A stretch of 37,313 nucleotides of DNA from a virus, in IMG/VR virus record IMGVR_UViG_3300032313_001074, positions 1 through 37,313 of that record. One strand, given 5' to 3'. Shown here in pieces: positions 1 through 37,313 of the stretch. Below the pieces are notes generated by a model. The model ran no database searches. It was not told the DNA's origin and saw only the letters and a program-made list of their open reading frames with translations. The position numbers and the translations under genes were made by a program. How positions within the stretch are numbered: position 1 is the first letter of the stretch; each line of letters opens with the position of its first letter.

Positions 1-2070
1 AAGGTTCGCAATTGTCGCGTAAGTACTCGTAAGAGTTCCGCTAAGACTATTGATTCTCGCCAAGTTTGCGGAACCTGTCGAGGCGAGGTTCGTTATCGTG
101 GCGAAAGTGTTGTTAGAATAACCACTAAGGGTATTGATCTTCGTGTTTAATGTCGAACCTGTTGTCGCAAGATTTGTTATTGTAGTTGAAACTATTCCGC
201 TTAAAGTATCTAATTCGCTTTGACTAGCCCAACTACCATCTGGAATCCCAGTTAGTACAGGATTGCCGCTAAGATATATATTTCCATCAACACGCAAATT
301 CCCACCACTTATATGAGCTTTTTCTTGTGGAAAAAGAGTTCCAATACCAAGTCTACTATCGGGAACTTCGGAAATAATATTATGATAACCTAAACGAAGG
401 TATGGACCTTTAGAGAATACATTCGAAAACCCTTGTCCAGTTTGATAAAAAATAATAGAATCCTGACTAAAAGATGTAGGTACATCATAATTAATAGATG
501 GACCAAATATTCCAGTATTATCGGTATTTCTAAAAGAAACAACATCTTGAACATATCCCCCAATAAAAGTACTTTTTATATTAATGTCGGTAGGACTTTG
601 AAATGTACCTAAAGTAATACCACTTTTATTGCCGAAGACATCCGTACCATATACTCCACCGTCATTATTAAAAATAGCCTTATCGGCAAAAGATTTTAAG
701 CCACTTACTGTTTGATCACCAATAGTAAAGACTATATTGCTATTGGGGGAATTAATATAACCGCTAAGATTGTTGATACTGGCCAAGTTTGCGGAACCTG
801 TCGCGGCGAGATTCGTGATTGTTGCAAAAGTATTGTTTGAATACCCACTAAGATTATCGATCTTCGTGTTAAGTATTGAACCAGTGGATTGTAAATTTAT
901 AATAGTTGCATATTTTCCATCAACGAATCCACTGTAATTAGTAATATCTTGAAAAGAAGCAATATCATTTAAAATTGATAAATCATCGCTTCTCCTTGCG
1001 ACACCAAACTTAAATTTTTTAGAATGATCAAACCCAATAATTGGCCCGTAATCGTTGACACCAGTAAGCCCAGAACCGGTAACAAAAAATATTCCACCAT
1101 CTACAGAACCGCCAGTTAAATTTAAAAGTAGATACGAACTTTCAATAAAATTATTTTGAACAGTTGCTATGAATTCTGTTCCGGTAACATATAAATCATG
1201 TATATAAACAGAGTTATTGAAATATTTTGTTCCTAATATATTCTGATCCCCATATGTTAATACTGAAACTCCACTTAGATTATTAATTTTAGTATTGAGT
1301 GTAGATCCAGTAGTAGCCAAGTTTGTGGAAAGTGTCGAACCTGTTGTCGCAAGGTTTACAATCGTTGCAAAAGTATTATTCGAGTAACCGCTAAGACTAT
1401 TAATTCTCGCCAAGTTTGCCGCACCTGTTGCGGCGAGGTTCGTGATTGTGGCAAAAGTATTATTCGAGTAACCGCTAAGACTATTAATTCTCGCCAAGTT
1501 TGCCGCACCTGTTGCGGCCAGGTTCGTGATTGTGGCGAAAGTATTATTAGAATACCCGCTAAGACTATTAATTCTCGCCAAGTTTGCCGCACCTGTTGCG
1601 GCGAGGTTCGTGATTGTGGCGAAAGTATTATTAGAATAACCGCTGAGATTATCGATCTTTGTGTTTAGCGTCGAACCTGTGGCGGCAAGGTTTTGTGGTG
1701 TAGCAGCCTCACCGCTTAACACAACTTGTGTATCATTAACAGTTAAGCGTTCGGAAAAATTAACTCTTCTACCAGTAAACTGTACGGCATCTAAAGTACC
1801 ACGATCATCAACTATTTGAAAACTTAAAATATTATCATCGTAAAAACTAATTTTACTTGGTTGATCAATGGTTTGTCCGCCCAATATTAATTCTTGACCT
1901 ATGTTTTCTTGAATTTGTAATACTGCGTTTATATTGACGTTATCGGTAAAAGTTTTAACGCCATTAATTGTTTGATCGCCAGTATTATATACTAAATTTG
2001 GCGCTTCTACAGAAGAAGAAAAAACCCCCGAAGCCCCCAATATTTTTTTAACTTTAAAAGTATTTGCCAT
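1..2070 (-). CDS. Large repetitive tail fibre / adhesin protein, 3' end outside window
   Basis: Open reading frame from the ATG at 2070 that stays open to the left edge (690 codons seen), so the C-terminus is missing. The N-terminus begins MANTFKVKKILGASG and soon has a DQTINGVKTF motif, which recurs as DQTVSGLKSF; this motif type is common in phage fibre proteins. Much of the rest consists of 28-residue repeats of the type ARINSLSGYSNNTFATITNLA, predicted to form a long trimeric shaft. It heads a minus-strand group of fibre genes and shares repeats with the gene at 2173-3093. The role (receptor-binding shaft) is inferred from composition and context. Confidence 0.8.
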   Translation of the reverse strand, partial: MANTFKVKKILGASGVFSSSVEAPNLVYNTGDQTINGVKTFTDNVNINAVLQIQENIGQELILGGQTIDQPSKISFYDDNILSFQIVDDRGTLDAVQFTGRRVNFSERLTVNDTQVVLSGEAATPQNLAATGSTLNTKIDNLSGYSNNTFATITNLAATGAANLARINSLSGYSNNTFATITNLAATGAANLARINSLSGYSNNTFATITNLAATGAANLARINSLSGYSNNTFATIVNLATTGSTLSTNLATTGSTLNTKINNLSGVSVLTYGDQNILGTKYFNNSVYIHDLYVTGTEFIATVQNNFIESSYLLLNLTGGSVDGGIFFVTGSGLTGVNDYGPIIGFDHSKKFKFGVARRSDDLSILNDIASFQDITNYSGFVDGKYATIINLQSTGSILNTKIDNLSGYSNNTFATITNLAATGSANLASINNLSGYINSPNSNIVFTIGDQTVSGLKSFADKAIFNNDGGVYGTDVFGNKSGITLGTFQSPTDINIKSTFIGGYVQDVVSFRNTDNTGIFGPSINYDVPTSFSQDSIIFYQTGQGFSNVFSKGPYLRLGYHNIISEVPDSRLGIGTLFPQEKAHISGGNLRVDGNIYLSGNPVLTGIPDGSWASQSELDTLSGIVSTTITNLATTGSTLNTKINTLSGYSNNTFATITNLASTGSANLARINSLSGTLTSTYATIANL
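1340..1660. repeat. 84-bp tandem repeats inside the fibre gene
   Basis: At least four near-identical units with a period of exactly 84 bp (28 codons); equivalent bases lie at 1390, 1474, 1558 and 1642. Each unit encodes one ARINSLSG...NLAATG shaft repeat. Diverged copies occur near 1-180 and 780-890. Confidence 0.9.
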
Positions 2071-2082
2071 GATAGTATTCTG

Positions 2083-2104
2083 TTAGTCAATTTTACTTGA
2101 CTAA
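2083..2104. other. Inverted repeat between two fibre genes
   Basis: TTAGTCAA and TTGACTAA form a perfect 8-bp stem around a 6-nt loop in the gap between the fibre genes. There is no clear T-run on the minus strand, so a terminator role is uncertain; it may be a weak attenuator or RNA-processing hairpin. Confidence 0.4.
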
Positions 2105-2136
2105 ACTGTTATTTTTCAATAATCTAGTAGTATATT

Positions 2137-2163
2137 TATTATACACTACAGATACTATTACAC
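2137..2163 (-). promoter_or_regulatory. Candidate late promoter boxes for fibre gene 1
   Basis: Read on the minus strand, GTGTAATA (2156-2163) is followed by GTGTATAATA (2137-2146). Both match the box found before other late genes, but here they lie 67-86 nt upstream of the ATG. Confidence 0.45.
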
Positions 2164-2172
2164 AAATTTTTA

Positions 2173-3093
2173 TTAAACGCTTGCGAATACGTTTAATTTA
2201 TTTCCAGCTTCGAAAAGAACGTCTGAAAATTCGGCGGTAAATCCATTCGTAGTACGATTTTTCACTGCAACCATATAAGCAACATCAGTAGATGGTTCGA
2301 ATGTAACTTGAACAGAGTTTGGCGTAGAAGCAAAGGCAACTGGGAATGTAATTCCGGTAGACTCAACGTTGATAGGAAGATTTACGATAAACTGCTGCTG
2401 AGTTGCTTTCTGAACGTAGTCACTAGTAAGAGTGCCACTGAGGCTATTAATACGGGTGTTTAACGTCGAACCTGTTGTCGCAAGGTTATTTGCTACAGTG
2501 GTAACGCTTGCGTCTGTAGCGTAAACACTGTCGAGGTTATTAATCTGAGCCTGTAGATTCGAACCTGTCGAGGCAAGATTCTCAATTGTCGCGTAAGTAG
2601 TAGTAAGAGTTCCGCTAAGACTGTTGATTCTCGCCAAGTTCGCCGCTCCTGTCGAAGCGAGATTTGTAGCGAGCGTAGAACCTGTTGTCGCAAGGTTATT
2701 TGCTACAGTGGTAACGCTTGCGTCTGTAGCGTAAACACTGTCGAGGTTATTAATCTGAGCCTGTAGATTCGAACCTGTCGCCGCGAGATTTGTAGCGAGC
2801 GTCGAACCTGTTGTCGCAAGATTCGTCGCAACCGTATTAATACCAGTCTGTAGCGCCCCACTAACGGCAGTCAACTGTGCATCTGTTGCAAATTGGGTAT
2901 CAAGATTGTTTACAAAACTTTGAAAAGTGCCACTAAACGCATCAATCTTAGTGTTCAAAATACCGCTAGCAGTAGATAATTCGCTAAAATACGCAACTCC
3001 ACTGCTGTTTAAAGTTAACCTTGTTTGCCCGTCAACAGATTGTGGAAGAAGATTGTACCCACTAAGGCGAATATGTTTAAATGCACTAATCAT
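2173..3093 (-). CDS. Repetitive tail fibre protein with C-terminal beta domain
   Basis: 306 residues. The middle is built of degenerate coiled or beta repeats (SGTL, NLATTGSTL, LQAQINNLDSVYATDASV), typical of phage fibre shafts. The last 75 residues or so form a separate domain with the pattern FPVAFASTPNSVQVTFEP...NGFTAEFSDVL, which is clearly related to the C-terminus of the next gene upstream (3115-3648); this suggests duplicated tip or attachment domains. It contains a 103-bp exact DNA repeat, so its length can vary by recombination. A candidate late promoter lies 7 nt before the ATG. No enzyme motif is visible; the fibre role is inferred. Confidence 0.8.
   Translation of the reverse strand: MISAFKHIRLSGYNLLPQSVDGQTRLTLNSSGVAYFSELSTASGILNTKIDAFSGTFQSFVNNLDTQFATDAQLTAVSGALQTGINTVATNLATTGSTLATNLAATGSNLQAQINNLDSVYATDASVTTVANNLATTGSTLATNLASTGAANLARINSLSGTLTTTYATIENLASTGSNLQAQINNLDSVYATDASVTTVANNLATTGSTLNTRINSLSGTLTSDYVQKATQQQFIVNLPINVESTGITFPVAFASTPNSVQVTFEPSTDVAYMVAVKNRTTNGFTAEFSDVLFEAGNKLNVFASV
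2468..2780. repeat. Exact 103-bp direct repeat, period 210 bp
   Basis: Positions 2468-2570 and 2678-2780 are identical over 103 bp and lie in the same reading frame of the fibre gene. The exact identity points to recent duplication or ongoing gene conversion. Confidence 0.85.
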
Positions 3094-3100
3094 ATATATT

Positions 3101-3108
3101 TATTACAC
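3101..3108 (-). promoter_or_regulatory. Candidate late promoter box GTGTAATA
   Basis: GTGTAATA on the minus strand, 7 nt before the ATG of the 2173-3093 fibre gene. At a normal -10 to start-site distance the transcript would begin at or next to the ATG. Confidence 0.55.
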
Positions 3109-3114
3109 AATAAT

Positions 3115-3648
3115 TTATTTTTTAACCTTTACTTTTAATAGATATCCAGAATTACTTAAAATATCACTGAAATTAGCACGGAACCCAGACTGTGTAATTT
3201 GTCCAAGAGTATAATTATATATAACATTATCAATAGTATTTTGGAAAGAACAGGTAACTGATGACGGGGAAGTATTAAGATTAAATGGGTATGTAAGAAA
3301 TGCGGTTTCCTCCCCAGATGGTAATTCGGCAGTAAATACTAAAATATTTTCTTCTTCAACGTAGCCGCTTAAAGAATTAATTTTATTATCAAGATTTTGA
3401 CCAGTTGCCGATAAACCGGAAATCGTAGCATACCCACTTACACCTAAATCTTCAGCAGTTAAGTTAACAAAACCAATCTTGCCATTTACGCTTTGAACTG
3501 GCGAAAAATATTCGGGGGTTTGTATAATAATTGGCTGTTCAAATTCTTGAACAGTAACAGTATCGATGTTAGAAAATACAACCGCACCAGATACGTTAAT
3601 TACCGGATCTGTTTCAATAATTAAATTGATATCTTCATCGAACCACAT
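3115..3648 (-). CDS. Fibre-associated protein with the shared C-terminal beta domain
   Basis: 177 residues. The N-terminal half is unrecognised and beta-rich. A short shaft-like stretch (SGYATISGLSATGQNLDNKINSL) leads into a C-terminal domain with the pattern TYPFNLNTSPSSVTCSF...SGFRANFSDIL, related to the end of the 2173-3093 protein. It starts 1 nt after the end of the 3650-3997 gene and so is co-transcribed with it. Probably a fibre-tip or baseplate-attachment component, inferred from the shared domain and neighbours. Confidence 0.7.
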   Translation of the reverse strand: MWFDEDINLIIETDPVINVSGAVVFSNIDTVTVQEFEQPIIIQTPEYFSPVQSVNGKIGFVNLTAEDLGVSGYATISGLSATGQNLDNKINSLSGYVEEENILVFTAELPSGEETAFLTYPFNLNTSPSSVTCSFQNTIDNVIYNYTLGQITQSGFRANFSDILSNSGYLLKVKVKK

Positions 3649-3649
3649 T

Positions 3650-3997
3650 TTATATTTGGGTTATGTCCCCTATAATTGGTAAATTGCCTTTTAAATAAGT
3701 TCTAGTGACCTGTCCCGAAGACACTTGAAAATCGTAAGAATATGTTTTAGGTGGCATTTGCATACAAGATCCTGGTTTTATATTTAATGTAACGCCACTC
3801 CCGCTAATCACCATAGAAGAATCTGCGGTAGACCAAGAAAGAATGGTTTGTAGCCCCATCGCCTCTTTTACTTCTAAATTACCACTTACGCCACCAAGAG
3901 ATATACCGATTCCAGAAGAATTAAAAAATTTAAATACTATTGGGCCATAACTGTCGCCCCGATATCCTGTTGGTAAATTATAAATTGCTGGAACCAT
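3650..3997 (-). CDS. Small beta-sandwich baseplate/fibre-type protein
   Basis: 115 residues. It starts with YNLPTGYRGDSYGPIVFKF and ends with YSYDFQVSSGQVTRTYLKGNLPI. The pattern (GD...GPI...F near the start, YDFQV...G...I near the end) resembles the N-terminal beta-sandwich domain of phage baseplate upper and fibre-connector proteins (BppU-like). No catalytic motif. It is first in an operon-like pair with 3115-3648, and a late promoter box lies 8 nt before its ATG. The family assignment is by pattern only. Confidence 0.65.
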   Translation of the reverse strand: MVPAIYNLPTGYRGDSYGPIVFKFFNSSGIGISLGGVSGNLEVKEAMGLQTILSWSTADSSMVISGSGVTLNIKPGSCMQMPPKTYSYDFQVSSGQVTRTYLKGNLPIIGDITQI

Positions 3998-4005
3998 AAT
4001 AATAT

Positions 4006-4013
4006 TATTACAC
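4006..4013 (-). promoter_or_regulatory. Candidate late promoter box GTGTAATA
   Basis: GTGTAATA on the minus strand, 8 nt upstream of the ATG at 3997; same arrangement as before 3093 and 16885. Confidence 0.55.
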
Positions 4014-4050
4014 TCTTTTACAAAAATTTAATTATTATAAATCCATTATT

Positions 4051-4968
4051 TTAACTTAAACTTAAAAATGGGTATAAAAATTGTACGGCTCCAGTGTTTA
4101 AACCCGAACCATCATCAAGATAACTATTATTTTCTCCAAAAAATATCATCATTGTACACGAATCTGCTTTACCCGTTGCACCATCATCATCTGGAGAATT
4201 TACGAATGTTGGAATTGCAACTTGATAATTTAAAAATTGCCATTGGTTGAATATAGAATATTGACTTCTGCTTTGTAGCACTTTAATTTTAATTATTGGT
4301 TGTCCAATCCATTGTTTATAAGGTTCGTATGTTTTGGATGCATCGTAAGTATTTAGATATTGATAAGAATTGGAAAACCCAGGTATAACATTTACGGGGG
4401 TAAAGGCTGTAGGTCCTTCACCGTGTACTAATGAATAATTAAAATAACTTTTCCGAGAACCTTTTGTAAAAAATAGGGCGATTCCACCAAAGTTTAATGG
4501 TCTCAAAGGATCTTGACTAAGAACTTTATAAAAACACCCAAAATTAACATATGTTTGCGTAGTAATCGAAACTGTTGAACTTATGTGAAACAAACTCCAA
4601 TCGTAAGTAGGATATTCGGTTAGGGGACTTAAAGTGTTTGCGGTAACGCTTGTTACAATAGGACTACCTAAACTTGAACCAAAACTGGCGGCTTTCAAAG
4701 AGTGAATTCTTCCGCCGCCATCGGCAATTTCTTCGTCACCTCCATCTGCTTTTAAATAATATTTTAAAAATAGATTATAATATGAAGAATATTGTGTCCA
4801 ACCATTTGGGCTACTTTCCGTCCAATAAGGTATACCAGCGTTAGTTGGTAAGTTCCTAAATTCATGATAAGGAGATAGGGAGTTATTATCCCGTATCTCT
4901 CTTGGAAGGTACGGAAAAGATTTGTGACTATTTACAAAACCAGCCGATATTGATGGAGAGATAATCAT
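4051..4968 (-). CDS. Virion-associated protein of unknown fold (adhesin candidate)
   Basis: 305 residues, unrecognised. Rich in aromatic residues, Ser, Thr and Gly with few charges (for example YWTESSPNGWTQYSSYYNLFLKYY), as in secreted or virion-surface beta-rich proteins. Its ATG overlaps the end of the 4965-5816 gene by 4 nt (ATGA), so the two are translationally coupled and probably act together. Position in the fibre operon suggests an adhesin or tip protein; this is inference only. Confidence 0.65.
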   Translation of the reverse strand: MIISPSISAGFVNSHKSFPYLPREIRDNNSLSPYHEFRNLPTNAGIPYWTESSPNGWTQYSSYYNLFLKYYLKADGGDEEIADGGGRIHSLKAASFGSSLGSPIVTSVTANTLSPLTEYPTYDWSLFHISSTVSITTQTYVNFGCFYKVLSQDPLRPLNFGGIALFFTKGSRKSYFNYSLVHGEGPTAFTPVNVIPGFSNSYQYLNTYDASKTYEPYKQWIGQPIIKIKVLQSRSQYSIFNQWQFLNYQVAIPTFVNSPDDDGATGKADSCTMMIFFGENNSYLDDGSGLNTGAVQFLYPFLSLS

Positions 4969-5816
4969 GTAGAAGTATTGCCATACATTATATATCCATT
5001 GTTTCCAGTGTGAAGCAATGAAATTGTAGCAAACTGCCCAGCAGTTCGATATTGATTATTGTAACTACTAATTTGAATTCCAACCCCAGATCCCGTAATT
5101 TGGATTTGTCCAGCCCCAACTTGTATAATTGAAGTATTAAAACCAGAGATGTTTCCACTCGTTAATGTACCAGTAATTAACGTAGAAGAATTAGCCATAA
5201 TTATTTTTGTATTAAGTCCAGATATATTAAAATTATTTACTACGTTAGTAATTTCTGGCGTAAAATTTACTAATTTTGATCCTTGTAAATCTATACCACT
5301 ATTAAATATTACGCTATTAGCGAAAGTTTTTACGCCGCTAATTGTTTGATCTCCAGTAGTCATTACAGAGACTGCATTTCCAACGCGAATTGGGGAACTT
5401 GCACGCCAATTACCAGATAAAATTCTATTCGTCCAATCTAAACTTGCATATTGATAATCCTGGGGTACTACTGTTGCCCCTACAGTTAAATAACCTTTTT
5501 TATTAGCAATGCCGCCTCCTTCAAAAACAATACCGTAACCATGTACTGATGGAATTGTACCACCCCTGGTGAAAGAAACCGAATCTCCAGATCCACTTGA
5601 AATATTTATCCTTAAACCAAGATCTAAACTACCAGAACCTTGACCGTAAAAAATAGAATTTCGAAAGGTTTTATTTCCGCTAATTGTTTGGTTGCCTGTA
5701 GTCAAAACAGCAAGATCAACCGAAGCATTAGAAGCAAAATATCCGCTACCATACTGACCCACAAGATCAGTAATATCCGGATGCAATTGATTTTTTCTAA
5801 TTAAACTTCTACTCAT
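4965..5816 (-). CDS. Fibre/adhesin protein with NQTISG-KTF repeats
   Basis: 283 residues. The N-terminus (RKNQLHPDITDLVGQYGSGYF) looks like a virion-attachment segment. Two copies of the phage-fibre motif follow: LTTGNQTISGNKTF near residue 40 and MTTGDQTISGVKTF near residue 150. Late regions are beta-rich (ITNVVNNFNISGLNTKIIM). The related DQTINGVKTF motif opens the large fibre at 1-2070, so the proteins share a module. It begins 1 nt after the portal gene ends and overlaps the next gene by 4 nt, so all lie in one minus-strand operon. Confidence 0.75.
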   Translation of the reverse strand: MSRSLIRKNQLHPDITDLVGQYGSGYFASNASVDLAVLTTGNQTISGNKTFRNSIFYGQGSGSLDLGLRINISSGSGDSVSFTRGGTIPSVHGYGIVFEGGGIANKKGYLTVGATVVPQDYQYASLDWTNRILSGNWRASSPIRVGNAVSVMTTGDQTISGVKTFANSVIFNSGIDLQGSKLVNFTPEITNVVNNFNISGLNTKIIMANSSTLITGTLTSGNISGFNTSIIQVGAGQIQITGSGVGIQISSYNNQYRTAGQFATISLLHTGNNGYIMYGNTST

Positions 5817-5817
5817 A

Positions 5818-7731
5818 TTATTCTAATTGGCTATGATACAATAAAATTGCAGTCTTATAATCTAGTCCATATTCGGCGGCAATTTCATTAATTCTTTCCA
5901 TATTTACACTTACTTGAACTGGTTTATTAATATAATCGTTGATTTTATTTAACCATTCTTTTGGAACTTCATTGGTTGCAATTGTTTCAGCAATTGTCTC
6001 GATAATTTCTTTTTGTTCTTTTGTAAGTCTTTTACGATTGTATTTTTCTTTTAAAGCCGTTTCTACGCCGACAACGAGGTTATCAAACTTAACTAAATTT
6101 TTAGCAACAAGGTCTGCATTAATTTTAGGTTTTGGCTCTGATGCTTTTACAGCGGTAGGAGTTGATCTTGGGGCCTTTGTTGTTTGTGGAGTTCCTGTTC
6201 CAGCAGGGCGACCCGTTGACTGTTGTTGAGGTTTATTTAATAGAGGCTGATACAAACCATCATCTTGAAGTTTTTGAAACCCTTTTTGAGATTCTACGCT
6301 TTCTTCTGGCAGGGGTAACCTTCCAGTGTCTATAGCTGTAATCCCCTCTTCTGGAGTAAGGACTCCAAGTTCGATCAGTCTTGAATAAACGCGCGTTAAG
6401 TTTGCATCGCTCTTAAAGTCAGCATCCTTGAAACGTGCTGTTGGCAAGTTTTTAAAACCAAGATTCCTCCCAATTTTTTTCATCTCTGGCATTAAAAAGT
6501 CGTGCATGAAAGTTTCACGCGCATGTTTTAAACGAGATAAGAATACTTCAATTTTTGTATTAGTATTGGCGTATTTTTCTTCTCCGAAAAGAACATTGTT
6601 AAGACCGTAACGAATATCACGATCTACAACTTCATATTTTTTAGGATCTAAAATACTACTAATCTCTGGAATGATAAATTTAATATTTGTAGTATAGTCA
6701 GTAACCAAAATACGTCCAACACTTTCGTTTTCAAATATTTTTCTCAGTGTTCCAATTTGGTCTTTGGTAGGCATACCAACTTCATCATTTCCCATCGTAA
6801 CTAGCAACACCGTTTGCTGTATTGTGCGACTAATGGCCATATCCATATTTTTAAGCTCTTGCTTATAATTGATATCTTCAAGAACTGGAAAGCCCATTGG
6901 CACACTAAACGGTTCATAGTCTTGTTTTTTATAAAAAATAGGTACAAATCTTTCTGGTTCTAGTTCAAAGATCATATACTGGTTTGACTGTGTGATACTA
7001 CTTGTATTTTTTAAATCTTTTAAATTCTTTACTTTTTGAGCAAGCTCTTTGTCCTGATCATTATCTGGATTAGTTAAAATTTGCATTTCAAAATCATTCA
7101 ATACTTTTACATATTGTGGAGTTACAAATGAAGCCGAACCAATAGCTTGAATATCTGCAGGATTTAAAATAATATATCTAACTGGGATCTCTCCAGCGCG
7201 AGCTTCTGTTGTGATCAAATCAGAAAGAACTCTCATGTCCTGTTTTGTAAATTGGGCGTTTAATTTATAAAGAAATACATTTCCACTACGGAAAAATTCT
7301 CTGAAGAACATGTCCTGTAAACGCCATAAGTTTACCCTATCGGCCCATGCTTGAAAAAACTTGCGAGACTGTTCATTCCCGCCAGTAAAATAAATTGGCG
7401 AACAACTAAATTCGGTCATTAAGTCTATAGTATTTCTAAAAATAGAAAAATTGTAATAAGCTTTTTGGCAAAGAATAATAGTATCTTTAATGCTTATATT
7501 AGAAGTATATTTACCATACCCACCGCCATAGATAAAAGGAATAACGCCGCCTTCAATATTTTTATATTTATCAGTTCTAGAAATCGTTGAAGATCTGTTC
7601 CTTCTTACGGAGGTGTTCACCTCTCCTCGGCTAGCTTTGACTTCTATAGTGTCTTTTGACTTTATAGATCCTTCAATTACCTGCGGTTCTGGGAATTTAA
7701 TATTTTTATTATTATTGTTGTTACTCGCCAT
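5818..7731 (-). CDS. Portal protein
   Basis: 637 residues. It would form the dodecameric ring at the capsid vertex through which DNA is packaged and ejected. Recognised by overall pattern and place beside the terminase: an N-terminal low-complexity segment (NNNNN), a region with IFRNTIDLMTEF and FFREFFRSGNVFLYKL, a central stretch with MDMAISRTIQQTVLLVTMGND, and a late PEEGITAIDTGRLPLPEE. The C-terminal 130 residues are rich in Pro, Gln and Lys, followed by a helical tail. Size fits myovirus portals. No single motif is diagnostic, so the call rests on pattern and context. Confidence 0.8.
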   Translation of the reverse strand: MASNNNNNKNIKFPEPQVIEGSIKSKDTIEVKASRGEVNTSVRRNRSSTISRTDKYKNIEGGVIPFIYGGGYGKYTSNISIKDTIILCQKAYYNFSIFRNTIDLMTEFSCSPIYFTGGNEQSRKFFQAWADRVNLWRLQDMFFREFFRSGNVFLYKLNAQFTKQDMRVLSDLITTEARAGEIPVRYIILNPADIQAIGSASFVTPQYVKVLNDFEMQILTNPDNDQDKELAQKVKNLKDLKNTSSITQSNQYMIFELEPERFVPIFYKKQDYEPFSVPMGFPVLEDINYKQELKNMDMAISRTIQQTVLLVTMGNDEVGMPTKDQIGTLRKIFENESVGRILVTDYTTNIKFIIPEISSILDPKKYEVVDRDIRYGLNNVLFGEEKYANTNTKIEVFLSRLKHARETFMHDFLMPEMKKIGRNLGFKNLPTARFKDADFKSDANLTRVYSRLIELGVLTPEEGITAIDTGRLPLPEESVESQKGFQKLQDDGLYQPLLNKPQQQSTGRPAGTGTPQTTKAPRSTPTAVKASEPKPKINADLVAKNLVKFDNLVVGVETALKEKYNRKRLTKEQKEIIETIAETIATNEVPKEWLNKINDYINKPVQVSVNMERINEIAAEYGLDYKTAILLYHSQLE

Positions 7732-7748
7732 AACTTATTATAACAGTC

Positions 7749-7756
7749 TATTACAC
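7749..7756 (-). promoter_or_regulatory. Candidate late promoter box GTGTAATA
   Basis: GTGTAATA on the minus strand in the 42-bp gap between terminase and portal genes, 17 nt before the portal ATG. A second AT-rich block (TTATAATAAG) lies nearer the start. Confidence 0.45.
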
Positions 7757-7773
7757 CGAAATCTGATATTTTA

Positions 7774-9675
7774 TTAAATTAATTCTGCAACGAATTCAGT
7801 GCTTCTCTTTGCAAAATTCTCTGGAGCCATTATATCAAAATAAGCTTTTACACCCCAATTCCCCAACATAAGAGTGGTATAGTTATCTTTTCTAGCTCTA
7901 TTTATACTTGTAGATTTTTTTAGATGGGATGGTAAATCAAAGCTTTGGGTACCTCTGGAGGTTGTAGTAACTTCAACATTGGCGCACTGGTCTTTAGTAT
8001 CTTGAACAATGAAATCTTGTTGTTCTATAAATTCACGAACAGTCAATTTTTTTGTTTCATATTCATTATCGGCTTTTTCCCCGATACCTCTAGGGTATAT
8101 ATATTCCATAGGGAGATTCATTGTAAAAATGTTTTCTAATATATCGGGGTGGTTACTAGCTCTAGAAGCAAACCATATTTTTTTATGATCAATACAGGTT
8201 TGTAGGTAAGAGTTTGCACGACCCAAGAAGAAACTTGTAAAATACTGTTTAATACATATATTTCCAAAATCTTTATTATATTGACGGGCGCAGTCTTTTA
8301 ACATTTTAGTATAATCTTCGTTTTCCTTGTCGGAATCAAAATCGACAAAACCAATTTTACGGTTTATATCTTTAAAAAATTGGGAATTGTTTACCGCGTC
8401 TATAAATGTGTCAGCACCAGCATGGTCAATTACAATTAGGGCAATATTAAAGTTTTTATATAAATAATAAAAATATTTTATATGGTCTTGTAGAGAAGAT
8501 CCCGCCGCCTGATAACCATGAACTAAAATTCCCTGTTTTTTCTCTTCGTCTATTTCAATTACGCTCATAGCAAAATAGTCCGCACCCTTTGACGAAGAAA
8601 AGTTTGGATCGATAGATATAATATATTTTTTGTCTGAATCTCCGATAACTTTAGTTGTTGGATATTCACCGTCTGGGATTGTGCAATCGTGCATTTTTTT
8701 AGGTGAAAAATAACTGTCACCACCATCAATAAAACGGGCGCAATATTCACGAAGAAAAGAGTGGTGAGAACTTCCCCCGCTTTTAGCAACTTGAATTGCA
8801 CCTTGGTCTACCATGTGAGGTGGCAACGCCTCATAACCTAATTGTGAAATAAAATAAGTTCCTGGTAATTCCCCCTCTTTACTATCTTGGGCTTCTGGGT
8901 TTTCAATCAAGTGTGACCACTGTTGATAAACACGAAACAAATGTTCAAATGTATAACTAGCAGAACTAAGGGCTAACATCTGAGATGTATTTTCAAAAAT
9001 TTGTTTGTTGTCTGGATGTAATAGTCCCTTTTTAATTAATTCATCTTCTAATTTTCTAGTACGAATTCTTTCTCCAACATCTCGTGGAGAACTCAAGAAT
9101 GGAATAAGAACGTTGTCAATAATATCTGGGGGTAACAGTAGAAATTCATCAAGGATAAGAACGTTGGCACGAATACCACGAATTTTTTCTCCAGTCAAAG
9201 GAATCGCGGTAATACTCCCATCATTAACTTGCCATTCGTATTGATCGTTACGTTTACTTTTTAATCCAAAGCATTGACGAGCTAAAGATGCCTGTGGAGA
9301 ACTTAAGAATTTTTCTATTTCATTAAATACTCGACGGCTTGTACGAAAGTTAATTGAGGCAATCAGTATTTTTGTTCCAGGTTCAAACATGCACTTTAAT
9401 ATACAATAAATTGCAGCACAAAAACTTTTTGCACAACCGCGACCCCAAATAAGCATACAATAATTTCTATTAAAAAAAGAATTTAATGTTAACTCTTGAT
9501 AAGACTCTAAAGTTAATCCTAATGCTAAATCCGTAGTAAATCCTAAGTTATAACGCAAGAATTTAGCGAGAGAAACTCTTGCCTCTTGGTCTGTTAAATC
9601 TCCTTTTAACTCGGAAAGCTCTCTGTTAGTGTCAACAATTAGCTTTTTATTTTGATCTCCTACTATAAGGGCCAT
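7774..9675 (-). CDS. terL: Terminase large subunit (packaging ATPase and nuclease)
   Basis: 633 residues. It pumps DNA into the prohead and cuts the concatemer. The N-terminal ATPase has a Walker A GRGCAKS at residues 78-84 and a Walker B LILDE at 173-177. The C-terminal nuclease has an RNase H-like acidic set: Asp in IISIDPNF (about 356) and Asp in LIVIDHAGAD (about 417). Length and motif spacing fit T4 gp17-type terminases. It overlaps the upstream nuclease gene by 13 nt, and the portal gene follows 42 bp downstream, the usual packaging-module order. Confidence 0.95.
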   Translation of the reverse strand: MALIVGDQNKKLIVDTNRELSELKGDLTDQEARVSLAKFLRYNLGFTTDLALGLTLESYQELTLNSFFNRNYCMLIWGRGCAKSFCAAIYCILKCMFEPGTKILIASINFRTSRRVFNEIEKFLSSPQASLARQCFGLKSKRNDQYEWQVNDGSITAIPLTGEKIRGIRANVLILDEFLLLPPDIIDNVLIPFLSSPRDVGERIRTRKLEDELIKKGLLHPDNKQIFENTSQMLALSSASYTFEHLFRVYQQWSHLIENPEAQDSKEGELPGTYFISQLGYEALPPHMVDQGAIQVAKSGGSSHHSFLREYCARFIDGGDSYFSPKKMHDCTIPDGEYPTTKVIGDSDKKYIISIDPNFSSSKGADYFAMSVIEIDEEKKQGILVHGYQAAGSSLQDHIKYFYYLYKNFNIALIVIDHAGADTFIDAVNNSQFFKDINRKIGFVDFDSDKENEDYTKMLKDCARQYNKDFGNICIKQYFTSFFLGRANSYLQTCIDHKKIWFASRASNHPDILENIFTMNLPMEYIYPRGIGEKADNEYETKKLTVREFIEQQDFIVQDTKDQCANVEVTTTSRGTQSFDLPSHLKKSTSINRARKDNYTTLMLGNWGVKAYFDIMAPENFAKRSTEFVAELI

Positions 9676-10601
9676 TGTGTATCAAAGTAATATTGTAAAT
9701 CAATTTTACAAGCTTCCTCATTCATTCCTAAAATATGTAGAGTTTTAATTTTGGCATCTTCACGGCCATCACAGAAAACAAATTGTAAATTGTCATAGTT
9801 TCTTAGAAGCTGTCTCATATTATGGGCGACAAACTCCCCAGAAGCTTTGCTAAATTTTTGTTTTTGATACATCATTGTATTAATCGTTGACTCGACTACG
9901 ACAACGATGTAGCCCTCTAATTTTTTAGCCTTTTGTATTTCTCTTTCAAATCTTTCGCGTCCGCCACTTAACGTCCCGTAAAAATCGTTTAAGCTTTTAC
10001 GCTCGACGGCTAATTTATTGTTAGGATGAAGAGAATAATCTCCGTATTCTAATTTAGATTCAATTAAAGTATGACCTTCAAAAGAAAAAGGTTTTTGTTC
10101 CCGAGTATCTACAATAATTTGTGGGATCGCGGTAAAAGGAATTTCATCTGGAATAGAATAATTAAATCTGTAATGCAATCCACTTTTTTTACATAAATTA
10201 TTGTAATGCGTTCCAGAAAATGATTCGATTGTACTAACGGGTAATAAACAATTAATTGTTTGGCACTCTACTTGAGCGGGTGCGGTATCTAGGTTCTTTA
10301 AATCACAATACTGACTAATTTTATTTGTAAAATAATCTGCACACTCATCCTTACTTAAAGTCTTTAGCCAGTTTTTATAGTTTTTCTTGTCTACAAAGTC
10401 ACAAGTAATATACTGGTCGAAAGATTTGTATTCTATTTTCTTTCCATCGAAACGGTCAATACGTTTCCAATACGTTTCGAAATATGTTTTAACAGATAGC
10501 TTATGATAATCCTTTAAATGTTTTTGTAGTTCGGCAAAATAATTAAATTCCTCTCCACAAACTTTACATTTTAGATATATTTTATTTTTATCTAAGTTCA
10601 T
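9663..10601 (-). CDS. ERCC4/XPF-type nuclease with N-terminal C2H2 finger
   Basis: 312 residues. The C-terminal half has the ERCC4 nuclease signature: IIVDTREQ (residues 162-169), GDYS (187-190) and ERKS (200-203), followed by the helical FYGTLSGGRERFEREI. The N-terminus is a single zinc finger: Cys12, Cys15, His28, His33. Nucleases of this family cut branched or flap DNA. Position immediately before the terminase, with a 13-nt overlap, suggests a role in resolving replicated DNA for packaging or in recombination; that role is inferred. No helix-hairpin-helix tail is evident. Confidence 0.8.
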   Translation of the reverse strand: MNLDKNKIYLKCKVCGEEFNYFAELQKHLKDYHKLSVKTYFETYWKRIDRFDGKKIEYKSFDQYITCDFVDKKNYKNWLKTLSKDECADYFTNKISQYCDLKNLDTAPAQVECQTINCLLPVSTIESFSGTHYNNLCKKSGLHYRFNYSIPDEIPFTAIPQIIVDTREQKPFSFEGHTLIESKLEYGDYSLHPNNKLAVERKSLNDFYGTLSGGRERFEREIQKAKKLEGYIVVVVESTINTMMYQKQKFSKASGEFVAHNMRQLLRNYDNLQFVFCDGREDAKIKTLHILGMNEEACKIDLQYYFDTQWPL

Positions 10602-10612
10602 AATATATTATA

Positions 10613-11713
10613 TTAGCCACTGACCATTTCATCAATATCAATTCCACGAATAACGGCTTTCAATTCGTCCATCGAAGATAAACGTTTCGCCTCTTCTTCT
10701 AGATTTTGTTTTTGTGCCTCTGCCAAATTGATAATACTCTTTCGCCGCTCCTCGTCTTTCCACGCCTGTACTAAATTTAATATACTTGCGTTTTCCTGTT
10801 TACGATCCTGCATTTTTTTAGAACGATCATCTACCAAGGATTTATATAATTTATTCTGTCTTGTACGGCACTGATTATATTCTGTTTGTAAGCTACTGAT
10901 TGCCTCGTTTAGACTCATTTTGATATTACGCCCCTCATCTTCTTCAGACGCCTGTCTTAATAGCTGGCGCAAGTCTTCAACCTGTTGTAAAATACTTGAA
11001 GCTGTAACTGTTTCAGTACAAAGAGTGATAAACTGGTCCAGCTCTTCTTGTGTAAGGTCTTCTTTATCATAGGTATAACGAATAAAAGCGTCCTCAAAAA
11101 GCTTTCTGTCATCTTCTCTTTTATAGGTATTAATTTGATAACAAAAACTAAAAGTATTCATATACCTTTGAAGAGTTTCTACCTGTTTGAGTTGAGTAGC
11201 TTTTAACTTTCCTTGTTCCCAACCTATATTAAGATATTTATTAATTCTATAAAGCGTTTGGTCGAGGCGTCTTGGTGGAAAATATTCGCCCATAGGCCCT
11301 GGAGCTTGATTCTCTGTGGGGGCATAGGTTTTCATCTCAAGATACGTAGGATCGCTTTTCTGTATTTTTTCCACCAACTTATTAACCTCTCTAGACTCTA
11401 GACTTAAATGCGTTAAATTATTATTTTTAAATAAAATTTTAGCCATATCTAAGTAGTGTTGATTTTTATAGTTATTTTTTATAAACTCTTCATGTTCAGC
11501 GGTTAAGGAAACCCTGTCTCTTTGAAAGACAGATCTATTTTTATATTCTATATTATTCTCTAGTAAAAACTGCTTTAACGCACGACCCTCTTTACTTCTA
11601 CTGTCAATATTTTGATCGTTATAAGCGTAGGCGGTAATCTCAGTCAGGGTCGCCTCTGAATTTTTTTGTAAGATTTCTTTTACCCGATCCTGCTGTTCTT
11701 GAGTAAGTTCCAT
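10613..11713 (-). CDS. Helical, coiled-coil protein of unknown function
   Basis: 366 residues, highly charged and nearly all helical, with long coiled-coil stretches after residue 210 (LQQVEDLRQLLRQASEE and later EEEAKRLSSMDELK). The first 60 residues (RVKEILQKNSEATLTEITAYAYND...SRSKEGRALKQFL) could hold a helix-turn-helix. Position between the sigma-like gene and the nuclease/terminase genes makes a terminase small-subunit-like role possible, but no family signature is visible. Its start codon overlaps the end of the sigma-like gene by 1 nt. Confidence 0.65.
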   Translation of the reverse strand: MELTQEQQDRVKEILQKNSEATLTEITAYAYNDQNIDSRSKEGRALKQFLLENNIEYKNRSVFQRDRVSLTAEHEEFIKNNYKNQHYLDMAKILFKNNNLTHLSLESREVNKLVEKIQKSDPTYLEMKTYAPTENQAPGPMGEYFPPRRLDQTLYRINKYLNIGWEQGKLKATQLKQVETLQRYMNTFSFCYQINTYKREDDRKLFEDAFIRYTYDKEDLTQEELDQFITLCTETVTASSILQQVEDLRQLLRQASEEDEGRNIKMSLNEAISSLQTEYNQCRTRQNKLYKSLVDDRSKKMQDRKQENASILNLVQAWKDEERRKSIINLAEAQKQNLEEEAKRLSSMDELKAVIRGIDIDEMVSG

Positions 11714-12417
11714 CAGATGACCTCCTTTACAATCTCGCGCGCTTTTTGTAGAATACGGGATTTAATTTTACTAATTTGTCTATAGGCTGGGCGACCCTCT
11801 TTTAAACTTAGTTTATAACCCATTTTCTTAGCAACCTCTGAATCATCAAAATGTTGCAAGAACATATAATCATATACTTTCCATTCTATATTGCTTAAAT
11901 GTTTTTTCATCATTTCGTGAAAAAGTGGCATGAGGTCTTCTATATTTATATTATTTTCAGTATCGTGCAAAACACTTTCTAATGTTGTTTCTGGATTGTC
12001 ATGATTAGGACTATGCATACTTAATGGGAATTTAACATCGTAAGCAGACTTTTTACTTTTTTCCCACTTCTTATAATCTTTGCAGGAATTATTTTGTGAG
12101 CCATAAACAGAACAACCGTACTCGCCAGTATTAAACGGGCACTTTAAGCAAGGCCTAGAAAAATTCGAATAGTGGTTTCTTAACATGTTGGTCATCTGGT
12201 GGTTGATAACCTGATTAAGCCAGGGCCTTAAAGGTCTTTTACAATCCCATTTCTCCCATTTTTTATAAATATGTAATCTTAATCTTTGAGATACATCGTC
12301 AAAATCCATCCATGCGATAGCTGTTAAGTGCCAACGGTGTTTACGTTTTTGAATTTCAGAATTGATAATATCTATCGACTCTTCAAAAGTGGGCCTTACA
12401 GCTTTTTTAGATGGCAT
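11713..12417 (-). CDS. Sigma-70-like factor, candidate late sigma
   Basis: 234 residues. Residues 30-85 look like sigma region 2: MDFDDVSQRLRLHIYKKWEKWD followed by RPLRPWLNQVINHQMTNMLR. The C-terminal part (LSNIEWKVYDYMFLQHFDDSEVAKKMGY ... YRQISKIKSRILQKA) fits region 4, with a helix-turn-helix. Between them sits an unusual Cys-rich insert (CLKCPFNTGEYGCSVYG...C) that could bind zinc. Phage sigma factors of this size redirect host RNA polymerase to late promoters. The GTGTAATA boxes upstream of several late genes are its best candidate targets; that link is inference. Confidence 0.75.
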   Translation of the reverse strand: MPSKKAVRPTFEESIDIINSEIQKRKHRWHLTAIAWMDFDDVSQRLRLHIYKKWEKWDCKRPLRPWLNQVINHQMTNMLRNHYSNFSRPCLKCPFNTGEYGCSVYGSQNNSCKDYKKWEKSKKSAYDVKFPLSMHSPNHDNPETTLESVLHDTENNINIEDLMPLFHEMMKKHLSNIEWKVYDYMFLQHFDDSEVAKKMGYKLSLKEGRPAYRQISKIKSRILQKAREIVKEVI

Positions 12418-12420
12418 ATA

Positions 12421-12825
12421 TTATTCTTGATTTCTAGAAAGCCCAGCTTCTTTTTGAAATTCTTTTAAGATTTGCTCTTTTGTTTTCTTTTCATTATTAG
12501 GATTCTCTTGTACAAAATCTATTTTCTGAGAGGGGTTGTTAATTAAGCTTCCAAATGATTCACCTTTTGATTGGTAAACGTCTAATTTAAAAGAGGCTTT
12601 TACTTTTTTAAAATCGATAGTTGGAATTTCCTCTTCATCGTAAACATCTTCATCATAACGGTTTACATTTTTCTTTAATTTTAATTCATTTAAAAACCTT
12701 TCAGTCTTAGATTCCTGTTTTACTACAGGTTTTGAAGCGAAAGATTGACCGCAACAAGAACAGAACTTCGGAAGTTCAAAATTATATTCGGTAGTCTTAC
12801 CACATTTTGAGCAAAAGTATTTCAT
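12421..12825 (-). CDS. Zinc-ribbon protein of unknown function
   Basis: 134 residues. The N-terminus has a four-Cys zinc ribbon (Cys5, Cys8, then CSCC at 22-25). The rest is acidic and probably disordered (RYDEDVYDEEEIPTIDF), with a Lys-rich C-terminus. It precedes the sigma-like gene by 3 nt. A transcription-related accessory role is possible from position only. Confidence 0.6.
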   Translation of the reverse strand: MKYFCSKCGKTTEYNFELPKFCSCCGQSFASKPVVKQESKTERFLNELKLKKNVNRYDEDVYDEEEIPTIDFKKVKASFKLDVYQSKGESFGSLINNPSQKIDFVQENPNNEKKTKEQILKEFQKEAGLSRNQE

Positions 12826-12834
12826 ACACTAGTA

Positions 12835-12850
12835 TTTTATACACTTACAC
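12835..12850 (-). promoter_or_regulatory. Candidate late promoter for the zinc-ribbon/sigma/terminase operon
   Basis: Minus strand: GTGTAAG (12844-12850) runs into GTGTATAAAA (12835-12844), 9 nt before the ATG at 12825. Confidence 0.45.
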
Positions 12851-12896
12851 AAAAAAATTCTAAAATCTCTTCTGTAAGCAGTTTATAAAAATAACG

Positions 12897-12904
12897 GTGT
12901 AAAT
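12897..12904 (+). promoter_or_regulatory. Candidate late promoter box GTGTAAAT, plus strand
   Basis: GTGTAAAT with exactly 8 nt to the ATG at 12913, the same geometry as the minus-strand boxes at 4006 and 16894. Confidence 0.45.
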
Positions 12905-12912
12905 CACTATTG

Positions 12913-13500
12913 ATGTCGTTTTTAATAAACTCAGATGTGTATAGTATAATTAAAGAGGACCTAGAAGATCTCGATGGTAAACTAATTTTCGTAAAAGGCC
13001 GGTACTGCGGCGGCAAGAATAAATGCTCTGGACTTTTCTATTTAGATGCAAAAGATAATCCCGTAATTAAGGTTGCGAAAGGCGGGTTAGACGAGGAAGA
13101 ATGGTTTGGAATTCTTATCCACGAATACTGTCATTTTCTACAGTGGCGTGACAACTCTAAATACTGGGATCGTTTTTGTAATTACGACGTAACGTACTCT
13201 CAAATTCTTTCAAAACCGGAAAAATATAAAACAGAATTGATTGCATTAATGGAATTAGAAATTAATTGTGAGAAAGGTGTGGTTAAAATTATTAAAAACA
13301 ACAATCTTTTTGACCCTAAGAAATACTCACAAGCGGCCAATGCCATCCTATATAAATACGCATTTCTTTATAAATTCAACGAATGGCCAGAAGACAATAG
13401 AACCTATCAAAAGATTCAGGATGAATCGCCAAATCGAATACTAAAATCCTATAAAGAATACCTAGATATTCCTAAAAAAATTATTGATTATTATAAATAA
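12913..13500 (+). CDS. HExxH zinc metallopeptidase-like protein
   Basis: 195 residues from the ATG at 12913; a TTG codon lies directly before it, but the ATG fits the promoter box 8 nt upstream. LIHEYCHFLQW (HEYCH at 70-74) is a zinc-protease motif, and glutamates in LMELEINCE (114-120) could be the third ligand. Conserved-looking N-terminal beta strands precede it. It lies alone on the plus strand, divergent from the zinc-ribbon gene and convergent with phoH. Substrate unknown; an ImmA/IrrE-like or SprT-like role cannot be separated from sequence alone. Confidence 0.65.
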   Translation: MSFLINSDVYSIIKEDLEDLDGKLIFVKGRYCGGKNKCSGLFYLDAKDNPVIKVAKGGLDEEEWFGILIHEYCHFLQWRDNSKYWDRFCNYDVTYSQILSKPEKYKTELIALMELEINCEKGVVKIIKNNNLFDPKKYSQAANAILYKYAFLYKFNEWPEDNRTYQKIQDESPNRILKSYKEYLDIPKKIIDYYK

Positions 13501-14226
13501 TTACTTTTTAATATTTTCGAACTGTTCGATAATATAGGAGAGAATTTCAGATCTTACGATATCTTCCTTGCCGAATTCAAAGGTGTGAATGCCGCGCTCT
13601 TTAGCGCAATCTTTATCGAACAAATCAAATACTTTATTAAAGCCGCTTTGTTTAATATCTGACTGTTGAGCATCTCCACAAATAAATAGCGTAGAAAAGT
13701 TTGCCATACGTGTCATTACTAATAAGAAGTCTTCGATACGGCAATTTTGCGCCTCGTCCATGATAAAGCTGGCGTTTGAAATGTTTAAACCTCTTAAAAA
13801 TCCCAATGGCACACCAACGATCCTTTCGTCCATCATAAGGGCCTTAACATGTGGAATGGGCAACAATTCATTTAGCTTGTCTACAAGTGGCTGTGTGTAT
13901 GGTGACATTTTTTCTTCAGATGTTCCCTTGATATAACCAATTCCATGAACAGAAGATTCAACGGGAACGCGGCTATAATATATTTCGCTAGACTTCTTAT
14001 CCTTGATTTTCCTTAATGCGCAGTAAACGGCCAAAATTGTTTTGGCGGTGCCAGCAACACCTTTAAGTATAACGACTTTAGTTTTTTTATCTAAAGCAAG
14101 ATTTATAAATTCTTTTTGTTTATCTGTCCATGGTAATTCACGAATGCTTAAATCTATGGTTGTTTTTGTTTTTTTCTTCTCCGTGTATGGAGAAACGTCG
14201 CGTGGGGTTTCTTTTTTTGACTTCAT
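13501..14226 (-). CDS. phoH: PhoH-like P-loop ATPase
   Basis: 241 residues. Walker A GVAGTAKT at 56-63 and Walker B FIMDEAQ at 154-160 in the order and spacing of the PhoH family, which is common in phages of aquatic bacteria. Family members bind and hydrolyse ATP and are related to RNA helicases; their job in phages is not settled. It lies between two plus-strand genes and has its own candidate late box 14 nt upstream. It ends directly against the stop of the metallopeptidase gene. Confidence 0.9.
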   Translation of the reverse strand: MKSKKETPRDVSPYTEKKKTKTTIDLSIRELPWTDKQKEFINLALDKKTKVVILKGVAGTAKTILAVYCALRKIKDKKSSEIYYSRVPVESSVHGIGYIKGTSEEKMSPYTQPLVDKLNELLPIPHVKALMMDERIVGVPLGFLRGLNISNASFIMDEAQNCRIEDFLLVMTRMANFSTLFICGDAQQSDIKQSGFNKVFDLFDKDCAKERGIHTFEFGKEDIVRSEILSYIIEQFENIKK

Positions 14227-14240
14227 GAAAGAATACTTAT

Positions 14241-14248
14241 ATTTACAC
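14241..14248 (-). promoter_or_regulatory. Candidate late promoter box GTGTAAAT
   Basis: GTGTAAAT on the minus strand, 14 nt upstream of the phoH ATG. Confidence 0.4.
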
Positions 14249-14331
14249 TATATATAGTATAGACACTTTTTATTTTCATTAGTAAAAATATTTTTGAACA
14301 TTTCATTATATATAAAGTCTAATCTTTCACT

Positions 14332-14739
14332 ATGAATTTAAATTATTCTCTTATACCTTTAAACAGCACTATGTCAACTTGGGATTTTGTTGACGATATC
14401 GAGAACCTTTGGCCTACACTGTCGAATAGTTTCAATATTGTAACAAGTCCAAAATATAGTTTTTCTAATTTCATCGGATTCCAAGATGCTGGAACGGATT
14501 CTTACAATTTAGAAATTGAGTTGCCGCGTTTCCGTAAAGAAAGTATCAAGCTCACGGCTGAAAATAATGTTTTACATATTAGTGCAGAACAAGATAATCT
14601 TAAATTTTACCATTCGGTAAGCATTCCGTTGACATTAAACACGGATACAATTGAGGCCAAACTCGACCACGGGGTTCTTCACGTCTCTGCTCAAAAAGCT
14701 GAAAGAGCTAAAGCAAAAACTATTGAAATTAAAAACTAA
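14332..14739 (+). CDS. Small heat-shock protein, Hsp20/alpha-crystallin
   Basis: 135 residues. The alpha-crystallin domain covers about residues 55-135: YNLEIELPRFRKESIKLTAE, then NNVLHISAE, then HSVSIPLTLNTDTIEAKLDHGVLHVS. The family consensus (GVL..., ENNVLHI) is clear. It is an ATP-independent holdase that keeps unfolded proteins soluble; phage copies may help virion assembly. The C-terminal KTIEIKN replaces the usual I-X-I tail. It converges with the glycosyltransferase-like gene and overlaps it by 11 nt. Confidence 0.92.
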   Translation: MNLNYSLIPLNSTMSTWDFVDDIENLWPTLSNSFNIVTSPKYSFSNFIGFQDAGTDSYNLEIELPRFRKESIKLTAENNVLHISAEQDNLKFYHSVSIPLTLNTDTIEAKLDHGVLHVSAQKAERAKAKTIEIKN

Positions 14740-15514
14740 TTTTTTTATTTTTAGCAATTTTAATCACACGATTAAAAAAGTCACTCTTTTGCCCCCACAA
14801 ATGTAGTAATTTTAACTCTTGAGCTTTTGAACGAATTTTCTCTAGAGTTTCTTCCTGTATAACAGCAGGAATCGTTTTTAATAAGGTTTTATTTCTAATG
14901 ATATTTAATAATAGAATTTGTTCAAAAAACATGGCAATACCTGATTTTCGGGAACTATAATTTTTATCAAAAAAGCTTTTATTTAAAATCGAGTATTCAA
15001 TAACTTTATTGCAACTCTCATTGATTAAGTTAAAATTCTGTCCACCAATAATTGCACAATTTGTGGATAATGTTTCCTCATAGTTTAATTCATTTTGAAC
15101 AGTGTATTTACTATAAAATTCATAAATAGTTTCTTGTTTAAAAAGATTTTTAAAATAAGTTTCCCTATGGAATGCAAAACATTCATTAGATTTTATATGG
15201 TTGGGAAGGTCATTTATTAATAGTAAATCAAAATCAATATGAACAAATGGCTCTTTGACCATACTCATCGCTAATAACTTCCCAAGACTCCAACCCTTTT
15301 GCGGAAACTGTTTTATAAATTCGTCGTCTAAAAAAACAACTTCATCATATTTTATATTTTTAAAGAAATGGTAGTTGATTGAATCTGTATAGAGTCTTGT
15401 TCTATAACCCTGTTTTTGGGCTAAAAAGTTACTTACTGCAGCCAAAGCTGGGGTAGTATAACTTGTTCTACCTTGAAAAAAACAGGAGCTAAAAATAACT
15501 AATTTAATATCCAT
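14729..15514 (-). CDS. GT-A-type glycosyltransferase-like protein
   Basis: 261 residues. A Rossmann-like start (DIKLVIFSSCFF), then RTRLYTDSINY and GWSLGKLLAMSMVKEPFVHIDFDLLLINDLP. The DFD in HIDFD (about residue 94) fits the DxD metal-binding motif of GT-A glycosyltransferases. STNCAIIGGQN further on is also typical. It might modify phage DNA, virion glycans or host surface sugars; no acceptor can be inferred. An AT-rich stretch upstream (TATAATAC) may be its promoter. Confidence 0.6.
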   Translation of the reverse strand: MDIKLVIFSSCFFQGRTSYTTPALAAVSNFLAQKQGYRTRLYTDSINYHFFKNIKYDEVVFLDDEFIKQFPQKGWSLGKLLAMSMVKEPFVHIDFDLLLINDLPNHIKSNECFAFHRETYFKNLFKQETIYEFYSKYTVQNELNYEETLSTNCAIIGGQNFNLINESCNKVIEYSILNKSFFDKNYSSRKSGIAMFFEQILLLNIIRNKTLLKTIPAVIQEETLEKIRSKAQELKLLHLWGQKSDFFNRVIKIAKNKKISF

Positions 15515-15565
15515 TCTGGATAAGTATTATATTTCAAGAAATATTTATGTAAAATATATAATATT

Positions 15566-16885
15566 TTATCGTGTCTCGCGCCACTGTAAACTAGCAAAAG
15601 TATCGCTTGCAGCCGCCCCTATTCCACTACCGACAATAACAAAGACATTACTATTTGTACTGTCAATATTTTGACTAATATATCCTCTTTTTGCGCTTGA
15701 TAAAGATGCTATTTGAGATTGCGCGCTAAATTTACCAGCCCCCTGACCGCCAGCAATGCAATATCCTGCGTCTACGAGCATTCCACTGGTAAAATTAACG
15801 CTTGTTGCACTATTATTATATTGAACAACGCTTTCATCATTTGCGCTCACCCAAGAACCGCCAACTATCTGCCCTGTGCTTGGAATTCTCCAAAGCTCAT
15901 AAGTTATGGCATTATCTTCAGTAAATATGTTTGCCATATTCGCTCTAACAACGCTACGGTTTGGTTTTCCATAATATCCAGTTTTTAGTGCTATTGCAAG
16001 TAATGGAAGTTGACCAGTTGTTGGTACAGATCTTTTTGTTGTATTTCTTGCGGAAAAGTCTACACCAGCTTCACTGTAACCGCCTTCACTAAGAACCGTT
16101 GCACAAATTTGATCCATAGTATCTGTACCAACTGCGCCGCTATAATTTCTAATCTCACACCGGACTGGAAGATTTGGATTACTCCAATAAACGGTTGGTT
16201 TATTATTACTATTATAAAATTCGTGAGCAATGACAGCCTCGCCATCGTGTACAAAACCAGCCCTAACTCTTCCAACTCCAAGCCATTGAAAATCTGCGGT
16301 AAGTAATTGAGTTTTCGTAGGGTCTAAATTGAAAAGGGATGGCCCACTTCCATTGCATTTATCAATATTCCAATTATTTTGAGTTATGATTTCATCGTAT
16401 ACATATCCGGAAACGTCATTTCTTAAGACAAGCGCCAAAGACCCATCCCCACTTTGCTGAAAAAATATTCCATTCTTATCATCAAAAAGACCAATTCTTT
16501 TATTCGTGCCATTTCTGTAGCCTGTAAAGTTAAAACTTTGAAAGGTTAGTTGGCTTTTTCCTGGCATGTAGTGATGATACATGCGACTCTGATGTATTAC
16601 GAAATCATTTGTGCCAGTGCCAACTTGCAATATTGCTTTTGCTTGATCAACATTGAATGATATAGAAGCATTCACCCCACTAGTTTTAGTTAATAGTTCA
16701 GTGTCTTCTCCGTAAACGTGTGCATAATCTGCAAGAGTAAAGGGTGTAGACGTTCTTTGTCTGCCAAAAGCGTCAGCCGCGCCGCCTTCAAATAAATTAT
16801 TAACACTTAAAGTTCCGTCTACTACTGAAACTCTAACTGGAGAAGCCTGCCCCTCACGTTCAGCCTTTTGTATTGTTTGAATCAT
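15566..16885 (-). CDS. Virion structural / fibre-type protein
   Basis: 439 residues. AFGRQRTSTPFTLADY at about 39-54 matches a segment common near the N-terminus of structural proteins in T4-like aquatic phages (AFGRLRVS...). The rest is beta-rich with many Gly, Ser, Asn and aromatic residues and no transmembrane segments, consistent with a virion surface protein. A candidate late promoter lies 8 nt before the ATG. It is the last late gene before the gene-free divergent region. Confidence 0.75.
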   Translation of the reverse strand: MIQTIQKAEREGQASPVRVSVVDGTLSVNNLFEGGAADAFGRQRTSTPFTLADYAHVYGEDTELLTKTSGVNASISFNVDQAKAILQVGTGTNDFVIHQSRMYHHYMPGKSQLTFQSFNFTGYRNGTNKRIGLFDDKNGIFFQQSGDGSLALVLRNDVSGYVYDEIITQNNWNIDKCNGSGPSLFNLDPTKTQLLTADFQWLGVGRVRAGFVHDGEAVIAHEFYNSNNKPTVYWSNPNLPVRCEIRNYSGAVGTDTMDQICATVLSEGGYSEAGVDFSARNTTKRSVPTTGQLPLLAIALKTGYYGKPNRSVVRANMANIFTEDNAITYELWRIPSTGQIVGGSWVSANDESVVQYNNSATSVNFTSGMLVDAGYCIAGGQGAGKFSAQSQIASLSSAKRGYISQNIDSTNSNVFVIVGSGIGAAASDTFASLQWRETR

Positions 16886-16893
16886 TAAGGTAA

Positions 16894-16901
16894 TATTACA
16901 C
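16894..16901 (-). promoter_or_regulatory. Candidate late promoter box GTGTAATA
   Basis: GTGTAATA on the minus strand with exactly 8 nt to the ATG at 16885. Confidence 0.55.
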
Positions 16902-17277
16902 TACTATTATTAATTCATTACCCACTCATTATCATATTTAGGAAGAAAGGTTAAATTAAACTTATAGAAATAAAATAGGCCCCGAATTTTTTCATTTTGA
17001 TAATTTATGATTTTATTCATTCACCCCCAAAGTTTTAGAAAAGGGCAGGGGGGGTACATATATAGAAGAATAGGGACGTTTATACATAAACATAGTAATA
17101 TGTATATAGAATATAGACTTATAAGAATAGCGGGTTAAATTAAATTAATTAAAATAAAAGATGAGGAGATTGAAATTTCACCCCCCCGGACCTAAAAAAT
17201 CAAACGCTTGTTCGAATTTTCTCAAAAATAGGGGGGGGGCATCAACAAAAATACTTTGCAGAATCGCAAAAAAAACC
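16902..17277. other. Gene-free divergent region with G/C homopolymer runs
   Basis: No convincing gene. It separates leftward late genes from rightward early genes. It is AT-rich apart from three runs: seven G (17048-17054), seven C (17181-17187) and nine G (17231-17239). It contains an imperfect palindrome TCAAACGCTTGTTCGA (17200-17215), and the block TCAACAAAAATACTTT (from 17242) that recurs before two other early promoters. A replication origin or regulatory hub is possible but not shown. Confidence 0.5.
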
Positions 17278-17305
17278 TTGTGTTTTGGCCGTCCTGTGGT
17301 AGAGT
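17278..17305 (+). promoter_or_regulatory. Early promoter, leaderless geometry
   Basis: TTGTGT, 16-bp spacer ending CCTGTGG, TAGAGT, then 6 nt to the ATG at 17312. An A-tract lies just upstream of the -35. Confidence 0.7.
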
Positions 17306-17311
17306 GTAAGC

Positions 17312-17488
17312 ATGATTAAGAACCAATACAGCACAGCAGAGTTGACCGCCGCCCTTGGCAATCCCTACTTCGTAGGCCTAAACCTTCGCGTCTGGAGGGT
17401 TGCAACGAAAGGCGGAGCCTACGAGTTTAAAGCCAGCCGAACCCCAAGGACTGACTTCTGGAGCGTTAACAAAAAAAAGTTACGCTAA
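17312..17488 (+). CDS. Small protein of unknown function, first early gene
   Basis: 58 residues (begins MIKNQYSTAELTAALG, ends NKKKLR), not recognised. Mixed beta pattern with two Trp. Start fixed by the promoter 6 nt upstream; no Shine-Dalgarno site. It opens the plus-strand early arm. Confidence 0.65.
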   Translation: MIKNQYSTAELTAALGNPYFVGLNLRVWRVATKGGAYEFKASRTPRTDFWSVNKKKLR

Positions 17489-17502
17489 TCGAAAAAAATC
17501 CT

Positions 17503-17530
17503 TTGACTTTCTCCGCAACTCTGATACATT
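17503..17530 (+). promoter_or_regulatory. Early promoter, leaderless geometry
   Basis: TTGACT, 16-bp spacer, TACATT, 6 nt, ATG at 17537. The block CAACTCTGATA recurs at 18031 and 20399. Confidence 0.75.
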
Positions 17531-17536
17531 AAAAGC

Positions 17537-17719
17537 ATGAAAAAGATAAACACAACGAAAAGAGTAAAACTCATCACAGTAAAAAACGCAGAAGGGGAAT
17601 ACCTTTGCTGCTACGCTCCTAACTTCATCGGACCGACAAGGATGGAACTCCTTGCCAAGGCCGAGGCGATTGCCAAGGCTAACAATAGCAAGGTCAGAAT
17701 AACCTACTGGGAAAAATAA
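17537..17719 (+). CDS. Small basic protein of unknown function
   Basis: 60 residues, Lys-rich (MKKINTTKRVKLITVKNAEG), with a CC pair at 24-25 and the helical segment RMELLAKAEAIAKANNSKVR. Strand-strand-helix-strand pattern; no family recognised. It has its own promoter, and the next promoter starts 4 nt after its stop. Confidence 0.65.
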   Translation: MKKINTTKRVKLITVKNAEGEYLCCYAPNFIGPTRMELLAKAEAIAKANNSKVRITYWEK

Positions 17720-17723
17720 TCCC

Positions 17724-17751
17724 TTGACTCTCACCACAAAATAAATAAATA
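17724..17751 (+). promoter_or_regulatory. Early promoter, leaderless geometry
   Basis: TTGACT, 16 bp, TAAATA, 6 nt, ATG at 17758. The spacer and -10 merge into an AAAT repeat. Confidence 0.6.
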
Positions 17752-17757
17752 AATAAT

Positions 17758-18039
17758 ATGAACAAATTTGACAAATTTTACAACGAGAACATCAACGAAG
17801 ACATAGAATCAGATCTTTATGCCCACAAGGATCGTTATAACAAGGGGTTAGAGCCTGAGCCAGATGAGTTTGCGACAGAGAAGTTCGCTAATGAATTAAT
17901 TGAATTCGTGCAAGATATGTCTGGGCAGTTAGTTAACCAGATTGAAGACTTAGCTGACAGAGGAGACGATCTTGGTTTACTTTTGGTTGATGTTCTAAAA
18001 AGTATCTACCGAGTTCAATATCATTTGCAGCAACTCTGA
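17758..18039 (+). CDS. Small acidic helical protein, unknown function
   Basis: 93 residues, strongly acidic (NINEDIESDLY, EPEPDEFATE), with a helical second half (FANELIEFVQDMSGQLVNQIEDLAD). No family recognised. The acidic, compact form is common in phage host-takeover proteins, but that is only a resemblance. Confidence 0.65.
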   Translation: MNKFDKFYNENINEDIESDLYAHKDRYNKGLEPEPDEFATEKFANELIEFVQDMSGQLVNQIEDLADRGDDLGLLLVDVLKSIYRVQYHLQQL

Positions 18040-18045
18040 TAGATT
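18031..18045 (+). promoter_or_regulatory. Extended -10 element before 18052
   Basis: CAACTCTGATAGATT with TAGATT 6 nt before the ATG. It matches the -10 half of the promoters at 17503 and 20386, but no -35 hexamer is visible at 16-17 bp, so this is a -10-only or weak promoter. Confidence 0.45.
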
Positions 18046-18051
18046 AAATAT

Positions 18052-18315
18052 ATGAAAGAAATAGATCAAACCTTCACCTTCAACGGAAACAACTTTCACC
18101 TCTGGTCGGAAGTCTACGTTGATTCGGACTACAACTTCGAAGCCGTGCAATTGCACATCTTCAACGAAGACGCTAAAACTGATGTGGTCAGCTTCAAAGC
18201 TGAATCCGTTCACTATCCTCTCGCCTTGGATCGTATCATCGAAGACGAGGCACTCCTTGAGAAAGTCGAAAGCGTCATGCTTAACGAAGTCGATCAAGGC
18301 ATCTTGGCTTGGTAA
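18052..18315 (+). CDS. Small acidic protein, paralogue of the next gene
   Basis: 87 residues. Begins MKEIDQTFTFNGNNFHLWSE. It aligns by eye with the next protein (18327-18554): FTFNGNNFHLWSE with FTYQGCEYFLCTE, and later LDRIIEDEALLEK with YDIVCEILANEDA. So the two are a tandem duplication. Function unknown. Probable promoter is the extended -10 just upstream. Confidence 0.65.
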   Translation: MKEIDQTFTFNGNNFHLWSEVYVDSDYNFEAVQLHIFNEDAKTDVVSFKAESVHYPLALDRIIEDEALLEKVESVMLNEVDQGILAW

Positions 18316-18326
18316 GAATCTACAAC

Positions 18327-18554
18327 ATGAATACATACGAAAAATACTTCACCTATCAAGGCTGCGAATACTTCCTCTGCACAGAGTATGCGTTCGATCA
18401 AGCTGATCAGTTGCAACTCTCTGACTTCTCCTTGCAGAGAGACGGCGACGAAGTCTCGCAAGAGAGCTTTGAAGCAAACCAAGGACTCTATGACATTGTC
18501 TGCGAGATCCTCGCTAACGAAGATGCTGTCTGCTATGGCGGCGCACCTTGCTAA
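18327..18554 (+). CDS. Small acidic protein, paralogue of the previous gene
   Basis: 75 residues from the ATG at 18327; an in-frame TTG at 18309 lies inside the preceding gene and is a poor start. Begins MNTYEKYFTYQGCEYFLCTE. Five Cys, where its paralogue has none. Function unknown; it lies 11 nt after the previous stop, so is likely co-transcribed. Confidence 0.65.
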   Translation: MNTYEKYFTYQGCEYFLCTEYAFDQADQLQLSDFSLQRDGDEVSQESFEANQGLYDIVCEILANEDAVCYGGAPC

Positions 18555-18572
18555 CACTATAGAACATTCTGT

Positions 18573-18761
18573 ATGACAAAGATACCTCTCAACATGGATG
18601 CTCGTTCACTCGTAAAGGAAATCAATCGCAGCAAGCGCAGGACTATGACAAAGCGCACTATGACAAAGAACACTATGACAAACAATGCTATGACATACAT
18701 CGCAGAGGCCCTTGCCGTGGTGCTCATCCTCATGCTTGGCGTTGCGATTCTTTCTCTGTAA
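18573..18761 (+). CDS. Small protein with Met-Thr repeats and a C-terminal membrane segment
   Basis: 62 residues. The N-terminal part (MDARSLVKEINRSKRRT) resembles that of the 19892 protein (IDTRPLARAIERSVRKT). Then come short repeats MTKRTMTKNTMTNNAMT, encoded by near-identical 15-nt units (CTATGACAAA), then a hydrophobic C-terminus (IAEALAVVLILMLGVAILSL), a single membrane span. The stop TAA lies inside the first arm of repeat element 1. Each ATG in the repeats could be an extra start that makes a shorter membrane peptide. Confidence 0.6.
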   Translation: MTKIPLNMDARSLVKEINRSKRRTMTKRTMTKNTMTNNAMTYIAEALAVVLILMLGVAILSL

Positions 18762-18834
18762 GTTGCTGATAATCAACGACTTACGACGGCGCGCCCCCCG
18801 ATAAGCTGTAAGTGTCTGATTGCCAAGGCTTTAC
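18758..18834. repeat. 77-bp dyad-core-dyad element, copy 1
   Basis: Arms 18758-18784 and 18808-18834; core 18785-18807 with GGCGCGCC. The first arm begins inside the stop codon region of the 18573 gene. Copy 2 follows 93 bp downstream. Confidence 0.9.
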
Positions 18835-18842
18835 ATCACATA

Positions 18843-18916
18843 GATAAAACTACGTTCGTCGCTCGGCAGAATTTAAGGAATGCGATAAAACTACGTTCGT
18901 CGCTCGGAAGAATTTA
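18843..18916. repeat. Two-copy direct repeat, period 41 bp
   Basis: 18843-18875 and 18884-18916 differ at one base over 33 bp; each carries ACGTTCGTCGCTCGG. It lies between element copies 1 and 2, in a stretch with no gene. Confidence 0.85.
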
Positions 18917-18927
18917 GCGTTAATGTC

Positions 18928-19004
18928 GTAACCTGTTACGTGTCAACGACTTACGCGTATGCAGGGGGCGCGCGAACGTAAGTCCTTGATAATCAAGCAC
19001 TTAC
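18928..19004. repeat. 77-bp dyad-core-dyad element, copy 2 (core inverted)
   Basis: Arms 18928-18954 and 18978-19004; core 18955-18977 reads GGGGGCGCGC, the opposite orientation to most copies. The next promoter begins 85 bp downstream. Confidence 0.85.
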
Positions 19005-19089
19005 GAATAGGCGCGAATACTACCACAACGCGCACAATATGTCAAGCAAAAAAGATAAAAAAAATTTCACACAATCGTAAAAAAATCCC

Positions 19090-19117
19090 TTGCTTTTTGC
19101 GCGTCCTGTGGTATTCT
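19090..19117 (+). promoter_or_regulatory. Early promoter, leaderless geometry
   Basis: A-tract, TTGCTT, 16-bp spacer ending CCTGTGG, TATTCT, 6 nt, ATG at 19124. Confidence 0.75.
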
Positions 19118-19123
19118 ATATAC

Positions 19124-19396
19124 ATGAACAAAGAAATAAACACCATCGAAGAAGCCAAAAACCTGTCCGTCATGGACTTCATGGAACGCACTCCTTTGGA
19201 GCGCAAACTAATCGACGAACTCAAGCGCGTCGAATCCCAAGTCGAACTCTTGCAAGAGTGGCTCGAAAACTCGCACAGAACGTGCGGCCTGTTGCGTGAT
19301 GCGCGTGATAGCTATCGTCGTCAACTCGGCATCTCGTCCGATTGGGACACGATGGAATCAGTCCGTGACAAATATGACGCCAGACATGGCGGCTAA
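19124..19396 (+). CDS. Small helical protein of unknown function
   Basis: 90 residues from the ATG at 19124, set by the promoter 6 nt upstream; a longer in-frame reading from 18959 would run through element copy 2 and the promoter. Mostly helical with a coiled-coil stretch (RKLIDELKRVESQVELLQEWLE). No family recognised. Confidence 0.7.
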   Translation: MNKEINTIEEAKNLSVMDFMERTPLERKLIDELKRVESQVELLQEWLENSHRTCGLLRDARDSYRRQLGISSDWDTMESVRDKYDARHGG

Positions 19397-19439
19397 AAAA
19401 CTTCTTGCCAAAACTCTCAACTCCTAATATTCTAAAAAT

Positions 19440-19655
19440 ATGAACAACACCAACGACGACTTCAACACGCAACCGCAATCCGACGAATACGCCAGCGAGC
19501 ACGAGGAAGTGCGCGGCACGTTTGCGGCTGAACCAGCCGCAGAGCAGGAACCCGAGCCGCAACCCTACGATGGGTGCGAGGGCCAATGGGCTGGCGATGG
19601 GTCGGGATTCGACGACCTCGCTGACTGGGGACAGCAGGAGGGCAACGACTGGTAA
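19440..19655 (+). CDS. Very acidic, probably disordered small protein
   Basis: 71 residues, rich in Asp, Glu, Gln, Pro and Gly, with almost no basic residues (EPAAEQEPEPQPYDG, GFDDLADWGQQEGNDW). The N-terminal DDFNTQPQSDEYASE nearly matches DDFNTQIQSDEFASE in the 23591 protein, so the two share a module. The extreme acidity resembles DNA-mimic or inhibitor proteins, but this is composition only. Confidence 0.6.
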   Translation: MNNTNDDFNTQPQSDEYASEHEEVRGTFAAEPAAEQEPEPQPYDGCEGQWAGDGSGFDDLADWGQQEGNDW

Positions 19656-19659
19656 CATT

Positions 19660-19890
19660 ATGACACAAAACGAAAACATCATGAAATCGTTGCACGCGCT
19701 TGCCAAGCAAGAGCAAACTTTGCAGGCTCAAGAGGCTGAAATGACAGAGCTAAAAAATCTTTTGTCTCGCGCCCTGTATACTATCACAGCACACGAATAC
19801 AAGCTGAACATCCTTTGCGAAACCAACATTGTTCTTTCGCGTGAAGTGCAAGCAATGCGCGATCAGCAATTTTCTTTCGGAGTCAACTAA
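19660..19890 (+). CDS. Small coiled-coil protein
   Basis: 76 residues from the ATG at 19660, 4 nt after the previous stop. One long heptad-rich helix (LHALAKQEQTLQAQEAEMTELKNLLSRALYT, in two parts) suggests an oligomeric coiled coil. Function unknown. Confidence 0.6.
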   Translation: MTQNENIMKSLHALAKQEQTLQAQEAEMTELKNLLSRALYTITAHEYKLNILCETNIVLSREVQAMRDQQFSFGVN

Positions 19891-19891
19891 C

Positions 19892-20044
19892 ATGAGCAAA
19901 ATAATTATGACAATCGACACACGTCCGCTTGCTCGCGCAATCGAGCGCAGCGTTCGCAAGACCTCTTGCCGTCCTTCCTTCGCCATGCGTGTCAAGAAAA
20001 AATTCGCGCGCAAGGCAAAGTTTTTTAGCGGTTGGTCTGAGTAG
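19892..20044 (+). CDS. Small basic protein related to the 18573 protein
   Basis: 50 residues from the ATG at 19892, 1 nt after the preceding stop. Strongly basic tail (RVKKKFARKAKFF), so it may bind nucleic acid. IDTRPLARAIERSVRKT matches MDARSLVKEINRSKRRT of the 18573 gene. The stop abuts element copy 3. Confidence 0.55.
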   Translation: MSKIIMTIDTRPLARAIERSVRKTSCRPSFAMRVKKKFARKAKFFSGWSE

Positions 20045-20120
20045 TAAAGCGTTGAATATCAACGACTTACGACGGCGCGCCCCGCCGCTCGGCGTAAGTG
20101 CTTGTGAATCAACGACTTAG
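20044..20120. repeat. 77-bp dyad-core-dyad element, copy 3
   Basis: Arms 20044-20070 and 20094-20120; core 20071-20093. The last base of the second arm is G instead of C. Next promoter 67 bp downstream. Confidence 0.9.
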
Positions 20121-20187
20121 GTCATCTGCTACGCAGATACCATGCCAACTTTGCCAAAGGCGCGAAAATAAAAATAAAAAAAATCCC

Positions 20188-20215
20188 TTGCGTTTTTGCA
20201 GTCCTGTGGTATAGT
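20188..20215 (+). promoter_or_regulatory. Early promoter, leaderless geometry
   Basis: A-tract, TTGCGT, 16-bp spacer ending CCTGTGG, TATAGT, 6 nt, ATG at 20222. Confidence 0.75.
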
Positions 20216-20221
20216 GTAAAC

Positions 20222-20377
20222 ATGATCAAGACGAACAACACCGAATACGTCAACACGCTCAACGCTTTCCGCGCTGGTGAAATCACCGAGCAGGAATGGC
20301 GGGAATTCTGCTTTGAGGTTCTCAAGGAGACTCTCGAAGTCAACAAGGACGTTCTCGTCCGTCTCAAGAATTGCTAA
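20222..20377 (+). CDS. Small helical protein of unknown function
   Basis: 51 residues (begins MIKTNNTEYVNTLNAF). Two helices with AGEITEQEWREFCFEVLKE; no family recognised. Start set by the promoter; the next promoter begins 8 nt after its stop. Confidence 0.6.
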   Translation: MIKTNNTEYVNTLNAFRAGEITEQEWREFCFEVLKETLEVNKDVLVRLKNC

Positions 20378-20385
20378 AAAAATTC

Positions 20386-20413
20386 TTGACTTTCACCACA
20401 ACTCTGATAAATT
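20386..20413 (+). promoter_or_regulatory. Early promoter, leaderless geometry
   Basis: TTGACT, 16 bp, TAAATT, 6 nt, ATG at 20420. Nearly the same sequence as the promoter at 17503. Confidence 0.75.
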
Positions 20414-20419
20414 AAAAGT

Positions 20420-20599
20420 ATGAAAAATAAAGCACCACAAAAAAGCCAAATCTGGAAAGTCGGAACGCGCTGCTTCCGCATCGTGCGCATCGAAGGCGGT
20501 CAAGCCGTTGTGCGCCATCACGAAGAATTCGGAAAGTTTTTTCTGAATGACTTGCGCCCTGCAAGTGCCGAAGAAATTCGCGCATACTTCAAAAAATAG
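20420..20599 (+). CDS. Small basic protein of unknown function
   Basis: 59 residues, beta-rich start (SQIWKVGTRCFRIVRIEGGQAVV) and a short C-terminal helix. Could be a small SH3-like barrel; no family recognised. Confidence 0.6.
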   Translation: MKNKAPQKSQIWKVGTRCFRIVRIEGGQAVVRHHEEFGKFFLNDLRPASAEEIRAYFKK

Positions 20600-20635
20600 T
20601 TTGACCCCAACCACAAAAACAAACAGAATAACAAC

Positions 20636-20851
20636 ATGACCAAAAAACAATTCACCGCCATCGCTCACATCTTGGGCAAACGTCTCGCTGAAAAACAACA
20701 CGCTCCCATCGGGGAATACGAAGCTGTCGAAGTCCTCGCGTTGGACTTTGCGAAATACTTTGCCGAACAAAATCCTCGTTTCGATGAGGATCGCTTTCTG
20801 GAAGCGGTTTACGTTTCAACCCCCAACATTCCTGTTGGATCATATAAATAA
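20636..20851 (+). CDS. Small helical protein of unknown function
   Basis: 71 residues (begins MTKKQFTAIAHILGKRLAEK). Helical, pattern like a small all-alpha phage protein. TTGACC lies 32 nt upstream, but the -10 is poor, so it may be read with the previous gene. Confidence 0.6.
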   Translation: MTKKQFTAIAHILGKRLAEKQHAPIGEYEAVEVLALDFAKYFAEQNPRFDEDRFLEAVYVSTPNIPVGSYK

Positions 20852-20854
20852 ATT

Positions 20855-20944
20855 ATGTCAATCTGGGAACCTCTCTTTTTCCTTTGCATCATGCCTGCCG
20901 CTTGCGGGTTCTTAATCCTCTGGGCTGATTCCAGAAAAAAATAA
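20855..20944 (+). CDS. 29-residue single-span membrane peptide
   Basis: Begins MSIWEPLFFLCIMPAACGF and ends ADSRKK: one hydrophobic span of about 20 residues with a basic C-terminus. It lies 3 nt after the previous stop and 4 nt before the next start, a tight fit that supports it as a gene. Confidence 0.5.
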   Translation: MSIWEPLFFLCIMPAACGFLILWADSRKK

Positions 20945-20948
20945 TCTC

Positions 20949-21218
20949 ATGAAAAAATACATATACACCATCGTGGTTGCTCTTGCGAGTAGCCTTGTCA
21001 CCCTCATCCTTGCAAGCATTGCTGTTTGCGTGTTCATCGTAATGCCCTTTAATAAAGAGGCTGTAGATCGTGGCTTTGCAAGCTGGGTCGTGACTAACAC
21101 CGCAACAGGCTCAACCAAGTTTGCTTGGAAAGACCCTCTCGTAGCTGCGAAAGACGCTTACGCTATGGAAGACGAAATGCTTAACCAAATCGAAGAACCC
21201 CTTCCTGCCCTTCAATAA
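20949..21218 (+). CDS. Small membrane-anchored protein
   Basis: 89 residues. An N-terminal membrane segment (residues 5-33, IYTIVVALASSLVTLILASIAV) is followed by a soluble acidic domain, so it is probably a signal-anchored inner-membrane protein facing the periplasm. Function unknown. It follows another membrane peptide by 4 nt. Confidence 0.6.
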   Translation: MKKYIYTIVVALASSLVTLILASIAVCVFIVMPFNKEAVDRGFASWVVTNTATGSTKFAWKDPLVAAKDAYAMEDEMLNQIEEPLPALQ

Positions 21219-21219
21219 T

Positions 21220-21426
21220 ATGATCACACCAAACATCCAAAAAGCCCTTGAATCAAACGGCGTCCGCTTCTTTGCAAAAGACTTCCTCATGGAAGGACTG
21301 CGGAAAGACTGCGTTGACGCTGTTCATGATGCCGAACTTGTTTACAAGTTGCTGAAAGAACGCATGGAAAAAATGCTTGCAATGGAACCCACGGAATCCG
21401 AACAGCAATACCCTCAACACTCATGA
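21220..21426 (+). CDS. Small helical protein of unknown function
   Basis: 68 residues (begins MITPNIQKALESNG). Helix-rich; no family recognised. It overlaps the next gene by 4 nt (ATGA), so translational coupling is likely. Confidence 0.6.
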   Translation: MITPNIQKALESNGVRFFAKDFLMEGLRKDCVDAVHDAELVYKLLKERMEKMLAMEPTESEQQYPQHS

Positions 21427-21614
21427 ACAAGAAACAAATCAAAGCCGTGCGCGATTACTCGCATGATGTCATAGTAAAAATCAAAGCCGTGTTTGACATA
21501 AAGAAAAAAGAGCCATCGCTTCTTTGTCATAGTCTCGCGCACCTCAACGGCGCGACATGGCTTGAAAGAATCTCGTCAAATGGAATCTTGAACGAATACA
21601 TCGTAAGACGCTGA
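21423..21614 (+). CDS. Small protein of unknown function
   Basis: 63 residues, basic N-terminal helix (MNKKQIKAVRDYSHDVIVKIKAVF). Its TGA stop lies inside the first arm of element copy 4, so the element is directly fused to the gene end. Confidence 0.6.
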   Translation: MNKKQIKAVRDYSHDVIVKIKAVFDIKKKEPSLLCHSLAHLNGATWLERISSNGILNEYIVRR

Positions 21615-21679
21615 TAATCAAGCACTTACGGCGGCGCGCCCCGCCGCTCGGCGTAAGTCGTTGAAACTCAACACGTTAC
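21603..21679. repeat. 77-bp dyad-core-dyad element, copy 4
   Basis: Arms 21603-21629 and 21653-21679; core 21630-21652. Contains the stop codon of the 21423 gene. Next promoter 107 bp downstream. Confidence 0.9.
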
Positions 21680-21725
21680 GCAAAACAGGGAGCAGAAACC
21701 GTGCCAACAATGAGTGTCATAAAAA

Positions 21726-21743
21726 TTCAAACGCCTGTTTGAA
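21726..21743. other. 7-bp perfect inverted repeat before an early promoter
   Basis: TTCAAAC-GCCT-GTTTGAA. A diverged copy is at 17200-17215, also upstream of an early promoter, so it might be an operator. Confidence 0.4.
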
Positions 21744-21786
21744 AAAACGTCAACAAAAATACTTTCAGCTAATCGAAAAAAAACCC

Positions 21787-21814
21787 TTGTGTTTTTGGCA
21801 ACCTGTGGTATTCT
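21787..21814 (+). promoter_or_regulatory. Early promoter, leaderless geometry
   Basis: A-tract, TTGTGT, 16-bp spacer ending CCTGTGG, TATTCT, 6 nt, ATG at 21821. The block CGTCAACAAAAATACTTTC lies about 35 bp upstream. Confidence 0.75.
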
Positions 21815-21820
21815 TTAATC

Positions 21821-22060
21821 ATGAAAGTTACCAAAGTCGAACTACTCGACGCACTACTACAAGCTCGCACCGCTCTTGCAAAAGACATCAGCGACTTCAA
21901 CAAAAGCCGCAACGGATTCTTTGCCAAAGAATTTCGCGCTTCACTCCGTGAAAAAATCGCGGCCCATCGTTTGCTTTCCCACATCGACACGATTGACGCT
22001 GAACTCTATTCGTTCGATGCTCGCACCCGTGCAAGGGTCAAAAAAGCCCTTGCCAAGTAA
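21821..22060 (+). CDS. Small helical protein of unknown function
   Basis: 79 residues, nearly all helix, basic (VELLDALLQARTALAKDI and ending RTRARVKKALAK). First gene of a unit with the GP88-like protein; no family recognised. Confidence 0.65.
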   Translation: MKVTKVELLDALLQARTALAKDISDFNKSRNGFFAKEFRASLREKIAAHRLLSHIDTIDAELYSFDARTRARVKKALAK

Positions 22061-22085
22061 GGCAAATTCTGCAAAAATTCACACC

Positions 22086-22769
22086 ATGACACTACTAAGC
22101 ACCAACAACACCAAAATCAAAAAAGGCGAAAAGCTCGGCTGGCGCACTTACGGCCTTTCACTCTCACCCGCTGGAAAAAGTGGCAAGCAATTCTGTCCGC
22201 ATCGCTCGACTGGTTGCGAGTTTGCTTGTCTCGACGAAAGCGGAATGGGAATTTTCGCCAACGTGCAAGCCGCTCGCCTTGCCAAGTCGCGTTACTTCAT
22301 CGACAGCCGCAACGAGTTTTTGTCTCAGATGAATAAAGAATTGCACAACGCAGAAAAGTGGGGGCAAAAAAACTCAAAACCTGTTGCGGTTCGCCCGAAC
22401 GTCTTGTCTGATCTTCCGTGGCATAAACTCATCGACATGACGCGCTTTCCGTCAATTCAGTTTTACGATTACACGCCGAACCTTGACCGCATGATGCAAT
22501 TCATCAATGGCGAGTTGCCGAAAAATTATCATCTGACCTTCTCGCGCAAGGAGGACAATCAGCATCGCGTTCACGCTGTCATAGCCGCTGGCGGTAACGT
22601 GGCCGCTGTCTTTAATGAGCTACCCGAAACCTACCTCGGAAAGCCTGTCATAAATGGCGACGAAAGCGACTTGCGTTTTCTTGACGCGCAGGGCGTGATT
22701 GTCGGACTCGTAGCAAAAGGCAAGGCGAAGAAAGACAAGTCTGGATTCGTGGTGCAAGTTGGCGTATAA
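22086..22769 (+). CDS. GP88-like phage protein
   Basis: 227 residues from the ATG at 22086; the longer in-frame reading from 21876 lies inside the preceding gene. The N-terminal pattern TKIKKGEKLGWRTYGLSLSPAG followed by FCPHRSTGCEFACLD (Cys37, Cys44, Cys48) is typical of the phage GP88 family, whose role is not known. Later FYDYTPNLDRM and HLTFSRKEDNQHRVH also look conserved. The Cys cluster might bind metal. The TAA stop overlaps an ATG, but the next likely gene starts 9 nt further on. Confidence 0.75.
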   Translation: MTLLSTNNTKIKKGEKLGWRTYGLSLSPAGKSGKQFCPHRSTGCEFACLDESGMGIFANVQAARLAKSRYFIDSRNEFLSQMNKELHNAEKWGQKNSKPVAVRPNVLSDLPWHKLIDMTRFPSIQFYDYTPNLDRMMQFINGELPKNYHLTFSRKEDNQHRVHAVIAAGGNVAAVFNELPETYLGKPVINGDESDLRFLDAQGVIVGLVAKGKAKKDKSGFVVQVGV

Positions 22770-22778
22770 TGAACACCT

Positions 22779-22850
22779 ATGGAAATAATCTGTCTGCTTG
22801 TCGTCGTGGCGGCTTGTGCTTGGGCAATTCATCAAAATCAAAAACTATGA
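22779..22850 (+). CDS. 23-residue membrane peptide
   Basis: MEIICLLVVVAACAWAIHQ plus four residues: one hydrophobic span with a short polar tail. It sits between GP88-like and the 22847 gene, overlapping the latter by 4 nt (ATGA), which supports translation in this frame. Confidence 0.45.
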   Translation: MEIICLLVVVAACAWAIHQNQKL

Positions 22851-23005
22851 CACTAAATCTAATCGCACGAAAAAATCTTTTCCGCTTGTCGCAATTTTTC
22901 AAACGCCGCGCTGACGCTGCTTCACGCCGTGGCAAAGATGAACGCGCAAAAATTCTTCTGACTGCATGGGAAAAAATGCTTGACATCCGCGACAAACTGA
23001 GATGA
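22847..23005 (+). CDS. Small basic helical protein
   Basis: 52 residues from the ATG at 22847. A longer in-frame start at 22769 gives 78 residues, but the extra part overlaps the 23-residue membrane peptide in another frame. Basic (FFKRRADAASRRGKDERAK), a candidate nucleic-acid binder. It ends 1 nt before element copy 5. Confidence 0.55.
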   Translation: MTLNLIARKNLFRLSQFFKRRADAASRRGKDERAKILLTAWEKMLDIRDKLR

Positions 23006-23006
23006 C

Positions 23007-23083
23007 GTAAAGCGTTGAAAATCAACGAGTTACGGCGGCGCGCCCCCCGCGTCAGCTTAAGTCCTTAGAACAGAACAACTTAC
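23007..23083. repeat. 77-bp dyad-core-dyad element, copy 5
   Basis: Arms 23007-23033 and 23057-23083 (second arm starts TTAAG); core 23034-23056. Next promoter 84 bp downstream. The flank GAATAGG...GATACTACCA matches that after copy 2. Confidence 0.85.
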
Positions 23084-23167
23084 GAATAGGTGTGGATACT
23101 ACCATTCCCATACGAACTTGTCAAGAATAAAAATGCAAAAAATAAAAATAATTTTCTAAAAAATATC

Positions 23168-23195
23168 TTGTGTTTTTGTATGTCTGTGCTATTCT
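23168..23195 (+). promoter_or_regulatory. Early promoter, leaderless geometry
   Basis: TTGTGT, 16-bp spacer, TATTCT, 6 nt, ATG at 23202. Confidence 0.7.
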
Positions 23196-23201
23196 GTATG
23201 T

Positions 23202-23399
23202 ATGACAGAGAAACAAACCACCAAGTGCCCCAAGTGCGGGGGAAAAGCCACATCAACCTACGAGCCACCCTATGAGGAATACGCTGGAGCCAGCGTGCAG
23301 GGCGGCTACTACTACGTCGAGTGCGCGTGCGGTCACGAGGGCACCCAGAAGGCCAGCCTAGAGGACTACAACTGGCAAGAGAACACAAGGGGTTGGTAA
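23202..23399 (+). CDS. Small zinc-ribbon protein
   Basis: 65 residues. CPKCG (Cys9, Cys12) and CACG (Cys41, Cys43) form a zinc ribbon, with aromatic residues between (GGYYYVE). Ribbons of this size are common in phage early proteins and may bind nucleic acid or protein. The TAA stop lies in the first arm of element copy 6, so this is a one-gene unit: promoter, gene, element. Confidence 0.7.
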   Translation: MTEKQTTKCPKCGGKATSTYEPPYEEYAGASVQGGYYYVECACGHEGTQKASLEDYNWQENTRGW

Positions 23400-23472
23400 C
23401 CCCTTAATTCTCAATCAGTTACGCTGGCGCGCCCCGCCGCGCGGCGTAAGTCCTTGATATTCAACACGTTAC
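23396..23472. repeat. 77-bp dyad-core-dyad element, copy 6
   Basis: Arms 23396-23422 and 23446-23472; core 23423-23445. Contains the stop codon of the 23202 gene. Next promoter 84 bp downstream. Confidence 0.9.
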
Positions 23473-23556
23473 GCAAAACCTGGAGCAGGAAGCGTGCCAA
23501 CTCTGAATCTTTTTTTTCGTCAACAAAAATACTTTCTAAAAATGCAAAAAAAATCG

Positions 23557-23584
23557 TTGCACTCTCACGCCCTGCTGCTATTCT
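23557..23584 (+). promoter_or_regulatory. Early promoter, leaderless geometry
   Basis: A-tract, TTGCAC, 16 bp, TATTCT, 6 nt, ATG at 23591. The block CGTCAACAAAAATACTTTC lies just upstream, as before 21787. Confidence 0.7.
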
Positions 23585-23590
23585 TTACCC

Positions 23591-23725
23591 ATGCAAGCGA
23601 ACTCCATCATCACTGACGACTTCAACACGCAAATCCAAAGCGACGAGTTTGCCTCGGAATTTGAGGCTTGGCTCGACGAGCAGGAACTGAAATACTGGCA
23701 GGACATCGACGCTCGCGGAAATTAA
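23591..23725 (+). CDS. Small acidic protein sharing a module with the 19440 protein
   Basis: 44 residues, acidic (ITDDFNTQIQSDEFASEFEA). The shared DDFNTQxQSDE(F/Y)ASE segment shows common origin with the 19440 gene, but the C-termini differ. Confidence 0.55.
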   Translation: MQANSIITDDFNTQIQSDEFASEFEAWLDEQELKYWQDIDARGN

Positions 23726-23729
23726 TTTT

Positions 23730-24188
23730 ATGACAAACACAACAGAACAAGCAAACATCGTAATCAGCGCATACGGCAACGGCATTGCCGTTGGCCTTCA
23801 CGGAACACGCGAACAAATCGAAAAAAACTTCAACCGCTTCTTCAACTGGGGCGCAACTGGAATCGGAGAACTCGGTGACTACCTGCACGACCTCTCAGAT
23901 AACTTCTCCTACTTCCTCTCCACGGAAACGGATATGCTTCGCGCTATGACATACGAGACTATGACAAAGTGGCAGGACTCTCCGGTAAGCGAGCAATACA
24001 AAGCGCGCCCACGTTTCTACAAGAAACCAAACGGAACAAAGTTTCGCACCGATGCCGTAAATGCTGCGCGTGACGAATACGAATCTTTCCCGCGTGAAAG
24101 TTTCATGCTCCAGATGAAATCACCCTCACACATCTATCAGCAACTCGACGGCGGTGCGCCGTCTTGGAGGAGCGAAACGGAGGACTAA
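23730..24188 (+). CDS. Protein of unknown function
   Basis: 152 residues, soluble, mixed alpha/beta (VISAYGNGIAVGLHGTREQIEK then FNWGATGIGELGDYLHDL). No family recognised. Begins 4 nt after the previous stop, in the same unit. Confidence 0.7.
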   Translation: MTNTTEQANIVISAYGNGIAVGLHGTREQIEKNFNRFFNWGATGIGELGDYLHDLSDNFSYFLSTETDMLRAMTYETMTKWQDSPVSEQYKARPRFYKKPNGTKFRTDAVNAARDEYESFPRESFMLQMKSPSHIYQQLDGGAPSWRSETED

Positions 24189-24191
24189 TCT

Positions 24192-24452
24192 ATGTCACAT
24201 AAAGTAGCAGAAATAAAAGGGGAGTTATTAGACTTCATACACAATCACGCAGCCTGGAATGAAATATGGGAGGCATTGATTTCTAGATATAGCGACATTG
24301 GAAAAATCCATACTCGCAAGAACTTTGCAGAGAAGAATTCTGTAGAGATAATCGGAATTACAGAAAGGGATCTTTCAACGCTTTCGGCTATAGAAAAATT
24401 CTTTATCGAAAAAATAACCCCTTCGGGATTTCTTAAAATAACACAATACTAA
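24192..24452 (+). CDS. Small protein of unknown function, AT-rich
   Basis: 86 residues (begins MSHKVAEIKGELLDFIH), helical. GGAGG lies 8 nt before the ATG, a normal Shine-Dalgarno site for an internal gene. Base composition is clearly more AT-rich than the genes before it, so it may have been acquired separately. Confidence 0.65.
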   Translation: MSHKVAEIKGELLDFIHNHAAWNEIWEALISRYSDIGKIHTRKNFAEKNSVEIIGITERDLSTLSAIEKFFIEKITPSGFLKITQY

Positions 24453-24455
24453 TCT

Positions 24456-24740
24456 ATGAAAAAAATACTAGTCACGGTCAAACAAGTAATGGAAGTGCCA
24501 GACTCTTTTGAGCTTGGTCATCATCTAAAAAATGCTCCAGATTGGAATGTCATAAAAGTTGGAAGTAAAATTGCCGTTCCAGAAATTACGTGGAGCAAAT
24601 GGAAAGATGATGTAGACGGGCCGTCAATTATAACTCAATCTAAAGACTCGGCGCTGACAAAAAGACTTGACAGATTCGTTTCGCTTGACTGGTCTATGAC
24701 AGAGTTTCCGATGAACTATGAAGTGCCAACAGAATGTTAA
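24456..24740 (+). CDS. Small protein of unknown function, AT-rich
   Basis: 94 residues (begins MKKILVTVKQVMEVP, ends NYEVPTEC). Beta-rich start, no family recognised. Follows the previous gene by 3 nt; element copy 7 starts 1 nt after its stop. Confidence 0.65.
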   Translation: MKKILVTVKQVMEVPDSFELGHHLKNAPDWNVIKVGSKIAVPEITWSKWKDDVDGPSIITQSKDSALTKRLDRFVSLDWSMTEFPMNYEVPTEC

Positions 24741-24741
24741 C

Positions 24742-24818
24742 ATAAACGCTTAATAATCAAGCACTTACAGCGGCGCGCCCGGCGAATCGTCGTAAGTCAT
24801 TGAACCACAGGACTTTGT
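24742..24818. repeat. 77-bp dyad-core-dyad element, copy 7
   Basis: Arms 24742-24768 and 24792-24818 (second arm decayed at its right end); core 24769-24791. It sits between converging genes, and the minus-strand gene stops inside it (TGA at 24797-24799). No promoter follows. Confidence 0.8.
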
Positions 24819-25048
24819 GGATTATACTTTAGGGTGCTAATCATTGAAGCCAATTTGACAATTGATTCTGCAAATGCTTTATTCTTCCCCCTCATCTTAC
24901 TGATAAGCTGTTCCCTGTTCTCAAGATCGCGCTCTCTACCTATTTTGTCACATACGAGATGCAATTCTCCACTATCCCTAAAGAACCTGTCCAAGTCCTG
25001 TAATGCTTTATCATTATTGATTATTAATTGTAAGCTATTTCTATCCAT
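24797..25048 (-). CDS. Small charged helical protein, minus strand
   Basis: 83 residues, highly charged (ALQDLDRFFRDSGELHLVCDK, IGRERDLENREQLISKMRGK). The only minus-strand gene with the early promoter type: TTGACA, 17 bp, TAGGGT, 6 nt, ATG. Function unknown. Confidence 0.65.
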   Translation of the reverse strand: MDRNSLQLIINNDKALQDLDRFFRDSGELHLVCDKIGRERDLENREQLISKMRGKNKAFAESIVKLASMISTLKYNPQSPVVQ

Positions 25049-25054
25049 CTATTT

Positions 25055-25083
25055 ACCCTATTACTATTTCACTATTTTGTCAA
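25055..25083 (-). promoter_or_regulatory. Early-type promoter on the minus strand, leaderless geometry
   Basis: Minus strand: TTGACA (25078-25083), 17 bp, TAGGGT (25055-25060), 6 nt, ATG at 25048. AGGG inside the -10 could be misread as a Shine-Dalgarno site. Confidence 0.7.
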
Positions 25084-25152
25084 TACTATTTGTCTATTTA
25101 TTATTTTACTATTTAGCTTGAATCTGATGAAATTTGTGTTAGATTTAGATAT

Positions 25153-25228
25153 GCGGGGCAATGTTCCAAGGCTGGCGAGAAGGTCTCCAAAACCATCTGG
25201 CAGAGTTCGATTCTCTGGCCTCGTGCCA
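25153..25228 (+). tRNA. tRNA-Trp (CCA)
   Basis: Acceptor GCGGGGC pairs with GCCTCGT; anticodon loop CTCCAAA gives CCA; T arm CAGAG-TTCGATT-CTCTG; CCA end encoded. The D arm is irregular and the anticodon stem has one mismatch, so folding is less certain than for the others. Confidence 0.75.
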
Positions 25229-25233
25229 CTTTA

Positions 25234-25306
25234 GGGTGATTCGTATAGAGGTAATTACAGAGGACTTTTAATCCTTCAAACCTAGGTTCAAATCCTAGAT
25301 CACCCA
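25234..25306 (+). tRNA. tRNA-Lys (TTT)
   Basis: Acceptor GGGTGAT/ATCACCC; anticodon stem GAGGA/TCCTT with loop CTTTTAA; T arm CTAGG-TTCAAAT-CCTAG. No CCA encoded. Its 3' end overlaps the stop of the convergent endonuclease gene. Confidence 0.88.
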
Positions 25307-25887
25307 TTCAAAGTTGCCTTTAATATATTAATACAACTAATAATATCTTTTTTTACTTGATCAGCCGTAAATCTTAAAACTGTCCATCCTTGAGACTTAC
25401 TAAAAGCATCTCTTCTTTCGTCAATCTTCTTGACCTTTTCAGATAAATGTGTGCCGCCGTCTATTTCAACATCAATTTTCTTTTCTGGGAAAGCAAAATC
25501 ATATTCATATATACCATTCCTAAAAGCATATTCCCAACCTGTAATATTAGATGATATTAAAGCATTTTCAAATAATTGTTCTGGATAACTCTTTTTAGAA
25601 GAATGATTAATAAGATATGGGACTTTATCTGGATTGGCCATTAAATACTTAATTCTTGATTTTGATATTTTAGCCTTTGTTTCTGAAGATAGGGTCTTCA
25701 TTCCTTTTCCACGTGCACGAGCCAAAGAACTAGCCGAAGATTTATCTCTAGATGTAAAATCACCCCTATTCTTGGCATCCCAGATACTTTGCATAGACAC
25801 CCCAACTTTTTCGTTTAATTCTCTCCAAGAGAGCCCTTCGTCGTAATAACGCTGTATCTCTTTCCAATTGTATTTCAGTTTAGGCAT
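25300..25887 (-). CDS. Stand-alone endonuclease, DUF559/Vsr-like (homing candidate)
   Basis: 195 residues. Residues 1-45 look like a helix-turn-helix (YYDEGLSWRELNEKVGVSMQSIWDAK); 67-85 (SSETKAKISKSRIKYLM) resembles a NUMOD3 DNA-binding segment. The C-terminal part has a PD-(D/E)xK pattern: YPEQLFENAL, then YEYDFAFPEKKIDVEIDGGTH, then WTVLRF. Such proteins in phages are usually homing endonucleases. Its stop codon TGA is made by the acceptor stem of tRNA-Lys, so the gene abuts and overlaps the tRNA. The gene is AT-rich, and a late-type box lies 49 nt upstream. Confidence 0.8.
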   Translation of the reverse strand: MPKLKYNWKEIQRYYDEGLSWRELNEKVGVSMQSIWDAKNRGDFTSRDKSSASSLARARGKGMKTLSSETKAKISKSRIKYLMANPDKVPYLINHSSKKSYPEQLFENALISSNITGWEYAFRNGIYEYDFAFPEKKIDVEIDGGTHLSEKVKKIDERRDAFSKSQGWTVLRFTADQVKKDIISCINILKATLNG

Positions 25888-25936
25888 AGCAATAGGCTTG
25901 TTATTAACAAAATTAATTAAGTTGACTACTCTAGTA

Positions 25937-25944
25937 TATTACAC
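25937..25944 (-). promoter_or_regulatory. Late-type box GTGTAATA before the endonuclease gene
   Basis: GTGTAATA followed by TACTAG on the minus strand, 49 nt upstream of the ATG at 25887; the only such box inside the early arm. Confidence 0.4.
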
Positions 25945-25974
25945 AATATCAGTAAAAAAAATCCAAAAAACTTA

Positions 25975-26002
25975 TTGACAAAATCATTTTTTCTGATAGA
26001 TT
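25975..26002 (+). promoter_or_regulatory. Early promoter, leaderless geometry
   Basis: TTGACA, 16 bp, TAGATT, 6 nt, ATG at 26009. AGAGGG follows the -10 directly before the ATG. Confidence 0.7.
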
Positions 26003-26008
26003 AGAGGG

Positions 26009-26137
26009 ATGAAAAAGAAAACCACTGAAGAAAAAGCTCTCACTGAAATTGCCAAGATTGCACTCTTTGAGGCGAACGCTAAAACTGGCCTCAAAAAAAT
26101 CCAAAAAATCTTGGAAAACTTTCAAAATACCCGTTGA
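26009..26137 (+). CDS. Small basic helical protein
   Basis: 42 residues, Lys-rich (MKKKTTEEKALTEIAKIAL, then LKKIQKILENFQ), amphipathic helix. The TGA stop lies inside the -35 hexamer TTGACA of the next promoter. Confidence 0.55.
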   Translation: MKKKTTEEKALTEIAKIALFEANAKTGLKKIQKILENFQNTR

Positions 26138-26162
26138 CATTTCAATCAAATACAACTATTCT
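26134..26162 (+). promoter_or_regulatory. Early promoter, leaderless geometry
   Basis: TTGACA, 17 bp, TATTCT, 6 nt, ATG at 26169. The -35 overlaps the stop codon of the previous gene. Confidence 0.75.
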
Positions 26163-26168
26163 TAAAAC

Positions 26169-26432
26169 ATGAAAGCACTACTAAAGAAAATCAAACTGGC
26201 AATCGCTGACTCCAAACTGGGTCATTTCACTAACCCTGTGTATCGTCTGGAATATCGGCCTTACACCGATCAAGGAAACAAGGAGGTTCACACCTACCAT
26301 GTTTCTCGTCCATTCGACCTGTTTCCGAATGGTATCATCGCCTATGCTTTTGGCAAGGGCGTTCGTAGGTTCCGTTTAGACGAGATCGTTGATCGTGAAG
26401 TTGTATCGCTCTTTGGAAAATCTGTGGCGTAA
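26169..26432 (+). CDS. Small basic beta-rich protein, possibly WYL-like barrel
   Basis: 87 residues. NPVYRLEYRPYTDQGNKEVH, then PFDLFPNGIIAYAFGKGVRRFRLDEI, follows the strand pattern of the WYL barrel (x-I-x-Y...P..l...w.l.ay....g.R.Frld.I). WYL domains sense nucleic acids or ligands in regulators, but here there is no DNA-binding part, and the match is by eye. It is directly followed by the structured-RNA candidate region in the same orientation. Confidence 0.5.
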   Translation: MKALLKKIKLAIADSKLGHFTNPVYRLEYRPYTDQGNKEVHTYHVSRPFDLFPNGIIAYAFGKGVRRFRLDEIVDREVVSLFGKSVA

Positions 26433-27069
26433 AGCCACGAAAATAAATCTGCCCGACAATAAATATCGGAAATAAAAGAAGCAAAGTTAACCGGATCTTA
26501 GATAAAACATCCGCCGAGGCAGATAAACATTTCAAGTAGCCCGAAAAAATATCGGAAACAAAAGCAGGACAGAATAGCGTCTGTCATCATATACAAAACG
26601 CACCGAGGCTTGACTTTAAATATCTACGAGGTAAATGCCAGAGGGAACTGGCGCCCACGCGTAGAAAATAAACTCCCACAATTTTAGTTCTTTTACATTT
26701 TGCTGTGGTCATTGAGGGATTTGCAACTGCGGATAGACTGAGAAGTTTACCAAAGGCAAATAGCGACCTGAGCCATAGCATCTAATAATTTGAGACGTTT
26801 GAATGGATTGATGGACGCATCAGACTTTCAGAACCGAGTTGCCCGAATGGGTGAAGGTGCGGTGCTTCGGGTAGCTGGTTACGGCGCTAGGCATATAGCT
26901 TAGAGTGCCACAGCACACGGCCTTCCGTCTCATAATACTCTCCCAAGCTCTGGCGGATACATCTCCGTTCAACTTGTGAGCTAACTGCCGCAAGGTAGTT
27001 CGATGTCGGTGCCGCCAGAAGGCACGGAGTCAACGGCAGGGAGTTCTGGCCTCCCTGTCAATTCTTTTC
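26433..27069 (+). ncRNA. Gene-free, hairpin-rich region: candidate large structured RNA
   Basis: About 640 bp without a plausible gene on either strand. Hairpins seen: CCGA/TCGG at 26453-26469 and again at 26541-26555, each followed by GGAAAYAAAAG; nested CTACG/CGTAG (26624-26664) around GCCAG/CTGGC; CTGCCG/CGGCAG (26985-27039) around GTGCC/GGCAC; and CAGGGAG/CTCCCTG (27037-27057), which overlaps CGGCAG and could act as an alternative fold. CCGAGGC also recurs after each early hairpin, which suggests two similar subdomains. It lies upstream of tRNA-Cys in the same unit. GOLLD and ROOL RNAs of phages have similar size and sit near tRNAs, but I cannot match a consensus here. Confidence 0.5.
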
Positions 27070-27140
27070 GCACCTTTAGCCAAGTGGTAAGGCGGGAGTC
27101 TGCAACACTCTTATCGCTGGTTCGAATCCAGCAAGGTGCT
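27070..27140 (+). tRNA. tRNA-Cys (GCA)
   Basis: Acceptor GCACCTT/AAGGTGC; D stem GCC/GGC; anticodon stem GGAGT/ACTCT with loop CTGCAAC (GCA); T arm GCTGG-TTCGAAT-CCAGC. No CCA. Its last ten bases overlap the first arm of element copy 8. Confidence 0.9.
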
Positions 27141-27207
27141 CACTATCAAGCACTTACGCCGCCGGGCCGGGCGCGCGGACGTAAGTCGTTGAATACTAAC
27201 AACTTAA
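27131..27207. repeat. 77-bp dyad-core-dyad element, copy 8 (fused to tRNA-Cys)
   Basis: Arms 27131-27157 and 27181-27207; core 27158-27180 with GGGCCGGGCGCGCG. The outer half of the first arm is the tRNA-Cys 3' end (GCAAGGTGCT), which still fits the arm pattern. Next promoter 42 bp downstream. Confidence 0.8.
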
Positions 27208-27209
27208 CT

Positions 27210-27239
27210 GGGGTTCCCGAAATTCGTTTCGGGAACCCC
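27210..27239. other. Long perfect hairpin without T-run
   Basis: GGGGTTCCCGAAA and TTTCGGGAACCCC pair over 13 bp around TTCG, a stable UUCG-type loop. On the plus strand it is followed by CAAAAA, not Ts. It lies between element copy 8 and the promoter of the glycosylase-like gene; an RNA-processing or insulating hairpin is possible. Confidence 0.75.
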
Positions 27240-27249
27240 CAAAAACCAG

Positions 27250-27278
27250 TTGACTAAATTTTCAAATAGGGTTATTCT
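27250..27278 (+). promoter_or_regulatory. Early promoter, leaderless geometry
   Basis: TTGACT, 17 bp, TATTCT, 6 nt, ATG at 27285. Confidence 0.75.
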
Positions 27279-27284
27279 TACAAC

Positions 27285-28013
27285 ATGATCACCACACAAC
27301 TACCACTACCCATGCGTTGCTCTTCTGACTCTCTCATTCAGCCAGAGCTTGAACTCAAGCCAACGCGCAATCCTGCCTACGCGCACGTTGAAGAATTTTT
27401 TGACGGCATACTCTGCGAGGACGTTGCTCGCTATACGGATTACTGGTCGAGCGTTGCGCCTTCAACGGAAGAGGATCACTTTTTGCGTTGGGTCTTTGCG
27501 TTCATGTCTGTCCATACTTCATGGAAGTCAAACGTGAACGGATACAACGCGCTGAAGAATTGGCGTGAGTGGGAGAACGATCAAGTTGCGCTGCTCAACA
27601 AGCTCAAGCATAGCGGCGTTGGCTTGCACAACAACCGCGCAAAATTTGTAAGCAAGTTCGCTGAAAAGTTTTGGGCAAACACTTCCGACTACACTACCGC
27701 TCCTGCTCAATGGAGATCGCATCGTGATAACTTGGTCAAGAACACTCTTGGACTTGGCCGTGCAAAAGTTTCTTTCTCATTGGAGATGGCGCATCCTCTC
27801 TCTGCTGAAGTTGTCTGCATGGACACTCATATGTTTCAAGCATACTCTCTCGACCAAGTAAGCGACGAGAAGCACTACGAAAACATCGAAGCGCATTGGA
27901 TCAATATGTGCAACGCCTACGATGTTCCCTGCTACATCGCACGTTGCCTTTACTGGGATCGCAAACAGAACAAGGAAGATTCACGCTACTGGTCATATGT
28001 TTTGGAAGCGTAA
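27285..28013 (+). CDS. HhH-GPD DNA glycosylase-like protein (putative)
   Basis: 242 residues. GLGRAK (156-161) followed 19 residues later by CMDTHMFQAY (Asp180) matches the catalytic part of HhH-GPD DNA glycosylases, where the hairpin carries a catalytic Lys and a following Asp sits in an (I/V)xDTH-type strand. The first 150 residues are helical, as in this fold, with HTSWKSNVNGYNALKNW near 77. No iron-sulfur Cys cluster at the end. It may repair oxidised or alkylated phage DNA or remove modified bases; that is inference, and the match is limited to the active-site region. Own leaderless-type promoter. Confidence 0.6.
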   Translation: MITTQLPLPMRCSSDSLIQPELELKPTRNPAYAHVEEFFDGILCEDVARYTDYWSSVAPSTEEDHFLRWVFAFMSVHTSWKSNVNGYNALKNWREWENDQVALLNKLKHSGVGLHNNRAKFVSKFAEKFWANTSDYTTAPAQWRSHRDNLVKNTLGLGRAKVSFSLEMAHPLSAEVVCMDTHMFQAYSLDQVSDEKHYENIEAHWINMCNAYDVPCYIARCLYWDRKQNKEDSRYWSYVLEA

Positions 28014-28034
28014 GCTTTCAGCTAAAAATAATCC

Positions 28035-28063
28035 TTGCAACCATAATCAAAACCTCATACATT
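28035..28063 (+). promoter_or_regulatory. Early promoter, leaderless geometry
   Basis: TTGCAA, 17 bp, TACATT, 6 nt, ATG at 28070. Confidence 0.7.
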
Positions 28064-28069
28064 AAGAAC

Positions 28070-28291
28070 ATGAACAACGCCATCATCACCCGCCGTTCCC
28101 CCTTCACCGGAAAAATTCATCAGATGGAGATCCCTATGTCTGTCTTGGAGTTTTCCAAACGCGAAATTCTCTGGCAAACTGGGATGCTCATCCAAGACGC
28201 CTTTCCGATGCTCGACGCTGACCAGCGCGAGTTCATCAAAACTGGCATCACCCCCGAAGAGTGGGATGCCGCATTTGGAAACGAAGAATAG
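28070..28291 (+). CDS. Small protein of unknown function
   Basis: 73 residues from the ATG at 28070. Begins MNNAIITRRSPFTGKIHQMEI, a beta hairpin (SPFTGKIH) as in small phage proteins with an RSPFTG motif; then an acidic helical tail (DQREFIKTGITPEEWDAAFG). Function unknown. Confidence 0.7.
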   Translation: MNNAIITRRSPFTGKIHQMEIPMSVLEFSKREILWQTGMLIQDAFPMLDADQREFIKTGITPEEWDAAFGNEE

Positions 28292-28306
28292 AAAGGAGGG
28301 AAATAT

Positions 28307-28477
28307 ATGAAACTAATCGAAGGTGCTATCTATAACTACAAGGGAGAATCTATTCGGTTCCGCAAGGAAATCGGAGTTGTCTCGCTCTTGTCTCGTCGTA
28401 AGAAGTCTGGTTTCTTGGGTCGCACAGACCTCTTGAAGAAGGCTAACAAGACGCAAGTCGCCAAGTTCCTCAAATAA
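28307..28477 (+). CDS. Small basic protein with strong Shine-Dalgarno
   Basis: 56 residues, basic (FRKEIGVVSLLSRRKKSG, then LLKKANKTQVAKFLK). AAGGAGGG lies 7 nt before the ATG, the strongest Shine-Dalgarno site in the window, as expected for an internal gene. May bind nucleic acid; family unknown. Element copy 9 begins 2 nt after its stop. Confidence 0.65.
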   Translation: MKLIEGAIYNYKGESIRFRKEIGVVSLLSRRKKSGFLGRTDLLKKANKTQVAKFLK

Positions 28478-28479
28478 GC

Positions 28480-28556
28480 GTAAAGCTCTCGTAATCATGG
28501 GGTTACGAGGGCGCGCCCCGCCGCGCCGCGTAAGTCGTTGAATATCAGCGGCTTAC
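28480..28556. repeat. 77-bp dyad-core-dyad element, copy 9
   Basis: Arms 28480-28506 and 28530-28556; core 28507-28529. Next promoter 68 bp downstream. CCGTGCCAACTTTG follows, as after copies 3, 4 and 6 in part. Confidence 0.9.
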
Positions 28557-28624
28557 GCATTTTCACTTTCAAGAACCGTGCCAACTTTGGGAAAAATATT
28601 TTCAATCAAATTGCAAAAAAAGGT

Positions 28625-28653
28625 TTGCTCGCTCATACAAAACAACGTATTCT
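28625..28653 (+). promoter_or_regulatory. Early promoter, near-leaderless
   Basis: TTGCTC, 17 bp, TATTCT, 8 nt, ATG at 28662. An A-tract precedes the -35. Confidence 0.65.
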
Positions 28654-28661
28654 TATGAAGT

Positions 28662-29441
28662 ATGAGAAACCTAAACCTAACACTGCACTGCGGCGGTCAC
28701 GCCGTAGAATCCACCCAAGTCCAGCAAACCCCTACTCCCGCACCCACGGATTCGTGGATGCCCATCCCGCACTTCGCGCTCATCGAGCGTCTGCGCGAGA
28801 TCGTAGGTAGTGCTGGCTTGACCATCACGCAGGAGGCTCACGCCCTTGCTCGCAACGGCCTTCGCTACTTCGGATTGTTCCAAGTGGCGGGGATCCCCAA
28901 CTTCTCACAGGAGTCCAACATCGGGACTGTGATCGGCTTGCGTAACTCGCACGACAAGTCGTTTCCCGCTGGCATCAACGCTGGTTCCGCGCCTTTCGTG
29001 TGCGATAACCTCGCGTTCCACAACGAGATCAAAATCGCTCGTCGTCACACCAAGTTCATCATGCGCGATCTTCCTTCGCTCCTTTCGGGTGCGTTCGGAA
29101 AGTTGCTCAACACTTGGGGCAACAACGCCAAGCGCATCGAGGCTTACCAGTCTTGCGCGCTCAAGGACGTTCAAGCGCATGACCTCATCGCCAAGGCTTA
29201 CCGCTGCGGCGCGGTGAGCAAGACGGCATTGGCGGACGTTCTCGACCAGTGGCACAACCCCGAACACGCCGAGTGGTCGGAGCAGAAAAACCTCTGGGGT
29301 CTTCACAACTCCTTCACCAACGTTATGCGCGGAAACGTGCTCGCGTTGCCGAAACGGAGTGACGCGCTCCACGGACTTCTCGACCCAATCGCTGGCGTGG
29401 CGCTGGCGAGGGCGGAAGACGCCGAGGCCATCGTGGTCTAA
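28662..29441 (+). CDS. DUF932-like protein
   Basis: 259 residues. The segment from about 60 to 150 has the order seen in DUF932 proteins of phages and plasmids: RYFGLFQVAG, then IGLRNSHDKSFPAGINAGSAPFVCDNLAFHNEIKIARRHT. The pattern of N-S-D, V-C-(D/S)-N and H is the family signature. Its function is unknown. Later parts are helical (AKRIEAYQSCALKDVQAHDLIAKA, in two pieces). It is GC-rich with strongly biased codons. Followed by an intrinsic terminator and element copy 10, so it is a one-gene unit. Confidence 0.75.
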   Translation: MRNLNLTLHCGGHAVESTQVQQTPTPAPTDSWMPIPHFALIERLREIVGSAGLTITQEAHALARNGLRYFGLFQVAGIPNFSQESNIGTVIGLRNSHDKSFPAGINAGSAPFVCDNLAFHNEIKIARRHTKFIMRDLPSLLSGAFGKLLNTWGNNAKRIEAYQSCALKDVQAHDLIAKAYRCGAVSKTALADVLDQWHNPEHAEWSEQKNLWGLHNSFTNVMRGNVLALPKRSDALHGLLDPIAGVALARAEDAEAIVV

Positions 29442-29461
29442 ACTCTGAGACGCACAAAAGG

Positions 29462-29491
29462 GCTTGACAGGGCAACCTGTCAAGCTTTTTT
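29462..29491 (+). terminator. Intrinsic terminator after the DUF932-like gene
   Basis: GCTTGACAGG-GCAA-CCTGTCAAGC, a perfect 10-bp stem, then six Ts. Confidence 0.9.
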
Positions 29492-29513
29492 CTTTGCAAA
29501 AATTCATTGTTGT

Positions 29514-29590
29514 ATAAGCTGTTGAGTATCAAGCACTTACGGCGGCGCGCCCCGCCGCCCAGCGTAAGTCATTGATTATCAGGCGCTTAC
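29514..29590. repeat. 77-bp dyad-core-dyad element, copy 10
   Basis: Arms 29514-29540 (starts ATAAG) and 29564-29590; core 29541-29563. It lies 22 bp after a complete intrinsic terminator, and the next promoter starts 19 bp downstream. Confidence 0.9.
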
Positions 29591-29609
29591 ATTTTAATGA
29601 AATAATATC

Positions 29610-29638
29610 TTGACCATGCACACAAAACCCTCTATTGT
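29610..29638 (+). promoter_or_regulatory. Early promoter, short leader
   Basis: TTGACC, 17 bp, TATTGT, 14 nt to the ATG at 29653; predicted leader of about 7 nt. Confidence 0.55.
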
Positions 29639-29652
29639 AGAAATACACCACC

Positions 29653-29979
29653 ATGAAATTAAATGAAATCCAAGCTATCGCCAACCTCACCGCAAAATTT
29701 CTCGGACTCTCAATCAAACCCAAGGCCGAAATTACTTCCAATAAACGAGGCCGCGCCTATACCACGCAGGGCCGTTTTAGTATTCCAGAGTGGGCCTTCA
29801 AGCACGGAGAAAAGTTTGTCATATACTACGTTGTCCACGAAGTCTGTCACTTCTACGGAGGCACGTTAGATCACGGCAAACTCTTTTGTCAAGTCGAAGA
29901 TCGCGCCCTAAAATTTTGGGGGCTTTACATTCAACGCAAAAAAGTATATCCTAAACCATACTCAGTATTCAAACTATGA
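29653..29979 (+). CDS. SprT-like HExxH metalloprotease-type protein
   Basis: 108 residues. HEVCH at 62-66 with a third His in DHGKLFCQVEDRAL (His74), the H-E-x-x-H...H-G-x-x-F pattern of SprT-like proteins. Beginning residues are helical. SprT proteins cleave DNA-protein crosslinks in eukaryotes; bacterial and phage roles are unclear. It is shorter than full SprT and lacks a clear zinc ribbon at the end. Overlaps the next gene by 4 nt. Confidence 0.7.
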   Translation: MKLNEIQAIANLTAKFLGLSIKPKAEITSNKRGRAYTTQGRFSIPEWAFKHGEKFVIYYVVHEVCHFYGGTLDHGKLFCQVEDRALKFWGLYIQRKKVYPKPYSVFKL

Positions 29980-30197
29980 ACGCACCCTACGATAAGAACG
30001 GCAAAACTATCTCAAAAGGTAGCTATGTCAAATTTAATAATAATCTCTGGGAAGTATTTAATTGGAGGGCTAGCGATACTGGCGCATGGACACTCGTTTG
30101 GCTTGAACCTCGCGCAGAAAATGAATCTGCCCCGCAATGGGGTTACGACACAGATATTGAAGTAACTGATTTGCAACAATTACATTTTGAATTATGA
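29976..30197 (+). CDS. Small protein of unknown function, SH3-like pattern
   Basis: 73 residues. YVKFNNNLWEVFNWRASDTGAWTLVWLEP looks like a small beta barrel with several Trp; no family recognised. Coupled to its neighbours by ATGA overlaps on both sides. Confidence 0.6.
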   Translation: MNAPYDKNGKTISKGSYVKFNNNLWEVFNWRASDTGAWTLVWLEPRAENESAPQWGYDTDIEVTDLQQLHFEL

Positions 30198-30289
30198 AAC
30201 CTATTGTCCTATTTGTCGCCCTACCTGTTACTATTTTGGTTTGGTCGTTTGCTATTTATGGTGCGATTGAACTATTTACGGGGTGGTAG
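30194..30289 (+). CDS. 31-residue membrane peptide
   Basis: MKPIVLFVALPVTILVWSF plus twelve more residues: one hydrophobic span. It overlaps the previous gene by 4 nt. The TAG stop lies inside the tRNA-like sequence that follows. Confidence 0.5.
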   Translation: MKPIVLFVALPVTILVWSFAIYGAIELFTGW

Positions 30290-30316
30290 CTCAATGGTTA
30301 GAGCAGTCCCATGATT
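30280..30316 (+). pseudogene. Truncated tRNA, 5' half only
   Basis: GGGGTGGTAGCTCAATGG then TTAGAGC: an acceptor 5' strand, D arm GCTC/GAGC with the usual AATGGTTA loop, and the start of an anticodon stem. No T arm or acceptor 3' strand follows; an A-rich stretch and a promoter come next. Probably a tRNA broken by recombination. Confidence 0.65.
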
Positions 30317-30334
30317 TTTAATGAAAAAAACTTC

Positions 30335-30363
30335 TTGACCTTTCCAACAAAAACATTTAACCT
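30335..30363 (+). promoter_or_regulatory. Possible promoter, weak -10
   Basis: TTGACC, 17 bp, TAACCT; TATAAA lies 3 bp after. Start at 30422 is about 58 nt downstream, so this unit should have a normal leader. The two copies of CAAATTAGCAC in that leader are a short direct repeat. Confidence 0.4.
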
Positions 30364-30421
30364 ATAAACACTATTAAAAAATAACAACTAACCCACCACA
30401 AATTAGCACCAAATTAGCACT

Positions 30422-30865
30422 ATGAAGACAGAAAACGAATGCAGATGCGACAAACGTATCAACCAACTGGAAGAGGCGTTACGCAACATCGCCAACGGAG
30501 ACATGCGGACATCGAGAGCGAAGGCAAAGATGGCTTTGGAGGGCACCTTCCCGCCTGTGGACGAAAAGGCAAACAAGGAACTTGTCGGGGCAACCACTCC
30601 TGCGCCAACACCTTGGTCAGCTAAGAGTGAAACCTACTGGCGTGATCAATACCTGTTCATGTACGAAAAGTATCACAAGCTCATGCGCGAGAAATCCGAT
30701 CAGGCAGAGCGCATCCGCGAACTTTACGCCATGCTAGGTCACATCGTCGATTGGAGTCCAGAACTGCCGTTTTACATTAAAGACGAATACAAAGTTCTGT
30801 TCAGAAACGCATTATCCGCCGCCAGAGAGTTGTTGAGCAAGTGCAAGGCGAAGGAAGACAAATGA
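30422..30865 (+). CDS. Cys-containing protein with a shared C-terminal module (1 of 3)
   Basis: 147 residues. CRCDK near the start, a helical first half (INQLEEALRNIANGD), a Pro-rich linker (TTPAPTPWS), and a C-terminal segment (GHIVDWSPELPFYIKDEYKVL, then AARELLSK). That segment follows the same pattern as the ends of the next two genes. Function unknown. Confidence 0.65.
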   Translation: MKTENECRCDKRINQLEEALRNIANGDMRTSRAKAKMALEGTFPPVDEKANKELVGATTPAPTPWSAKSETYWRDQYLFMYEKYHKLMREKSDQAERIRELYAMLGHIVDWSPELPFYIKDEYKVLFRNALSAARELLSKCKAKEDK

Positions 30866-30893
30866 AAATAACAAAAATCATCAGGAGATCAAA

Positions 30894-31316
30894 ATGAAAA
30901 ACTGCCCAAAATGCGACTCACAGGCAATGACCCCAGAATCATATCAAAACGAATCCAAAAGGGTTCATTTCCGATGCGATAGCTACGGATACAACGACAA
31001 GGAGAATTTTGATTTATTGTATCGCAGCGAAATGTGCTGTGAGCGTGAGGAGAATAATACTTTACGTCGAAAGGTCAAGGAACTGGAAGCCAAGCTCGAC
31101 AACCTCCAAGCCTCCACGATCCACAGTTGCGGGGACTACTGCAGTCGCCCCATGTGCGTGTTGCGGAGGGAGAGGGATGCTTACAAGGAGGCGTTGCAGA
31201 TGTGTGTTTTTTGGGCTGAATCCATCAGCCGTAGAGTCACCGAGGACAGAGACAGCATAAATTGGACGGGACTGCAGATAGCTCGCAAAGCTATGTTCAG
31301 AGGCGGAAGATCGTGA
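30894..31316 (+). CDS. Cys-rich protein with a shared C-terminal module (2 of 3)
   Basis: 140 residues. CPKC at 4-7, further Cys and His (CDSYGYND, CCERE, HSCGDYCSRPMC) point to zinc binding. A coiled-coil stretch (NTLRRKVKELEAKLDNLQAS) lies in the middle. The C-terminus (KEALQMCVFWAESI...LQIARKAMF) has the pattern of its neighbours. AGGAG lies 8 nt before the ATG. Confidence 0.65.
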   Translation: MKNCPKCDSQAMTPESYQNESKRVHFRCDSYGYNDKENFDLLYRSEMCCEREENNTLRRKVKELEAKLDNLQASTIHSCGDYCSRPMCVLRRERDAYKEALQMCVFWAESISRRVTEDRDSINWTGLQIARKAMFRGGRS

Positions 31317-31328
31317 GGAGGAGGCGAA

Positions 31329-31622
31329 ATGAGCGACTACAATCATAAATGCCTCGTTCACGAATGCAAAAACCGAATGTGGGGAGGTGAGTTTGTCGGA
31401 TCATTGTGCAAACCATGTTATCTCATGATCGCAACGGGTAATGATTTGCCGTCCACTAATTTTATTTCAAAACTTTTCCGTGAACGCATCCAACTTCGAG
31501 AAGCTCTTGAATGTCTTGTTGATTGGAACCCGAAGTGCGAATACTGGGAACGCCCTGAAACCGTGGTGAGGTTTGAGGCGGATATGGAGAAGGCGCGTAA
31601 GATTTTGGAGGAGACGGAATGA
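31329..31622 (+). CDS. Cys-containing protein with a shared C-terminal module (3 of 3)
   Basis: 97 residues. Cys8, Cys13, Cys27 and Cys30 could form a zinc site around MWGGEFVGSLC. The end (REALECLVDWNPKCEYW, then FEADMEKARKILEE) matches the pattern of the two preceding genes. GAGGAGGAGG upstream is a strong Shine-Dalgarno site. Overlaps the next gene by 4 nt. Confidence 0.65.
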   Translation: MSDYNHKCLVHECKNRMWGGEFVGSLCKPCYLMIATGNDLPSTNFISKLFRERIQLREALECLVDWNPKCEYWERPETVVRFEADMEKARKILEETE

Positions 31623-31711
31623 GCGAATGGCTAACACTATTCGTGCAAGGAGTATTTTATGGCGTTATTGGTGCAATCAGTTATTTAGTTGTTGGGAGGC
31701 TTTTGAAATGA
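31619..31711 (+). CDS. 30-residue membrane peptide
   Basis: MSEWLTLFVQGVFYGVIGA plus eleven more residues; one membrane span with a basic end (GRLLK). Coupled to the previous gene by a 4-nt overlap, and followed 7 nt later by tRNA-Met. Confidence 0.5.
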   Translation: MSEWLTLFVQGVFYGVIGAISYLVVGRLLK

Positions 31712-31718
31712 AATACAT

Positions 31719-31792
31719 GGGCTTATAGTTTAAGGGTTAAAACACACCTCTCATAAAGGTCGAGACTGTGGGTTCAAATCCCACTTGGCCCA
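31719..31792 (+). tRNA. tRNA with CAT anticodon (Met, or Ile if modified)
   Basis: Acceptor GGGCTTA/TTGGCCC (one mismatch); D stem GTTT/AAAC; anticodon loop CTCATAA; T arm GTGGG-TTCAAAT-CCCAC. No CCA. CAT could also be an Ile tRNA with modified C34; the acceptor does not look like initiator tRNA. Confidence 0.85.
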
Positions 31793-31868
31793 CATCTATT
31801 TGAATATCAAGCACTTACAAAGGTGCGCCCCGCCGCGCGCCGTAACTATTTGGCAATCAAGCACTTAC
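31792..31868. repeat. 77-bp dyad-core-dyad element, copy 11
   Basis: Arms 31792-31818 (outer half degenerate) and 31842-31868; core 31819-31841. The tRNA-Met discriminator base is its first base. Next promoter only 8 bp downstream. Confidence 0.8.
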
Positions 31869-31876
31869 AAAACAAC

Positions 31877-31905
31877 TTGACACCAATCGCAAAATGCGAT
31901 ACCTT
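31877..31905 (+). promoter_or_regulatory. Early promoter, near-leaderless
   Basis: TTGACA, 17 bp, TACCTT, 9 nt to the ATG at 31915. Confidence 0.6.
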
Positions 31906-31914
31906 TAGAGGACG

Positions 31915-32076
31915 ATGAAACCTTACCCTATTGATCTATGGACGGATATTGTCAAAGCCGTAGTTACCGGTTGCGCCAATACCCACTATACGCCCGAACA
32001 CATTGTTAAAAACGCTATCAAAATTGCCAATGGAATTGTTGCAGAACACGAAAGAATTAACGACGAATCCGTTTGA
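31915..32076 (+). CDS. Small helical protein of unknown function
   Basis: 53 residues (begins MKPYPIDLWTDIVKAVVTG), helical. The TGA stop lies inside the -35 TTGACA of the rIIB promoter. Function unknown. Confidence 0.6.
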   Translation: MKPYPIDLWTDIVKAVVTGCANTHYTPEHIVKNAIKIANGIVAEHERINDESV

Positions 32077-32101
32077 CAACCAACCCAAAACCCTGTAATA
32101 T
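32073..32101 (+). promoter_or_regulatory. Early promoter of rIIB, leaderless geometry
   Basis: TTGACA, 17 bp, TAATAT, then 5 nt to the first ATG (32107) or 8 nt to the second (32110). Confidence 0.7.
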
Positions 32102-32106
32102 AATAA

Positions 32107-32964
32107 ATGATGAAAACGCTAAACGCACTAATCAAAACCGACGAATCCATCACCGCAGTAATTGATGGAGTTCCCAAGACGATGAGTTGTAACCATCCGT
32201 CATTCACCGAGGCAATCACTTGTCTCGCTACTGGAGACTACGAAACCCTCGACTCCCTGTTCGATGTTTCTGCGTCTATCACCCGCAAATTCAACGCCGA
32301 TAATGTCGGTGGTATCGAGATTGCCGATGGCGTGATCTACTACCAAGGTGAATCCTTGCACAACTATGTCGTGGATCGTATCTTCGACTTCATGGATGAA
32401 GGCTTGCCGTTTCAGCCTCTTGCAAAGTTCCTTGGCAAACTCATGGAGAATCCTTCTCGTCGTGCAGTTTCCGAGCTTTACACGTTCCTTGAACACAAGC
32501 ATCTTCCGATCTGTGAAGATGGTGACTTCCTTGCCTACAAGAGTGTCACGAATGATTACATGGATCATCATAGTGGCAAGTTCTTCAACGGAGTTGGCGA
32601 GGTCTTGGATATGCCGCGCAACGCTGTCTGCGACGATGCAGATGTTGGTTGCTCCTACGGATTCCATGCTGGTAGCCATGAGTATGCCAGTAACTTCGGT
32701 GGTGGCGACTCGCGCCTTGTGATCGTCAAGATCAATCCTGCCGATGTTGTGTCGGTTCCGAAAGATTGCAACTGTCAGAAGTTGCGGACTTCACGCTACG
32801 AGGTTGTCAAGGACTTTGAACAGGTCTATCGCAAGCCTCTCAACACGGAGTTCACTTCCTACGATGAGGACTATGACGATGAAGATTACGATGGGTGTGC
32901 GGATGAAAACTGCGCCTATCACAACGTGAGGGATGCGAAAGGCCGCTTCATGCGGAAGCGGTAG
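32107..32964 (+). CDS. rIIB: rIIB-like protein
   Basis: 285 residues (T4 RIIB: 312). The conserved C-terminal core is clear: FLGKLMENPSRRAVSELYTFLEH, then LPICEDGDFLAYKSVTNDYMDHHSG (in parts), then CSYGFHAGSHEYA and DVVSVPKDCNCQKLRTSRYEV. In T4, rIIA and rIIB are membrane-associated and block superinfection exclusion; they are needed in hosts with certain prophages. Two ATG codons in a row at the start; the first is 5 nt after the -10. Separate promoter from rIIA, and the order rIIB-rIIA is the reverse of T4. Confidence 0.88.
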   Translation: MMKTLNALIKTDESITAVIDGVPKTMSCNHPSFTEAITCLATGDYETLDSLFDVSASITRKFNADNVGGIEIADGVIYYQGESLHNYVVDRIFDFMDEGLPFQPLAKFLGKLMENPSRRAVSELYTFLEHKHLPICEDGDFLAYKSVTNDYMDHHSGKFFNGVGEVLDMPRNAVCDDADVGCSYGFHAGSHEYASNFGGGDSRLVIVKINPADVVSVPKDCNCQKLRTSRYEVVKDFEQVYRKPLNTEFTSYDEDYDDEDYDGCADENCAYHNVRDAKGRFMRKR

Positions 32965-32982
32965 TCGGTGGTGCGACAAAGC

Positions 32983-33026
32983 GGGGGTGGGGCTTGTGGT
33001 GGGCCTCACCCCCAAATTTTTGTTTT
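32983..33026 (+). terminator. Intrinsic terminator after rIIB
   Basis: GGGGGTG and CACCCCC pair around a 17-nt loop, followed by AAATTTTTGTTTT. Confidence 0.75.
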
Positions 33027-33039
33027 GATCTTGTTTGTT

Positions 33040-33116
33040 GTAAGTTGCTCATTAACAATGACTTATGCCAGCGCGCCCCGCCGCGCCGCGTAAGTCGTTG
33101 ATTTACAAGCTCTTAC
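33040..33116. repeat. 77-bp dyad-core-dyad element, copy 12
   Basis: Arms 33040-33066 and 33090-33116; core 33067-33089. It lies between the rIIB terminator and the rIIA promoter, which begins 19 bp later. Confidence 0.9.
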
Positions 33117-33135
33117 ACTTTTTTATAAAAATCGC

Positions 33136-33164
33136 TTGCCATGCCATGCAAATAGCTGTATTCT
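33136..33164 (+). promoter_or_regulatory. Early promoter of rIIA, short leader
   Basis: TTGCCA, 17 bp, TATTCT, 22 nt to the ATG at 33187; leader of about 15 nt without a clear Shine-Dalgarno site. Confidence 0.6.
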
Positions 33165-33186
33165 GATTACTCACACAACTACTACT

Positions 33187-35430
33187 ATGATCATCACACA
33201 AAACAAAGTTAATGTCGTCACGCAAGGTATTCAAGGTGCTGTCTCTTTCGGCATCAAGCAGGAAGGTCTTGCCCACATCTTCAACGTCCTCCGCAACCAG
33301 TTGTATTCCGACAAGATTCTTGCAGTCTTGCGCGAGTATTCTTGCAACGCTGTTGACGCACACACGGAAGCAGGACACAATCGCCCGATTGAGGTTACGC
33401 TTCCTTCTCGCCTGTCTCTGGAACTCAAGATTCGTGACTACGGCATTGGCCTTTCCGAAACTGACATCCAAGAGATTTATGCTTTCTATGGTGAATCAAC
33501 GAAGCGTAAGAGCAACTCCCTAATCGGGCAGTTGGGTCTTGGTAGTAAGTCCGCTTTTGCCTATGGTGATAACTTTGTCATCAATAGCTTTTACAACGGC
33601 ATCAAGACTACTTACAACGCTTACATTGATCCCTCGCAGATCGGTCAGATTGCTACTCTCGCATCCTCTCCTTCTAACGAAGCGAATGGTGTTGAGATTG
33701 TGATTCCGGTAAAACCCGCCGACTGCGAAACTTTCGTCAATACTGCTCGCGGTTTGTTCCATCACTTCAAGGTCAAGCCGATTGTTCGTGGTGCTGCTGA
33801 CTTCAAATACGAGACTCGCACTCCCATTTATAGTGGTAACGATTGGCGCATTTTCCAAGCAGATCGTAACTCGTATGGTCGTAAAGCAGTTGCTGTCATG
33901 GGTAACATCGCTTATCGTGTAAGCTCGGATGCTCTCAAACTGGATGAGAATAATGCCGACGAAGCGACTATCGAACGTCTCTTGTCTAACTGTGACATCG
34001 AACTCGACGTTGCCATTGGCGACTGCGATATTGCTGCCTCGCGTGAAGGATTGCAATACACGGATCGCACGATTGCGAATCTCAAGAAACGTATCCTCGT
34101 TATTCGTGACTATCTCGTTGCCGACATTACCAAGCAACTCAAAGGCGCACAAAGTCTCTGGTCATTCAAGAAGATGCTCGGTGAGATGCACAACTTCAAT
34201 AGTCCCTACTATGTTGTGTGTAACGCTATGCGCGGCAAAAATGGTTACGATTACAACGGCAAGACCATCAAAGATTTTACGATCAACTTTGGAAACAGCA
34301 AGGGATTCAAACTCTATACTGGACGCAAAGGTTATCTGAATGGTTCGTATATCGTCAAGGGTAGCAAGAATGAAGATTTGACTCATCTGATCAGTCTCGA
34401 CGCAGAAATGTCCATCGTTGAGAATACCAAAGGCATCAAGACGCAGATCGTCAACCACATCTTCCCCATGCTTCAGAATGATGGCAAGGTGATCGTGTTT
34501 GAGCCGCTTAATGCTGCTGACCGCAAGAGACAGATGGATGCTCTTGGTCTTGTAGATGCTGACATTGTTAACATGGCAACCTTGCCCAAGGTCTTGCTGC
34601 CTCGCGCAACTCGTAAGGCCAATAACAATGGACTCATGGCGAATCGCAGCAAACACACCAGCAAAGTGTTTTCGATTGATCCTGCTGCCAAAGGTCTGTC
34701 GTCATACCACAAAGTCAAAAGTGACTTTTGGTTGGAAGAAGATGTTGACCTGTCAACGCTCGACCCCAAGAAATACTGCTACATCGAGATTGAGCGATTC
34801 GTTGGTAAGATCGACGGACATGAAGTTAGTCCCAATAGTCTAATGTCTTGCTGTGCCAAGATTGAAACTCTTGCCAAACTTGCCAAGGCCAAAGGCATCG
34901 TTGCTCCTAACATCATCGGCATCAAGAATGGTTCGACGCTCGACAAGGCCAAGAAAACCAAAGTCATGGACTTCAAAACTTTCTTCACCAATGCGTTGAA
35001 GGAGATCGAAGCTCAAGCCAATGTCGGTGAGGTTCTCTACTCCGAAGAAATCTATCACCAGTTTGCCATGACGAATCAATGCTTGCGCGGTGAGGTTCGC
35101 AAACTGGTCAATGCAAACAATGCGCCAAACACGCATCGTGTCTTGGAAGAAGTTTTGAAGCTACAAGCACAATCTGATGACTTGTCGATCAAGTCTTGCA
35201 TCGAAAGCATCTGCGGACACATCGGTGTTCCTTCAAAGAATGTCCGTTCCAAACGTAGTGCCAAGCTCAACGCTATGGAAGTCAAGGCGACCAAACTTGC
35301 TCACTCCATGCGCCTTCTGCAAGCGATTGATGCCTACAATCTCCAGACCTATCGTGAGAATCACAAGCAACATCGTGAGGCTTGCGTGGATTATATCACA
35401 ACCCGCGACCATCTGCTTGCGGGAGTATAA
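33187..35430 (+). CDS. rIIA: rIIA-like GHKL ATPase
   Basis: 747 residues from the ATG at 33187 (T4 RIIA: 725). An earlier in-frame ATG at 33136 overlaps the -35 and is rejected. The N-terminus has the three GHKL ATP-binding motifs: REYSCNAVDAH (N box, 49-59), DYGIG (84-88) and GQLGLGSKSAF (114-124). In T4, RIIA and RIIB protect against host or prophage exclusion systems. The C-terminal 350 residues are less clear, with helical, Lys-rich parts. It is the largest early gene and has its own promoter and terminator. Confidence 0.9.
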   Translation: MIITQNKVNVVTQGIQGAVSFGIKQEGLAHIFNVLRNQLYSDKILAVLREYSCNAVDAHTEAGHNRPIEVTLPSRLSLELKIRDYGIGLSETDIQEIYAFYGESTKRKSNSLIGQLGLGSKSAFAYGDNFVINSFYNGIKTTYNAYIDPSQIGQIATLASSPSNEANGVEIVIPVKPADCETFVNTARGLFHHFKVKPIVRGAADFKYETRTPIYSGNDWRIFQADRNSYGRKAVAVMGNIAYRVSSDALKLDENNADEATIERLLSNCDIELDVAIGDCDIAASREGLQYTDRTIANLKKRILVIRDYLVADITKQLKGAQSLWSFKKMLGEMHNFNSPYYVVCNAMRGKNGYDYNGKTIKDFTINFGNSKGFKLYTGRKGYLNGSYIVKGSKNEDLTHLISLDAEMSIVENTKGIKTQIVNHIFPMLQNDGKVIVFEPLNAADRKRQMDALGLVDADIVNMATLPKVLLPRATRKANNNGLMANRSKHTSKVFSIDPAAKGLSSYHKVKSDFWLEEDVDLSTLDPKKYCYIEIERFVGKIDGHEVSPNSLMSCCAKIETLAKLAKAKGIVAPNIIGIKNGSTLDKAKKTKVMDFKTFFTNALKEIEAQANVGEVLYSEEIYHQFAMTNQCLRGEVRKLVNANNAPNTHRVLEEVLKLQAQSDDLSIKSCIESICGHIGVPSKNVRSKRSAKLNAMEVKATKLAHSMRLLQAIDAYNLQTYRENHKQHREACVDYITTRDHLLAGV

Positions 35431-35453
35431 TTGTTAGTGGTGTAGTGGTGGGT

Positions 35454-35490
35454 GCGGGGCGTGCCGTGTGGTGCGCCCCGCATTTTTTTT
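35454..35490 (+). terminator. Intrinsic terminator after rIIA
   Basis: GCGGGGCG and CGCCCCGC form a perfect 8-bp stem around 12 nt, followed by A and eight Ts. Confidence 0.93.
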
Positions 35491-35511
35491 GCATTAAAAT
35501 TGCGCTTTAGC

Positions 35512-35588
35512 AGAAGACGTTGAAGATCAGCAACTTACGCCAGCGCGCCGGGCGCGGCGGCGCAAGTCCTTCATAATCAACAACATAC
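35512..35588. repeat. 77-bp dyad-core-dyad element, copy 13
   Basis: Arms 35512-35538 and 35562-35588 (second arm starts GCAAG and ends CATAC); core 35539-35561. Next promoter 18 bp downstream, in front of tRNAs. Confidence 0.8.
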
Positions 35589-35606
35589 ATAAGATTAACT
35601 ATTCTC

Positions 35607-35634
35607 TTGATCTATAGGCATATTGGTGTATACT
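35607..35634 (+). promoter_or_regulatory. Promoter of the tRNA-Glu/Asp cluster
   Basis: TTGATC, 16 bp, TATACT, then 11 nt to tRNA-Glu. Confidence 0.65.
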
Positions 35635-35645
35635 ATAGGGAGAAA

Positions 35646-35717
35646 GTCGCCATCGTCTAACGGTTAGGACACTTGGTTTTCATCCAAGTAATCGGAGTTC
35701 GATTCTCCGTGGCGATG
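35646..35717 (+). tRNA. tRNA-Glu (TTC)
   Basis: Acceptor GTCGCCA/TGGCGAT; anticodon stem CTTGG/CCAAG with loop TTTTCAT; T arm CGGAG-TTCGATT-CTCCG. No CCA. Confidence 0.92.
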
Positions 35718-35756
35718 CTCCTATTTGGTCAGAGTCTATTTCGTAAATATAGTTTC

Positions 35757-35830
35757 GGGGTCGTAGCTTAATTGGTTAAAGCAACGGTTTGTCGAACCGT
35801 CGAGTGTGGGTTCAAGTCCCATCGGCCCCG
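35757..35830 (+). tRNA. tRNA-Asp (GTC)
   Basis: Acceptor GGGGTCG/CGGCCCC; anticodon stem ACGGT/ACCGT with loop TTGTCGA; T arm TGGG-TTCAAGT-CCCA. No CCA. Confidence 0.93.
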
Positions 35831-35878
35831 CGTTACTTAGATGTTATAACATTATAGTGTCTAACACTCTAGGCTACA

Positions 35879-35886
35879 TGTAAATA
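35879..35886 (+). promoter_or_regulatory. Late-type box TGTAAATA before the HNH gene
   Basis: TGTAAATA, 5 nt before the ATG at 35892; similar to the boxes of late genes but lacking the first G-T. Confidence 0.35.
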
Positions 35887-35891
35887 ATAGT

Positions 35892-36383
35892 ATGCCTATT
35901 TGTCAAAAATGTAATTCACAATTCCCGAATCGGCTTAGAATCGATGGGAAAATTAAAAACGTGCATAATCGTAGGTATTGCCTTCAGTGTTCTCCATTCG
36001 GTCAACATAATACTAAACAATTAGTATTAAAAGAAAAATCAGACAAAAAATGTATTTGTAGTGTTTGTAATAAGGGATATATCTACAGTAGAAAGAAAGG
36101 TAACTCTTCTATTAGATGCAATACTTGCTATGTAAATCAGTTTAGAGCTAACCGTAAGGAAAAAGCTGTTAAACTACTTGGTGGTCAATGCTGTAAATGT
36201 GGATATAATAAATGTATAAAAGCTTTGCAATTTCATCATATTGATCCAAAGAAAAAAGACTTTGAAATTAGTTCAAATAGTAGTACAGTATCTTGGAATA
36301 AATTTGAGAAAGAAATTTCTAAGTGTATATTGGTATGCGCCAATTGCCATACAGAGATTCATGCTGGTGTAACAGAGGCGTAG
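35892..36383 (+). CDS. HNH endonuclease (homing candidate)
   Basis: 163 residues. N-terminal zinc-ribbon pairs (Cys4/Cys7, Cys30/Cys33, Cys54-Cys59 region). The C-terminal HNH domain: GGQCCKCGYNKC, LQFHHIDPKKKDF (His115-His116), then CANCHTEIH (Cys149, Cys152, His153). Stand-alone HNH proteins in phages are mostly homing endonucleases. It lies in a tRNA cluster, and its TAG stop is made by the start of tRNA-Ile (bases AGAGGCGTAG). AT-rich, unlike the early arm. Confidence 0.88.
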   Translation: MPICQKCNSQFPNRLRIDGKIKNVHNRRYCLQCSPFGQHNTKQLVLKEKSDKKCICSVCNKGYIYSRKKGNSSIRCNTCYVNQFRANRKEKAVKLLGGQCCKCGYNKCIKALQFHHIDPKKKDFEISSNSSTVSWNKFEKEISKCILVCANCHTEIHAGVTEA

Positions 36384-36447
36384 TTTAGCTGGTTAAAACC
36401 CATCTTTGATAAGGATGTGAGCGTAGGTTCGACTCCTACCGCCTCTA
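36374..36447 (+). tRNA. tRNA-Ile (GAT)
   Basis: Acceptor AGAGGCG/CGCCTCT; anticodon stem CATCT/GGATG with loop TTGATAA; T arm GTAGG-TTCGACT-CCTAC. Its first ten bases overlap the HNH gene end. Confidence 0.93.
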
Positions 36448-36453
36448 TATTTT

Positions 36454-36540
36454 GGGTAGATGGCCGAGTCAGGTTTATGGCAGAAGTCTTGAAAACTTCC
36501 GTGCAGCAATGCACCGTGGGTTCGAATCCTACTCTACCCG
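36454..36540 (+). tRNA. tRNA-Ser (TGA)
   Basis: Acceptor GGGTAGA/TCTACCC; anticodon stem GAAGT/ACTTC with loop CTTGAAA; long variable arm with GTGCAGCAATGCAC; T arm GTGGG-TTCGAAT-CCTAC (one wobble). Confidence 0.93.
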
Positions 36541-36549
36541 CCCCTGTAT

Positions 36550-36584
36550 AAAAAAACTGGCGGCCCCTTTCGAGACCGCCAGCT
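36550..36584 (-). terminator. Intrinsic terminator, minus strand (second of two)
   Basis: CTGGCGG/CCGCCAG stem followed on the minus strand by seven Ts. Nearly the same design as the one at 36687. Confidence 0.85.
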
Positions 36585-36686
36585 AAACATAGATAAATGA
36601 ATAATCTAACAATACAGTCGGAGTTAACCCTGGCAGGCATTCTGACTATGTATTTATATTATTACTATTTGTATCCACTGTCAAAT

Positions 36687-36720
36687 AAAAAAACTGGCAG
36701 CCCGTTTCCAGACTGCCAGC
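36687..36720 (-). terminator. Intrinsic terminator, minus strand (first of two)
   Basis: CTGGCAG/CTGCCAG stem around 12 nt, followed on the minus strand by seven Ts. It ends the small operon of 36744-37246. Confidence 0.88.
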
Positions 36721-36743
36721 TTTCACGAGCCCTCCAAATTTGA

Positions 36744-36839
36744 TTATAAAAATAATCCAATACCAAACATGAATAATAATCCACTTATTATTATTATTAG
36801 AGGGGCTATATGTTTATCCTCTATAGGGTTTCTATTCAT
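36744..36839 (-). CDS. 31-residue membrane peptide
   Basis: MNRNPIEDKHIAPLIIIIS plus GLLFMFGIGLFL: a polar start and one hydrophobic span. AGGA lies 8 nt before the ATG. A GTGTAAAT box (36882-36889) lies upstream. Ends 23 bp before the first terminator. Confidence 0.55.
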   Translation of the reverse strand: MNRNPIEDKHIAPLIIIISGLLFMFGIGLFL

Positions 36840-36881
36840 CACTTATTCCTGGGGCAACCGAGTGCCATTTGGAATATTATT

Positions 36882-36889
36882 ATTTACAC
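36882..36889 (-). promoter_or_regulatory. Late-type box GTGTAAAT
   Basis: GTGTAAAT on the minus strand, overlapping the stop of the 36889 gene and 42 nt before the next ATG. Confidence 0.35.
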
Positions 36890-37152
36890 TATTTGTTGGC
36901 AAAATCCAGTAGTTCCTTTCTAATTTGGTTGCGCCGCATTGCGCCCATGGGGGTCTCATCCCTCTGCACTTCATCAGAGAAGTTTACCTTGATTAATAGT
37001 TTAATATTATTAATACGGTTATTAGTATCATCCATCTTATCAATCAATGAACTAAGCTTCTTGGTTGCATATCCAAGTGGGTCTGTATATTGTTTCATAT
37101 GTTCTACCTTTGCCCCATGCCGAATGTCTCCGTATGGCTTGTCTGGTTTCAT
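36889..37152 (-). CDS. Small charged helical protein
   Basis: 87 residues (begins MKPDKPYGDIRHGAKVEHMK). Helical, with LSSLIDKMDDTNNRINNIKLLI as a probable coiled coil. AGGGGG lies 7 nt before the ATG. It follows a probable membrane peptide by 1 nt. Function unknown. Confidence 0.65.
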   Translation of the reverse strand: MKPDKPYGDIRHGAKVEHMKQYTDPLGYATKKLSSLIDKMDDTNNRINNIKLLIKVNFSDEVQRDETPMGAMRRNQIRKELLDFANK

Positions 37153-37153
37153 G

Positions 37154-37246
37154 TTAATGTCCCCCTACTAGGGCAAGAATTAAAAATACTATTGCACTCA
37201 TACAAATGTATAGTTTGATATCGTCTTTTGGATCTTCGTGTTTCAC
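37154..37246 (-). CDS. 30-residue membrane peptide, GTG start (tentative)
   Basis: KHEDPKDDIKLYICMSAIV followed by FLILALVGGH: an acidic start and one membrane span, in the same style as the 36744 peptide. The start is GTG at 37246 with no clear Shine-Dalgarno site. Its TAA stop is 1 nt from the next ATG, and the end of the gene holds that gene's Shine-Dalgarno site. Confidence 0.4.
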   Translation of the reverse strand: MKHEDPKDDIKLYICMSAIVFLILALVGGH

Positions 37247-37313
37247 TGTGTTTAAACGGGTTCATATGTTAGCAGTTGTGTGGGTGTTTGTCAACGGTTA
37301 GTCTACATTATCT

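Follow-up and report, generated by a model that had tools for sequence, protein, structure and literature searches.

A repeated double-dyad element at early transcription-unit boundaries in an uncultivated phage family

Why would a large phage place the same 77-bp double palindrome at one gene boundary after another, and is the element read as DNA or as RNA? The stretch of DNA analysed here in full (the window), a linear virus record of 37.3 kb (IMG/VR record IMGVR_UViG_3300032313_001074, positions 1 to 37,313), comes from a large phage and holds genes for a terminase, PhoH, a sigma-like factor and an ERCC4 nuclease as well as rIIA- and rIIB-like genes and tRNAs. An earlier sequence-only reading had listed thirteen copies of the element, each composed of a 27-bp dyad, a 23-bp core and a second 27-bp dyad. 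All thirteen were found at the listed positions, 77 bp long and in a single orientation (Table 1). Scanning with an arm model trained on other contigs only returned 13 arm pairs exactly 50 bp apart, compared with 0 at every threshold in 200 windows simulated by a first-order Markov model, and single arms also exceeded chance (38 matches versus 15 expected). Inspection of the cores reveals GGCGCGCC in 8/13 and CCCGCCG in 7/13, which makes the earlier description of both as usual a fair one. Seven copies (starting at 18758, 20044, 21603, 23007, 23396, 24742 and 28480) abut or overlap the upstream stop codon (≤12 bp). As the same reading had proposed, a T-run follows none of the 13 copies on the 3' side, and an intrinsic terminator precedes the three copies at 29514, 33040 and 35512.

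Table 1. Element copies and sigma70-type promoters in the window.
Feature	Position	Strand	Context
Copy 1	18758..18834	+	First GTAAG includes stop codon of ORF 18573-18761
Copy 2	18928..19004	+	93 bp past copy 1
Promoter, copy 2	19090..19117	+	
Copy 3	20044..20120	+	Adjoins stop of ORF 19892-20044
Promoter, copy 3	20188..20215	+	
Copy 4	21603..21679	+	Overlaps stop of ORF 21423-21614
Promoter, copy 4	21786..21813	+	By analogy with orthologue in contig L010
Copy 5	23007..23083	+	Adjoins stop of ORF 22769-23005
Promoter, copy 5	23168..23195	+	Read from sequence
Copy 6	23396..23472	+	Contains stop of ORF 23202-23399
Promoter, copy 6	23557..23584	+	
Copy 7	24742..24818	+	Between convergent genes 24456-24740 (+) and 24797-25048 (-)
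Copy 8	27131..27207	+	Left arm shares 11 bp with 3' end of tRNA-Cys (27070-27141)
Promoter, copy 8	27250..27278	+	
Copy 9	28480..28556	+	Adjoins stop of ORF 28307-28477
Promoter, copy 9	28625..28653	+	
Copy 10	29514..29590	+	Preceded by intrinsic terminator
Promoter, copy 10	29610..29638	+	
Copy 11	31792..31868	+	Starts at end of tRNA-Met (31719-31793); degenerate left half-site
Promoter, copy 11	31877..31905	+	8 bp past copy
Copy 12	33040..33116	+	rIIB-like/rIIA-like intergenic region, 3' of intrinsic terminator
Promoter, copy 12	33136..33164	+	
Copy 13	35512..35588	+	3' of rIIA-like gene and intrinsic terminator
Promoter, copy 13	35607..35634	+	Before tRNA-Glu

Exact patterns matched about 40 further IMG/VR contigs, and allowing a flexible gap added more, giving a full measured set of 387 elements at 73 loci; many one-off inverted repeats from the flexible-gap scan (e.g. 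L140, L191) were judged to be unrelated palindromes and left out. The arm sequences are common to phages with ~35% protein identity, and the nearest isolates have terminase identity of at most about 25%. The element defines an uncultivated phage family, for which its motif serves as a marker. Its consensus is absent from 50,697 phage records, and no such element was found in isolated phages or plasmids. A 24-base pattern, which matches only 31/179 known copies, gave 0 matches in ~85,000 species genomes; because of this coverage a few divergent copies could have gone unnoticed, but the search would probably have picked up any genome carrying a full cluster. Literature searches with the half-site string returned only a primer and unrelated text. 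An element with a 26-bp core, accompanied by the GTGCCAAC motif, is also present in a contig binned in a Rhodobacteraceae MAG (L279:4598-4624); this contig is probably of phage origin and hints weakly at the host. Three Fibrobacter MAGs (L277, L280, L282) contain single perfect or near-perfect arm palindromes without the core or second arm.

Each arm is built from two 12-bp half-sites, GTAAGTCNTTGA, mirrored about a 3-bp centre, so that the element runs H1, H2, core, H3, H4. The inner halves hold 18.5 and 17.2 bits of information and the outer halves 12.9 and 13.7 bits; substitutions per site are lowest in the inner half-sites (0.11-0.12), intermediate in the outer (0.18-0.21) and highest in the core (0.27). 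That is to say, the core sequence varies freely while the arms stay conserved. Core GC content is 0.64-0.98 per genome versus 0.30-0.39 for the genomes themselves, with rare AT-rich exceptions.

Core length is constant within each lineage, with main classes of 15, 21, 23 and 31 bp and a 24-bp class in contig L029; the 23-bp core is not universal. Arm spacing accordingly takes the values 42, 48, 50, 51 or 58 bp by lineage, and counts within single genomes are 14 spacings of 50 bp, 10 of 58, 10 of 48 and 12 of 42. The sequence-only reading's statement that the spacing never changes holds within the window genome and within each lineage and fails across the family. Since the spacing is fixed despite a median core identity of 0.57-0.87 per genome, core length itself is constrained. 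For the core-21 lineage, median core identity is 57%, yet 10/11 pairs keep the 48-bp spacing. Concerted copying is unlikely as the sole reason for this regularity, as the cores differ strongly while their length holds. The lineage spacings ignore helical turns, so that no simple face-of-helix rule applies. Tandem arrays also exist (e.g. spacings 58-38-58 and 50-60-60-50). In a close lineage with a terminase 84% identical to that of the window, the second arm is swapped for a shorter GTAAGACAATTGTCTTAC-like dyad. Half-elements in the G004 and G010 clusters (L297, L283-L284) combine a 27-bp arm and a core near CGCCGGGCCCCGCCGGGC with a different dyad, and this swap of the second arm provides a natural variant for asking which arm matters.

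Placement was assessed over well-supported genes only, with gene context from a trained hexamer caller. Across eight sampled long genomes, arm pairs are confined to one early-gene cluster of about 8-17 kb each. Elements occupy 162/190 tandem gaps of at least 90 bp (about 85%), 13/15 convergent junctions (87%) and 5/8 divergent junctions, versus 3/248 short intra-operon gaps (about 1%). The element is retained at 202 orthologous junctions and missing in two directed comparisons, one of which involves a gene pair with a 3-bp gap. These results support the earlier proposal that the element sits at transcription-unit boundaries. The rule is unusually strict, with about 85% of boundaries and 1% of operon gaps occupied, and it holds family-wide at ~35% protein identity.

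One explanation for this placement acts on RNA. As an element of 3' ends, its transcribed hairpins would end or process the upstream mRNA, whether as a factor-dependent terminator, an RNase III site or an exonuclease block. Consistent with such a role, the element adjoins tRNA 3' ends and stop codons (abutted in ~40% of tandem cases), another terminator lies ahead of 0/101 stop-abutting elements, convergent sites are well occupied and the predicted folds are stable. However, 222/226 copies have no U-run on the 3' side and so lack this mark of an intrinsic terminator, and real divergent junctions carry the element too. Of the copies lying 40-120 bp past a stop codon, about half follow an intrinsic terminator. 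Because some divergent sites carry the element and intrinsic terminators precede some copies, termination alone does not account for it, which upholds the earlier view that it is not simply a terminator.

Pairing tests bear on the RNA explanation more directly. No excess pairing over permutation was observed for H1:H2, H3:H4 or H1:H4, and the halves do not covary; the check for compensatory changes within arms that had been suggested for this element found none in any arm pairing. H2:H3 pairing shows a deficit in the permutation test, caused by position 8. Written in half-site coordinates, in which identical letters correspond to a base pair, position 8 combines C with G in 88 cases and shows C,C or G,G in 9 (Fisher p = 2e-17). 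No other long-range coupling within the arms is as strong. Although the pairing and coupling tests do not correct for relatedness, the rule recurs across several lineages, and single genomes contain it in both base states. Among orthologous copies, position 8 has undergone 15 joint and 6 single changes and is non-complementary in 95/98 sequences. The core-23 lineage avoids H2:H3 pairing at this position, and the core-31 lineage lacks the rule. Folding beats shuffles only in some lineages: core-23 sequences equal their shuffles, while those of the core-31 lineage fold far better (z -3.2). No Rfam covariance model matched 18700-24900 at E values up to 1. Without base-pair covariation between the arm halves, the element is unlikely to work as an RNA stem or cruciform, and the conserved cruciform or nested RNA hairpin offered by the sequence-only reading is not supported, H2:H3 being anti-complementary at position 8. 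The comparative evidence points to sequence-specific binding by a protein rather than to a conserved stem, and we regard the RNA 3'-end explanation as unlikely.

The element might also serve as an operator of the downstream early promoter, through which a phage repressor or activator would act on each early unit. Downstream regions score at least 8 for a sigma70-type promoter in 41% of cases, versus 4% of shuffled sequences and 8% of upstream regions, and the element together with the promoter region forms a repeat common to copies, whereas the upstream flanks are not common to them. Against this reading, the distance to the -10 element varies (about 37-125 bp), and convergent boundaries, which need no promoter, are occupied as often. 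Because these convergent junctions carry the element, it is not a promoter operator alone, and we consider the explanation distinctly improbable. The 3' side of the element often carries a sigma70-type promoter, preceded by a CGTGCCAACT motif and an A-rich tract. CGTGCCAACT is conserved ~20 bp past many copies (e.g. 20121-20160) and is followed by the A-tract before the -35; the two may represent a second protein site or an UP element.

A site for recombination or for mobile cassettes (attC-like, REP/RAYT-like or PeSL-like), through which early gene modules would be shuffled, would match the four-half-site plan of integron attC, the mosaic early region of relatives and the shared element-promoter repeat, but is very improbable, as gene adjacency is broken little more often where elements lie (41%) than in the remaining long gaps (36%), essentially no empty sites exist, palindrome pairing is not preserved and a tyrosine or serine recombinase or Y1 transposase occurs in 0/11 records.

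The best explanation is in our view the one that the sequence-only reading had also raised, a putative protein reading two dyads at a set distance, as suggested by arms that are conserved, spacing that is fixed by lineage and halves that do not covary. We tentatively infer, at slightly less than an even chance, that the element is a double operator for a dimeric protein and forms a boundary isolating early units. A dimeric DNA-binding protein would recognise the two 12-bp half-sites of each 27-bp dyad arm. Each arm would hold one dimer, and the two dimers would be connected over the GC-rich core, with the distance between them set by the protein of that lineage. Present at almost every boundary between small early transcription units, the complex would isolate neighbouring units by stopping read-through and/or supercoil spill, acting on tandem, convergent or (less often) divergent neighbours. 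At tandem boundaries the element would usually be built together with the sigma70-type promoter of the next unit. Three observations count against the double-operator model. The lineage spacings follow no simple face-of-helix rule; a pure termination block would have no need of the intrinsic terminators before about half of the copies at 40-120 bp past a stop codon; and simple dimer binding does not account for the position-8 rule, which the core-31 lineage lacks. A more specific and more doubtful form of the model is a phage-specific insulator, whereby one phage-family protein would bridge the two palindromes over a lineage-tuned gap, use position 8 as a polarity or anti-pairing code and wall off nearly every early unit.

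Should the insulator reading be true, bacterial viruses would possess their own counterpart to chromatin insulators; we know of no described equivalent of a phage insulator system. The element would show how large phages stop many tiny early units interfering with one another, and it is directly testable because it combines strict placement, a measurable spacing rule and one coupled position pair.

The nearest known systems are the PeSLs of T4-type phages and bacterial BIMEs; the element resembles both in its placement and composite build, and fits the definition of neither. PeSLs (promoter-early stem-loops) are reportedly found in T4-type phages (Arbiol 2010; Comeau 2014, as listed in PMC4503421), and the comparison here follows paper titles and general knowledge only. 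Element and PeSL alike combine a palindrome with an early sigma70 promoter and lie between early units in a plastic region of a large phage. Unlike a PeSL, the element has no U-run terminator and has two dyads at a lineage-fixed distance; it also stands at convergent and some divergent junctions and is not a preferred breakpoint. Of the defining PeSL features it has the adjacent early sigma70 promoter, without the intrinsic-terminator stem-loop or the module shuffling.

In integron attC sites a variable core lies between outer and inner half-sites; these sites stand at gene 3' ends in one orientation and act as folded single-strand sites. The element shares the half-sites, variable core, 3'-end position and single orientation, and differs in having no conserved folding, covarying arms or element-specific cassette shuffling. 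Tyrosine recombinase (PF00589) was detected in 0/11 phage records and in 14/14 controls. BIME/REP sequences are extragenic, repeated pairs of palindromic units with a spacer, reported to bind host proteins, and their palindromes preserve complementary changes (PMC2817692). The element is likewise an extragenic, repeated pair of palindromic units with a spacer; its sequence is unrelated, its arms lack complementary changes and its inner halves are anti-paired. The RAYT (Y1) transposase PF01797 was found in 0/11 phage records, some of them partial. As regards the binding of gyrase or IHF, a further BIME/REP feature, the phage records themselves gave no match to type II topoisomerase PF00521.

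Nearly the same 27-bp arm, GTAAGTCGTTGAAAATCAACGACTTAC, lies beside nic in the oriT of IncW-like plasmids (R7K, pIE321 and Bordetella plasmid BPP5P1), where it is single, without a core or second arm. This likeness may be due to chance or convergence, or possibly to a shared host factor. Near-identical arms occur next to a nic hairpin at L055:1502-1528, L056:1506-1532 and L281:1415-1441, and a Falsochrobactrum oriT palindrome contains a compensating change (CAT/ATG).

Several conserved genes were considered as sources of the putative partner protein. The GP88 (PF17338) gene, at 22017-22769 in the window, lies inside the element cluster in 8/9 lineages; its AF2 model gave no significant fold match, DNA-binding or otherwise, and it was rejected. 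A conserved 366-aa protein beside the terminase (10613-11713, minus strand) contains two tandem three-helix units and was likewise set aside, with no significant fold match and a faint similarity to the HK97 small terminase; its role is probably in packaging. Conserved FmdB-like and SSB-like proteins, typed by reading their sequences, showed no link to the element. Beside the large terminase, at 9663-10601 (minus strand), is an ERCC4/XPF-type nuclease with a zinc finger that is conserved in all lineages, the assignment having been typed on the G002 orthologue. A short reading frame at 1356-1592 (minus strand) carries the internal repeated peptide RQTWRELIVLA and is likely noise from a repetitive region.
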